Below are positions 1 through 64,000 of a stretch of DNA of 64,000 bases, in pieces. A program made the translations under genes and the position numbers. The DNA is taken from NCBI GenBank assembly GCA_016584305.1, contig JACEEZ010026192.1, positions 1 through 64,000 of the forward strand. The letters run 5' to 3'. The first letter of the stretch is position 1, and each line of letters starts with the position of its first letter. The notes beneath the pieces are model-generated. The model did not search any database and was not told the DNA's origin. It saw only the letters and a list, made by a program, of their open reading frames with translations. The DNA is from Chionoecetes opilio (lineage: Eukaryota; Arthropoda; Malacostraca; Decapoda; Majidae).

Positions 1-179
1 TGGCATGTGTTTCCGCTGATCCAGAGCCGTGATGACGTCATCGAACAGGACTGCTGTGTGCTACGCTTGGCTGGGATTTCCGCCCTTCAGTCAGCCTGCA
101 ATCCTGTCTCACGTCCGGAGCGCTGAGTCATTCGCGCTCGACCTGCTTCTCCACCTTTCGCTGTCACGAGGTCAATTCC

Positions 180-621
180 AGCCATGGATGATTCCCCTCT
201 GTCTTCTCTCTGATCCGTAGGAACTCCTTGTCTCGTCCTTCACGTCTGCCCGTTGGAGAGAGGAGGAGTGTGCGAGGTCGAAGATTTCTTGGAGGTCTCC
301 TTTGAAAATCTCCTCATCCATACGATTTCGGCCTGTCTTTGTTCTTGTTCTTGTTGAGTCATTGTACGCCTTTACCAGCTTTGACAGCTTGTGTGCCGGC
401 GTGTATTATGTAGTTGTCGGAATCCCGGCGTGCGACCAGAAGGGGAGAACCTCCTCCACCACCGCCTTCCTGCTCCCGCTCGCCGTCTTCCCCATCTCCC
501 GGTGGTGGTGGTAGTAGCGGAGGAGGACCTGCTCCTTCGATGGTAGCCGGGCTCCAGTGATTTCATCATCGATTGGAGCCTTGTCGATCAGCCAAAGATT
601 ACTAGCGGCTCTTGTTGCCAT
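180..621 (-). pseudogene. conserved hypothetical protein fragment, frameshifted
   Basis: The start ATG at 621 (reverse) opens a 71-codon frame with MATRAASNLWLIDKAPI and LPSKEQVLLRYYHHHREM, then EEVLPFWSHAGIPT. That frame ends near 406. A one- or two-base shift near 400 restores an open frame with HKLSKLVKAYND, then EEIFKGDLQEIFDLAHSSS, then ERRQRGIIHGWN and a stop near 180. The order (short helical N-terminus with an LPS..EVL..Y..H pattern, a K-rich linker, an FDLAH motif and a Q/E-rich, R-G end) resembles, from memory, a protein family seen repeatedly in invertebrate genomes next to transposons. I cannot name a biochemical function. The coding potential is inferred from two frames that join into one family-like pattern. 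The frameshift may be an assembly error, and CCACCA tracts lie nearby. It could also be the first exon of a spliced gene. Confidence 0.5.
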
Positions 622-910
622 GTTGATAACCTGAGGGAGAAAAAAAGTGGAAGTTTAGAAAAATCCTGAAATTCGAGTGACGTCACCTAAATGTTCACTT
701 TGTCGGGACCTAAATATTACTCAATTCACCCAAAATTTCAACGCAATACTGTTTGACTATGAGAGAACCGGAATAACACACGAGCGTGCAACATTTCAAA
801 ACTTTTGCATTTTGGGACACCCTAGTGTATAATCTACTCAGTTTCAGCATTGTTTTATGCTTTGTAGCTGCGAGTATATACGGTTTCAAATTTCACTACT
901 GGTTAGCTTA

Positions 911-1797
911 GCTACACTTGCCTGCATTGAAGGTCACTAGCCACTCACCACTCCACTCCTCCACCCTGTAGAGTGGTGGCGTGAGGCTCCTGTGCTGGCC
1001 TTACTCCTTGGCTGCAAACACTGGCTGGGTGTTAGCTGGAGGGTGAAGCAGGAAGCACCCTTCAAGGAAGCACTTGCCTGCTTGTGTGCTGACGGCCACC
1101 AATGTACAGGTGCTGAGGTGAAGTCCAGGTCGGCGCCCACGCCAGGACTCCTCCCGGCTTCCCTTGTATTAGGGAACGCTTGGTTCATCCCGGGGCCTCC
1201 ACCGGGGTCCTGCAGGACCAGCTGACGCCTCCCACCACAGGGGTGCTGGCAGAAGTAGTGCTGCAATGGAGGGCGTGAGCACCTACACTTGTGATGACTG
1301 TGGCAAAGTGTGCTCCAGCAAGGCGGCTTTACTGCAAACATCATCACCCATACACGCAAGACAGGGCTGAGGTTGTGACCACTGGGCAAAGTGTTCACTG
1401 TAAGGTTGCTCTTAGGGCCACATGCTCACCCACATGGTGCAGCGAAACTTTGAGTGTTCAGGAGTGTAGGAAAACATTTGCCCACAAGAGCAGTCTTTAA
1501 ACAAAAACATTCTCAGCCCCATGGTGAGAGAAACTTTGAGTGTCAGAGGTAGGAAAAAATTTACCCTCAAGAAGCAGTCTTAAACACACACAGCTCACCA
1601 TACTGGTGAGAGAAATTTGAGTGTCAGGAGTGTAGGAAAACACATTACCCAGAAGAGCAGTCTTAACAAACACATTGCTCACCCACAATGGTGAGAGAAA
1701 CTTTGAGTGTCAGGAGTGTAGAAAAACATTATCCACAAGGAGCCATCTTAACGAATACATGCCACCCACACTGGTGAGAGAAACTTGGAGTGTCAGG
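911..1797 (+). pseudogene. C2H2 zinc-finger gene copy A, 5' half (leader and first fingers)
   Basis: This stretch is collinear with the intact gene region at about 12827-13770: the same GC-rich leader, the same ATG context (ATGGAGGGCGTGAGC at about 1266) and the same first finger (YTCDDCGKVCSSK). Indels break the frame straight after that finger. Later finger remnants are legible only in shifted frames, for example GERNFECQECRK and the ACCCACACTGGTGAGAGAAA linker DNA. The copy stops mid-finger at 1797, where a 3.85-kb inverted-repeat element begins, and resumes at 5653. This is a clear paralogue of the functional copy. Whether any frameshift is a base-calling error cannot be decided here, but the transposon insertion alone disrupts the gene. 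Confidence 0.85.
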
Positions 1798-4700
1798 GCA
1801 ATACTCTTAAGATTAGGATTCGTCATAGGATTCGTCTAACCCTGCGTACAAGGTGCGAGGAAAGTCTATAGACGCGTCCTAAGGCGGCGGATTAGGACGA
1901 AGCGCTGAGCGCTACATTTAGCAAAAGAGTCCAATTTGATTCATGAAATATCATACTAAAGGAGTCATCAGGAAAGTTATAAAAAATACAAAAAACACAA
2001 GATTAATATTTCTATGAAAATTGCTGAAGACTAAACGAATGAATTAATATATAAGAAAATTGTAACAGATAGCAACGTTCCGTTCAAAAGACACAAAACA
2101 TGACATTTGTCTTCGCTAGATCGAACGAGAAAAAATAATATTTTTTCAGGACAAGACTTCATTTTGGCCAGCTCTTTCAAGAAAGGAAAAATGTCCTATG
2201 TCCTGCGAGGGAATTTTCCATCCGAGAGATCGGCGAAGAGCAGGAGAGCCGACGGGCCCATCGCCCAACCCGTGATCATGTTTTTGGTATGGAAGGCGGC
2301 GCGGCGATCATGAATTGCCGCGCCGCCTTCCATGCGAGAGTACGTAAAAGGAGGGGGTTTAATGGCGAGGACTTCGCGGTCGTTTTCAAAGACCCGACTA
2401 TTTTTCCTGGCCAAAATGGGTTCTTTTTCTAATGGAGAAAAGGGTTATAAGGGACGAGAGTTCGCGGCGTTTTCGGGGAGACACCGACAATTTTTTTTGG
2501 CCAAAATAGGGTTTGGGAAATACTTTGGAGCTCCCCCCTTCCCGGGCTTTGACTGAAATGAACTCCCGCCGTTTTTGTTGCTTATTTTTTCACATCTGAA
2601 AAAGGTTCCGCGTGCCCACCTTGGTAACCCCACGGCCGCTATGAAATATGAGGTGCTAAAAAAAATTCAAGTCCAATTAGGTTAGGTTAGGTTGGGAAAT
2701 ACTTTGTGGTTAAGGTTAGGTTGGTATACTTTGTTTTAAGGTTAGGTTGGGGTGGGTATCTTGTGGGTTAAGGTTGGGTTAGGTTAGGATACTTGGGGTT
2801 TAAGGTTAGGTTAGGTTGGTATACTTTGGGGTTTGGGGGTTAGGTTGGGTTAGATTTTTAATAGTGCTTTGATGTTTTTTTGGGGACCAAAAATCCTTTA
2901 ATTTGGGGCTTCCCCCCACCAAAAAACCCCGTATTCCCGCCAGTTCCCCCAGGTTGTGGCTATGGGGGAAGAAAAAAAAGATAGGGGGAAGGATTTCCAA
3001 AGTTTTACCGGCCTTGTTCTAACGAGAGTTTTTTTTTGCGCAAACCCAAAAAAAAGATTAAAAAATGTATATTTTGGGGTTAAAGGTTGGGGTTGGTTTT
3101 CATTAAACCTATATGGTTGGTTAGGTTTCTTAAAACCTATATGGTTAGGTTGGGGTTCATTAAAAACCCTTACAGTTAGGTAGGTTTTAAAACCCTTAAG
3201 GTTAGGTTAATTTTAAATTTTTTTTTCATTTTTTTTTTTTTTTTTTTTTTTTTTTGCGCAAAATAAAACTACCCCATTAGAGCAACCCTATTGTGGGCCA
3301 AAAAAAAATAGTGGGGTTTCTCTGAAAAACCCCGCGAAATTCGCCCTTTATTGGGAGATTTTTTATTTTGCGCAAGCCCAGTTAAAACAAACAAAAATTA
3401 TCACGAATTTTAGGGTACCATTTCCTTTAAAAAAAACCCTATCTCCATAAAAAAAGCCTAAAACTTGGCCGGAAAGTTTTGGTCAGGGTTTATGGGTTTT
3501 AAAAACCTATAATGTAGGTTAGTTTACTTTGGGTTAAGTTTAGGGGTAAATCTTAAGAAAAAAAGGCTCCACCCTCTATCTTCTTATAGCCAAAAAGTTT
3601 GGGGACAGGTGGGAAACGGGTTTTTTTGGGTGGGGGAGCCACACAAAAGGGAAATATGCCCCCCCAAAAAATCCCAAACGGGGATTTTCCCCATTCATGA
3701 ACTTTATGGGGGAAAATTCCCCGTTTAAATCTATGTACTGGGTTTTCCTATTTGGGTTTTTTGTGGGGAGTCAATTTTTCCCCTATGGTGTGCCCCTTTT
3801 GGGGGGGACACACATATAAGGGAAAAATTTTTCCCAAAAAGCCCATGAACTAGGAAAAATTCCCTAGTTTAAGGATTTTTTTTGGGGGGGGGGGCCATAT
3901 TTCCATGGGTGCTCCCCCCCCCAAAAACCAGGTTTCCCCAGCCCCCAATTTGTTGGCCCATAAGAAGAAGATGGGAAATTGAGCCTCTTTTCTAAAGTGA
4001 AAAACTCACAGCCAAACTAGACCCCTTTCGAGCCCTTGTGCTGTGCCAAACCCTAACTAACGTAACGAACCTAACCAAACCTAACCAACCTCCCTCCCAA
4101 ACCCAAACCTAAAGGCCGGTACACGGGCCCTTTTTTCCCGGATTTTTTGGTATTTTGTCCCAAAAAGATGCCCGTAGTGTGGCAAAAAATCCGTTCGTCA
4201 CACGGCTTTTTCGGCTAGACATTTCTATGGCTCTAACGGGACCGCAACCAAAACTAAAAATAAACTTATGACCCTAAATTTTTAATACGGCCTGTAGAAA
4301 AAGTAAGGATCGGCACCCATTAAAATAAAAACAGAGTCTTAAAGAAGAAAGTTAGATACGTAGACCCAACTTTTGTGTAAAGCAGCGGGAGACCTTTTTT
4401 TTAAATTTTCCGGTTAGTTTGGGTTTCATTAAACCAAAAAGGTTTTTTAGGTTTCTTTAAAAACCTATAAGACCCGACTAATTCTCCCGGACAATTTTAA
4501 GTGTTTTTTCTGGGGGATCAGTGTTTTAAGGAAACGGTACCAAAAAATTTCGGTGTGATTTTTTTTTTTTTTAACTTTGGGCTTGCGCAAAAAAAAACAT
4601 CTCATTAAAAAATGCACCTATTAAAGCCAGGAAAAAAATAGTCGGTGTCTAAAAACCCGCGAAGACGTCCAAATTCCCAAATTGCTTTGGGTGGGTTTAG

Positions 4701-5647
4701 ATTTATTTTATTTTAAAGGGTTTGGTTTGGGTTATGAAAAAGCTAGGGTAGTTTGGATTAGGTTTGTTGGTTTTTAGGTAAAAAAAAAAATTTGATGGTG
4801 CCGTTTGCCGGGTGGTTGCCCCGCCAACACACCCCAACTCCTGGGGAAATATTTCCGTTTGGTTTGGTCTCCCGACCCTGACTTTTTAACCTGTTCATAG
4901 TTGATTTTTCTTTCGAGTTTTTTTAAACCCATTTCCATGGCGCAATTGAAAATAATGTGATACATATCTACCTAAAATTCTAGTTCTTTAACCAAAAAAC
5001 GTTTTAGTTAGGTTTAGGGGGGGGTTTGGTTTTTAAACAGATAATCGAAAAAAATAAGAAAATTACAAGACTACGGCAGTGGAAGAGAAATAGAGTTTAT
5101 GATTTTGTTCCATGGCTTAATTTAAATCACGATTTATTCTTTTTAAATTTTTTTTATAGTGAGCCTACCTAAATCGCTTTTTTTTCTCAACATGATACCA
5201 TTTTCAAAAAAGTTTGGGGGGGATGCACTTCAATCTGTATCACGTACGGATATCAAGGGGGAGGAAAATGACTCCCTCAGAGTAATAAAAACACCTCGTG
5301 ATTTGTCATGCCTGATCGCCGTTTTTTTTTAGTTTTGCTTGATATTACATCTCCCAAGTCTGTCCATATATAATCCTTTCGGCCCAAGCGTATCGTTGTT
5401 TAGTTATGTATCAACAAGTTGTCCAGTAATCTTCCTGTCACAAAAAGTTTCAAGTGGGCGGAGACCCCCAGTTTACGTCCTTAGGAGGTTTTTACCCGCC
5501 GCCCTGCTCGCTAGGACCCCTACACCCGCCCTAGCCAAACTCGAAATAGGACGAGCTAGCATTTAGGGTGCGCCGAGATGATTTAGGAGCCGGCCGCCAA
5601 TTTTAAAGACCAGGCGGTCGCAATCCCCAAATCTTTATAATATGGGC
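1798..5647. mobile_element. long inverted-repeat element, copy I (in zinc-finger pseudogene)
   Basis: Left end reads GC-AATACTCTTAAGATTAGG and right end CCCCAAATCTTTATAATATGGGC, degraded forms of the family terminus GCCCATACTTATAAAG followed by TTTAGGATTCGTC. It is flanked by TCAGG on the left and CCTGG (5648-5652) on the right. Zinc-finger coding DNA stops on one side and continues on the other, which fixes both ends. Inside, in order: the left arm (about 1798-2330), TTCGCGGTCGTTTTC modules, a short CCTAA/TTAGG block (2680-2860), TTGCGCAA modules, a palindromic block (about 3590-3980), and the right-end arm with CTCGCTAGGAC. No transposase ORF is visible, so it is probably non-autonomous. 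Homopolymers are inflated compared with copies II, IV and V. Termini and CWG-type flanks suggest PIF/Harbinger-like mobilisation, which is inference only. Confidence 0.8.
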
Positions 5648-5652
5648 CCTGG

Positions 5653-6640
5653 AGTGTAGGGAAAAAAATTGCCCTCAGAGTATCTTAACAAAACACATGC
5701 TCACCCACACTGGTGTGAAAACTTTTTGTTAGAGGTTTGGGAAAACATTTACTACCAAGCGTAATCTTAACAGCCACATGCCACCCACAGGGGAAAAGGA
5801 AGTAAAGTGGATATTTTGGCAATGTTTCCTACCAAGGGGCGTTTGCCAGGCATATCCCGACACACCTGTAGGAGGGGTGGGTGTGTGTGTTGCATGTATT
5901 TTCATATCCAGTTTTCCCCTCACACTCTGCACTCATTTCTTGTCTCTGTGCACCCCTGGGAGACATGGGGGTTGCGACGCAGAAAAAACATGACGGGCCC
6001 TTTAAATAGGCAGTGCTGGGTGTAACTTCCCGTGTGTGTTTCTCGCCCCAGGGAAAACCCTTTCCTTGTGCTCTTGGGAGTGTGTGGTGTCCTGTTAGGG
6101 AGCAGTGTTGCCAGATGAGACATTGTGAAATCTGCAAAATATTCAGGGAGGCAGTCCTGGAACTCGTTCTGTAGGATCAGTTAGGAGGAAGTAAGGGAAT
6201 GTTTTAGGGAGTATTTTTTGAGCTGTCTGAGCTGGGTATAGGACAGGCCTGCCAGTGAAGGAGTTGGGGTGGGGGGGGTGTCCCCGGGAACCCCTTCACC
6301 CTGGAACACTGTTATCATTTTGTGGCAGCACATCCCCCAGCATTTTTTTTTTGTTTGTGTTGGGGGGGAAAGGAGGGTTTTTGTTAAGGGTGTGTTGGAG
6401 AGCCCTGTCTTCAATAAAGAAAGTCCTTTTACCTCAAGGTGTGGCTAACCCCCCGGGGGTTCCCAAAATGGTCGTATCGACCCCCAGAGGTCAAAGGGAC
6501 CCTCCAAAGGGGGCGATAATCGCCAGGGGGGGAGGGGTGGCTAGGGGAGGAAAGTTTCCAGAGGAACACTGCCCAACCGTTATGCAGTGGTACCCAAACC
6601 GCCCGCGTCACCTGACTGGAACGCTTTAACTTTAGCCGGG
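5653..6640 (+). pseudogene. C2H2 zinc-finger gene copy A, 3' half and 3' UTR
   Basis: Immediately after the transposon the zinc-finger sequence resumes (AGTGTAGGGAAAAAAATTGC) and runs through a last-finger remnant at about 5790-5870. It then follows the 3' untranslated region of the intact gene almost base for base up to about 6640 (compare 14200-15100). A polyadenylation-type AATAAA at 6413-6418 matches the one at 14872-14877 in the intact copy. The coding part is frameshifted several times. It shows that the duplicated unit included the whole transcription unit, not only the coding repeats. Confidence 0.8.
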
Positions 6641-7120
6641 ATTTTTGTGACGTTCACTGCCCTGGTTCAGTCCCCGTCCGGACCCGGGGCAGGGGGGGAC
6701 TGATGTCGCGAAAAAACATCGAGACGGCCCCGCCCATTTGTCGTTCCTATTTGGGTGGGGGATCGAGGGGCGGTACTGACTGAACTGTGGGGGGGCGACA
6801 GGGCCATCTTTTCAATATCCCTTTTGTCGTCCGCCTTTTAAACCCCCTGAAAACTTTAAAAACTCCACGCCCGTGATACTTAGTCTTATGGTCGACCCTC
6901 TGGGTTTCAGCTTAGAGCAGCCAAAAAGCTCCTGGTCGCCTTCCCCCCGCTGTGTGCGATGGCAGTTCTTTCCCCCCAAGGGCCCAAACCCGGTCCGCTC
7001 GCTGGGCCGCCCGGCCCAGTCCGTTTCCCCGCCCGCTAAAATGCCGCAAAAAAAAAGGGCCGTCCGGGACTAGCCCAGTCCAGACCGGGCCAGAGCGGCC
7101 CGAAAAAAGCGCTATTGGCT
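6641..7120. other. no gene seen; segment specific to duplication copy A
   Basis: Between the zinc-finger 3' flank and the next duplicated block, copy A has about 480 bp that copy B lacks (B passes directly from CTTTGACTTGGCTCGG to the fold-back site). The sequence is GC-rich with C and G runs. I see no convincing coding signal and cannot assign it. Confidence 0.4.
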
Positions 7121-8160
7121 CGGGTAGTCTGTGACGTCACGTGGGGTCTGTCCCCCCCCTCGACCCCCCAAAAACACACACACACACAACCCCCACACAC
7201 GGGGAATAGTTTTTTGACAAAATATACCAATTCGATCCTGGGTAAACGTGGTGGGGAAAATTGAATGTAGAGAAGATTAAAGTAAAAAAAAGAACTTTTA
7301 AACGCGGTCTTTTGCCTGAAAAAATATCCCACCGTAGCCTTACTGAAACCCCCCTGCTCCCGGGGAAAAGTTGCTTGGGCAAATATACGTTTTTCCCAAG
7401 ATAGAAATTGGGATCGTATGAAACAAAATCTTCACCCAGGGAGCAGTTTTCAGTGCGTATTGGGAGGTGTAGTACTTGGGCCCAAAGGGGAGTGGTGAGA
7501 TCGCTACAGAACGGGCCACCAGCTACCCTGGCCCGAATACACGCACAAAAAACGCACTGAAAAACTGCTCCCTGGTTGGGAAAAGTGTTTTATAATATAT
7601 TTCATTATACCAATTCTTTTTTGGGTAATCGTAGGTGGTGTGGGGGGGCACCGTACTATTTTGGAAAAATATTTATAAAAAATCCATTTTTTTCCGAGAG
7701 AGGCACATGTGCCCAAAAAAAAACTTTAAATATGGCCCACCCATGGGACCCTCATGAATACTTACTCAGATAATAAGGGTATTTTGGTTTTTTTTAAATT
7801 TTTGACTGTGATCCCCCCAGTTGGGGGGACCCCCCCCCCCTACCTCTTAGTCATGAAGCAACCCTGTTGCTCGCATGTAGTTCACGAGGGGGGCGTGATC
7901 CGTGGTGGCATGGTGGCGCGAATTTGAATTAATTTTCGCGTTTTAGCCTTGTACGGGGATGCCCCCGTTTGGTGGCCCACCCCCCCATATAGTGTCAAAA
8001 AAAGGTACGTGTGTTTTAGGCAAAAGGGCCCTCCCGTGAAATGTTTTATGTTCACTTTTACTATCTACATACAATGTTTCCACCATGTTTTAGCAAGGGG
8101 GAACCCCCTTGGCCAATGTTCCTGGGGACGTCGTCTGCCGCGAGCGCAGTGGCGGTGTAG
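7121..8160. repeat. duplicated block A with inverted repeat (paralogue of 17651-18340)
   Basis: The block starts TAGTCTGTGACGTCACGTGG and follows 17651-18340 with many homopolymer errors. It includes the CTCCCTGGGTGAAGAGTTGTTTGAC-type arms and a degraded version of the palindrome centred near 18040 (here near 7510), plus the CATGTTTTAGCAAGG tract. It contains the fold-back empty site at 7126-7130. No gene is seen. Confidence 0.7.
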
Positions 8161-8164
8161 GTAC

Positions 8165-8900
8165 TGAACAAAGTAGCTGGGGGAGATGGGCAAAGTATGG
8201 GCTGTATGTAGAAAGGAATAATTGGGGAGTGGAAGAGAAAGGGAAAGAAAAGGCTGAAGGGAATGAGTGAGAAATCAACACTGGAATGGTAAGGAGAAAG
8301 GACCCGCCCGGTTGACAGTTCTATGATGGGGCTATGGGGGGATTTTCTTCGAGCCAGGACAAAAATTCGCGGAGGGAAATAGTCGTATTACAGAGAAGAA
8401 AGGGGGCAGCAAGGGGTGTGTGTGGTACAGGTGTGGATGAAAAGTGGGGCATTGTGGGAATGTGAACGGTTGAGATGCTAGAACAAAGTGTTGGGGTAGT
8501 GGGAGGAGAGGTCGGAGGGAAAAAATGGCGAGGAGAGAGACGGAGAGTGGAATGGGTACCCGCGGGGTTTTGGCTGAGGGGGGGGGGACAGTCGTGGATT
8601 GAGGTGTAAAAAAAATTCTTTGGGGACAGTAGGAGAGGCGGGGGGCCCCCAGTGGGGGACCCCGTAGAAAGTATTTCTTTCTCCCGTGCCGCCTCCCCCC
8701 GCCAAGCGTCTAATCTCCCAAAAAAAGAGCTCCGCCGGAAGGGCCTCGGCGCCGCCCTTCGTGCCACCTCCTGGGCCACCCCACAGATCCTCCCCCCACC
8801 CAGGGGGAAAAACCCCAAAGTCCCGCCTCTTGGACTCGGGCCCCCACCCGCCTGAGGATCGGTCCCCCAAAAAAACTCACACACACCCGCACCCCTCACC
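8165..8900 (+). pseudogene. LINE ORF2 C-terminal remnant, copy A
   Basis: Paralogue of 18345-18900. The sequence encodes, in broken frames, the post-RT C-terminal region of a non-LTR retrotransposon, with a remnant of the EKSTLEW..RK segment and the nucleotide signature of the GDETVEH..LECERYE zinc-knuckle-like segment. Homopolymer changes have destroyed the frame. Antisense ORFs of 130 and 222 codons over this stretch are Pro/Gly-rich shadows. Confidence 0.55.
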
Positions 8901-9219
8901 TCAACCCCCACCCGCCGCCCCCCTGCAGGAACGTCCCGGAGTCCCTTGACCACTTCCTGTGCATGTCCTCGCTTCCCCTTCCCCCCCAACTTCTACGTTT
9001 TCACCTCTCGCCCTGAAGGTCACCACTTTGACCTGACCCCCCTGCGGCCCCCGTGCCCTCCACCCCAAAACGCCCCCCGTCATCCGCCTCACCCAAGGTA
9101 GTAATATATTCCTTGGCCTCACCTGGCCCTTCCTGAGGAAGACAATCAACTCTCGAGACGTGATGACTTTTTACGGCGTACACCAGGGCGATACGTCCAT
9201 TTGACATCAATGCCCTCAA
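8901..9219. other. no clear gene; short block shared with the fold-back spacer
   Basis: C-rich DNA. The part 9105-9205 (CCTCACCTGGCCCTTCCTGAGG... CACCAGGGCGATA) resembles 17055-17150 inside the fold-back element spacer. An AACAACAACAAC tract lies at about 9215-9235. No supported gene. Confidence 0.4.
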
Positions 9220-9239
9220 CAACAACAACAACACGAGGC

Positions 9240-9570
9240 CTTAACAAGACTGCACAAATCCTCCAAGGTCAGCACGATATAAGGGCATTTGTTTCTTGGA
9301 TTGCCGTTTCTGAGCGGGCAATCGTACCGGGGTGCAGTCGGTTCGGACACAAGTCGTTTCGTACACCAGTAGATTCGTACACCAAATACTTGTTTCGTAG
9401 TCTACAGGAAACCATGGTCGTTTCGTACACTCAGCTCAGAGTTGAACTTGATTACTAAGAGTTACGAAACGACACCTGGTATGTACGAAAAAACTCAAAA
9501 TCATTGTACGAAACAACTGACAAAACCTGGGTACGAAACAACTTGTGTACGAAACTCCCTGTGATTTGTT
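9240..9570. repeat. TTTCGTAC/GTACGAAA motif cluster, copy 1
   Basis: About nine copies of a roughly 10-bp motif occur within 205 bp. The left half (9355-9425) has TTTCGTAC on the plus strand (CGTTTCGTACACC, CGTTTCGTACACT). The right half (9460-9555) has it inverted (TTACGAAACGAC, TTGTACGAAACAAC, GGGTACGAAACAAC, GTGTACGAAAC). The block is therefore an imperfect inverted array centred near 9455. A near-identical copy lies at 26226-26575 and a partial one at 24755-24850. Clustered motifs that switch strand resemble subterminal transposase-binding repeats of DNA transposons, but no transposase is linked. Confidence 0.7.
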
Positions 9571-9639
9571 AGTGTGTGCAGGCTTGTTTTTTGGTATTTG
9601 TGACGTTTATTGCCTTTTCGGGTAAATATCCAGTATGAC

Positions 9640-9960
9640 CGCGCAGTCCTCGTCCATTATAACCTACCGTACATACAGTATAGTCGCCAGCTGCACTAAT
9701 GTCGCCAGCCGCCAAATATTACGAATTATTGCATCACTACTGAGGTTATAATGGACGAGGATTTCGCGGTAGTTTCAGTTTTCGGTAAATTTCCAGATGA
9801 ACACCGAACTTCTTTTGGTGGACGAAACGACTTTTTTCTGGTGAGTTTTGATGCGTTTTGAATGAAGCTGCTAACCGTTTCTGTCGCCAATCACTTTTTT
9901 TATTTGTTTTATGTGATTTGCAACAAAAATGACGGTACGGTACATTCAGGCAATATTTTG
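9640..9960. repeat. dispersed repeat (GTCGCCAGCTGCACTAATGTCG block), copy 1
   Basis: This block, from CCTCGTCCATTATAACC to ACGGTACGGTACATTCAGG, recurs at 12504-12790 and 26640-26965, with a fragment at 23725-23790. In the other two copies it runs on toward the zinc-finger leader, so it belongs to the upstream flank of the duplicated zinc-finger unit. No coding signal. Confidence 0.65.
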
Positions 9961-10116
9961 GTAAAACTTTGGAAGAAGTCCTTCACCCCTATCTTTTTTT
10001 TCTTCCCCCTATAGCCAACAAGCCTGGGGAACTGGCGGGAATACGGGGTTTTTAGGTGGGGGAAGCAAATATAAGTGATTTATGGCTCCCCAAAAAATCA
10101 TCAAAGTCGCTATATG
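9961..10116. repeat. pre-satellite module (GGAAGAAGTCCTTCACCCC)
   Basis: AAACTTTGGAAGAAGTCC through TCATCAAAGTCGCTATATG. The same module immediately precedes satellite arrays at 24925-25085, 46700-46862 and 53940-54108, and occurs reversed at about 2860-3010. Non-coding. Confidence 0.7.
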
Positions 10117-10410
10117 TAAAAATCAAACCTAACCTAACCTTAACCACAAAGTATACCTAACCTAACCTTAACCACAAAGTATACCTATGCGAACCTAACC
10201 TAACCTTAACCACAAAGTATACCTAACCTAACCTAACTTTAACCACAAAGTATACCTAACCTAACCTTAACCACAAAGTATACCTAACCTAACCTTAACC
10301 ACAAAGTATACCTAACCTAACCTTAACCACAAAGTATACCTAACCGAACCTAACCTAACCTAACCTTAACCACAAAGTATACCTAACCTAACCTAACCTT
10401 AATCACAAAC
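10117..10410. repeat. telomere-like satellite array 1 (CCTAA-rich, 28-38 bp unit)
   Basis: About nine tandem units of ACCACAAAGTATA followed by two to four CCTAA pentamers and CCTTA. Unit length changes in 5-bp steps because the number of pentamers varies. CCTAA is the complement of the arthropod telomere repeat TTAGG, but here it is interstitial and interrupted by a constant 13-bp segment. Confidence 0.9.
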
Positions 10411-10439
10411 GGCCGCTTTTTTAAACTTGGACTAGGGAG

Positions 10440-11010
10440 AGTCTAACGTGGAGCTTCCATGTTAGACTAGTGGTACCAATGCCACGAACGCATTCTTTAG
10501 ACACCATCTTGGAGAGCTAACATAGTCTTATGTTGATCCACGACTGCGCTTGGGTTGGCAGCCCTGAACCAGGGAGATCATATATTGGGGGACGGAGAGC
10601 GGAAGTCATTTGTCTCCGCGCCCTGCTACCGAGAACAACAAAACACACCATACCATATATGAACCTATATTCTTCATTTATTCACTTTTTTACCCACATT
10701 TTCCTTGATCTTCATAGCTCTTCCCATTATTGGGAGTAAAGATTGTCATGGTCATGTTATAGTTATTATTTAGTTGCACAACTAATGATGCCTTAATCAC
10801 TAGTTGATAGTTGAAATTCATATCAGGGCAAACCTATATATTAAATATATATATCGGTCGACTTCTTGAATCAAAACATATAGTTCATCATACAAGTTTG
10901 GTCGCTATAATGATCCGGTGGTGGTGGTGGTATCAAATGTCTGACGTACTAGTACACACGCACGTATACACACAAGCAAGGATATTATAAAGTTATACTA
11001 TCCTTGCACA
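10440..11010. other. no gene seen; short hairpin and GGT microsatellite
   Basis: An imperfect hairpin AGTCTAAC...GTTAGACT lies at about 10439-10468. A GGTGGTGGTGGT run sits at about 10918-10931. A 69-codon ORF (10530-10739) has no recognisable features. Confidence 0.4.
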
Positions 11011-11014
11011 CAAG

Positions 11015-11165
11015 TGTCACGTGTGTCACAGTGAGGTGTTAGCCCCCCCGTGTGTCTTGTCTGACCTAAAGAGCGAACGCGCAGTTCTCGTCCACTACAA
11101 CAGAGTACCGCCAGGGCCACGGATACGGCATACGTACGGCGAGGGCCAGCAGTGGTCTATAGATA
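11015..11165. repeat. 150-bp dispersed repeat, copy 1
   Basis: GTGTGTCACAGTGAGGTGTTAG through CCAGCAGTGGTCTATAG is matched by 24450-24615 (TGACCTAAAGCATGCGAACG, GTCCACTATAACGGCG, GGCCACGGTACGGCG). Two diverged copies are present in this window. Function unknown. Confidence 0.55.
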
Positions 11166-12170
11166 CTATATATAATTTCGGGCACGCAAGACTCGAACCT
11201 ATGATCAGCGCATCAAGGTATACCCTGGGTACGTCTCTGTAGTAATCAGTGGGAGAATATTACGCTGAAAGGCTAATGTGGCAGCTATGTATTATCGTAA
11301 CATTGGCGATAGTGAGCTAAAATCGGCCCTATTTCGGAAATCAGCCGATCTTAGCTCAACACCGGCAAACATAGTTTTTAGGTTTAGGTTAAGTTATGTT
11401 TAGGTCTGGTTTAGGTTAGGTAAGGTTTATGATAGGTTTGTGTAAAGTTTTGTAGAGTTATTTAGGTTAAATAAGCGTCCGCGGTACGATTTCCGAAAGA
11501 GGCCGGTGACGGCTCGGTACGGGCATCTCCCTCAGCCCACCCTCGTAAGGTTATTGTAGCCATAATACACTCGTAAGTTGTCCCTTACGAGGGATTTTCG
11601 AGCATCCCTGCCGAGGTGGATAGATGTGTGGAAATGGGAGACTTCTGCCGTGGCCTCCCCGTAGAGGGATGTAAGGAACCGCTGTTAGCGTAGACTAGAC
11701 TATTATGACCAAAAAGAGAATAAATGTCTCCTCTGTTTCCATTAATTAAATGCAAGTGCTGCTGTATAGTCGTATAAGTGAGTGACTATTATATTGCAGA
11801 TAGTCTGGACTCGGCGGGCGAGGAGAGATAAACAAACCCAGATTTCGTAGGGCGCCAAACGCGGTCTTTAAAAAAATATTTCAGATGCTTCATAATCTGC
11901 AGTAGACGCATGTATATACACTCATATTTTGCCCAACAGAGCATTGACAATACCGCTACTTTGTCTTAGCATGGGCATTGGCATAGTATCGTAAATATCA
12001 TTAGACTCAAGTGTTGGACAGGGTCCTGGGTGTCTAACATTTCCAATACTATTCTCGTTAGTTTTAGACCAACTTAAGACTAATCCCCCCCGGAAAATGT
12101 TTAGAAAACGGAAATGCCTGTCTAAAGCCACGGTTAGTCTTAGGTTAGCCGAAGTCCACGTTTAAAGAAT
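11166..12170. other. no gene seen; degenerate TTAGG-type tract
   Basis: Mostly unique, non-coding sequence. A degenerate TTTAGGTTAGG-rich tract occupies about 11370-11475. Short ORFs lack any family signal. Confidence 0.4.
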
Positions 12171-12174
12171 CGGC

Positions 12175-12345
12175 CGAATGTATACCTAACCTTAGCCACA
12201 AAGTATACCTAACCTAACCTTAACCACAAAGTATACCTAACCTAACCTTAACCACAAGGTATACCTAACTTAACCTAACCTTAACCACAAAGTATATCTA
12301 ACCTAACCTAACCTAAACCACAAAGTATACCTAACCTAACTGGAC
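12175..12345. repeat. telomere-like satellite array 2
   Basis: Five units of the ACCACAAAGTATA plus CCTAA-pentamer satellite, one with ACCACAAGGTATA. It is followed by the post-satellite module. Confidence 0.9.
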
Positions 12346-12800
12346 TTATAATTTTTTGAGGCACCTCATATTTCATAGCGGCCGTGTGGGTTAACCAAGG
12401 CTGAGCACACGCTGGAACCTTTACAGATGTGAAGTACAATAAGCATACACTACAGTGCGGTAGTTCATTTCAGTCAAAGCCGGAAGGATGAGTTCCAAAG
12501 TATTTCCCAGTATAGTCGCCAGCTGCACTAATGTCGCCAACCGCCAAATATTACGAATTATTACATCACTACTGAGGTTATAATGGACGAGGACTTCGCG
12601 GTAGTTTCGGTTTTCGGTAAATTTCCAGATGAACACCGAATTTCTTTTGGTGGACGAAACGACTTTTTTCTGGTGAGTTTTGATGCGTTTTGAATGAAGC
12701 TGCTAACCGTTTCTGTCGCCAATCACTTTTTTAATTTGTTTTATGTGATTTGCAACAAAAATGACGGTACGGTACATTCAGGCAATATTTTTGCGGGTGG
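12346..12800. repeat. post-satellite module and dispersed repeat copy 2
   Basis: ATTTTTTGAGGCACCTCATATTTC through CAAAGTATTTCCC (12348-12510) follows the satellite here and also at 25455-25620, 47365-47522 and 54650-54808. It is then joined to the GTCGCCAGCTGCACTAATGTCG block (12504-12790), which leads straight into the zinc-finger leader. Confidence 0.7.
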
Positions 12801-12826
12801 CTGTGCCTGATGTGCAAGGCTTAGCT

Positions 12827-13183
12827 ACACTTGCCTGCACTGAAGGTCACTAGCCACTCACCACTCCACTCCTCCACCCTGTAGAGTGGTGGCGTGAGGC
12901 TCCTGTGCTGGCCTTACTCCTTGGCTGCAAACACTGGCTGGGTGTTGGCTGGAGGGTGAAGCAGGAAGCACCCTTCAAGGAAGCACTTGCCTGCTTGTGT
13001 GCTGACGGCCACCAATGTTACAGGTGCTGAGGTGAAGAGTCCAGGTCGGCGCCCACGCCAGGACTCCTCCCGGCTTCCCTTGTATTAGGGAACGCTTGGT
13101 TCATCCCCGGGGCCTCCACCGGGGTTCCTGCAGGACCAGCTGACGCCTCCCACCACAGGGGTGCTGGCAGAAGTAGTGCTGCA
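12827..13183 (+). promoter_or_regulatory. putative 5' leader of the zinc-finger gene
   Basis: A GC-rich non-coding segment conserved in all four zinc-finger copies (911-1265, 12827-13183, 26975-27212, and reversed at about 31765-31960). It includes CTGTAGAGTGGTGGCGTGAGG and CAGGTGCTGAGGTGAAGAG. Conservation with the coding part suggests it is part of the transcription unit (5' UTR or promoter-proximal DNA). I see no convincing TATA box or initiator, so the transcription start is not assigned. Confidence 0.45.
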
Positions 13184-14284
13184 ATGGAGGGCGTGAGCAC
13201 CTACACTTGCGATGACTGTGGCAAAGTGTGCTCCAGCAAGGCTGGCATTAATGCACACATCCTCACCCATATACGCAAGACAGGGCTGAGGTGTGACCAC
13301 TGTGGCAAAGTGTTCACTCGTAAGAATGCTATTAGGAAGCACATGGTCACCCACACTGGTGAGAGAAACTTTGAGTGTCAGGAGTGTAGGAAAACATTTA
13401 CCCAGAAGAGCAGTCTTAACGAACATATCCTCACCCACACTGGTGAGAGAAACTTTGAGTGTCAGGAGTGCAGGAAAACATTTACCCTCAAGAGCTATCT
13501 TAACAAACACATGCTCACCCACACTGGTGAGAGAAACTTTGAGTGTCAGGAGTGTAGGAAAACATTTACCCAGAAGATCAGTCTTAAAACACACATGCTC
13601 ACCCACACTGGTGAGAGAAACTTTGAGTGTCAGGAGTGTAGGAAAACATTTGCCCACAAGAGCAGTCTTAACAAACACATCCTCACCCACACTGGTGTGA
13701 GAGACTTTGAGTGTCAGGAGTGTAGGAAAACATTTACCCTGAAGAGCCATCTTAACAGACACATGCTCACCCACACTGGTGAGAGAAACTTTGAGTGTCA
13801 GGAGTGTGGGAAAACATTTACTACCAAGCGTAATCTTACCGAACACATGCTCACCCACACTGGTGAGAGAAACTTTGAGTGTCAGGAGTGCAGGAAAACA
13901 TTTACCCTGAAGAGCCATCTTAACAGACACATGCTCACCCACACTGGTGAGAGAAACTTTGAGTGTCAGGAGTGTGGGAAAACATTTACCCTCAAGAGCC
14001 ATCTTAACGAACATATCCTCACCCACACTGGTGAGAGAAACTTTGAGTGCCAGGAGTGTGGGAAAACATTTACTACCAAGCGTAATCTTACCGTACACAT
14101 GCTCACCCACACTGGTGAGAGAAACTTTGTGTGTCAGGAGTGTGGGAAAACATTTACTACCAAGCGTAATCTTACCGCACACATGCTCACCCACACTGGT
14201 GAAAGGAAGTACAAGTGTGATATTTGTGGCAAGTGTTACCTTACCAAGGGTCGTGTTGCCAAGCATATCCAGACACACCTGTGA
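13184..14284 (+). CDS. C2H2 zinc-finger protein, 13 fingers (intact)
   Basis: A 366-aa single open frame starting MEGVSTYTCDDCGK. Thirteen tandem C2H2 fingers of 28 residues (C-x2-C-x12-H-x3-H) fill the protein. Finger 1 begins at residue 7 (YTCDDC), finger 2 is LRCDHC, fingers 3-12 are near-identical FECQEC(R/G)KTF units joined by HTGER linkers, and finger 13 (YKCDICGKCY) ends at HIQTHL. No KRAB, BTB, SCAN or ZAD domain is visible. Variation between the middle fingers is concentrated in the helix: TTKRN and TLKSH helices each occur three times, against QKSS, LKSY, QKIS and HKSS. This indicates recent tandem 84-bp duplications. It is probably a nuclear DNA-binding protein; the target is unknown. 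The ATG chosen is the first in frame, with the conserved context in the copy A pseudogene. The frame may continue from upstream exons. It is the only intact member of four copies here. Confidence 0.88.
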   Translation: MEGVSTYTCDDCGKVCSSKAGINAHILTHIRKTGLRCDHCGKVFTRKNAIRKHMVTHTGERNFECQECRKTFTQKSSLNEHILTHTGERNFECQECRKTFTLKSYLNKHMLTHTGERNFECQECRKTFTQKISLKTHMLTHTGERNFECQECRKTFAHKSSLNKHILTHTGVRDFECQECRKTFTLKSHLNRHMLTHTGERNFECQECGKTFTTKRNLTEHMLTHTGERNFECQECRKTFTLKSHLNRHMLTHTGERNFECQECGKTFTLKSHLNEHILTHTGERNFECQECGKTFTTKRNLTVHMLTHTGERNFVCQECGKTFTTKRNLTAHMLTHTGERKYKCDICGKCYLTKGRVAKHIQTHL

Positions 14285-14403
14285 GGAGGGAGTGGCTGTG
14301 GTGTTGTCATGTATTGCATCATCCAGTTGTCCAGCCTCACACTCTGCACTCATGTACTTGCCTCTGTGTCACCCTGAGGAGACATGGAGTATGCGACGCA
14401 GGA

Positions 14404-14409
14404 AATAAA
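14404..14409 (+). terminator. polyadenylation signal AATAAA, proximal
   Basis: AATAAA lies 120 bases after the zinc-finger stop codon, in GGAAATAAAGACATG. The copy A pseudogene has lost it (AGAAAAAACATG at the equivalent place). Confidence 0.5.
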
Positions 14410-14871
14410 GACATGACGGACCTTTAACTAGGCAGTGACTGGCTGCTAACTTCCTGTGTGTGTTCCTTCTCTGCCTCAGGAACACCCTTGCCTTGTGCTC
14501 TCTGGCAGTGTGTGTGTGTCCTGTGTTGAGGGAGCAGTGTTGCACAGATGAGATGCATTGTGAAATGCTGCAAAGATGAGTTCAGGCAAGGCAGTCCATG
14601 GTGAACTCGTTACTGTAGGGATCAGTTAGGAGGCAAGTGAAGGCGAATGTTGCAGGCAGTATTTTGTGAGCTGTACTGAGCTGTGGGTATAGGACAGGGC
14701 CTGCCAGTGAAGGAGTTAGGCCTGGAGGGGTGTCCCAGGGAACAGTTCACCCTGGTAACACTGTTATCAGTTAGTTAGGCAGTCACATCCCCACAGTCAT
14801 TTGTTTTGTTGTTTGTGTTGGGGGAATGACGAGGGCGTTGTTAAAGGCTGTGTTGGAGAGCCATGTCTTCA

Positions 14872-14877
14872 AATAAA
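14872..14877 (+). terminator. polyadenylation signal AATAAA, distal
   Basis: TTCAAATAAAGAAAG, conserved at 6413-6418 in the duplicated copy. It could be used as the distal end of the zinc-finger transcript. Confidence 0.4.
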
Positions 14878-14910
14878 GAAAGTTCTTTGACCATCAAGTG
14901 TGTGGCTAAC

Positions 14911-15112
14911 CCAGGGGGTTCCCAAAGTGGTCGATATCGACCCCCAGGGGTCAATGGGACTATCCAAGGGGTCGATGAATCGCCAGGGGGTCGATGAATG
15001 GCTAGGTGAGGAAAGTTTCAGCACGCAACAGCTGCCAGCAACCGTTATGCGAGTGGTACCAAAGCCGCCCCTGCGTCACCCTGACATGGAGACGGCTTTG
15101 ACTTGGCTCGGT
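14911..15112. mobile_element. hAT-like terminal fragment (GGGGGTTCCCAAAGTGGTCGA)
   Basis: CAGGGGGTTCCCAAAGTGG followed by GTCGATATCGACCCCCAGGGG and two further GGGGTCGATGAATC repeats resembles the 5' terminus of hAT elements (CAGGGGTTC...). A degraded copy lies at 6450-6620. No right terminus is found, so this is probably a truncated insertion that predates the A/B duplication. Confidence 0.4.
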
Positions 15113-15122
15113 GCTATAGTCT

Positions 15123-17646
15123 ATTCACTTAAGCTGGATTCCTGGGCTGGGAGCTGCTCGCTGCCTAGCCGAGTTTGTAAGGACGTCGCTGATTAGCTGA
15201 TAGACTCGGGCTGGGTGGCGATGGTGGTGGTACTTGCCTCGCCGCAACCCAAAACCCTTGCGTTGCCTCAGAAAAATATTCATATTTCTTGGCTTTACTC
15301 ATCTCTTACCCAAGATAGGCCTATTTTGTTTGCATCAGTGAATCAGGCAGTGATTGTTCAAACAACAACACGCCATTCATAACTCAATAGGGTAAAAAAT
15401 AGTCATGACTGACTATCACAAGAGTAGGCGGACTTTTAGGTTTTCAGTGCATTGAACTGTTGTACTCCTACCCGATATTACCAAGCTACCAGATGATATT
15501 TATGAAAGCTGAGCCTACCATCGTGTTCATAATACATTGCTGCATATCATGAGCATAAAAAAATTACACTAAGACTACACTAATATTAAGATAATTTAAG
15601 GAAAGTAAGTGTATAAACATTTTTTCTTGCTTATTTTGCTTCAACTCGCTGTAACTCCATCAGTTTTGGTCGCATTCAATTTTCAAGCACTGTTTCAAAA
15701 TCCTTATACTTTTCCGCTTCCTGTGGTATGTAGCACGTACCAATAAGGAAAAGAGTAGGTGGTCAAAATGGCTAAGAAAGTTAAACTGTTTCAAACTGGT
15801 GCCGTAACGGAAGGAGCCTCTGATAGCTCTCCCGAGAAGTCTCTTGTATAGGGAGCAATGTTCACCCGTCACTGTGCCAGTTTGCAGTAGTAGTTTAACT
15901 TTCTTAGCCATTGTGACCAACTACTCTTTTCCTTATTGGTACGTGCTACATACCACAGGAAGCGGAAAAGTATAAGGATTTTGAAACAGTGCTTGAAAAT
16001 TGAATGCGACCAAAACTGATGGAGTTACAGCGAGTTGAAGCAAAATAAGCAAAAAAAAATGTTTATACACTATTTTACTTTCCTTCAATTATCTTAATAT
16101 TAGTGTAGTCTTAGTGTAATTTTTCATTCTCATGATATGCAGCAATGTATTATGAACACGATGGTAGGCTCAGCTTTCATAAATATAATCTGGTAGCTTG
16201 GTAATATTGGGTAGGAGTACAACATTTCAATGCACTGAAAACCTAAAAGTCCGCCTACTCTTGTGATAGTCAGTCATGACTTTATTTTTTACCCTATTGA
16301 GTTATGAATGGCGTGTTGTTGTTGAACAATCACTGCCTGATTCACTGATGCAAACAAAATAGGCCTATCTTGTGTAAGAGGTGAGTAAAGCCAAGAAATA
16401 TGAATATTTTTCTGAGGCAACGCAAGGGTTTTGGGTTGCGGCGAGGCAAGTACCACCACCATCGCCACCCAGCCCGAGTCTATCAGCCAATCAGCGACGT
16501 CCTTACAAACTCGGCTAGGCAGCGAGCAGCTCCCAAGAATCCAGCTTAAGTGAATGGGGAGTTTTCTAATAAGCTCACGCTCAAGCCTGTTTCTCGTGCT
16601 CTCATATCCTCTGCCCTTTGAGCGTGAATGATCCATCATTTACCGTAAATTTCCTGTACTTTTTCGGGACATATCAGAATTACCCTTCAATACAACAACT
16701 GAAACAGTTTTTAATAAAAAATGTAGTTTATCATTTTGTTTTTCAGCACTTGAAGAAAATATTGGCAAAACATAGAATACTTGAAAACTCAATTTCTTAA
16801 AATCGTCATTTCATGGAAACACTGCACGTTCAAGCTGAATGAAGCTTCGGGAAAGTATGTATTTGTATGAAAGCTTTCACTGAGTACCTGTTTGGGTGTA
16901 TATGTCTCTCTTACGACGAACTTTTAACCAAGAAGTAATTTAAGTAATTGGCACCGCAACGAACAGTCATCTATCGAAGACAATACATGGGTCTTGTTTA
17001 CTTGTTGTCTTGAAAAAGAGCGGGCTGCAGGAACGCATGCATCCGCCGTTATCTGCCTCACCTGTGCCTTCCTGAGGGACAGGTCAACTACCACGCCTGT
17101 AATAGCATCATAGGACATCACCAGGGTCATAGTGTTCCCCAAGGATCCTCGCAGCCCAAAAAACAAGAACAAAACAAGACTCTTCCCCCAGCCGTGGATA
17201 AGAAGAAGTGACTGATTCAGATCCGACATCGGGAGGGGTTTCTTCGGAGATGCTGAACGCCACACTATTTCTTGGTTAAATGTTCGTCGCAAAAGAGACA
17301 GACACATCCAAAACAGATACTCGGCGAAAGCTTAATACAAGTACATACTTCCTGAAGCTTCATTAAAGCTGTGAACTTTGCAGTGTTTCCATGAAATGAC
17401 GATTTAAGAAATTGAGTTTCAAGTATTCTATGTTTTGCCAATATTTCTTCAAGTGCTGAAAAAAAAAAATGATAAACTACATTTTTTAATAAGAACTGTT
17501 TCAGGTTGTATTGAAGGGTAATTCTGATATGTCCCGAAAAAGTACAGGGAGTTTAGGGTAAATGATAGATCATTCACGCTCAAAGGGCAGTGGATGTGAG
17601 TGCGCGAGAGACATCTGGCGGCTTAGCTTTAAAAACTCCCCATAGA
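15123..17646. mobile_element. fold-back element with 9-bp target duplication
   Basis: CTATAGTCT flanks both sides (15114-15122 and 17647-17655). The paralogous site at 7121-7135 is uninterrupted (GGGTAGTCTGTGACG). The element's own arms are TATGGGGAGTTTT at the left and AAAACTCCCCATAGA at the right. Its left arm (from 16556 to about 16938) is inverted against 17264-17640, for example TTTGAGCGTGAATGATC against GATCATTCACGCTCAAA, with a spacer of about 325 bp at 16939-17263. A second, longer palindrome (15125-16553) is inserted within the first bases of the left arm. The spacer holds a 127-codon minus-strand ORF (16924-17307) without recognised domains. A 9-bp duplication is typical of Mutator-type and fold-back elements; the assignment to either is inference. 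Confidence 0.75.
15125..16553. mobile_element. 1.43-kb long palindrome nested in fold-back element
   Basis: Ends are TCACTTAAGCTGG and CCAGCTTAAGTGA, with an AT dinucleotide on both sides (15123-15124, 16554-16555). Two arms of about 685 bp (15125-15810 and 15868-16553) are inverted copies of each other around a spacer of under 60 bp near 15840. The match continues through landmarks such as TACTTTTCCGCTTCCTGTGG and CCACAGGAAGCGGAAAAGTA. The arms differ only by small changes, so the palindrome is recent or gene-converted. No protein-coding capacity is seen. A near-perfect long inverted repeat with a short spacer is unstable in cloning hosts and could also reflect a read-through hairpin artefact; the clean flanks argue against that. 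Confidence 0.8.
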
Positions 17647-17655
17647 CTATAGTCT

Positions 17656-18340
17656 GTGACGTCACGTGGGATCTGTACCCCGCCCCTCGCACCCCCCACC
17701 CCCCCACACACAAAACACACGGGTGAATAGTTGTCTGACAATAATACCAATTCTGATCCTGGGTAAAACGTGGTGGAACCTTGAATGTAGAGGCGTATTA
17801 AAGTAAAACATAGAACATTTCAAGCGACTGTGTCTTTGCCTAGAACACTATCCTACCTGTAAGCCTATACTGAAACACTGCCCCCTGGGTGAAGAGTTGT
17901 TTGACAATATATACTTTTTTTACCCAAGATAAGAATTGGTATACATTGTCATGTCAAACAACTCTTCACCCAGGGAGCAGTTTTTCAGTGCGTTTTTGTG
18001 AGGTGTAGGTACTCGGCCAAGGGAGCTGGTGAGATCGCTACATGAAGCGGTCTCACCACTACCTTGGCCCGAAGTAGCTACACTGCACAAATACGCACTG
18101 AAACACTGCTCCCTGGGTGAAGAGTTGTTGATAATATAGTACACTTAACCAATTTTTATTTTGGGTAATACGTATACAGTGTCAAACAAGGGTACGTATG
18201 TTCTAGGCAAAGGCACTCCGCGTAAAATGTTCTTTTGTTCTACTTTTACTACTCTACATACAATGTTTCCACCATTTTTTTTAGCAAGGCGGGAACCCTG
18301 GTGGCCAATGTTACCGGGTTGTGACGTCGTCTGCCGCGCA
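17656..18340. repeat. duplicated block B with 180-bp palindrome
   Basis: Partner of 7131-8160. Arms 17947-18036 and 18046-18135 are inverted copies (AACTCTTCACCCAGGGAGCAG and CTGCTCCCTGGGTGAAGAGTT) around ATCGCTACATGAAGCGGT. A third arm lies at 17872-17912. ORFs here arise from the palindrome and are not credible genes. Confidence 0.75.
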
Positions 18341-18344
18341 TGCG

Positions 18345-18900
18345 CAGTGGCGAGTGTAGCTACTGAGATCAAAGTAGCTGGTGAGGATGGTCAAAGTATG
18401 GCTGTATGCAAAAAGGAAATAAATAGGAGAGTGGAAGAGAAAGGGAAAAGAAGAATGGCTGAGGGGAATGAGGAGAAATCAACACTGGAATGGTACAGGA
18501 GAAAGGACCAGCCAGGGTAGGGACAGGTTCTATGATGGTGGCTATGGAGGGGATTACTCTTCAGAGCCAGGACAAAGTCGCTGGAGGTAAAAAAGCGTAT
18601 GTACAGATGGAGAATGGTGGCAGCAAGGGGGTGTGGATGTGTGTGAAGGAGTGGATGAAACCGTGGAGCACTTGATGCTGGAATGTGAACGGTATGAGTA
18701 GCTAGAACAAAAATTTTGGAGGTAGTGGTAGGAGAGGTCGGGTGGGAAGAATGGCGAGAGATGGAGAAGGGCAGGAGAGTGGAGATGGAGTACCTGCTGG
18801 GGTTGTGTGCTGAGTGGAGGAGTGACAGTCGTGTGATTGAGAGTGTAAAAGAATTCTTGGAGAGCACGCAGGAGAGGCAGGGGGCCCCTCAGTGATGGGG
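18345..18900 (+). pseudogene. LINE ORF2 C-terminal fragment, copy B
   Basis: Reads EINRRVEEKGKRRMAEGN, EKSTLEWYRRKDQPG, then after a frameshift FYDGGYGGDYSSEPGQ and a GVDETVEHLMLECERYE zinc-knuckle-like segment, then EFLEST(W)RERQG near 18870. This pattern (a W..K..P..YDG..GG.LL..RT motif followed by an HEH/C-x-C..H..C block) is the region after the reverse transcriptase in many arthropod LINEs. The rest of the element is absent. Copy A lies at 8165-8900. Confidence 0.6.
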
Positions 18901-18904
18901 GCCC

Positions 18905-19530
18905 CTCAGTGATGGGGGACCCCGTATGGGTGTGATGCAGAGAGAGGCATGAGGGGAAAAAGAAATCCCTAGTTTTGCTTTCCCCTTTTGCTTCTCTCCC
19001 AACAGATTACATGTGTGGGAGAACGCCGGACCCAAGGCTTCACCGACACCATCCGCTGGGGAGTAGTGAAGTATATGGGGCTGAGTAAGTGGGAAAATGA
19101 GATGGAGCAAAAGAAAACACTAGAATGGTATAAGGAGAAAGAGGCACCAGCGTATGAAAGTGTGTATGATGGAACCCGGGGTGGCGACCTTCTCTTCCAA
19201 GCCAGAACACAGTGCTTAGATGTCAATGCAAGGAACTACAGATGGTCCGAGTCAGGCAGCAAAGTGTGCCCGGGTGTGTTTACATGGGGAGGATTGAAAC
19301 AGTGGAACATGTGTACTAGAAAAGTAAGAAGTATAGCGGGGAAAAGAATGGAAATGATGCGTGTGGTTTTGACTGAAATGGGAGGTGGTTGAAAGGACAG
19401 GAAGAGAATGGATGTTATTACTGCTGGGACTGTGTGGTGAGACAAGGGGACGGAGGATTGAGACAGTGAAAGAGTTTTTGGAAAGAATGTGGTATATGAG
19501 AAATAGACAATAGACTCTACAGCCCTAAAA
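18905..19530 (+). pseudogene. LINE ORF2 C-terminal fragment, second family member
   Basis: An open stretch from about 18988 carries ITCVGERRTQGFTDTIRWG, then LEWYKEKEAPAYESVYDG, TRGGDLLFQARTQCLDVNA, and after a frameshift a CxxC...EHV(Y) segment and KEFLERMWYMRNRQ with a stop at about 19512. It is a diverged tandem relative of 18345-18900 with the same motif order. A related piece, 18917-19062, recurs at 41925-42056. The 3' tail is AACAAGAACAAGAAGAAG. The inverted-repeat element copy II begins 60 bases downstream. Confidence 0.6.
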
Positions 19531-19576
19531 CAAGAACAAGAAGAAGACTACAGGAGCAGCCGGTTTAAAGGCCTGG

Positions 19577-22500
19577 GCCCATACTTATAAAGATTTAGGA
19601 TTCGTCCTAGGATTCGTCCTAACCCTGCGTCCTAAGGTTCGAGGAAAGTATAAGACGCGTCCTAAAACGGCGGCTTAGGACGAAGCGCTGAACGCTACAT
19701 TTAGCAAGAGTCCAATTTGGATTTCATGAAATATCACTACTAAGAGTCATCAGAAAGGTATAAAAATATCGAAAAACACAAGATTAATATTTCTATGATA
19801 ATTACTGAAGACTACAACGAATGAATCATCTATAAGAACAATTTACCAGATATGCAAAGTTCCCTTCAAAAGACAAACATTGAAAATTGTCTTCGCTCTA
19901 TCGACGAGAAAAGATAATATTTTTCAGGACAAGACTTTCATCCTTGGCCAGCTCTTTCAAGCAAGGAAAAATGTCCTATGTCCTGCGAGGGGAATTTTCC
20001 ATGCCGAGATGATCGGCGAAGAGCAAGGCAGATGCCTGACAGGCCATCGCCAACCACATGATCGCCGCGCCGCCTTCCATTAGCGAGAGATACGTCCCAA
20101 GGACTACCGGTTATAATGGCCGAGGACTTCGCGGTCGTTTCAAAAGACACCGACATTTTTTTTCATGCTACAATAGGTGCTTTTTCTAAGGAGATAGGGT
20201 TTATAATGGACGAGAGTTTCGCGGTAGTTTTCAGAGACACCGACTTATTTTTTCTTGGCCGACACTAGGGCTGTTCTAATGAAGGTTTTATTTTGCGCAA
20301 CCCATAAAAAAAAGATTTAAAAAAAAGTTATACTTTGGGTTAAGGTAGGTTAGGTTTCATTTTAAAACCTATTATGGGTTAGTTAGTTCATTAAAACCCT
20401 TACAGTTAGGTAGGTTTCATAAAACCTATAAGGTTAGGTTTTAAGATTTTTTTTTTTTTTCATTTTTTTTTCACTTTTTTTTTTTTGCGCAAATAAAAGT
20501 ATCTCATTAGAAGCAAGCACTATGTAGGCCAAGAAAAAAATAGTCCGGTGTCTCTGTAAACGACCGGCGGAAAACTTCTCGCCCAGTATTACCGGAGATA
20601 GTTTTATTTTGCGCAAACCCAAAAGTAAAAACCAAAAAAAAAAAAATTATCACGAATATTATGGTACCATTTCCATTAAAAAAACACTATCTCCAAGCGA
20701 AAAAGCACTAAAAACATGGCCGGGAAATATTTGTCCAGAGTCTGATAGGTTTAATGAAACGATAATGTTAGGTTAGATATACTTGGGGTTAAGTTTAGGG
20801 GTAAATCTAAGAACAAAGGCTCCACCTTCTATCTTCTTATAGCCAACAAGCTTGGGGACATGGTGGGAAACGGGTTTTGTGTTGAGCACACACATAAGTG
20901 AATATGGCCCCCCACAAAAAAATCCCTAAACTATGGATTATTCCCTAGTTCATGAAACTTTATCGGGGAATATTACCCCGATTAAGTCTATGTATAGGGA
21001 AATTTCCCTAGTTTAGGGATTTTTTGTGGGGAGCCATATTCCCGTATGAGTGTTGCTCCTTTTGTGGGGGAGCACACATATAAGGAAATATTTCCCGATA
21101 AAGTCCATGAACTAGGAAAATTTCCCTAAGTTTAGGATTTTTTTTTGGGTTGGGGCCTATTCCCTTTTATGTGTGTGATCCCACACCCAAAAAACCCAGG
21201 TTATCCACCATGTCCCCAAGCTTGGTGGCCATAAGAAGAAGATAGGAGATTGAGCCTTATTCTAAAAGATGACAAACTCTACAGACCTAACCTAGCACCC
21301 CTCTCGAGCCCCTTGTGCTGTGCACTAACCTAAACATAACCTAACATAAAACCTAACCTAACCTAACCTGCCCTAACCTAACCTAAAGGCAGGGTCACAC
21401 AGACTACCTTTTTCAGCATCTTTGTATTTTTGACTACCAAAAGATGCCCGTAGTGGTGGGAAAAATATGCGCGTTCGTCACACGGCATTTCGGCTACGAG
21501 CATCTTCCGGGACCCGCAAACAAAACTAAATAATATAAACATTATGGATCGCTGAAATTTAATATCGGCCATGTAGACAAGTAAGGATCGGCACTCATTA
21601 AGATATAAACAGATGTCTTAAAGACAGTAAGTATAATAGTAGAGCCAAACATTGTAGTCAGATTAGCATTGAGACTTGTTTTAAGATTTCCAGGTTATAG
21701 TTGGGTTTCATTAAAACCTAAAGGTAGGTTAGGTTTCATTAAAACCTATAAGACCCTGACTAATTTCTCCCGGGCAAGTCTTAAGTGCTTTTCTGATGGG
21801 ATACAAGTGTTTTAAATGGAAACGGTACCATATAAAATTCGGTGATCGATTTTTTTTTTTTTTTAAACTTTAGGTTTGCGCAAAATCAAAACATATCTCC
21901 ATTAGAAAATGCCACCTATTTTAGACCAAGGAAAAAAATATCCGGTGTCTCTGGAAAACGACCGCGAAGTCATCGGCCATATTACCAAATTGCCTAAGTT
22001 AGGTTACGTTTAATTAGGTTAGGTTAGATTTAGGGTTATGTTAAGGTTTGGTTAGGTTATGTTAAGCTTAGAGGTAGATTTGGATTAGGTTATGTTGAGG
22101 TATTTAGGTTAATAAAAAAAAACTAATTTTGATGGTGCGCGATTGTCCGGGAGGTTGGCACCGCCAACTCTGCGGAATATTACCGTTTGGTTTAGGTCAT
22201 CCTCGAGCCTGACATTCTAACTGTTTCATAGTGTAGACTTTCTTCATTCTGAGCTTTTTAAACCCAAATTCCCATGGCGCAATTGAATCATAATGCTGAT
22301 ACATATACTACCTAGAATCTAGTTCTTTCAACCAAAAACTGTTTTAAGTTAGGTTAGAGCGTGGGGTTTGGTATATAACAGATGATATCAAGGAACAATA
22401 AGAAAATGATCAAGATTACGGCTCGTGGGAAGAGAAATAGAGTTATAGGAATATTGTTCGATGCTAATAAAATCACGAACTATTCAATTTTTAAAATTTT

Positions 22501-23047
22501 TATTATAGTGAGCCTACTTAAATCGCTTTTTCTCAACATGGATACCATTCTTTCATCAACAGTTTGGTCGGGGGATGCACTTCAATCTGTATCACGATAC
22601 ATGTGATATCAGCAGGAGAAACATGACTACCTCAAGAGTGAATAATTAAACACACGCTTGACTTGTCAGCACCACTGATCGCCGTATTTTTTCAAGTGTT
22701 TGCTTTATATTACATTCTCAATAGTCTGTCACATATTTAATCCCTTGCTCGGTCAAGCTGTATCGCTTTGATTTAGTATTTATCAACAAGTTCGTCCAGT
22801 ACATCCTCCTGTCACGAAAAAGTTCTCAGGAGTGGGGTGGAGCACTCCGTTTACGTATAGGACGAGTTTAGCCGCCCGCCCTGCCCTCGCTACGACACCT
22901 CACACCTGTCCTAGCCAAACTGACAATTAGGACGAGTCTCGAGCGATTGGATGCGCTCGAAATGATTTAGGGACGCCGGCCCGCCATATTTAAGGACTCG
23001 CGCGAGTCTAAGACGCGACGAATCCTAAAATCTTTATAAGTATGAGC
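19577..23047. mobile_element. long inverted-repeat element, copy II (3.47 kb, both ends intact)
   Basis: Begins GCCCATACTTATAAAGATTT and ends AAATCTTTATAAGTATGAGC, with CCTGG on both sides (19572-19576 and 23048-23052). It is the cleanest definition of the family. The left arm has three AGGATTCGTCCTA-type units; the right arm has (A/G)ACTCG and CGCGAGTC units. Internally: TTCGCGGTCGTTTC modules, TTGCGCAA modules, degenerate TTAGG blocks (20340-20440, 21310-21390, 22000-22110), and a palindromic block 20830-21250. The satellite array seen in copies IV and V is absent. No ORF longer than about 75 codons and no transposase motif, so it is presumably moved in trans. Short CCWGG/CWG flanks and a GGGCC terminus are reminiscent of PIF/Harbinger elements; that is inference. 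Confidence 0.85.
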
Positions 23048-23283
23048 CCTGGGGGGACATTTTTCGAAGAAGCTCTAAAACTACACCCTCTTATCGTCCT
23101 AAGACCGGACTTGGTTTACGGGGCCAAGAAGACTACTAAGAAGCATTTTCGGAGTTCATCTTAGCTCGTTGTAAGCTAAGAATTCTTAGTGCCACCGCTT
23201 CCACTTTAACCCAACAGCAGTGCGCCAGACACAAGTATGTATTTGGCGGGAAATACGATAAAAAACAAACCTCGGCGTATACC

Positions 23284-23594
23284 ACGCCGAGGGAGTCTCT
23301 CTCTGTCTCCTCCTACTTCCTCTCTCTCTCTCTCTCCTCTCTCCTCTCTCTCTCTCTCTCTCTCTCCTTTTTTTTTCCTTTCTTATTATTTCTTCTCCTC
23401 CACTTCCGCTCCTTGAGTTGCCAGATAGTGTATCTCTGCTACATGTCACAGTGCATGTCAAACACGCCGAGGGATCTTCTCTCTCTCTCTCTCCTTTTTT
23501 TATTCTATCATTCTTCTCCTCCTTTCGTTCTCCCCTTGAGTTGCCAGATATGTATTTTCGGCTACAGTCACAGGCATTTGTCAAACACGCCGAG

Positions 23595-23634
<40 letters not shown>

Positions 23635-23690
23635 TCTTCTATTATTTCTTCTCCTCCTCTTCCTTCTCCCTTTCAGCCTCCACACACACA
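23284..23690. repeat. tandem 125-180 bp units with (CT)n microsatellites
   Basis: Three units each start CACGCCGAGGGA (about 23283, 23463 and 23587), followed by a CT-repeat, a T-rich TTCTTCTCCTCC segment and TTGAGTTGCCAGATA...GGC/TGCTAC...GTCACA. ORFs rich in Ser/Leu or Arg/Glu here are products of the CT repeat. Confidence 0.75.
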
Positions 23691-23790
23691 TCAAGCCAGT
23701 AGTGATATTATCGTGAATAACGAACTTTTTTCTGGTGAGTTTTGATTATGTTAGAATATCTGCTAACCGTTCCGTCGCAAATCATATCTA

Positions 23791-23999
23791 TTCCACCCAG
23801 CCCACACCCTATATATATAGATATTATACTATAATATATTTATACATAGTGTATCTTATACAGCCTAATATTCTAATACAGTCTAAAAATATATAATATA
23901 TAACCAATAATATAACCATTGTTGTTATGGTGACTCGAAGAAAATGGCGGCTAAGACGACCCCAACCCTGCCTTAGTTTACACTCGCTGCACTGTCTTA
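23791..23999. other. AT-rich segment, no gene
   Basis: TATATA-rich DNA (23810-23915) followed by unique sequence; a fragment of the GTCGCCAGC repeat (GAACTTTTTTCTGGTGAG) precedes it at 23727. No gene supported. Confidence 0.4.
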
Positions 24000-24449
24000 A
24001 AGCGGGGTATTACACGGGAACTATTCTTGCTCAGGTGAGCAGATTCACTGAGCAGTTTGGAGGATTTGCTCGATGAAAGCCTTTTGGTTGAAGCAACAGA
24101 GAACTAAATTCGAAGCTATTTTTGCTCGTCATTTGAGTGAGCAAAAACGTTCTGTTATAAAGGACCGAATTAGTGGATGACATCTATTATTTATTGCAAG
24201 ATCTTTTCTTCTAAAATCAAGAAGACATCAAAATGCCTGCTGACTGGACAGACCGAGATGGAAAAGCTTACATGATGACTTAGTTCGGGCACATCCTACA
24301 ATAGGAACATATATAGCCCTTTATTTGTTAAAAAAAACATTAAAAAAGAAAACATGCCACCCTCAATGCCTAAGAAGCCTGACCTAAGTCAATTATTTAC
24401 GTGATACACAGGCGGACAGGTGTTGCGAGGCGGTACCGGTGTGTAGTGA

Positions 24450-24615
24450 CCAGGTGTGTGTATATGTAAAGCGAGAGAGGCTAATGAGTGCCGTGTTAGC
24501 ACCCGAGTGTGTGTGTCTGACCTAAAGCATGCGAACGGTAGTTTCGTCCACTATAACGGCGTCAGCCCCCGTAACACCCGGCCACGGTACGGCGCGGGCC
24601 ACAGTGTCCATAGAA
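24450..24615. repeat. 150-bp dispersed repeat, copy 2
   Basis: Matches 11015-11165 (TGACCTAAAG, GCGAACG, TCCACTA(T/C)AAC, GGCCACGG). Non-coding. Confidence 0.55.
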
Positions 24616-25089
24616 AGATACTCAGGGGATTCACAGAAGTTTAAAGGAATCAAAAGCCTTGGGGGCTAATCAATAAAAACTTCTTAATCTGGTATGTTGA
24701 ATTGAAAAAAAAGTAGTAGTTTTCGCTTACACTGATTTTGAGTATTTTCGTCCATACCTGGTGTCATTTCGTAACTCGAGTAGTCAAGTCAAATCTGCGC
24801 CTGAGTGTACGAAACGACTATGGTTCATATAGAATACGAAACAACTTTTGGTAATAAAAAAAAAAAAATGGGGGGGGACGAGAGTTTCGCGCGTCGTTTT
24901 CAGAGACACCCAACTCTTTTGGTAAAACTTTGGAAGAAGTCCTTCACCCCTATCTTTTTTTTCTTCCCCCCTATAGCAACAACTTTTCTTCTTTTTTTGC
25001 CTGGGAGAAACTGGCCGGGGAATACGGGGTTTTGGAGTGAGGAGCAACTATAAGTGATTATGTCCCAAAAAAATCATCAAAGTCACTAT

Positions 25090-25445
25090 AAGTAAAAATC
25101 TAACCTTAACCTAACCTTAACCACAAAGATCCCTAACCTAAACCTAACCTAACCTTAACCACAAAGTATAACCTACCATAACCTTAACCACAAAGTATAC
25201 CTAACCTAACCTAACTTAAACCACCAAAGTATATCCTAACCTTACCACAAGTATACTAACCTAACCGAACCTTAACACCAAAGTAGACCTAAACCAACCT
25301 TAACCACAAAGTATAACTAACTAACCTAACCTTAACCACAAAAGTATACATAACCTAACCTAACATAACCACAAAGTATACCTAACCTACCCTAACCTAA
25401 CCTTAAACCCCAAAGTTATACCAGACCTAACCTAACCTAACTGGA
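25090..25445. repeat. telomere-like satellite array 3
   Basis: About ten units of ACCACAAAGTATA with CCTAA pentamers, noisier than the other arrays and with single-base indels. It is bounded by the pre-satellite module (24925-25085) and the post-satellite module (25455-25620). Confidence 0.85.
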
Positions 25446-25823
25446 CTTGGAAATTTTTTTGATGGCACCTCATATTTCATAGCGGCCGGAGGTGTTAACC
25501 AAGGCTGAGCCGCACGCTGGAACCTCTTACATGATGTGAAGTACAATAAGCATACATACCAATACAATACAGTCGGTAGTGCATTTCAATCAAAGCAGAA
25601 GATGAGTCCAAAGTATTTCCTATTTTTTCTGGCCTACAATAGGTGCTTGTTTCTAATGGAGTTTTATTTGCGAACCCCCCCCCCCCACCCCCAAAAAAAG
25701 GTAATAATAAACCTAAACCTAACATTATAGGTTTAATGAAAATTAAACTAACCTTAAAGGTTTAATGAACACCATAACCTTATAGGTTGTAATGAAACCT
25801 AACCTAACTTTAACCACAAAGTA

Positions 25824-25860
<37 letters not shown>

Positions 25861-26067
25861 CCGCAAAATAAAGCTATCTCCATTACAACAAGCAACGCTT
25901 ATTAGGAAGCGCTATGATAATTTGTATCATTACCGCACTCAGGTCTGTATGCATTTTGCTCATCAAAACACAGATCACCGTGTAATAGTTTCGTTGAGCA
26001 GCTCAGTGAAATCTGCTCAGTGAGCAGCTGCTCACTGAGCAGAAAAGTGCCCGTGTAATAGCGCCTT

Positions 26068-26225
26068 TAGGCGGAGCGAAATTTGCTTCCGAAAATGTCC
26101 ACCTAGCGCTAAGATGGTCTTAGTCCCCTAAGATGGTCTTAGTAGTGTTCCAAAATGCCCCCCCTGGCCTATGAAGAAAAGGCCACCTGTAACATCAAGA
26201 TCAAGACACCGGGCCCTCCTAGTAC
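26068..26225. other. short unassigned segment
   Basis: Contains CTAAGATGGTCTTAG twice. Nothing else recognisable. Confidence 0.35.
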
Positions 26226-26575
26226 CAGCACACGAGGCCTTAACAAGGTCACAAACCCTCCAAGGTCAGCACGATATAAGGGCATTTGTTTCTTGGATTG
26301 CCGTTTCTGAGCGGGCAATCGTACCGGGGTGCGTCAGTTTTGTTTCACAAATCGTTTCGTACAGCCAGTAGATTCGTGCACCAAATACTTTTTTCGTAGT
26401 CTACAGGAAACCATGGTCGTTTCGTACACTCCAGCTCAGAGTTGAACTTGAACTAAGAGTTACGAAAAAGACACCTGGTATGTACGAAAAACTCAAAAAC
26501 ATTGTACGAAACAACTGACAAAACCGGGTACGAAACAACTTGTGTACGAAACTCCCTGTGATGTGTTAGTGTGTG
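26226..26575. repeat. TTTCGTAC/GTACGAAA motif cluster, copy 2
   Basis: Near-identical to 9240-9570, with the same strand switch in mid-array. It is followed, as in copy 1, by the GTGTGTGCAGGCTTG tract and the dispersed repeat. Confidence 0.7.
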
Positions 26576-26639
26576 CAGGCTTGTTTTTTGGCATTTGTGA
26601 CATTATTGGGCCCTTTTTGGGTAAATATCCCGTATAACC

Positions 26640-26965
26640 GCGCAGTCCTCGTCCATTATAACCTACCGTAGATAACAGTATAGTCGCCAGCTGCACTAAG
26701 TCGCCAACCGCCAAATATTACGAATTTTTGCATCACTACTGAGGTTATAATGGACGAGGACTTCGCGGTAGTTTTTAGTTTTCGGTAATTTCCAGATGAA
26801 CACCCAACTTCTTTTGGTGGACGAAACGACTTTTTCTGGTGAGTTTTGATGCGTTTTTTAATGAAGCTGCTAACCGTTTCTGTCGCCAATCACTTTTTTA
26901 ATTTGTTTTATGTGATTTGCAAAAAAAAAATGACCGGTACGGTTACATTCAGGCAATATTTTTGC
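26640..26965. repeat. dispersed repeat (GTCGCCAGCTGCACTAA block), copy 3
   Basis: Matches 9640-9960 and 12504-12790, running into the zinc-finger leader as in copy B. Confidence 0.65.
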
Positions 26966-26974
26966 GGGGCTGTG

Positions 26975-27215
26975 CCTGATGTGCAAGGCTTAGCTACACC
27001 TGCCTGCACTGAAGGTCACTAGCCATCACCAAATCCACTCCTCCACCCTGTAGAGTGGTGGCGTGAGGCTCCTGTGCTGGCCTTACTCCTTGGCTGCAAA
27101 CACTGGCTGGGTGTTGGCTGGAGGGTGAAGCAGGAAGCACCCTTCAAGGAAGCACTTGCCTGCTTGTGTGCTGACGGCCACCAAGTGTTACAGGTGCTGA
27201 GGTGAAGAGTCCAGG
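26975..27215 (+). pseudogene. zinc-finger gene copy C, leader only
   Basis: Nearly identical to 12820-13048 of the intact gene (GTAGAGTGGTGGCGTGAGG, TGGCTGCAAACACTGGC, CAGGTGCTGAGGTGAAGAGTC). It breaks off at CCAGG (27211-27215), exactly where an inverted-repeat element copy III begins. The coding part is not found downstream, because the sequence past the element jumps to a LINE. Confidence 0.8.
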
Positions 27216-27467
27216 GCCCATACTTTTAAAGATTAGGATTCGTCCTAGGATTCGTCCTAACCCTGCGTCCTAAGGTTCGAGGAAAGTCTAAGACGCGTCC
27301 TAAGACGGCGGCTTAGGACGAAGCCGCTGAGCGCTACATTTAGCAAGAGGGCCAATTTGGATTTCATGGAAATATCACTACTAAGAGTCATCAGAAAGGT
27401 ATAAAAATATCAAAAAACACAAGATTAATATTTCTATGATAATTTCTGAAGACTACAACAATGATTC
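27216..27467. mobile_element. inverted-repeat element, copy III (left end only)
   Basis: GCCCATACTTTTAAAGATTAGG followed by the left-arm sequence up to ACAACAATGATTC, then a single N at 27468 and an abrupt switch to LINE sequence. It is truncated either by real rearrangement or by a scaffold join at the N. Confidence 0.8.
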
Positions 27468-27468
27468 N

Positions 27469-28165
27469 TGCTTCACTTATCCTCCTCTGGCCATCTCATT
27501 CACCTTCAGTGGGTGCCCTCCCACATTGGTGTCAGGGGCAACACTGTGGCCGACAGGGCGGCAGCAGAGGCACACTCCCTCCCTTCTCCCATAGACATGA
27601 CCACAGACCTGACTGATTCACTGACTAACCTTCAGACTACATCAACCGACACTGGGACACAGAGCTGACTGACGCCTTACAGTACACTTCACTTGGACGA
27701 ATACGACATGACACACGACACCACTGGTGGACCCACTCCCCCAGCCGTGCCCTGGACACCGCAGTCACCAGACTCCGGATTGGCCACACCCGCCTCAACG
27801 CCCACCTACACAAACTGGGCATGACAGATGACCCTCACTGCCCCTGGTGCCCCACATACCTGGACACACCTGAACACCTCCTCCTGCAATGTCCTCGCCA
27901 CCACTCCCACCGCACGGCACTCCTCCAATCACTATATCCACTCCTCCTCCGCAGACCAACTCTAGCCGACCTCTTGGGTGGCTCTCCAGACCCTGGCTTG
28001 GCCTTCAAAATCCTCAAGCACACCAGGACCTTCCTACAGAAGTCTGGCCAACTGCACAGGATTAACCTGCTGATTCATTTGCATCCTGCACCTTCGGGGC
28101 ACTAGAGGCTGTGGCACCACAGCCTGCACGGCCCCATCAAACCCCCAACAACAACAACAACAACA
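27469..28165 (+). pseudogene. LINE ORF2 3' fragment: RNase H end and C-terminal zinc knuckle
   Basis: Visible: QWVPSHIGVRGNTVADRAA (near 27507), the last conserved block of an RNase H domain. Then, after frame changes, ELTDALQYTSLGRIRHD, WWTHSPSRALDTAVTRLRIG, HTRLNAHLHKLGMTDD and HCPWCPTYLDTPEHLLLQCP. The open part 27821-28105 ends in HLHPAPSGH and a stop. The 3' tail contains AACAACAACAACAACAAC (28147 on). This is the 3' end of an I/Jockey-group non-LTR retrotransposon, the same family as the minus-strand element at 55530-61260. It starts directly at the N, so the upstream part is missing. Confidence 0.85.
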
Positions 28166-29640
28166 ACCCCGCGCCCAACCCCGCCGCCCACCAGTTCTTC
28201 AGTTTTGGTTTTTGTTCTTTTTTTTCTTTCTTCAGGCTTGACTTGTTTCTTCTTCTCTTCGTTCTTTCTTCTTCTCTTCTTTCTTCTTATCTTGTTTTTG
28301 TTGTTGTTGTTGTTTGTTTCTTGTCTTGTTTTGGGTTTGTTTTGCTTTTTTCTGTCACTGCCATATAAACGCGCACCCCCAAACGCCACGGCACCCCGCA
28401 CGGGCGGCTGGCGTCATTTCTCCACTACATCTCTCGCGTCCAACATATACCAACAGGAGGAAGGAAATTGAGAAAAATTTAGTGAAAGAAGTCTGAGATT
28501 AAATATTTTTTTTTTTTTTTTTTTTTTTCCAGAGATTGGACAAAAAAAAAAAAAAAACTTTTAAGATGTAGAGTGGGTTTTTATAAAGACCTTGGGATAT
28601 TTATGTCTATCTTGGGATTTTTTTGGGGTCAGTCTTGGGGTTTCTGAATAGAATATAAAAAAGAGAAAGCAGGAGATGGGGAAGTGGGGACAGGGAGAAG
28701 AATAGATGGGTGAGAGAAAGGAGGCTAGTAAGAGAAAAAAAGTCTCCGGGGCTTGACCCAGGTGCTGTATGTTTTTTGTGTGTTTTTGTTGTGAGTCGAT
28801 CTCGACCTAACGACCGTTTCCCATCTCGCACAGCAAACAGAAACCACTGGGGGCGGCTTGCGGGACAGGGGCCGGAAAGATGGTGCTCCGGACACACAAG
28901 GAAACCCCGCGCCCGGGAGAGTCTGTGCATTTTGTGTCTTCTCTGTGCAAGTGGGGCTAAAAATGAAAAAATGAAAAAAAATAAAACCGAGTAGCCCCCT
29001 ACACTAGATCGCCAGCTGTGTTTATTTCTCAGTATCCTCCCCCATCGTCTTTTTCCGAAAAAAAACGCGTAGTAAATTTGTAAACCGCTATACTTGCCTA
29101 AAAAGCATAAAAAAACGCGAAACGGGGTAATTATCAGTCATGATATAAACTATTTGGATATCTTTCAGTGGCACAGACACGCATATGGGCTATCATTGTA
29201 ATTTTTAGGGGCTGGCACTTTTCCTGGCGACTATATTTTTATCTCGTGAAAGCCTAATTTGGCTTTTGTTCATTTTTGAAGAACTTTTAAAAAATTGTAA
29301 AAAGTATCTTGGATAGTATCATTACTTTGGAAGGGCTGCCAAACTGGAAACCCCTTGAAAACTCCCTTTTTTGGCCAAAATTCAAATGGCGGACCCCCCC
29401 AAGGAAAAAAATTAAATTTTGCTCCAAAACAGCAAACTATACCTCACTCAAACCACTTTTAATGTGATCTTTTTTACAAAAGCCCAGGGCCCTAAAACAG
29501 CGCAATAATTTACATGAAAAAAACCCCCCCCGGGGGCCCTGTGCCTGCCACGGCCAAAGGGGAACTTCCTCCTGAAACTTTTTTCAGGTTGATTTTGACC
29601 ATGGTTTTTTTTTGTAGAAAAAAAAATGATCACTTAAATT
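28166..29640. other. no gene; low-complexity T-rich and A-rich tracts
   Basis: TTCTTCTC/TTTGTTGTTG tracts (28200-28340), a T run (28507-28528), an A run (28544-28557) and GC-rich mixed sequence at 28740-28940. ORFs here are translations of low-complexity DNA. No gene is supported. Confidence 0.5.
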
Positions 29641-30750
29641 TGTGTTGTAGTGAGTCTGGCCCCGGGGCCCAAAAATACTTTGCTGTATTTAAAATACTAA
29701 ATACAAAAATAAGGGGAGAAATGTATTCAAATCCAAAATACAAAATACTTTTTAGAAATGCTTTTAAAATACTAATTACTAAATACTTTAATTGTTTTAA
29801 ATACATTTGTAAAACTTTTTAAAAATACACACTTTTTAATTAATGCCTTTAAATTAAATCACAAGTTTCAAAAGTATTTTTATTTATTTAATTTAAAAAT
29901 CTCCAGAGGCCAAAATTATGAATCTAAATTTCCAAATTTTCTTTATTTCAGTATAAGTTGCATTCCTTGATCTTCTATAAAATCTACCACACTAGGAATC
30001 CAATCCCTGACAAAATTTGAGTTGCTTTATGTGTATCTCAAATTTTGCCCCACACTTTCAAACTATGAAATTTTGGAGGAAAATACATATAGAAATGGCT
30101 GGGGGAAACCCTAAATATGGTGACTGTGAAAACGAATCCCAGACCCTAACGGTGTTTATCAACAGCGGGACGGAACTAACTTTTTCCTAACTCTACCCCC
30201 CGTCCCGCGCTCCCCCCACCCCTCCCCCCCACCCCCTTTGACACCACCCTCCCCCCTTTCCCCCAATACCTTGCGGGGTAATGCTGTAATATGAATAGAT
30301 AAAAAATCACCGAAATTTGTTTTTTGGTCATTTGTAAAAGGGCAAATAAAAGGGTTTATTATCAGTTCACCTGGTTTTTAAAATTAATCTCATTTCTCCA
30401 GAAGTCTAAAAAAACTGGTTTCCTTAGATTTTGCGTTTCTTAAAATTTCCTTCCAGGCCAAATTTCCTTAAATCAGGAAATTTCCTTAAAAGGGGAAAAC
30501 CCCTGGTCCTGTACATCGGGGTTGCCAGATAGTGGGGGGGGGTTTTGGGCCCAAAATTTAACTGCAAAAAAAGAAATTTAAATTTTGTATATTTTTGATT
30601 TGAAAAAATGTTTTTGAATACTCAAAAAAGTATTTAAATACTGTTTTTAAAAACATGAAAACCCAAATGTATTTATAAATACATTTTTAAATCCCAAACC
30701 TATTTTTAAAATAAAATGTGTTTAAATACTGCCCACCTGATCAAAACACA
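29640..30750. repeat. inverted ATACTTTAAATAC repeat region
   Basis: Two blocks dense in AAATACTAAATAC-type motifs (29670-29830 and 30590-30735) lie in inverted arrangement, beginning with GGGCCCAAAAATACTT and ending with AAATACTGCCCACC. This resembles a non-autonomous hAT-type element with ATAC-rich subterminal repeats. Termini are too degraded to fix, and between them is AT-rich non-coding sequence with a C run (30190-30260). Confidence 0.4.
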
Positions 30751-30789
30751 CACAATACAAAAGGGTAAAAAACATTGCTGGTGAAAAGT

Positions 30790-31960
30790 TTATTCAAACT
30801 TTTCTTCAAAAACATTGCTTGCGCCCCTCACCCCCACCACAAGCAAAACCCCACACACGCCACTCCCTCCTCACGGTTTCGGATATCCGGGAAAGCCCCT
30901 CACCACCACCACAACACAACCCACAACAGCCATCCCTCCTCACGGGTGTGTCTGGATTGCCGGGGAACTCGAGTCTTGTGGGAAAAAAACACTTGCCGAA
31001 AATTCCACTTGTACTTCCTCCACCATGTGGAGACATGTTTTGGTGAAGAGGCTTTCTGGTAAATGTTTTTTTTCACCCTGACCTCAAAGTTTCTCTCCCC
31101 AGTGGGGGTGACGTGTTTTGGTTTAAGATCGCCCTTCGGGGAAAACGTTTCCCACCTCCTGACATTAAAATTTTCTCTCACCAGTGTGGTGGCATTGCTG
31201 TTAAATCCCTTTTTCGGGGTAAATGTTTTCCTACACCCCTGACACTCAAAGTTTCTCTCACCAGTGGGGTGAGCATGTGATTGTTAGATCGCTTTCGGGG
31301 TAAATGTTTTACCACACTCCTGAACTAAAATTTTCTCTCACGTGTGGGTGAGCATGTGTGTTTTAGACTGTTTTGCGGGAAAATGTTTTCCTAACTCCTG
31401 ACCTAAAATTTTTCTTCACCGGTGGGTGAGCAGTGGCTTTTAAGACTGCTCTTGTGGGCAAAGTTTTCCTAAAATCCTGACACTCAAAGTTTCTCTCACC
31501 AGTGTGGGTGACTGTGTCTTTAAAGCGCTCTTCTGGCAAATGTTTTCCTACACCCCGACACTAAAATTTTTCTCTCACCATGTGGGTGCCAGGGGGCCCC
31601 TAAGAACATTTTTCGATGAACCTTTCCCCACAGTGGTCAACCCTCACCCTTCTTGCGTGTAGGGGTGAGGATGTGTGTATAATGCCCCCTTTGCTGGGAC
31701 ATTTTTCCCACATCCCGAAAGTGTGGTCCTCACGCCCTCCATTGCACACTACTTCTGTCAGCCCCCTGTGGGGGAAGCAGGTCGGGAGGGCCTGCATCAG
31801 CTAGTCCCGCAGTAACCCCGGTGGGGCTGGGGTGAGCAGGCTGCCCGAAGGGGTGATCCGGCAACCTAACAGAAGGGGAAACACAGTGCAAGAGGAGTCC
31901 TGGGGGGGGGGGGTGCCTTTGGGCTTTTTCACCTCAGCACCTGAACATTGGTGGCCGTCA
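30790..31960 (-). pseudogene. C2H2 zinc-finger gene copy D, degenerate (minus)
   Basis: The reverse strand gives repeated TGERNFEV..., (E)CRKTF and THTGE remnants at 84-bp spacing (31030-31600). A last finger like CGKCFFPTRLEFPGNPDTP (about 30930-31000) may be present twice. The leader sequence (CCTCAGCACCTGAACATTGGTGG, reversed) reaches about 31960. Frames shift roughly every 50-80 bases, mostly at homopolymers. It is either an old pseudogene or very poor consensus of a fourth copy. Confidence 0.75.
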
Positions 31961-32740
31961 CAAACATCCAGGTTGATTACAAGACATACCCTACTGTATT
32001 ACTTAACAACTGTCGGTGGGTTTCCCTTTCGTAATTTTTTGCAGCTACAAAGTTTGGGGAAACCCTTTTAGGCCCTGGCCATCCTAGGGGGCTGGCCAGG
32101 GGGCCTAAGGACAACAACAAACCTCCGTCATATTGCCTTCGTTGCACAAGAATTAATGATTTTAGTTTGTTGAATTTAAAAACCCTAAATTTTCTGTAAA
32201 AAGCAATGACGGGTCAAAGACAAAAGGGACTGGGGAGGGAATACCTGGTGTTTTTTTCCTATATTTGGGGGATGAGATTATCTTTGCACAGCAGTTGGCG
32301 CGTCCCCGGTGGGGTGGTGCGGCAACATGTTTCCCCGGGGTGGGTGGGGGGAACATGTGCCTAGGATGCACGTATACAACGGGAACACTTATAAAAACTA
32401 CTGGCCAGGCGGGGTATTCCTATAAAGCTAAAACCCACCACTGATCTATTTATAATTGCCCTTATGTAAATTTGGGAAGTACCTAACGACCGCTGGGCTG
32501 ACCAAGCGGAGTATCAGTTTGGTCTGGGGATACCCTCCCGACTGTGGCCTGTCGGAAAGGGGGACTCTAAGCCGTGTGGGTTTCCCCTGACAAGATCAAA
32601 ATATAATAAAAAATGAGTAAATTAATTCCCCCAATTGTGATTGTTTGCCTGTCAGAGCGTCTGTGAAAAGTTCTCCTGACGGGATTCTAGGGAAAATAGA
32701 GGGCCCCAATTGTGATTTTTAGCCTGTCAGTGCATCGTGA
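31961..32740. other. no gene seen
   Basis: Mixed G/C-run sequence with short ORFs only. CAATTGTGATT...GCCTGTCAG...GTGAAAAG is repeated at 32635-32675 and 32705-32745. Nothing else is assignable. Confidence 0.4.
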
Positions 32741-33065
32741 AAAGATTCGTTATATGGACGAGATTTCACGTCTTTTCAGAGACCCACTTTTTTTTTGGCC
32801 TACATAGGTGCTTTTTCTAAAGGGGCTTTTTTTATTTTGCGCAAAACCCAAAAAAAAAAAAAGAAAATTAAATCAACCAAACCCGGGGTTTTTCAGGGAA
32901 AACCCAACCTAACCTTTAACCACAAAATTACTTTTTTTTTTTTTTTTTTTTGGTTTGCCAAAAAAAAACAGCACCATTAAACAAGCACCTATTGTAGGGC
33001 CCAAGAAAAAATAGTTGCTGTCTCTGAAACGACCGCGAAAATCTCGTCCATTATAACCCAAGATT
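32741..33065. repeat. inverted TTGCGCAA / GACCGCGAA module pair
   Basis: GGACGAGATTTCACGTC..TTTTCAGAGACCCAC (32757-32790) with TTTTGCGCAA (32833-32842), and the reverse module GCACCTATTGTAGGGCCCAAG..CGACCGCGAAAATCTCGTCCATTATAAC (32985-33057), enclose a short CCTAACC tract. The same pair of modules occurs within every copy of the long inverted-repeat element and may be a small element of its own. Confidence 0.6.
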
Positions 33066-34340
33066 CTCCCGACGGGGGTTCATAAGGGGAAATAAGGCCC
33101 GGGGCATGAGGGCGTGTGGGCATCAGGTCCCCCCGGGACATGGCATGATCCCCTGCCCCCAGCCCCCACCAAGGCGTTCCACAGTGTCCCCCTAGTCATG
33201 AGGGCTGCATCCCCTTTTGGGGGTCCCCCTTTAAATAATCATCACCACGAAAGAAGTGAAAAGGGAAAGTGAAAGTCCCCGAGTGCTACATAGAGACGGC
33301 TTTGGGTGATGAGACCCCCAGCTACCATGCCACTGCTGCTTCCCCCCTCCTGCTCCATCATCCCCACCGTCACGTCAAAAAATTTATTTCGCGGGGCCTC
33401 ACGCTACCCTTATCTTACCCCTTACAAACAGCGCCACACCCCAGGGGGCCACGGGGGGCCTAAAGGTATTATAATTTTCCCGGAAACTAAGGCGCGTCGC
33501 GGCCCTTCAGGTGCTTCATAAGGAATCACTGTACGTCTGTTTGCTCCTCCCCCTTTTTCTTCCCTTTTTTTCTTGGACCTTTTTTTCTTATTATCGCTTT
33601 GAGGGCCCCTTTTCAAGCTCGAGGGGCGAACTTCATACTCTTCCTTCTTGCCTCCTCTGCCCTTTTTTTTCTGCCACTGTGGGGGGAGAAGGGCCAAAAG
33701 GGCATAAACATAGTTAATCCCTCCTATCACCTACCCTCCTAGAATCTTCTACCCCTTCCCACGCAAACTTTCCTCCCAACCTTCTAGTGAACGAAAAAAA
33801 AATTACGAAAAATTTTATACCATTGCGGGAGTTGTGGGTCGCAGTCAGGCTTTTTTCAACGGCTCTCCCTGAGGTTTCTTTTTGCTGTCTGGGTCTTTAA
33901 TTATTGTCTTCTTTATTTTTCTTATTAATTTTTTTCTTTTCTTCTTATTTTTTCTCTGGTCATCCAAAAAATGTTTATTGTTCTTTTTGCTTTTTCCACA
34001 TTCCCCTCTCCGAACAAATACTCCCCCACTATAGCCTCTTCCCCTCTAGGTAAGTTGTTGTAGCCTCTTCCTCCTCTAGGTAGGTTGTTGTAGCTCTCCG
34101 CCTCTAGTAATGGTGTAGCCTCTGCCTCCTCTAGTAGGTGTTGTAGCTCGTCCTCCTCTGTTTTTTGCGCTATCCCGATGCGTTTCGTTTCGTCGACTGT
34201 GTTCGTCGAACTTGCCATTGGTTGGACTGTTTGGTCAACTTCTAGGGTCATTTCGCCGAACATGTTCGATGAAATGGTTTTGTGACATTATACAAAATGT
34301 TGCACATTTCGTCCGAACATACTCTGGGGTCAAAATAAAT
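33066..34340. other. no recognised gene; 112-codon minus-strand ORF
   Basis: The only noteworthy frame is minus 33925-34263 (MFGEMTLEVDQTVQ..., with LLEEAEATPLLEAES and a duplicated YNNLPRG). It is acidic and Leu/Glu-rich and overlaps TAGGTAGGTTGTTGTAGCCTC-type direct repeats (34046-34145). No family is recognised, and repeats could create it. TTTCGTCGAAC-like motifs at 34180-34275 recur at 42236-42258. Confidence 0.3.
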
Positions 34341-34364
34341 TCTATACTTTTTCTTAAGTTCTAA

Positions 34365-34490
34365 ATAGTTTTTAGGTCCCCGTTCAGAGCTAGTGCAATT
34401 AGCTCTAGGATAGGAAGATCGCCACCCAGGGCAAACCCTGGGTATACAGCAACAAATACTCACATCTTTTTAGGTAACCATGCTACCTTA
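34365..34490. repeat. DIRS left inverted terminal repeat
   Basis: AGAGCTAGTGCA, AGGATAGGAAGATCGCCACC, AGGGCAAACCCTGGGTAT and GGTAACCATG match the reverse complement of 41660-41815 in the same order. Confidence 0.75.
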
Positions 34491-34940
34491 GATCTGAAAG
34501 AAACGACACACCGATACTAGGCCACGCGTGCCCATCCTGACCGAGGCCGAGCTGTCCGCAGCCGCTTCGGAGCCCTCATTCGTTACTTTTTGCCTTTCAT
34601 CGAGTCAACACCTCTGCGTCTCCTGTAAACCCTTGGTTGTGTTCTCTTCAGGCATATGGTAAGCACCTGCTGTTTTTTCGTGTTTTACGTGGGTGTGTGT
34701 AAAGTTTTTTTACCCATTTCATGCGTCGTAATCCCTTCTGTAAGGTTTTACGGGCATGAGTGTAAGTTTATTCTTCATCCCTGTCACGGGCCCAGCTGTG
34801 TAATAAATATATTTTTATATTCGACGGGTGTCTGTGTCTGTGGGGTTAAGCGACGCCCCAGGGGGCGCTGCTTTCACCCTTTCCTCACGCCTGGGCGATT
34901 ATTTCCCCGCCAGGGCGTTCGCCTGGCCTTACACTGGTCT

Positions 34941-35520
34941 GCCACGTGTAAGCTGAGATGGCGGATGGTTAGTAGTTCTCCAGCCACGCCCCCCCCCCCG
35001 CCCCGGACCCTCCCAAGGCTGGTGCGGGGGGTTTGGTGGTCCTTGGTTCTGCCACGTGTAAGCTGAGATGGGCGGATGGTTACGTATTTTCTCCCAGCCA
35101 CTCCCCCCCCCCCCCGCCCGAACCCTCCCAAGGGCCGGTGCGGGGTTTTTGGTGGTCCCTTGTCTGCCCGTGATCAGCTGGATGGGCGGATGGGTTACGT
35201 ACTTTTTCTCCCAGCCACGCCACCCCCCCGCCCGGACCCTCCTTAAAACAAGTGCTGGTGCTGGGGGGTTTTTGGATGGTCCCTGTCTCCACTTTAATGG
35301 ATATGTGTCAGGATGGTTCCGTTGTTCACCCAGCCCACGCCCCACCCCCCCCCCCCCGCCCGGACCCTCCCAAGGGCTGGTGCGGGGTTTGGTGGTCCTG
35401 GTCTGCCCACGTGTGCGCTGAGATGGGCGGATGGTTACGTCGCGCTTGCTTGGTGCCCAACTTCCCGCTCCCCCCGCCCGGACCCTCCCATGGCCGGGTA
35501 TGGAGTTGAGCGGTCCCCCT
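34941..35520. repeat. minisatellite, five ~115-bp units inside DIRS 5' region
   Basis: Units begin near 34941, 35051, 35166, 35286 and 35405. Each has CTGCCACGTGTAAGCTGAGA, TGGGCGGATGGTTACGT, a C-rich run and CGGACCCTCCCAAGG.TGGTGCGG. The long Pro-rich (plus) and Gly-rich (minus, 241 codons) ORFs over it are repeat translations. Confidence 0.85.
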
Positions 35521-35659
35521 GCTGCCAATGTCGACCCCCCCGCCTCACCCCCTCCCCCGGACCATCCACTTACCTTTGGTCGGGGCAGTGCGTGTGGCGC
35601 TGCAGGTGGGGGTTTGGGGGCGTTTCGTGTTGCGTCTAGTCCTTTCCCTCTCACGGTTT

Positions 35660-38500
35660 TACCTTCTTTTCAGCGGATCAATTGTGAGCCCAGTGCTGCT
35701 TCGTGTCTTTTATGCCCGTAGGCCCCACAAGTCTCTGCTCCTCGCACGCCCCGTCCTTCTGTCGGACCTTTTTTCGTCCCGCCGATTGACCCGGTATGCT
35801 GTGGATGGTTGCGGCTCATCCTCCCAGAAGGGGGATGGTGCACTGCTTTTACCGGCGAGGAGCCTATGCTTGCCTCAAGGATTGGTGGGTCGAAGGCTTT
35901 GAAGTCTCGCCAACGACGCAGCCACTTCCCGTCTGTCCTGGGCGGACCGTCTTTGGGTTCTCGGCTTGCCTCGCCAAGGTCGTCCATCCCCTCCTCTTCT
36001 CGCACCTCCGACCCCCTGCCTCTGCTTCCATGACTCGGCGTCTATCGTGCTGACTGTTGAGCCACATAAAAAAAAATATCTGGCGGTCTCCTCAGTCCCC
36101 TCCACACCATGACTCGCGACTCCCAGGTCGAGGACTTGCCGGCTGGGTCTGTGGCTCCTACGGCTGGGTCAGGCGTCTCCTGGTCCTTCCCCACCTTCAC
36201 CCCCTTTGCCTCCGGGTTGTCCGGATTGCTGACTTTCAGTGAACTCCCTTCATGGCAATAATGGAGGGCCACTTAACTTCTGGTTCCCATTCTCCGACAC
36301 CGAGGCGTCCGCAGGTCCCCCTTCGCCTGCTTCCCTCTCACCGGTGCCTCCTTCTGAGTCTGTGGTAAAGTCGAGGATGACCTACCTGGTGTGCTCCGAC
36401 GGGAAGAGGATGCTGCCCTACCCGTGCCCAAGCGACGACGGTTCGGGGACTTCCGCCCCCTGGCTTCGCTATCCGCCGGGCCCTTTCCTCCGCCTTTTCT
36501 TCTGAGGTGTCCTTCTAGGTGCTATATTCAGAATGCTCCGTCAAATCCGGCCGGTGGGAATTTTCCCCACCGGTCTTACTCCACTGGTCTTATCTACAGA
36601 ACTGCCCGACTGTGCTATATTTGACAGGTTGTACCAACACAAGCGAGCCCAAAGCGGCATCAGTTATCGTCGACTGTTTTATCCATATCTAATACATTTT
36701 ACTAGTGAAATTTATCATTCTGACATTAAAATAATAGCTAAGTTAGTGTCGCCCTTGTCTGAGCGTTTTGGGTGCAGAAAAATTGGCCTGAGTGATGCTG
36801 CGAGTACATTTGAACGGCCCGCCCCCACGCCTCCACACAATGGCCACCTCCGATTCTCCCCGCCACGCCGCCTGCTTCCTCACAAGTTTCACACACCTAT
36901 ATAAGGCCTCCTGGACCTGATTTTACCTTAATGAATGACACATGTGCATTCACAGTGTAATGGCTGTCAATCGCGGTTTTGTTGAAAACTCTCCTGTAAA
37001 TGGTCTGGGAAGAAATACGATGGAATAAGTGGAGAGCGGTGGAGGTGGGATGTGCAATTTGTCCGCCATCAGCTGACTCAAAACTCCACCCTGAGCTCAG
37101 GGGGGACGCATTGCGTCGTATTTTGATTTCTTGTATACCAAAAATCGATATACCACCGGGTGAGAAAAATTCTTGAATATGGCCCTAGGTGCACTTCCAC
37201 TCGTCCGCTGCGGAGTGCTTTGGGACTTTCCTTCCTTCTTCCTCCGTCCTGTTTACCTGGGCACCGATGCCACCGTCGATTGCTTGTAGACGGTTGACGG
37301 TCGGGCTTGTTGCCCATCGGTGCGTCTGGAGGACGGCTCTGGGGCCCAGTTTTCCGGACTTGGAGGTGCGTCGCTCCCGGGAGGACGGGGGACATAGTCC
37401 TACCTCTCCGCGGATTCCTTTCTCTCCGCCTGAACGCTTTCCTCGAAGCAGCCTGCGTTTCTTCGGCGGCCGCTTTGGATGCTCTGGCCTCCCTTACTCT
37501 GACTGAGCCTAGTTTGTTCAAGGGATGCTTCCCGTGCGTGGAGGGAAGCAGGATGCAAACAGGTGGCCTTTTCTCTCGGGGGCCAAGAACGGTTGCCCTG
37601 GATGAAGGCCGGCCTGGACCCTGCCGAAGTGTGGAGAGCGGGTACCAACCAGTGGTTGAACCGTGGTCCTTCTCCGTCCTGGCCCCGATCCACGTTCTCC
37701 GGCCTCTGGTGGCTTTCACGTGGTGATTGGCTGATTTCCTCCCGGGTTGGGTCCCCACGGCTTTCTGCCAAGGACCTCCCGTGGCGGGCGCAAACGCAAC
37801 CGGTGAAGAGAATTTTTCGCCGGGACTTCAGGAGCGGCAACACGCTTCCCTGTTGATCTCTTCTGTTTGCTTCTTCCGTCCAGCTGGCGAAGTGGCCTCT
37901 CCTCCTCGCCGGGTGGATCCACTTCCCTTTCCCCGGCCTTCCCGGTTCGGATGTCTATCGTGCTTGTCGACCCGCCCGTGATGCTTTTCGTCGCCTCCCT
38001 CCTCCCGACGGTCCGCCCTGCCTTGACAGGGCCGTCACTGCCCGCTTGGCATCTTCGGCGCGAGCCTTTCGGGGCTTGCCGGAGCTGACTCGACAGTAAA
38101 TTCTCTCGGATTAGTCCCTTCGAGTTCGAGGTCTTGTCGGAGCCGCTCCTTGCAGCAGTGTCTCGCATCAATCCCCCCCACGTCACTCTGGTGTCTACTC
38201 CGGCCGCCCAGACCGTCTCGGCCGGGGTGTTCCGGGAGGGGGTCCAGCAGTGTTTCGTCGGGGCTCTTCCTCGTCGGGATGGGCAGTCCATGAGTGCTCA
38301 CCCCGTGTGGATGGCCCTCCAGTATCCTCGTCGTCCCAGTCGGGGTGGGCCTTCCGGTTTCAGGGGCTCTGGGTCTGCGGGCCTTTCGCTCGGGCCCGCT
38401 ACTGTCCCACAAGCCTTCCTCCCAAGGGTCGTCTCTCGCTTCTGAGCCTCCCTTCCAGGGCCTCCTGTCCGGTTTTCGGGGCAGCCTGGCCGCAGAGAGG
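35660..38500 (+). pseudogene. DIRS ORF1 (gag-like), fragmented
   Basis: No single frame is open, but consecutive fragments are GC-rich and biased the same way as the downstream RT. Examples are SQVEDLPAGSVAPTAGSG (about 36115), LPKRRRFGDFRPLASLSAGP (about 36420), and a stretch before the RT with RLPP, VSHQ and RWA-type segments (37870-38450). Position between the leader repeat and the RT, and codon bias, support a gag-like structural protein. There is no conserved motif by which to prove it. Confidence 0.45.
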
Positions 38501-40230
38501 TTGGGCCAGCCAGGGTGGTCCTAAACGGTCTTTCTTGGCCTGGATTGCCCTACCGCCCCTTGTCGGCGACTCCTTCTTGGACGCCGGTCTCCACAGTGCT
38601 CGCGCCCACGGTGTCGGACATGCCTCCTCCGGGTAGTGGAGAGGCGCGGGGAAAGGTCTTCCTTTCCCAGCATTTTCATCGTACCCAAGAAGGACTCTTC
38701 GAAGGGGCGGCCTTATCTTGGCCCTCATCCGCCTAAACGGATTTGTGCAGCAACACCGTTTCCGTAGTCTGACGCTTGGCCCAATCCGCCTTCGGCTGAG
38801 GCAAGGGACTGGTGGCGTCCTCGATCTCAAGGACGCCTACTGGGCAGGTCCCCCATTCATCGCTCGGAACCGGCGCTTCCTGGCCTTCCAGGTGGATCGA
38901 CAACTTGGGCAGTTCACCAGACTGCCCTTCGCGGCCTCTCCACTCGTCTCCGAGGGTTTTTACAGGCGGCACACCAAGGTGGTGGCTCAGCGGATGGTGT
39001 TGCAGGGGTGAATTGGCCTCATGTATTTGGACGATTGGCTGGTGTCGCCCCGTCTCAGGAGGACACAGCGGTTCTGCATGCTGGACCGAGCCTTGGCGGT
39101 GGCGGGGGAGATGGGGTATCCTAGTCAACAAGGGAAAGTCCGTCCCTTACCCCTCTCCCCGCATTACTGGCTGGGCATGCAATGGTACTCCCGTTCGGCT
39201 GCGTCCGCATCTCGGGGGAAAATGTCGGCCAAGCTTCATCGCCTCTTCCCGGGCACTCGGTGTCGTTTTTTTGTCAGGATTCCTTGGGAGTCCCTTCTCG
39301 GCTCTCTCACTTTCGCCGCAGGAGTCACATCCCCTAGGCCGCCCTTCCGTCTCCGTCGTCCCTTTTCCGGTGGTGAACACAGCCGTTCTCGGTGCGGACC
39401 CCGACTTGCTCCGGCCGTCCCTCCCCTGGCCCTCCACTACTGACGAGTGGTTGGTGGAGGGGGCGGTTTCTCCGCGTGGACGGGGTGCTGCCTCCGCCCC
39501 CTACGGTCCTTCGTGATGGTCGGCTGCTCGACTGGCGGGTGGGCTACCAATCCTCCGACGGCCGGTAGGGTTGTTTCGGCGGGTGGTCCGGGGTGGATCG
39601 CAGACTCCACATCAACTCAAGAGCTGCTGGTCCCTCTTCTCTTCCTCTGATCGAACCGCGCTCCACAGAAGGGACGGCTCTCCTGCTTCGAGATGGACAA
39701 CATGGTCGCGTCCACTGTCTCGCGCCAAGGGGACCATCCAGATCCGCCTTTCTTTGTCCCCTTTCGGAGGCAGATCTTCGGCCTCGCGGGCCCGTTTTCC
39801 ACCTTCATCTGTCTGCAGGTTCCTCCGGAGTGAGAAATGTGTGGGCCGACGCCCTGTCCGCTTCCGGGCTCGTCGGTGGAGTGGCGCTTCGCCCGGAGCG
39901 GCTTTGCGGCTCTCGGTCGGAGGTGGACCTCTTCGCGGTCCAGCCGCTCTCCAACTACAGGCTTTTTGACGATGGTGACCGGACAGCTGTGGGAAGCCCG
40001 GACCGCCCTCACGGAAGACTGGAACAGGTTGCGCACATGTTTACCTGTTTCCGCCTGTTTCCGCCTGGTTTTTTTTACCAGTGTCCCTCCTGAAGGTGTG
40101 CACAAACTGCGTTCCTACAGGGGCAAGGTGACCATGGTGCTCCTCTCTGCGCCGGCGCAACCGTGGTGTCTCCGAACTGAAGGCCTGGTGTCCCTCCCGG
40201 TTCCTCTAGGGGCCCTCGCTTTGTGAAGGA
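38500..40230 (+). pseudogene. DIRS ORF2: reverse transcriptase and RNase H, frameshifted
   Basis: Motifs in order across three frames: VLAPTVSDM and FLS..F (about 38600-38680), LALIRLNGFVQ (38715-38750), VLDLKDAYW (about 38820), FLAFQVDRQL..FTRLPF (38880-38935), the catalytic MYLDDWLV with YLDD at 39024-39035, LGMQWYS (about 39170), then WESLLGSLTFAAGVTS (about 39290). RNase H follows: DGRLLDWRVGYQS-type segment (39510-39560), LHINSRELLVPLLFL (39600-39650), LLLRDGQHGRVHCL (about 39690), VRNVWADALSASGLV (about 39830), EVDLFAVQPLSNY (about 39930). Then EDWNRLRTCLPVSACF and KLRSYRGKVTMVLLSAP (40010-40150). These are the standard DIRS-type RT/RH signatures; the enzyme copies the element RNA and removes it from the hybrid. 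Confidence 0.85.
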
Positions 40231-40319
40231 GCTCCCGGCGCAGCTCTTTCCACCTTGAAGCTACACGCCCTGGATTTCTCCTTACCTCTCTCCGTCGGAC
40301 GGTCTCGACGCGGTAGCGA

Positions 40320-41310
40320 GGACATGTTGGCGGCTCTTCGCCCTTCCTCTACGAGACATATCAGTCCTCACTGAAGGCCTTCAGTCGTTCCTCAAACTCA
40401 ATCGGCCTCCGCGACGTCTCTGAATCGGTCCGTCTGGATTCCTCCCTTCCTGGCCCACGACCGGGCGGTCCTCCGCTACTCTCTCCACTCACCTAGCGGC
40501 CCTGGCTGACTCCCCTCAAATACGGTTGGGGTTTGGTCCTGGACCGGCGTTCTGTGACCCTGTTGAAGAGGGTTTTGTTCCCCAAAAACCCCCCTCAGCC
40601 TCCGTCCTGGTCCCTCTGGTCCCTGGAGAAGTTCTCCGGTTCCTGCATGGCGAACAGTTTTGTGGTCGGACGCTGCCGGGACCTCGCCTCACTTCAAGGC
40701 CCTTGTTCCTGTGGCCCTGGCTACGGGGTTCGGCTTCTCAGCTGAGGGGCGCTGACCCGTTTCCCCCATTGGACGACCTCTCGCGGGACGGCTCCGCTGT
40801 CCTCCCTCTCCCTCTCGCCAGGGGTGCTGGGTAAGACGGCGGCAGGACCCACCGTGCTCCACACCCGGTCCGTTCGTTCCGGCTTGGTCTGGTTGGGGCT
40901 ACCGCACACCCCTTGTGCCCTTTCGGTCGGCGCTCCGGTGTTACCTGATGCTTCCGAGCCCTGGGCGTGTGACCTGCAGTTCCGTTCCGCGATCCTGTCC
41001 ACTGGTCCGTCCCCTCACCACCAGGGTGATTTCCGGCCGCTCCGGGGGGTGCGTCATCCTGAGTCGGCGGATCCGGTCCCCCTCGCGCCCATGACGTCCT
41101 GGGTGGTTGGCTAGCGTCTCTGGCCTTCCTCGCACTCCATTCCTTGGAGAGGGTCGGGAAGGGGGGACAGTGGGAGTACGCCTCGTGCTTCGTGGCTCGT
41201 TACCCTGTCCCACTCGTCGTGGACTTCCCCTGTGTTGCCCTGTGACTCCCTCCGTCCGGAGGGGCGGGGTGGTGTACGCCGGGCCTCCATTTGACGTCTC
41301 CGCTTGATTC
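40320..41310 (+). pseudogene. DIRS ORF3: tyrosine recombinase, frameshifted
   Basis: Fragments in order: LKAFQSFLKLNRPP-like region (40370-40410), LKYGWGLVLDRRSVTLLKR (about 40520-40575), VLRFLHGEQF (40625-40660), a WPWLRGSASQLRGADPFPPL segment with the first catalytic Arg region (about 40715-40770), HPLCPVGAPVLPDASEPWACD (40905-40975), and a C-terminal VRGVRHPESADPVPLA...SLAFLHSIPWRG then VARYPVPLVVD (41090-41220). The Tyr codon in VARY is at 41201-41203 and is a candidate nucleophile. Integrase-type recombinases of DIRS elements insert the double-stranded circle. Exact R/H/R residues cannot be fixed without repairing the frame. Confidence 0.65.
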
Positions 41311-41404
41311 GGGTGGAGTATACTATTGGTATCGTTTTGGTTCTGTGTGCAGTTTGCTCATTTTGCCTCCCCGCGGGGGTCGTGGGCTTCTTGGCCCCGT
41401 CCTC

Positions 41405-41505
41405 CAATTGCAGGTAGCTTAGTGCCACTAGCTCTAGGTGACCTAAATGACGGCTTTGAAGTATGAAAAACCTATTTTTGGGTCCCCTGACAGAGCTAGT
41501 GCACG
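41405..41505. repeat. DIRS internal complementary region
   Basis: AGCTTAGTGCCACTAGCTCT is direct with the right end (41758 on). Then GACGGCTTTGAAGTATGAAAAACC..TTTTTGGGTCC..TGACAGAGCTAGTGCAC is the inverse of the right-terminal 41762-41815. This is the internal complementary region expected in DIRS elements next to the right terminal repeat, used to complete the ends during circle formation. Confidence 0.75.
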
Positions 41506-41659
41506 GCCTTCGGCCTCCACCCTCCTTCCCCGCCAGAGTTTGACGCCCCCGTCCCGGGATGATTTTGGATGGTTATGATGGCTCCGAGCCGGCTGGCGGA
41601 CAGCCGGCCTCGGTCAGATGGCACGGCGCTGCCAGACGTGTGTTTTCTTTTCAGTTTGC

Positions 41660-41815
41660 TTCTATGGTAAGCCTGGTATGTGTACCCAGATGTTGTTATT
41701 GTGTTGCCTGTAGGCCTATACCAGGGTTTTCCCTGGTGGCAATCTTTCCTATCCTATAGCTTAGTGCACTAGCTCTGTCAGGGACCCAAAAATAGGCTTT
41801 TCATACTTCAAAGCC
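41660..41815. repeat. DIRS right inverted terminal repeat
   Basis: GGTAAGCCTGGTATGTGTACCC through ACCAGGGTTTTCCCTGGTGG to GAGCTCTGTC.. and ACTTCAAAGCCGTC, inverted relative to 34365-34490. AAAACCCTGG/CCAGGG forms a small hairpin within the repeat. Confidence 0.75.
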
Positions 41816-41924
41816 GTCAATCTCGTACCAGAATCCCCGCGACTTCCGGGTTGTACAAATAGAGGAAGTTAGTTAAGCTAAACACCGTGCCCTTTAACTC
41901 TTTCTGAATGTCTGCCCCCCCCAT

Positions 41925-42056
41925 ATGAATGTGATGCAGAGAGAGGAAGGAGGGGAAAAAGAAATTCCTAGTTTTGCTTCCCCCTTTTGCTTCTCTCCCA
42001 CAGATTACATGTGTGGGAGAACGCCGGACCAAAGGCTTCACTGACAGCATCCACTG
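41925..42056 (+). repeat. LINE-associated fragment (copy of 18917-19062)
   Basis: GTGATGCAGAGAGAGGAAGG, CCTAGTTTTGCTTCCCCCTT and ACATGTGTGGGAGAACGCCGG match the start of the LINE C-terminal fragment at 18917. It is followed by TCAAGATCAAGATCAAGATC (42068-42088). Confidence 0.6.
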
Positions 42057-42095
42057 GGTGACTCCCAAATCAAGATCAAGATCAAGATCCTCTAC

Positions 42096-42220
42096 TTTTT
42101 GGATTATATGTTGAGGAAATGGCAGTGAGAATGAAGCGTACAGGTCTGGGTGTGAAAATTGGAGATGAAGTGTTGAGTGTACTGCTGATGTATGCAGATG
42201 ATGTGGTGATCCTAAAGTGC
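42096..42220 (+). pseudogene. LINE reverse transcriptase fragment with YADD
   Basis: One open frame reads LFGLYVEEMAVRMKRTG, LGVKIGDEVLSVLLMYADDV and VILK. This is the RT palm with the catalytic YADD, about 40 residues long and truncated on both sides. It ends in TCACACGAGGCG. Confidence 0.75.
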
Positions 42221-42266
42221 GGGTATCACACGAGGCGTTTCGTCGGACTGTTTCGTCGAACCAATC

Positions 42267-42306
42267 AAACGTCTAAGACGAATCCTAAATCTTTATAAGT
42301 ATGGGC
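42267..42306. mobile_element. solo right terminus of the inverted-repeat family
   Basis: GTCTAAGACGAATCC..AAATCTTTATAAGTATGGGC, abutting copy IV across CCAGG (42307-42311), so two termini meet back to back. Confidence 0.75.
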
Positions 42307-44085
42307 CCAGGCCCATACTTATAAAGATTTAGGATTCGTCTTAGACTCGCTCGAGTCTTAAATATGGCGGCCGGCGTCCTAAATCATTTCGAGCGCATCC
42401 TAAATCGCTAAGACTCGTCCTAATTTCGAGGTTTGGCTAGGACAGGGTGTGAGGTGTCCTAGCGAGCAGGGCGGCGGCTAAGACTCGTCCTAAGGACGTA
42501 AACATGGAGTGCTCCACCCACTCCTGAGAACTTTTCGTGACAGGATAGATGTACTGGACGAACTTGTTGATACATAACTAATCAAGCGATACCGCTTGGA
42601 CCGAGAAGGGATTATATATGTGACAGACTAGTGGGAGATGTAATATAAAGCAACACTAAAAAATACGGCGTCAGTGCATGACAAGTCACGAGTGTGTTAT
42701 TATTCACCCCTTTGAGGTAGTCTGTTCCTCCTGCCTTGATATCATGTATCGTGATACAGATTGAAGTGCACCCCACCAAACTGTTGATGAAGAATGGTAT
42801 CATGTTGAGAATAAAAGCGATTTAGAGTAGGCTCACTATAAATAAAAATTAAAAAAATTGAATAAGTCGTGATTTATTAAGCCATGGAACAATATCCATA
42901 TAACTCTATTTCTCTTCTCACTGCCGTCAGTCTTGATAATTTTCTTATTTGTTCTTTATATCAATCTTTTAATATACCAAACCCCACCTCTAACCTAACT
43001 TAACAGTTTTTGGTTGAAAGAACTAGATTCTAGGTAGTATATGTATCAGCATTATTATTCAATTGCGCCATGGGAAATTGGGTTTAAAAGACTCAGAATG
43101 AAGAAATCTACACTATGAAATAGGTTAGAATTGTCAGGCTCGAGGATGACCTAAACCAAACGGTAAATATTCCGCAGGAGTTGGCGGTGTGTTGGCGGGT
43201 GGCCAACCACCCGGACAATCGCGCACCATCAAATTAGTTTTTTTTAACCTAAATAACTCAACATAACCTAATCCAAATCTACCCTAAGCTTAACATAACC
43301 TAAACCAAACCTTAACATAACCTAAATCTAACCTAACCTAACTCAGTAATTTGGTAATAATGGACGATGACTTTGCGGTCGTTTTCAGACACCGACTATT
43401 TTTCCCTGGTCTTCAATAGGTGCATTTTCTAATGGAGATAGTTTTATTTTGCGCAAGCCCAAAGTTAGAAAAAAAAAAATCATCACCGAATTTTATGGTA
43501 CCGTTTCCATTAAAACACTGTATCTCCATCAGAAAAAGCACTTAAAACTTTGCCGGGAGAAATTAGTCAGGGTCTTATAGGTTTTAATGAAACCTAACCT
43601 AACCTTTTAGGTTTTAATGAAACCCAAACTAACCTGGAAAATCTTAAAAACAAGGTCTCCACGCTAAGCTGACACAAATGTTGGCTCTACGTATTATACT
43701 TACTGTCTTTAAGACATCTGTTTATATTTTAATGAGTGCCGATCCTTACTTTGTCTACATGGCCGATATTAAATTTCAGCGATCCATAATGTTATATTAT
43801 TTAGTTTTGGTTGCGGGTCCTGGAAGATGCCAGTAGAAGATGCTCGTAGCCGAAACGCCGTGTGACGAACGCGCATATTTTTGCCACCACTACGGGCATC
43901 TTTTGGTAGCAAAATACCAAAAGATGCCGGAAAAAGTGTCTGTGTGACACGGCCTTTAGGTTAGGTTAGGGCAGGTCAGGTTAGGTTAGGTTAGGTTACG
44001 TTAGGTTAGGTTAGTGCACAGCACAACGGGCTCGAAGAGGGGTGCTAGGTTAGGTCTGTAGAGTTTGTCATCTTTAGAATAGAGG

Positions 44086-44515
44086 CTCAATCTCCTATCT
44101 TCTTCTTATGGCCAACAAGCTTGGGGACATGGTGGAAACCTGGGTTTTTGGGTGGGGGAGCACACACATAAGGGAAATATGGCCCCCCCCCCAAAAAAAA
44201 TCCTTAAACTAGGGAAATTTTTCTAGTTCATGGACTTTATCGGGGAAATATTTCCCTTATATGTGTGCTCCCCCACAAAAGGAGCACACTCATAAGGGAA
44301 ATATGAGTCCCCACAAAAAAATCCCTAAACTAGGGAAAATTCCCTAGTACATAGACTTAATCCGAGTAATATTTCCCCGATAAAGTTCATGAACTAGGGA
44401 ATATCCCTAGTTTAGGGATTTTTTGGGGGGGTCATATTTCCCTTATGTGTGCTCCCCCACCCAAAAACCCCGGTTTCCCACCATGTCCCCAAGCTTGTTG
44501 GCTATAAGAAGAAGA
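44086..44515. repeat. 430-bp palindrome conserved in the element
   Basis: Outer arms TCTTCTTATGGCCAACAAGC..GGGGACATGGTGG and CCACCATGTCCCC..GCTTGTTGGCTATAAGAAGA enclose alternating AAACTAGGGAAATT / TTTAGGGATTTTTTG and ATAAGGGAAATATG / TTTCCCTTATGTG segments, themselves inverted. Equivalent blocks lie at 3590-3980, 20830-21250 and 52960-53390. Confidence 0.8.
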
Positions 44516-44588
44516 TAGAGGGTGGAGCCTTTGTTCTTAAGATTTACCCCTAACCTTAACCACAAAGTATATCTAACCTAACATTATA

Positions 44589-46163
44589 CCCAGCAAACAC
44601 AAAGACGGAGGGCCTCCGGAGGCCCTCCGTATGTCTTATCGGCGGCCTGACGGAAGTGTACGACGTAGGGCCGCTGGGAATTTGCTCAGAGGCTCACCGG
44701 CGGGCCGCTCCCAGCGGCCTGCCGTAGGGCATATGACCATTTGCCGCTGTTATATTAACTGATAGAGGAATATTTATGGTTATACTTTCTAAGTATATTG
44801 CAGATATAGTAATGTTTTAAGGGGTGTTGCACAACCCATTAGCCGATTAATAGACTAATGGGCTGTTCAACACTTATATAAACATTACTATATAATGCAA
44901 TATGCTTAGAAAATTTAACCAGAAATATTCCTGTGTCGTTATCCAGTAATACGATGAAAAGGAGATTGCTAGGATCATAATTGCTACGGACATTGTTTAT
45001 TTCGTAAGTACAAAAACATTTTCGTTATTGAGTTTACATGCTGGTGTACGTGGAACACTGAACGGCGTGAACAGCCATGTAGAAGGATATAGGTTGCGGC
45101 GAACAACATAACAACATCCACCCACTCGTGCGTTTTCCAAGTAACTGATTATTTTCACTCAGACACAGCGCCAGGCGCCGTCAAGGAATTCCTAAAAAAA
45201 CGTGTCGTACTGCAATTATTTATATTATTCAGTCTATTTCGATATAATGAAGGAGCGAAAAACATGTTATAACTAAGTTCTCATTATGTTATCGAGTGGT
45301 TAAGGGTGACAATTTAGGCCTTTTGTGGGTTTTTAACCCTTTGTAATGGCTATCGTACGTCTGGCAGTTTAGTACATTGCTAGCTGGGAAAAGATTTCAA
45401 ATAATATTCTATTCTAAATCATGATATTATTCATATGTTAACTCCATCATCTACATATTCCTTATTAGGTGTACCGTTGAGTATTGATATGTGTTGATAA
45501 TATGTCGGAAGTTATTGAAATAAGGGAAAATATGACCTTGTGTTATTCCGTAATAATCTTCGCCGCGGTTAATCAAGTGTTACTTTTATATGATACTAGC
45601 TACACACACAGACTAACTGATAACCTTTTTTCATGTAAACTCCTTCCTATGTACGTATCTCATCTTTATTTCTATGTATCTCTGGGTGTTCCTGATAAAG
45701 CTGGAAATATTTGAAATAAACTGATATGATAATTTCTATAAAATTATTATAAAAACTTTTATAACAATTTTTAATAGCTTGAACAGGCCTAATAATGTGG
45801 TGGTACCGATATTGAGATACTATGTATATTACTGAGTTAATATATATAATATGAAATGAATATTTCCCACTTACAAATACCTACTAGCTGCAGCCTCCGG
45901 AGGATTGACATCAAGTTGCCGCTGCTTGTCACTACTGATGTAATACTACATCAAGATAATCATATAACTGTTGTTTCAAAATGTTTACACATAGAAATAT
46001 TCAATTCTTGAAATTCTGTACATTAATTTTCAACATAGTAAATTATCCCGTCTGAAAATACACCAGCGGGCCTCCGGAGGGCTGACGGAGGTAAATTTGC
46101 CGCCGGCGGCCGCCGTTCGCCGCTCTACGGCCTACGTCGGCCCGCCAGTGATGGTTAGCTGGG
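44589..46163. mobile_element. 1.57-kb TA-flanked element with CCCAGC termini
   Basis: CCCAGCAAACACAAAG at the left, ATGGTTAGCTGGG at the right, TA on both sides (44587-44588 and 46164-46165). The paralogous copy V reads straight through (CATTATAGGTTTC at 53448-53458), so this is a clean insertion with a TA duplication. Subterminal GC-rich inverted parts (GCGGGCC, CTCCGGAGG) lie at both ends, including a perfect 24-bp palindrome at 44606-44629. A stem-loop of about 180 bp lies at 44755-44940. The 76-codon ORF at 45484-45714 has no recognised domain. It is a non-autonomous DNA element, probably of the Tc1/mariner-type target class, family unknown. Confidence 0.8.
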
Positions 46164-46464
46164 TAGGTTTCATTAAAACCTATAAGACTCTGACAAATCT
46201 TTCCCGGCCAAGTTTTAGTGCTTTTTCTGATGGAGATAGTGTTTTTAATGGAAATGGTACCATAATATTCGGTGATAATTTTTGTTTGTTTTTAAACTGG
46301 GCTTGCGCAAAATAAAACTATCTCCGGTAATAATGGGCGAGAGTTTCGCGGTCGTTTACAGAGACACCGACTATTTTTTCTTGGCCTACAATAGGTGCTT
46401 GCTCTAATGGAGATAGTTTTATTTTGCGCAAAAAAAAACAAAAAAAATGAAAAAAAATGAAACA

Positions 46465-46625
46465 ACCTAACCTTATAGGTTTTAATGAAACCTAACCTAA
46501 CTGTAAGGGTTTTAATGAAACCTAACCTAACCATATAGGTTTTAATGAAACCTAACCTAACCATATAGGTTTTAATGAAACCTAACCTAACCATATAGGT
46601 TTTAATGAAACCTAACCTAACCTTA
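46465..46625. repeat. tandem 33-bp repeat (TTTTAATGAAACCTAACC)
   Basis: Five units of AACCTAACC.TATAGGTTTTAATGAA in tandem. The reverse-strand ORF repeating GFIKTYMVRL is an artefact of it. Shorter relatives are at 53770-53860 and 25720-25800. Confidence 0.8.
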
Positions 46626-46863
46626 ACCACAAAGTATACATTTTTTTAATCTTTTTTTTATGGGTTTGCGCAAAATAAAACTCTTCATTAGAACAAGGAA
46701 CGGTAAAACTTTGGAAGAAGTCCTTCACCCCTATCTTTTTTTTCTTCCCCCTATAGCCAACAAGCCTGGGGAACTGGCGGGAATACGGGGTTTTTGGGTG
46801 GGGGAAGCAAATATAAGTGATTTATGGCTCCCCAAAAAATCATCAAAGTCACTATATGTAAAA

Positions 46864-47345
46864 ATCTAACCTAACCTAACCTTAACCACAAAGTATACCT
46901 AACCTAACCTAACCTAACCTTAACCACAAAGTATACCTAACCTAACCTAACCTTAACCACAAAGTATACCTAACCTAACCTAACCTTAACCACAAAGTAT
47001 ACCTAACCTAACCTAACCTTAACCACAAAGTATACCTAACCTAACCTAACCTTAACCACAAAGTATACCTAACCTAACCTAACCTTAACCACAAAGTATA
47101 CCTAAACCGAAACCTAACTTAACCTTTAACCACAAAGTATACCTAACCTAACCTTAACCACAAAGTATACCTAACCTTAACCACAAAGTATACCTAACCT
47201 AACCTAACCTAACCTTAACCACAAAGTATACCTAACCTAACCTAACCTTAACCACAAAGTATACCTAACCTAACCTAACCTTAACCACAAAGTATACCTA
47301 ACCTAACCTAACCTAAACCTTAACCACAAAGTATTCCTAACCTAA
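46864..47345. repeat. telomere-like satellite array 4
   Basis: Fourteen ACCACAAAGTATA units with two to four CCTAA pentamers each, the most regular array in the window, bounded by pre- and post-satellite modules. Confidence 0.9.
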
Positions 47346-48075
47346 CCTAACCTAACTGGACTTAGAATTTTTTGAGGCACCTCATATTTCATAGCGGCCG
47401 TGTGGGTTAACCAAGGCTGAGCGCACGCTGGAACCTTTACAGATGTGAAGTACAATAAGCATACAATACAGTGCGGTAGTTTCATTCAGTCAAAAGCCGG
47501 AAGGAGGAGCTCCAAAGTATTTCCCAAGCACCTATTGTAGGCCAAGAAAAAATAGTCGGTGTCTCTGAAAACGACCGCGAAACTCTCGTCCATTATAACC
47601 CTATCTCCATTAGAAAAAGAACCTATTGTAGGCCAGGAAAAAATAGTCGGTGTCTTTGAAAACGACCGCGAAGTCCTCGTCCATTATAACCGGCAGTCCT
47701 TGACGTATCTCTCGCTATGGAAGGCGGCGCGGCGATCATGTGGTTGGCGATGGCCTGTCAGGCATCTGCCTTGCTCTTCGCCGATCATCTCGGCATGGAA
47801 AATTCCCCTCGCAGGACATAGGACATTTTTCCTTGCTTGAAAGAGCTGGCCAAGGATCTCTTGGTTAAGTTTGTGGTTAAGGGGTCTTGTCCTGAAAAAT
47901 ATTATTTTTCTCGTCGATAGAGCGAAGACAATGTCAATGTTTGTGTCTTTTGAACGGAACGTTGCATATCTGGTACAATTATTCTTATAGATGAATTCAT
48001 TCGTTGTAGTCTTCAGCAATTATCATAGAAATATTAATCTTGTGTTTTTTGATATTTTTATACCTTTCTGATGAC

Positions 48076-48802
48076 TCTTAAGTAGTCGTCCAGACCCATT
48101 TTGTTTTTGCCGAATTATGTTGAATGTATTTCAAAACACCTAATCCACCTAAAATAATTGATTTCCAGGCCTTATTTCCGTAAAAACACGACTTTTGTAA
48201 AAAGCGCGCGAAAAAAAAAATCTTCCCGCCAACAGGGCTCGACGTTATTGATGACGTCAGAACAGGGACGCCCCCAGACCCCTGTCTGGCACCTGTCGCA
48301 AAATTTTTATGGGTTTTTACGGANTCCCAAAAATGAAAATATCATATTACGACTCAAAATCCATGTAATTATGCTCTCTTTCGCGGAAATTGACAGCGAC
48401 ATAGTTTTTTGCATGTGCAATGATAGTTTTGTGTGACTTTATAATGTAATTATATTTGTGAGTCAATTATCGTATTTTCGTGTACGATTCTCAACCATGT
48501 ATCGTATGGATAGTCAATTGTCATACAAGTACGACAATACTACTTTGCAATATTTTCGGAGGGAAATGCCAAGCGTCGCAATATGAATAAATGCTTTCAA
48601 AGAACCATCGTCTTAAGACTTATAATATATTATCATGCTCATTAATGTATTGGTACAGAATCAGTGTTGTATTCCAAATATTTCACAAAAAGTAAATCTT
48701 TGATAAACAGAAGTTACGGATAGACCGTATATATGTTAGTGACTAAGACATTAGTCAGCGTTATTTTGACGAAGGCTTTTGACTAACTTACGTTTTGTGT
48801 GC
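48076..48802. other. no gene seen; contains a single N
   Basis: Unique AT-rich sequence separating element copies IV and V, with an N at 48324. The 92-codon ORF at 48158-48436 spans the N and has no family signal. Confidence 0.4.
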
Positions 48803-48837
48803 ACCCACTCCTGAAAACTTTTCGTGATAGGATAGAT

Positions 48838-51379
48838 CAGGGGTTCTCAAACTGGGTGCGCGGCACCCTGGGGTGCCACGGACAGCGCTAGGGGTGCCAC
48901 AAGATTGCCATGAATTTTGGCAATAATGGCAATAGAATGTAATAGTACTCCTTGCGTAACCAAATTTTCTTTGTTTATACGCGTCGGTCGTCCAGTACCT
49001 GATCGGTTTTGTTCCCATTTTGTCAGTGAGGCACTATACATCGAGCTGTACGTGTGTATTCCTTGCTGCTGTCTGTATTCTGCAGCTGTATTGAACTTGC
49101 AATGGATAAGTTTGTCATTAAGAAGAGAAAACATGGAGATAGTGGTGAGGGTGAAGAAGGAAACGAAAGTAGAAGTAACGAGTGAAAAAGATTTGGCCAT
49201 TCCCACAGCAAAAAAATCAGCTTCCAAAAAAAGCAGGAAAAATCGCTCCTATTTGGATAATTATCTAGATTTGGATTCTTTTGGTGTGGCGATGAGGTTA
49301 ATCCTACACCACTGTGTGTTATTTGTGGTGATAAATTAGCTAATGAGGCGATGGTACCCAGCAAATTAAAAGAGGCATTTATATCTTTGAAACATGGTCA
49401 TCTTGCCAACAAGCTCGATCCTACTTTGAAGGACTTTTAAATGAGCAAAAAACAACAGAGGGTGATGCTTTCTAAAACAGTCACAGTTTCTGATAAAGCA
49501 CAAGAGGCCAGCTACTTAGTTGCAGAGTTAGTCGCTAAAAGCATGAAACCTCATACAATAGCAGAGACACTAATTCTTCCGGCTTGTAGTGCCATTGTAA
49601 AAACAATGTTTGGAAGTGAAGCAGAAAAACAAGTGAAAAAAATTCCCGTCTCGGATAGTACCATCAGCAGACGGATTCATGATATGTCAGCAGACATAGA
49701 GGAAACTGTATGTGCCTCTGTAAAGGAAAGTGAAATGTTTGCACTTCAGGTAGATGAGTCCACAGATATTGGAGGTAAGGCTCAACTATCGGCATTCATT
49801 CGCTACATTCATGATGTTAAAATAGTGGACCAGTTTTTCTGTTGTAAGGAACTTGAGGAAACAACAACAGGCAATGATATTTTCGCTACATTAAGTGAGT
49901 ACATAAAATCAGTTGGTTTGTCCTGGCAATCTTGTGTAGGATTTGTACAGACGGGGCGCCTGCCATGATTGGCTCAATTAAAGGATTTGTGTCACTAGTG
50001 AAGAAAGAAAACAGCAGTGTCATAACAACACATGCTTTCTCCATCGTGAAGCGCTGGTTGCTAAGACAATTGGCAATGGATTTGAAGTCTGTACTGGAGA
50101 AAGTTGTAAAAATGGTGAACTTTATAAGAGTCGGCCACTTAAGACTCGTCTGTTGCTAAGCTGTGCGAAGAGGTTGAGGCAAAACATGTGAATCTTCTTC
50201 TACACACGGAGGTGAGATGGCTGTCAAGAGGGAAAGTATTGTCACGTGTGTATGAACTGAAGGAAGAGATGCTTACTTTTTTCACCCTTGAACAACAAGA
50301 GGAATTCTGTGACTTACTGGCAGATGACACTTGGTCTGCCAAATTGTCTTACTTGGTAGACGTATTTGAACATTTAAACAAGGTAAATTCCAGCATGCAA
50401 GGTAAATCAGAAAATATCTTATCTTCCACTGATAAAATTAACACTCTGAGAGAAAAACTGCGATTGTGGGTTGGCAGAGTAAAGAAAGGCAATTTGGATA
50501 TGTTCCCACATGCTGCAGCAGCAACAAGCGGTAGACGTAGACTTCGTAGAGAGATCATTTCTATTATTTCTGAGCATCTTGAGAAACTGGGAAAAGCAAA
50601 CTTCAAGCACTATTTCCAGACATATGCACTGAAAACTATGACTGGATAAGAAACCCATTTGTTGCACCAGTTATCAACCCAATCTCAGCTTACCGGGGGC
50701 CTTACCCTCACGGAAGAAGAGCAGTTAGTGGAAATGCGTAATGATCGTAACCTGAAGTTATTGCACATGCAGCTGCCTCTTGACGAATTCTGGGTTCAGA
50801 TGAAGGCTAAGTATCCTCAAGTTGTAAAGAAAGCTCTGGTAATCCTTATCCAGTTCTCTACATCTTACCTGTGTGAGCTGGGATTTTCTGTTCTAGCAAA
50901 CATTAAAACGAACAAGAGGGCAAGATTGCAAACTCTTGAAGAAGAAATGAGAGTATGTTTGTCCACTATTCAACCCAACTTGAAAAGGATCTGTCAGTCA
51001 CATCAAGCACATGTATCTCACTAAATCAGGTTAGCTTTTGTTTGTTTTGCTTATTTGACTATCAGTGATTATCATGCCTTTTTTCTTCTTCTTTTTATGC
51101 TACTTTGCATTTATAACTCTTAAGTTATCTAATATTCTGAATCTAATTCACTGATGAGTTACTATTTTTGGGCATGTACTACAGTAGCCTACATCATATG
51201 TTAATTTTGGTTTGAGTACGGATAATAATTTTAAATAATTAATTAAAGTAATTCCAACAGGTACAATTTTATATCAGAAGTTAATTCATGTGAGGAGGGG
51301 TGATGGTGAAAAAGGGGTGCCACAGAAAGGATTATATAAATCCAGGGTGCCATCACTGACAAAAGTTTGCGAACCTCTG
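48838..51379 (+). mobile_element. hAT transposon, 2.54 kb, with 8-bp target duplication
   Basis: Terminal inverted repeats CAGGGGTTCTCAAACT and AGTTTGCGAACCTCTG, flanked by perfect GGATAGAT duplications (48830-48837 and 51380-51387). The empty site occurs in copy IV at 42543-42550. The terminus type, 8-bp duplication and the transposase all agree with a Charlie/ZBED-like hAT element. Confidence 0.95.
49102..51024 (+). pseudogene. hAT transposase, ZBED/SCAND3-like, frameshifted
   Basis: Start ATG at 49102 (MDKFVIKKRK). A frame change near 49190 leads to YLDNYLDLDSFG, then another to a BED-type finger (PLCVICGDKLANEAMVPSKL..LKH, about 49300-49400). The frame from 49441 carries the RNase H-like core: FALQVDESTDIGGKAQLSAF (first catalytic Asp region, 49740-49800), CTDGAPAMIGSIKGF after a shift (second Asp, about 49940), [19 protein letters not shown] (50190-50245), EFWVQMKAKYPQV and SYLCELGFSVLANIKTNKR (the C-terminal dimerisation and Glu region, 50790-50920), ending at 51024. 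At least four frame changes or stops lie within 1.9 kb, so it is not functional as read. The enzyme would cut and paste the element via its terminal repeats. Confidence 0.9.
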
Positions 51380-54109
51380 GGATAGATGTACTGGACGAAC
51401 TTGTTGATACATAACTAATCAAGCGATACCGCTTGGACCGAGAAGGGATTATATATGTGACAGACTAGTGGGAGATGTAATATAAAGCAACACTAAAAAA
51501 TACGGCGATCAGTGCATGACAAGTCACGAGTGTGTTATTATTCACTCTTTGGAGGTAGTCATGTTCCTCCTGCCTTGATATCATGTATCGTGATACAGAT
51601 TGAAGTGCATCCCCACCAAACTTTTTGATGAAGAATGGTATCATGTTGAGAATAAAAGCGATTTAGAGTAGGCTCACTAAAAATAAAATTTAAAAAATTG
51701 AAAAAGTCGTGATTTATTAAGCCATGGAACAATATCCATATAACTCTATTTCTCTTCCCACTGCCGTAGTCTTGATAATTTTCTTATTTGTTCTTGATAT
51801 CATCTGTTAATATACCAAACCCCACCTCTAACCTAACTTAACAGTTTTTGGTTGAAAGAACTAGATTCTAGGTAGTATATGTATCAGCATTATTATTCAA
51901 TTGCGCCAGGGGAAGGAAATTGGGCTTAAAAGACCCAGAATGAAAAAATCTACACTATGAAACAGGTTAAATTGTCAGGCTCGAGGATGACCTAAACCAA
52001 ACGGTAAATATTCCGCAGGAGTTGGCGGTGTGTTGGCGGGTGGCCAACCACCCGGACAATCGCGCACCATAAAATTTTTTGTTTTTTTTAACCTAAATAA
52101 CTCAACATAACCTAATCCAAATCTACCCTAAGCTTAACATAACTAAACCAAACCTTAACATAACCAAATCTAACCTAACCTAACTCAGCAATTTGGTAAT
52201 AATGGACGATGACTTTGCGGTCGTTTTCAGACACCGACTATTTTTTCCTGGCCCTTCAATAGGTGCATTTTTAATGGAGATAGTTTTATTTTGCGCAAGC
52301 CCAAAGTTAAAAAAAAAAAAAAAATCATCACCGAATTTTATGGTACCGTTTCCATTAAGCACTGTATCTCCATCAAAAAAAGCACTTAAACTTGGCCGGG
52401 AGAAATTAGTCAGGGTCTTATAGGTTTTAATGAAACCTAACCTAACCTTTTAGGTTTTAATAAAACCCCAAAACTAACCTGGAAAATCTTAAAAACAAGG
52501 TCTCCACGCTAAGCTGACACAAATGTTGGCTCTACGTATTATACTTACTGTCTTTAAGACATCTGTTTATATTTAATGAGTGCCGATCCTTACTTTGTCT
52601 ACATGGCCGATTTTAAATTTCAGCGATCCATATGTTATATTATTTATTTTTTGGTTGCGGGCCCCCGGAAGATGCCAGTAGAAGATGCTCGTAGCCGAAC
52701 GCCGTGTGACGAACGCGCATATTTTTGCCACCACTAGGGGCATTTTTTGGGTTTAGCAAAATACCAAAAGATCCGGAAAAAAAGTGTCTGTGTAAACAGG
52801 GCCTTTAGTTAGGTTAGGGCAGGTCAGGTTGGGTTTTAGGTTGGGTTTAGGTTACGTTAGGTTGGGTTTTAGTGCACCAGCACAAGGGGCTCGAAGAGGG
52901 GTGCTAGGTTAGGTCTGTAGAGTTTGTCATCTTTAGAATAGAGGCTAAATCTCCTATCTTCTTCTTATGGCCAACAAGCTTGGGAACATGGTGGAAACCT
53001 GGGTTTTTGGGTGGGGAGCACACACATAAGGGAAATATGGCCCCCCCCCAAAAAAAAATTCCTTTAAAACTAGGGAAATTTTCCTAGTTCATGGACTTTA
53101 TCGGGGAAATATTTCCCTTATGTGTGCCCCCCCCCACAAAGGAGCACACTCATAAGGGAAATATGAAATCCCCACAAAAAATCCCTAAACTAGGGAAAAT
53201 TTCCTAGTACATAGACTTAAACGGGGTAATATTTCCCCGATAAAGTTCATGAAATAGGGAATATCCCTAGTTTAGGGATTTTTTTGGGGGGGCCATATTT
53301 CCCTTATGTGTGTGCTCCCCCCCCAAAAACTCCGGTTTCCCCCCATGTCCCCAAGCTTGTTGGCTATAAGAAGAAGTAGAGGGTGGAGCCTTTGTTCTTA
53401 AGATTTACCCCTAAACCCTTTAAACCCCAAAGTATATCTAACCTAACATTATAGGTTTCATTAAAACCTATAAGACTCTGACAAATCTTTCCCGGGCCCA
53501 AATTTTAGTGCTTTTTCTGATGGAGATAGTGTTTTTAAAGGAAATGGTACCCTAATATTCGGTGATAATTTTTGTTTTGTTTTTAAACTGGGCTTGCGCA
53601 AAAAAAACTATCTCCGGTAATAATGGGCGAGAGTTTCGCGGTCGTTTACAGAGACACCGACAATTTTTTCTTGGGCCCACAATAGGTGCTTGCTCTAATG
53701 GAGATAGTTTTATTTGCGCCAAAAAAAAAAAAAAATGAAAAAAAAATGAAAACAAATAAACTTAACCTAACCTTATAGGTTTTATGAACCTAACCTAACT
53801 GTAAGGGTTTTTAATGAAACCTAACCTAACCCCTATAGGTTTTAATGAACCTAACCTAACCTTAACCACAAAGTATACATTTTTTTAATCTTTTTTTTAT
53901 GGGTTTGCGCAAAATAAAAAATTCATTAGAACAAGGAACGGTAAAACTTTGGAAGAAGTCCTTCACCCCTATCTTTTTTTTTCTTTCCCCCCATAGCAAC
54001 AAGCCTGGGGAACTGGCGGGAATACCGGGGGTTTTTTTGGGGGGGGGAAGCAAATATAAGTGATTTATGGCTCCCCAAAAAATCATCAAAGTCACTATAT
54101 GTAAAAATC

Positions 54110-54640
54110 TAACCTAAACCCAAACCTTAACCACAAAGTATACCTAACCTAACCTAACCTAACCTTAACCACAAAGTATACCTAACCTAACCTAACCTTA
54201 ACCACAAAGTATACCTAACCTAACCTAACCTTAACCACAAAGTATACCTAACCTAACCTAACCTAACCTTAACCACAAAGTATACCTAACCTAACCTAAC
54301 CTTAACCACAAAGTATACCTAACCTAAACCCAACCTTAACCACAAAATATACCTAACCTAACCTAACCTTAACCACAAAGTATACCTAACCTAACCTAAC
54401 CTTAACCCCAAAGTATACCTAACCGAACCTAACTTAACCTTAACCACAAAGTATACCTAACCTAACCTTAACCACAAAGTATACCAACCTAACCTAACCT
54501 AACCTTAACCACAAAGTATCCTAACCTAACCTAACCTTAACCACCCAAAATATACCTAACCTAACTAACCTTAACCACAAAGTAACCTAACCTAACCTAA
54601 CCTAACCTTAACCACAAAGTATTCCTAACCTAACCTAACC
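54110..54640. repeat. telomere-like satellite array 5
   Basis: About sixteen units, collinear with array 4 of copy IV and with extra or missing CCTAA pentamers; some units are degraded (ACCACCCAAAATATA, ACCACAAAGTAACC). Confidence 0.9.
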
Positions 54641-55594
54641 TAACTGGACTTAGAATTTTTTGAGGCACCTCATATTTCATAGCGGCCGTGTGGGTTAACC
54701 AAGGCTGAGCGCACGCTGGAACCTTTACAGATGTGAAGTACAATAAGCATACAATACAGTGCGGTAGTTTATTTCAGTCCAAACCGGAAGGGGGAGCTCC
54801 AAAGTATTTCCCAAGCACCTATTGTAGGCCAGAAAAAAAAGTCGGTGTCTCTGAAAACGACCGCGAAACTCTCTTCCATTTAACCCTATCTCCATAGAAA
54901 AAGAACCTATTGTAGGCCAGGCAAAAAATAGTCGGTGTCTTTGAAAACGACGCGAAGTCGCGTCCATTATAATCCGGCAGTCCTGGACGTATCTATCGCT
55001 ATGGAAGCAGGCGCGGCGATCATTTGTGGTTGGCGATGGCCTGTCAGGCATCTGCCTTGCTCTTCGACGATCTTCTCGGCATGGAAAATTCCCCTGAAGG
55101 ACATTAGGACATTTTTCCTTGCTTGAAAGAGCTGTGCCAAGGATTGAAAGTCTTGTTCCTGAAAAATATTATTTTTCTCGTCGGATAGAGCGACGGGACC
55201 AAGTCCATGCGTGTGTCTTTTGAACGGAACGTTGCATATCCGTTACATTATTCGTATAGATTAATTCTCTTCGTTTTTAATCTTCAGCAATTCATCATAG
55301 AAATATTAATCTTGTGTTTTTTTTGATATTTTATACCTTTCTGATGACTCTTAGTAGGATATTTCTGAAATCCAATTGGACTCTTGCTAAATGTAGCGCT
55401 CACGCTTCGTCCTAGCGCCGTCTTAGGACGCTCTTAGAAACTTTCCTCGAACCTTAGGACGCAGGGGTTAGGACGAATCCTAGGACGAATCCTAAATCTT
55501 TATAAGTATGGCCCAGAGCTTGCACCGGCTGGACTTGTTGTCTTGTTGTTGTTGGGGGTTTTGAAGGGCCGTGCATGCTGTGGTGCCACAGCCT

Positions 55595-58500
55595 CTAGTG
55601 CCCCGAAGGTGCCGTATGCAGATGGGTTTAGCAGGTTATATTCCTGTGCAGTTGGCCCGACTTGTGTAGGAAGGTCCTGGTGTGTTTGAGATTTTTGAAG
55701 GCCAGCCCGGGGTCTGGAGAGCCACCCAGGAGTTCAGCTAGAGTTGGCCTGCGAAGGAGAGGTTGGGATAGAGATTGGGAGTGCCGTGCGGGTGGAAGTG
55801 TGTGACTAGGACATTGCAGGAGGAGGTGTTCATGGTGTGTCCGGGTATGTGGGGCCACCCAGGGGCAGTGAGGTCATCTGGTCATACCCAGTTTTGTGTA
55901 TGTGGGCGTTGAGGCGGGTGTGTGCCAATCCGAGTCTGGTGACTGCGTGTCCAGGGCACGGCTGGGGGAGTGGGTCCCACCAGTTTTGTCGTGTTTCTTC
56001 TCGTATACTCCAAGTGAAGTGTACTGTAGGCGTCAGTCAGCTCATTGTCCCCAGTGTCGTTGCCATGTAGTCTGAAGGTTATTCATGAATCGTCAGGTCT
56101 GTGTCATGTCTATGGGAGAGGGAGGGAGTGTGCCTCCCGCTGCCGCCCCTGTCCGCCACAGTGTTGCCCCTGCACACCAATTTGGTAGGGCACCCACTGA
56201 AGGTTAATTGATGACATGGCCAGGGAGGATAAGTGAAGAAGGGTGGTGATGTGAAAACAACGGGGCATGGTGAGTGTGAGGGCGGGTGACGTCCGGAGAA
56301 TTGGAGGGCTGTGAGGGAGTCCATTGAAATGTTACCGCACAGGAGAGGGGCACGGAAGAGTGCATATTTTGATGCCCTCCCGATGGCAAAAAGTCTGCCG
56401 GCAGATGAGGCAGTGGGTGGCAACCTCCAGGCGGTGCAAGTGACCTGGCCGGGATGACATGGGCCGCACCTACAGACGGAGGGCTGGCAACCGGAGCCGT
56501 CGGTGTAAATGTTGGAGGGAGTTATTGTAGACGGGTGTGTAGATGGAGTTAAAAAGGTACTGCCTCACCGACAGGCAGCCTTGGACCATGGTGTGGTGTG
56601 TAGGGCAGAGAATTTAGAGAATAGAGAGGAAACCAAGGGCCCCAGTGGGAGAGGTCCTTTCATTGTGCGCAAAGGAGGGGGGAGTCACCTGGATAGAAGC
56701 AAAGAGGAGAGGGCTCGCTCTACGAAGGGTTTGTGCTTGATAACGGCAGGGTGGCCATGAAGTGGTTCCCCTACCGTGTCGGAGGAGGAGGAGTGGAGGG
56801 CAATGGCAGCTAGGGGAGGATGCAAGCTGGTTGTAGGTGGCGGACAAGGAGGGTGTAGCGTCGGTGTGACAGGGATGGGGAGGAGATTCTGCCTGAAGGC
56901 TGTGACTGGGGAGGACCTGAAGGCCCCCAAAGCTATACGAATGGCATTATTTTCTGGATTACATCTAACTTGTGGAGGAGGGAAGGTATGCGCACCGATA
57001 AACCTCAACATCCGTATCTAACGACTACGGATGTACGTGCTATAGAAATGAAGAGGTATTCCTGTCCGCACCCCACTATGACCCCTGCAAGGGACTTCAT
57101 TAAGTTAAGCCTCTTGAGGCGACGAGGTCACCAGGTTATCTGGAATGTGGCGGCCCAGGTTATGCGGGTGCCATCCAACAGTAAACCAAAGGAATTTGTT
57201 GTGGGTTTTAAAGGAAATTGGGGACCATTGTGGTGACCACTTGTGTGGGAGTGTTGGACTACGCCTTCGGTGAAGCCACGAGAAGGCGAGACTTCTGGGC
57301 ACTCACCGTCCGGAAGTCCCCCAACGGGTGGTACCATTAGTGGACGGCATCAGCCCACACGTTGAAGATGGTCCCTTGAGCCTCTTGGATAGTGGGGAGG
57401 CAGAGGAAAAAAAAAACAATGAAGAGATGTCATCAGCATAGATGAGTGCATGTTTCTGGAGAGCAAGGAAAGTCTGAAAGCAAGATGTTGAAGAGGAAGG
57501 ACTGAGGGGAGAACCCGTGGGACGCCTCGGGTGACCGGCTAAGGCCTGGAATGGGTGTTCCCGATCACCAGAGAGAAGGACCTGAAGACAGGAGGATTTA
57601 CCCCCATTGAGAGGGGAGCCATGCGTCCTAGGCGTGCAAGTTTTTCAATGATGGTCATTATGGGCAGGAGGTGTCCAAAAGCTGCTTGAGGTCATAAAGG
57701 CTATTAGTGTGAATGTTTGTGGTAAATCCTTTCTGTATGTGTGCTCCAGCTGGAGCAGGGCATCCTGGGTGCCCACACACAGGGGAGGACGAAACCCGAA
57801 ACATGTTTGATGACGAAGGTGTTGGTGTCCAACCACCATGTCAACCTACACCGTACTATTTGTATCTACTACCTACTGAGATTAGAGAAGAAGGCTAATG
57901 GCCTAATAGGAAGGAAGCTCAGACGGAGCTTTGCCAGCTTAAGAATAGGATTGTGATGGCATGACGCACACAGAAGGAACGTCCCCGACAGCCAGCTGGC
58001 GGTTGAGGACGTCCAGGAGGAGGCCGGGCCAGAGCATCCGGGAGGCGGCGCAAAGAAACTCGTTCGGGACGATTGTTCCGGTCCCGACCGCCTTCCCACG
58101 ACAGTGGGCGTGTAAAAATCCGAGGAAATGCTTCCTGGGGGGTTATAGCAGTGGCTATTTGTATGGCGTGTGGAATGGGGTAACACAGGTGGGTGTACGG
58201 GTCTGGAGAGCCGATTGTAAGTGTGAAGTGGAGGCAATGCAACTCGACTTTTTCGGCATCAGTGACGAGGAGGGCACCTTTTACTCAGTTAACGGAAAGT
58301 TAAGGGGGGCTGAGGGTGGACCATCTTCCTGAAAAAGGACCAAGCCCGGGAGACTGAGGAGGAGAAGGTACAGGGAAGCACAAAAGTGGGTATTCAAACG
58401 TGTTTTCTGATGATAAAACGTTCTGCATGGGCCTCCCATGCAGACGTTTTCTCATCAAGAATAACACGTTTGCATCGGGCCCAATTAAACGGAAGCGGAT

Positions 58501-59650
58501 CTACGGAGCAAGGAATGGGTTCTTACGCCACGCAGTAAAGGCGTGGGCGTTTGGCCTGAGGCTGCCGCCACTTCCCGGGAACCACCACGGAACCCGGCAA
58601 GAGCGGGAGGGGTTGGGGATTTGATTAAATGACAGGTGGTGGGGGACACCCACGTCCCCCAGGGGACCGGTGAGGTATTGAATTTTCCGATGAGGGAGGG
58701 TATGGGAGGGTAAGTGAATTTAATTCTGATTGAAAAGAGCCCCAGTCCCTTTGGTTGAAGGACAAACGAGGTCCTGCGTGAAGGGGGAGGGTGGTGGTGG
58801 TACTGAAAGGGAAGGAAATTACACACAGGAAGATGGTCGCTTCCCCATGTAAAGGGGGCCCTGTTGTGACAGTGGTGAGGAGAGGGGCCATGCCCAGGCA
58901 GATGTCCAAAGGTTGAGGGGTTCCCTGAAACTTGGATCGTCCTGGTAGGGAGGCCAGGTGGAGTAAGGAGGAGGTAAAGAAAGCAACTGTCCGCCAGAAA
59001 GCTCGAGAGGGAACCTGCCCGAGCGGTTTCTCCGGCTTCCTGGGGAGGGCCGGTTCCCAGAGGTCATGATGGTCATTAAAATCAATCCATTATTAAAGCT
59101 TGGAGGAAAGCTTGAGGAGAACAAGTGCTAGGAATCCTGAAGGGTTATATCTAAACATGGATTTGATATCAAAGAATCTGAAGGGGCCCTGAATCAAAGG
59201 TAACAGTCACCACTCATAGCTCCAGGCCACTCCATGGAAGATTGATAGTGAGAGGGCTAGAAGGAGGGAGCGGTGTACCAGCAGAAGCAGGCACTCCTCC
59301 TGCCCCGCCGCCGGTCCCCCCGGGTCCAATCCTGTAGGAAGCTAGTTGGGAAAGGAGGGGGAGAATCGTCTGTGAGCCAGTCTCACAGACGCCAACAACT
59401 ATAGGAGGTGTAATGATGAGAGCGTGGTTTTAAATACTGAAAAGTTTCCGTACAGAGACCGGGCGTTCCAGAAGATAAGTGGCTGGAGTAAGACTCACAG
59501 CGTGAGTGACATAAGAAAGGTAAGGAGGCCTGGCAGGCATCGAAGAGGCTGTCCCTGATGCTGGAAACTGAAATAAGGCGATTACAAATTCAAGTGCAAT
59601 GGTGCAATTCCCTTATGAAGGCTGGCCATGCAAAGCCCGAGCATGCTGGG
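55595..59650 (-). pseudogene. LINE ORF2: endonuclease, reverse transcriptase, RNase H
   Basis: Minus-strand motifs from N to C: endonuclease NGLILMTIMTSGNRPSPGSR (the GDFNAHH-equivalent, about 59050-59100), NLWTSAWAWPLSSPLSQQ (58880-58930), TWGSDHLPVCNF with the SDH triad at 58833-58841; the RT finger region (LSFLPIRPLAFFSNLSR near 57890, equivalent to SYRPISLL); GVPRGSPLSPSLFN in shifted frames (57480-57520); HALIYADDISS with YADD at 57429-57440; FGLLLDGTRITWAATFQ (57140-57190); RNase H end RGNTVADR (about 56140-56170); C-terminal EHLLLQCPSHTLP (about 55800-55830), PTLAELLGGSPDPGLAF (55700-55760). The stop complement is at 55595. Many frameshifts. Confidence 0.8.
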
Positions 59651-60099
59651 CCCTGAGAAGGAGAAACGGGGTGCAAAGGTTAGCACTGCCACATGAGGCA
59701 GGGGCTGTTGACTGCTGGCAGTTGTCATGGCGCTGAGGCTGGGAAGGGCAGGAAGGAACAGGTCGGGGTGAGGGATTAGGTGATAAGGGGTAGGGGGATG
59801 GAAGTTACCCCCATATCACTCCCTATAGGGCCCCTCCGTCAGGAAGGAGGGCCTGTGCCTATATTTAGTTGGGGTATGTTACGGTGCCGGGGGGACTGTT
59901 GGCGCCTTTTGGGTTTGAGAAGTGAACCCACTGATAGTGGGTGGAGCGGTGGGGTGACGCAGCCAGCAGCCCCTGGACAACGTAATGAGGGGCTCATAGG
60001 ATGGCAGGGCAAGGCCTTGGATTAGGCTGCCAGGCAGGGGGAAGGCCCTGGAACAGGCTGGCACGGAAGGTGCGAGTAGGGGAGGACGGCTCCCGTACA

Positions 60100-60870
60100 G
60101 GGGGCCCCCCTTGGACGGAGTCCAGGGTGGATGCCCCTCAGCTTCCTCTTCGACATCCGAGATGGAACAGGTGGGCTCCATTTGAAGGAGTTGCACCTGC
60201 ATCGACTGGATTTAAGCCCGGGCACTGCTTATAGGTGGGCGGTGTTCATCACCACAAAAAAGGCAGTACACCGGCCAGGCAAACCCGTCTGCAACATTAA
60301 AACCGCTGCAGTTACCGCAGCGGATCTTCATTTTGCACGAGGCAATACCATGGCCAAAAAAGGAGCAGCGTCACCACCGGAGGACAGTGCGGGTGTGGGG
60401 GCCGGCCCAGTACACACGCGGTTGTCTAGAGAACCCGTCGCAAGGGGGCCCCGAAATTTGCCCTGATTGCCATGTTGGCCTACGACTCACCGTCCCGGAC
60501 GGGAGTCGGAGTCTAAGGGCACTACAATTACTGAAGGGGAGCATCAAGTACAGTAACCCGAGCCAGAATCTCGTCATTTGTCATTATCTGGGAAACGGGG
60601 AAAATTCTCCCGAACGTGTAGGTCGGTCGTCGTCCGATGCAAACCCAGCGACTTCACGACCACTCCCCAGCGTTTGTGGACAGACTCTGGGGCTGGCAAG
60701 TTGTCAAGGTTGGCCACCTCGAACTTGATACCTCTGCCCCCCCCGGTGATGGTTAGTTGTGCTAGACACAAATTTCTTTTGAAAAATGGAATACAAACTG
60801 CCCTGGACACCTTCCCGGGGTTGATAAATGATCTGAGTCCTCAGCTGACTGACGATGATAGGCTATTTAT
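60100..60870 (-). pseudogene. LINE ORF1 (gag-like) with zinc knuckles
   Basis: Minus strand, reading upstream of ORF2: a segment KFEVANLDNLPAPESVHKRWG with VVVKSLGLHRTTTDLHVREN (60610-60770) resembles the nucleic-acid-binding part of Jockey-type gag. Then FGHGIASCKMKIRCGNCSG (about 60300-60365) and VYCLFCGDEHRP (about 60235-60275) are consecutive CCHC-like knuckles. These package the element RNA in this group. The frame is broken several times. Confidence 0.65.
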
Positions 60871-61260
60871 GCTGTGAAGGCAGAGAGCAGGGCGGATTTC
60901 ATAAGCAGCAAAGTGGTGTGGGTATAGCATCGCATGGAAGGGGGGAGGCAGTGATGGAGGCGAAGAGCGTGCAAGCTTGCAGGTCTTATCAGGCAGGTGG
61001 TCTCACCAGACGAGGGAAGGCGAGCGGGAACCACTTGGGGACAGTTGACGTGGTGTCCCATATCCACGCAGCCTGCTGGCGGCCGTCGTCCGGCAGGTGC
61101 ATTCCAATCACGGGAATAGGGGGACCAGGGCAGCATACATACACCGTTACCACACAGCAGAATTAGGCACACTACAAACTTAGTGCGTGTCGTTTCAGTG
61201 AAGCGATATACGGTTATACTTGGTGGAGGAGATGAAGCCACACGTCTTGTCACCACCACG

Positions 61261-61467
61261 GTAGCTCAAAAGATCCCACCCTGGACATGGTTAGTAATCG
61301 GAGGGGTAGCAAAGGAATCGCACATCCTCGTTAGCACTCGTTGGAGGATCCTCCAGGAACTTGCGGGTTTACCGGAGTGTTTTTGAGTTCTTTGTGAACA
61401 GATCACAGACTTGTTGTTGCGAACACATAAGCTATGTCAAGTCCAGAAGAATCTCAAGAGGTAACCA
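61261..61467. other. short unassigned segment
   Basis: Between the LINE 5' region and the pogo-like element; no recognisable content. It may be the 5' flank of the plus-strand LINE interrupted by the pogo-like insertion. Confidence 0.3.
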
Positions 61468-61469
61468 TA

Positions 61470-62398
61470 CAGTAAAAGCCTTATAACTGGCACGATAGGG
61501 CTCTGGCCCTTGCCGAGTTTTTATTCATGTCCGAGTTATTGCAATGTCCTCCTCTACTATGAGGGGGAAAAAAAAAAAAGAAAAAAGAAGAAGAAGAGAA
61601 GAAGAAGTTAATACAGTACTGTAAAAGCATAAAACCAACACTTTTCCAATGAAAAGGGGAGCAGCAGGGATGTAATCCAAGGAGAGGGGAGCCTTGTTGT
61701 AACATGTAGAAGATGTTAGGGGGGACTCAGTCCCCCTTTTAACACTGGTATCACTTTAATACTTTATAATCACAACTCTGTACTGTATTGTATACAGTAC
61801 TGTACTGTACAACTTAATTTTTCATCACTTGAGCACTTAATTACTGCAACACTATACTTGTACCTTTAAAATGTAAACAGGCCTTAATCACTAATGTACA
61901 GAATTATTTTTTATGTCACTCGGGGGCACTGCTGCTGTCGAAAATGTGAGTTGGCAGATCAGGGGAGATACTGCTCAGAAGCTGCAAAACCCGATCACTA
62001 CTTGTGAGTCTGAGGTTCCCTGGCGTGTGGCTTTGGTTTAAAGAAGGCTGAAATTTTCGTTTGTTTCTGACTTGTACCTGTCTCTTGAAAACAGTATTTC
62101 CCTTTTGTCTCTCATAGGTGAGTAAATGCATCAAATTGGCGTTCTCGAAGACCCAGTTTGATCCCGAGTGAGACCTATAAAACCACTTGAAATCTTTCTG
62201 CACCGTCGAGTGGGCCCAAGAACACCCACAAGCCCTGTCCATTAACTCTAACATTTGACTGTGAGTGCATGGGAGGACACAGCTAGGGGACGGGATGAGC
62301 CTCTAATCACAGGCGTCCCTATAACAATCCTGCCCACGCCACCACGGGCGAGGGCAACCATCACAAGCTCACTGCCTACACGCGCTATAGGCAATAGG

Positions 62399-62452
<54 letters not shown>

Positions 62453-62514
62453 TTGTCTTTGCCATGCCGAGTTATTCAATCCGAGTTAACAGGCGAGTTA
62501 TAAGGGTTTTACTG
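61470..62514. mobile_element. pogo/Tigger-like non-autonomous element, 1.05 kb
   Basis: Ends CAGTAAAAGCCTTATAACT and GAGTTATAAGGGTTTTACTG, flanked by TA (61468-61469 and 62515-62516). CCGAGTT(A/T)TT motifs recur next to both ends (61519, 61540, 62466, 62482). The interior includes a CTACTATGAGG tract with an AAGAAG run, and an uninterrupted A run of 48 at 62403-62450. The minus ORF 61916-62254 (MLELMDRACG...) has no recognised domain; no DDD transposase is visible. Confidence 0.8.
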
Positions 62515-62519
62515 TACTG

Positions 62520-64000
62520 TGTTTCATCTTGAGAAACTGAAGGACTTGACATGGCTCATGAGTATGCGGTGGCAGTCTCAAATCGGTTTGATGTGCTCGG
62601 TGCTCTCGGGACCCTGTAGAACTGTGGGATACCTTCAAACGTGAAACTCTACAGGCTGCCAAGGAGTGTATTGGGGAGCGCCGAGGTCAAGGCGTGGTTT
62701 TGTCTCGACGGAGACGCTGGAGAAAATCGAGGAGGGGTCGCGCTGCCAGGCTGGCTGGGAACCGGGACCAGCACAGGGCTCTGTCACGCCGGACTGAACC
62801 CTCCTGGGGAAGAGACAAGGGGAAAAGGGATGTCAGGAGTCTCGCTGAGGATGTCGAGGGGCATTTGAATGCTAAGACCTCCGACCCGCCTACCGAGCCC
62901 TGAAGAAGCTCCGTTCCAAGTCTCCTTCTCGGGCGAGTGCTATTCGAACAGCCGATGGGCGCTTCGTGTCGGACATGTATGGGCAGATGGCTCGTTGGGT
63001 TGAGTATTTTGGGCAGTTGTTCACGGTGGACCCTCCAACTGAGCAGCTTCACACCACTGGGGTTTCAGGCAGTGGATGCCGATCCTCCCATTGACGAAAG
63101 CGCACCCTCTCTTGGGCGAAGTCAGAGAGGCTGTAGCAAAGTTTAGGGTGGAAAGGCAGCTGGTGTTTGTAATATCAGTGCGGAGCTCCTCAAAGCTGGA
63201 GGTGAGGCCAGATCCGGGTTGCATGCTGTCCTGACTGCCGTGTGGCAATCAGGTACCATTCCTCCTGACTGGAAAAAAGGGGGAAATGGGGTCGTCCCTA
63301 TCTGGAAAGGGAAAGGGGACCGTAGGACTGCAACAATTACCGCGGTATTACACTGCTCATGTACCAGGAAGGTGCTTGCCCCCTCTATTGCTGACACGGG
63401 TTCGCAGCCATCTGGTTTAAGCATCAGAGACCTCAGCAGTCTGGGTTCCCCGCCTGGTAAGTCAACAACGACCGTATCTAGCGCTTCGTGTCCGGTGGTA
63501 CGCCGACGTGAGTTTTGACAGGAGATGCTTGCAGCCTATGTTTATCTCAAGGGAAAGGGGTTTGACTCAGTGCATCGTGAGTCACTCTGGGATCTTCTGC
63601 GACTTCGGGGGGATTCCTGCAAGGACTATTGGTTTGATAACTGGTCTGTATTTGGGACTGAGAGTGGGTGTGAAGTGTGGGGCAGGTGTTTTCCGGCTTC
63701 TTTTCCTGTGAATACAGGAGTGAGGCAAGGGTGCGTCCTTGCCCCATCATTTTTCAACGCTTGTATGAATGGGTATTGGACAAGGTTGTAGATCAAAGTG
63801 ATTGTGGAGCATCCGTTGGCAACACCAAGATCACTGATCTTGTTTTTGCCGATGATGCAGTAATCTTTGCTGAGTCGCTGGAGGTCCTGGTGATGGCTCT
63901 CGAGGCGCTGCACGAGGAGGCAAAGCCTTGGGACTTGAGGTCTCCTGGCTCAAGAACCAAGGTCCAGGTGTTTGGGAGACTTACTAGATGAAGCAGTACA
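62520..64000 (+). pseudogene. LINE ORF2 reverse transcriptase, 5' truncated, runs off window
   Basis: Frames joined by shifts give: PRSRRG, a AARLAGNRDQHRALSRRT segment (62745-62800), VRSLAEDVEGHLNA (about 62835-62875), AYRALKKLRSKSPSR (about 62890-62935), MARWVEYFGQLFTVDPPTEQ (62985-63045), SAELLKAGGE (about 63180), LTAVWQSGTIPPDWKKG (63230-63280), VVPIWKGKGDR (63290-63320), SGF-like and GKSTTT (about 63450), GMLAAYVYLKGKGFDSVHRE (63525-63580), VNTGVRQGCVLAPS (63710-63750), ITDLVFADDAVIFAESLEVL with FADD at 63845-63856, then LGLEVSWLKTK-like codons (63930-63960). This is the RT palm and thumb of a decapod LINE related to the CR1/RTE-like group; the endonuclease part is missing. It starts directly at the pogo-like element's right flank. 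Confidence 0.85.

Follow-up and report, generated by a model that had tools for sequence, protein, structure and literature searches.

The five repeat copies in the 64-kb stretch of crab DNA analysed here (the window) very probably belong to a single non-autonomous family of cut-and-paste DNA transposons from the PIF/Harbinger group (PHIS), NuwaI type, which carries an independently mobile satellite element as nested cargo. The original prediction of a non-autonomous transposon is thereby supported.

Copies and termini

Five copies with common termini and internal modules in constant order had been described, and these are real both in the window and in genome-wide counts. All five belong to the family, but both ends are present only in copies I and II:

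1797..5648, + strand: copy I with both ends present, the left one degraded, lying within an array of C2H2 zinc fingers; flanked by CAG (1794-1796) and CTG (5649-5651)
19576..23048, + strand: copy II, both ends, the ~3.4-kb form lacking the telomere-like block; CTG duplicated at 19573-19575 and 23049-23051
27215..27467, + strand: copy III, reduced to a fragment of the left end (consensus 1-249) and flanked there by CAG
42271..42307, unstranded: further truncated terminus, first ~37 bp of the right end, head-to-head with copy IV
42310..48086, - strand: copy IV, intact at its right end but without the left ~160 bp
44059..44560, unstranded: central palindrome (foldback) of copy IV
44589..46163, unstranded: nested insertion in copy IV, ~1.58 kb, ends CCCAGC.../...GCTGGG, foreign to the element
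48803..55514, - strand: copy V, intact at its left end but without the right ~205 bp
48838..51379, + strand: nested insertion that we take to be a hAT from its ends (CAGGGGTTCTC...GAACCTCTG); it interrupts copy V and its transposase relic and is foreign to the element

The truncated terminus is separated from copy IV by two bases (CA), and the nested hAT of copy V is flanked by an 8-bp duplication (GGATAGAT). The lengths given earlier for copies IV and V include these insertions (the ~1.58-kb one in IV and the hAT in V). The predicted palindrome is real, folding in copy IV with -187.5 kcal/mol (z -26 against 100 shuffles). Repeated host DNA abounds in the window, including zinc-finger arrays and flanks common to copies III and V, and a Pfam scan of nine window ORFs detected only zinc fingers and a sub-threshold DUF4371.

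The 16-mer GCCCATACTTATAAAG marks a 31-bp perfect terminal inverted repeat (GGCCCATACTTATAAAGATTTAGGATTCGTC; ends also written as GGCCCATAC and GGCCCATACTTATAAAG) and has seven matches in the window with at most three mismatches, versus 0.70 expected. The genome search for terminal pairs that had been suggested found 676 exact termini in the 1.94-Gb host genome (339+337 matches; 0+1 for the reversed 16-mer), and pairs do occur elsewhere: at least 22 facing pairs were identified by reading among the 100 places listed of the 676. Twenty of these 22 were fetched as copies (C2422 and C2556 were left out); among eight loci cut in the 16-mer search, L003 and L006 allowed no judgement, their sequence being too poor or filled with N. 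The consensus, built from 11 of the 20 copies, is 4120 bp long. Counting substitutions only, five of 22 copies measured are more than 99% identical to it, four of which had contributed to the consensus, and the copy tree is star-like. Some copies have moved recently, and the family is young, probably with a few hundred copies.

A nested element with a telomere-like minisatellite

The CCTAA-type arrays, originally taken for an internal module, are present in copies I, IV and V, but they belong to a separate nested unit that is absent from copy II and found twice outside the five copies:

2514..3009, + strand: nested satellite element in copy I
9960..12509, - strand: satellite element standing alone, with ~1.77 kb of other sequence (10410-12176) inside it
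24921..25620, - strand: satellite element outside the five copies
46702..47526, - strand: nested satellite element in copy IV
53940..54813, - strand: nested satellite element in copy V

This satellite element measures ~0.5-1.3 kb (470-1314 bp in 13 solo units with both ends) and has the ends GGAAATACTTTGGA.../...TCCAAAGTTTTACC, which form imperfect inverted ends (GGAAATACTTTGGA / GGTAAAACTTTGGA). Six of the 13 solo units, at five distinct sites, stand between exact 8-bp duplications whose target sequences are unrelated, and the other seven lack such a duplication; within the Harbinger element, the duplication around the block is imperfect (GGTGCTTG/GTTCCTTG). Being short, with inverted ends and a target duplication, the small element has the features of a MITE with tandem repeats. 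The hAT signature consists of an 8-bp duplication and ends of the YARNG type; the small element has the 8 bp in 6 of 13 units, but its ends begin GGAAATAC / GGTAAAAC and depart from that type, so that it is assigned to no superfamily here.

The array is a 33-bp minisatellite made of (TTAGG)3-4 and an 18-bp spacer, and its junction units have 14,861 exact matches genome-wide. In 18 units examined, the longest pure TTAGG run is 3-6 units, broken by the spacer, which differs from the pure tract of an interstitial telomeric (TTAGG)n sequence. Since the blocks are a 33-bp minisatellite with at most 3-6 consecutive TTAGG, to call them interstitial telomeres is a stretch; they are not telomeric DNA proper. 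The spacer resembles the ends of the small element (ATACTTTG), with the 5' score reached by 26 of 3000 spacer shuffles, the 3' score by 222 and both by 17; this likeness was noticed afterwards and is only suggestive.

The right end of the satellite element has 1,053 exact matches genome-wide. The original prediction saw the long element as moving telomere-like blocks, and 12 of the 20 fetched Harbinger copies, several of them young, do carry the block. That the Harbinger element itself is the chief vehicle seeding such blocks across the genome is nevertheless improbable: the satellite unit has its own ends and duplications, its ends lie outside the Harbinger element, without that element's flank, in 24 of 30 fetched places, and an exact terminus of the 4.1-kb element was found within 6 kb of none of 32 listed arrays (an undercount, as only exact and listed places enter it). 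The long element seems not to be their principal carrier.

Seven copies lack the block between consensus positions ~630 and ~1353, which gives a form of ~3.4 kb without it beside the form of ~4.1 kb with it. Had the block been an original part of the element, a deletion between short direct repeats could have removed it from the 3.4-kb copies, in agreement with the CTTG found on both sides of the block and with the star-like tree. We consider such an origin very unlikely, as the unit, bounded by this pair of ends, also occurs by itself at other sites, flanked by 8-bp duplications of unrelated target sequence; missing from seven copies and alone elsewhere, the array was rejected as a native module of the Harbinger element. 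Copies with and without the block are not cleanly separated in the tree, so precise loss of the block in some copies is possible.

Target-site duplication and a HARBI1-type relic

Tabulating the flanking duplications, as the original prediction had proposed, shows that CWG is duplicated: it forms the left flank in all 20 fetched copies and the right flank in 17, and is identical on both sides in 15. The five inexact pairs comprise one lost C, two changed bases and two A/T swaps within CWG, and copy I in the window likewise has an A/T swap (CAG / CTG). In the CCWGG flanks reported earlier, only the 3-bp CWG core is duplicated; it adjoins the element's own GG/CC ends, which supply one outer base. 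Outside CWG the base is C in 12 (left) and G in 14 (right) of the 20 copies, and this variation rules out a 5-bp CCWGG duplication.

About 200 bp inside the right end of the element lies a broken N-terminus of a HARBI1-type transposase. The element had been said to hold no transposase; no working gene was seen in it, but the relic rules out that no trace of one is left. Against a profile of HARBI1-type proteins (55 of 120 proteins listed, those of at least 340 residues), the consensus relic scores 14.6 bits (best of 2000 shuffles, 3.4), and the consensus in its six-frame context scores 9.0 bits, which is weak by itself. The relic was found via the consensus; the same profile did not reach E 0.01 against the window's own six frames. 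With tblastn of the consensus relic, the following pieces were located:

5282..5380, - strand: relic of copy I, weak (E 0.009)
22644..22846, - strand: relic of copy II (E 7e-10)
42518..42670, + strand: relic of copy IV (E 9e-27)
42658-42705, + strand: weak further relic piece of copy IV (E 0.07)
48805..48837, + strand: first relic piece of copy V, before the hAT (E 0.018)
51382..51543, + strand: second relic piece of copy V, after the hAT (E 5e-27)

No DDE domain was present in the stretches read, and no intact transposase was seen between two element termini. Autonomous PIF/Harbinger copies also have a second ORF with a Myb/SANT domain; no autonomous copy was found here. Of 1203 PF13359 candidates in the genome, 150 scored matches exceed the cut-off, many of them within open frames; judged by eye, none of these 150 lies at a listed terminus (100 of the 676 places of the 16-mer).

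A second family was recognized in 10 of 14 fetched places (from 29 terminus matches in which the next base is not A): its 17-bp terminus is identical to that of the element, its interior is not. CWG adjoins nine of its 11 termini, and no second terminus was detected within ~4.9 kb at three sites. This family contains an N-terminal fragment that scores 27.1 bits against the HARBI1-type profile (best of 2000 shuffles, 5.9) and lies roughly as far from the end as the relic. Aligned with each other, relic and fragment score 105, versus a best of 43 in 2000 shuffles and of 50 in 200 six-frame shuffles. Pfam and PDB searches with the fragment returned nothing relevant, a protein database search gave one candidate and no match, and against 14 transposase loci of the host genome (tblastn, alignment) its best score was 40, equalled by 5 of 200 shuffles; its identification came only via the 55-protein profile. 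As for the suggested search for an autonomous relative with the same termini, the second family supplies a HARBI1-type fragment, but no intact DDE transposase was seen.

An element from some other DNA transposon superfamily that makes short duplications, having acquired a Harbinger fragment by chance, would accord with the lack of a full transposase found inside the element and with the duplications of ~3 bp that some other superfamilies also have. There is little probability in this alternative, because CWG is given as a NuwaI signature by Han et al. 2015 (PMC4482050) and because two families with the same terminus have the same N-terminal fragment at a similar distance from the end. Segmental duplication, or a satellite-like block spread without transposition, is scarcely credible: repeated host DNA (zinc-finger arrays, the flanks of copies III and V) and the loss of one end from several copies speak for it, but the 20 fetched copies have recurring ends and CWG but dissimilar 10-bp flanks beyond it, the ends occur in facing pairs (at least 22 among the 100 places listed), and the joined flanks of copy I align without a gap at the junction, at 86% identity, to an uninterrupted stretch of zinc-finger array (13843-14090; one site). 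A Harbinger-type enzyme, as originally proposed, fits the CWG duplication, the HARBI1-type relic and the second family with the same terminus and fragment.

Origin and comparison with known systems

The Harbinger element descends from an ancestor with a HARBI1-type transposase, of which the broken N-terminal piece remains, and a transposase made elsewhere in the genome may bind the common 17-bp terminus and move it. The filled and empty forms suggest that the small satellite element inserted into an ancestral Harbinger copy; the ~3.4-kb (empty) and ~4.1-kb (filled) forms have both spread. Because the small element appears independently mobile and inserted in the ancestor, the telomere-like block is nested cargo that also travels alone.

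The two forms side by side illustrate that nested transposons, and not telomere breakage and repair alone, can scatter telomere-like minisatellites. We regard it as possible, though rather doubtful, that nested DNA transposons disperse telomere-like repeats on a large scale here, the minisatellite of the small element building a genome-wide telomere-like field while hitch-hiking in a recent NuwaI-type family. If so, the telomere-like sites could serve as recombination points, or as landing places for mobile DNA that targets telomere repeats, as described for endogenous viruses in other crustaceans (PMC10871703, in part). Should the arrays behave as telomere-like sites, they would bear on chromosome rearrangement and on mobile DNA directed at telomere repeats in crustaceans.

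The element represents a new family of Harbinger/NuwaI type whose hitch-hiking cargo is unusual, and the open-licence literature searched contained no paper describing such telomere-like cargo. It links a Harbinger lineage that duplicates CWG with a young decapod family, probably of a few hundred copies. In the portion of Han et al. 2015 used here (PMC4482050), the NuwaI group of PHIS (PIF/Harbinger-ISL2EU-Spy) is characterized by CWG duplication and a terminal repeat of 12-61 bp that usually starts with GGG, and has one crustacean among its hosts. The crab element agrees with this description in its CWG duplication, the 31-bp length of its terminal repeat, its animal host and, via the relic, its HARBI1-type lineage, and differs in that its terminal repeat starts with GGC, no working ORF was seen, and a large foldback and nested elements are present. 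Tetris, a foldback transposon of Drosophila virilis (PMC4079207), has repeats of ~220 bp within its terminal inverted repeats, and its abstract mentions neither a telomere motif nor CWG duplication; in common with the crab element, it is modular, rearranged, non-autonomous and foldback-like, with internal tandem repeats and ends in common with a smaller element. From what is excerpted of PMC9659126, MITEs with hitch-hiking tandem repeats include (GTCY)n in Lepidoptera, Xstir and miDNA4 in Xenopus and HindIII in bivalves. Like these, the small element is short and non-coding and spreads the tandem array inside it as it transposes; unlike them, it has the arthropod telomere motif as the basis of its repeat unit and is itself carried inside a Harbinger element.

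A probable Harbinger-type family with CWG target-site duplications

The predicted repeat family with recurrent ends proved to be real. With up to three mismatches, the 16-mer end matched 7 times in the window against 0.70 expected, and in the 1.94-Gb host assembly (20,818 contigs) exact matches numbered 339+337, against 0+1 for the reversed-pattern control. Among the first 100 listed of these 676 exact places, 22 pairs of facing termini about 0.7-5 kb apart were identified by hand, and 20 of these copies were fetched. Their lengths span 673-5050 bp, with 15 of the 20 at 3.4-3.5 or 4.0-4.35 kb, and the 11 copies of 3.9-4.4 kb yielded a consensus of 4120 bp with a mean column agreement of 94.5%.

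Directly outside GGCCCATAC, CAG or CTG forms the left flank in all 20 fetched copies and the right flank in 17, and the two sides are identical in 15. The five non-identical pairs comprise a missing C in the flank (L024), a single altered base in the right flank (L020 and L021), and CTG on one side with CAG on the other (L012 and L023). The base beyond CWG is C in 12 of 20 left flanks and G in 14 of 20 right flanks, so the CCWGG flanks described in the original prediction consist of CWG, the element's own outer base and a mild preference beyond.

Zinc-finger-type arrays (period near 80-84 bp) were detected at four places in the window, and one array is interrupted by copy I of the element (1797-5648):

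1419-1797, zinc-finger-type array
5651-5789, zinc-finger-type array
13340-14202, zinc-finger-type array
31053-31586, zinc-finger-type array

The frame at 13184-14284 encodes C2H2 fingers (Pfam). Window copy II is flanked by CTG on both sides, copy I by CAG and CTG. The joined flanks of copy I are 86% identical to the uninterrupted array at 13843-14090, ungapped at the junction, and this array is a paralogous empty site for copy I.

The family has spread recently. Identity to the consensus (shared columns, substitutions only, 22 copies) is 99.1-99.5% in five copies (L010, L017, L019, L022, and L023), four of which contributed to the consensus. Among the window copies it is 98.4% (IV), 96.5% (V), 90.0% (II), and 81.0% (I); copy I has a damaged look, with many small indels that may reflect assembly noise. 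A deletion form of 675 bp is represented by L018. In both L010 (60-245) and L023 (60-600; element coordinates, terminus first) a G+C-rich insert, differing in length, is nested at consensus position 76, indicating that transposition transmits cargo.

Transposase relic and a second family

The element was originally predicted to lack a transposase. The consensus indeed has no stop-to-stop frame above 84 codons, but a HARBI1-type relic is present on its minus strand, about 200 bp inward of its right end. With a profile of 55 HARBI1-type proteins, the relic scored 9.0 bits when all six frames of the consensus were searched and 14.6 bits as a 66-residue piece (best of 2000 shuffles, 3.4). In a six-frame search of the window itself the profile stayed short of E 0.01. 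Used as a tblastn query, the consensus relic was located in copy IV, copy V (where a hAT element splits it), copy II and, weakly, copy I.

At 29 termini the following base is something other than A, and 14 of these were fetched. Ten of these loci represent a second family, which shares the 17 bp but has a different interior, mostly GGCTCCATAAGCC..., and the other four carry slightly altered first-family ends (three right, one left). In the second family, CWG adjoins 9 of 11 termini, and a reading frame about 200 bp inside the terminus scored 27.1 bits with the HARBI1-type profile (best of 2000 shuffles, 5.9). Relic and second-family fragment align with a score of 105; the top scores were 43 among 2000 shuffles and 50 among 200 translations, in six frames, of the shuffled consensus. 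The frames of relic and fragment are interrupted by stops, and no DDE part came up with the profile in the consensus, in L090 or in three stretches of the second family. L090 contains a second-family element with altered ends 2.28 kb apart, located within an inverted repeat whose arms (about 1.05 kb, 97.5% identical) extend about 440 bp past the element ends.

The second-family fragment is common genome-wide, with stops in 149 of 150 scored matches (1769 candidates). PF13359 gave at least 150 scored matches, every one above cut-off (1203 candidates); many are in open frames, so enzyme supply in trans from host PF13359 genes is plausible, with no match tied to these ends: comparison by eye put none of the 150 listed matches at any listed terminus, the list covering 100 of the 676 canonical ones. 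Outside the window, one Harbinger gene of the host shares 79% identity with a protein of the crab Eriocheir and 73% with one from Portunus. Mobilisation of the element may depend on a HARBI1-type transposase acting in trans, with the probable help of a Myb partner such as that published for NuwaI (PMC4482050).

The telomere-like small element and other insertions

The telomere-like block is an element separate from the Harbinger element. It is present in 12 of 20 fetched copies; seven copies lack just consensus ~630 to ~1353 (L012, L013, L015, L016, L024, L026, and window copy II), and in L009 and L018 it is gone within larger deletions. Its right end, CTTCTTCCAAAGTTTTACC, was found 497+556 times genome-wide (control 0+0), and the flank of the 4.1-kb element is absent at 24 of 30 fetched right ends. 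At these 24 places, both small-element ends were detected in 13 and no left end, by the pattern used, in 11. Exact 8-bp duplications surround six of the 13 solo units (AAAATGTC, AAAATATC, AAAATATG, AGTTTGAC, and CACGCCTG twice), the two CACGCCTG units looking like one duplicated site; the other seven have no exact 8-bp match. Inside the Harbinger element the block's sides are GGTGCTTG and GTTCCTTG, an imperfect match. The small element may have been captured in an ancestor.

In the 18 units examined, 4-23 spacers lie between TTAGG runs that are short, with pure stretches reaching a maximum of 3-6. The exact minisatellite junction unit occurs 7124+7737 times genome-wide (control 0+0), and its first 100 listed matches form 32 arrays. 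An exact small-element right end lies near 9 of these 32, and none has an exact terminus of the 4.1-kb element within 6 kb; since the comparison was confined to exact places, both figures are undercounts, and at least one array (contig C156) is inside a 4.1-kb element judged by its flank (L038). The telomere-like arrays may have chromosomal effects.

Further insertions and palindromes are as follows:

9676-9959 and 12508-12791, 284-bp direct duplication (98%) flanking a solo satellite element
44589-46163, nested element of ~1.58 kb bounded by CCCAGCAAAC / CCCAGCTAAC, apparent TA duplication
48787-48802 (copy V) and near 1295-1310 in L008, another insertion, its ends resembling CACACAAAAC...GTTAGTC
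48838-51379, hAT-like element with a broken ZBED5/FAM200-like gene, perfect 8-bp duplication GGATAGAT and sub-threshold DUF4371
15123-16555, near-perfect 1433-bp palindrome, 93% self-complementary
17897-18189, shorter palindrome of ~293 bp, 81%

The 284-bp duplication is much longer than a target duplication and is single in a paralogue near 26676-26962. The hAT gene piece is at most 85% identical to its closest named proteins, from the shrimp Palaemon, and 96% to one unnamed match. Together with the likeness of the Harbinger gene to Eriocheir and Portunus proteins, this marks the host as a decapod, probably a crab. In copy V and in L008 the CACACAAAAC-type insertion seems to occupy one and the same position (consensus ~3910). 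The 1433-bp palindrome may be natural sequence or may have arisen as a foldback artefact of long reads.

Relation to known systems

In the open-licence literature searched, we found no report of a Harbinger element with telomere-like minisatellite cargo. Tandem repeats carried on MITEs are already known, according to a review (PMC9659126), and Tetris is a known example of a modular foldback element (PMC4079207). As context only, some endogenous viruses of other crustaceans are described as inserting into (TAACC/GGTTA)n (PMC10871703); no viral sequence was noticed in the present analysis. Among PHIS transposons the NuwaI group is defined by its CWG duplication (PMC4482050), which the crab element shares.
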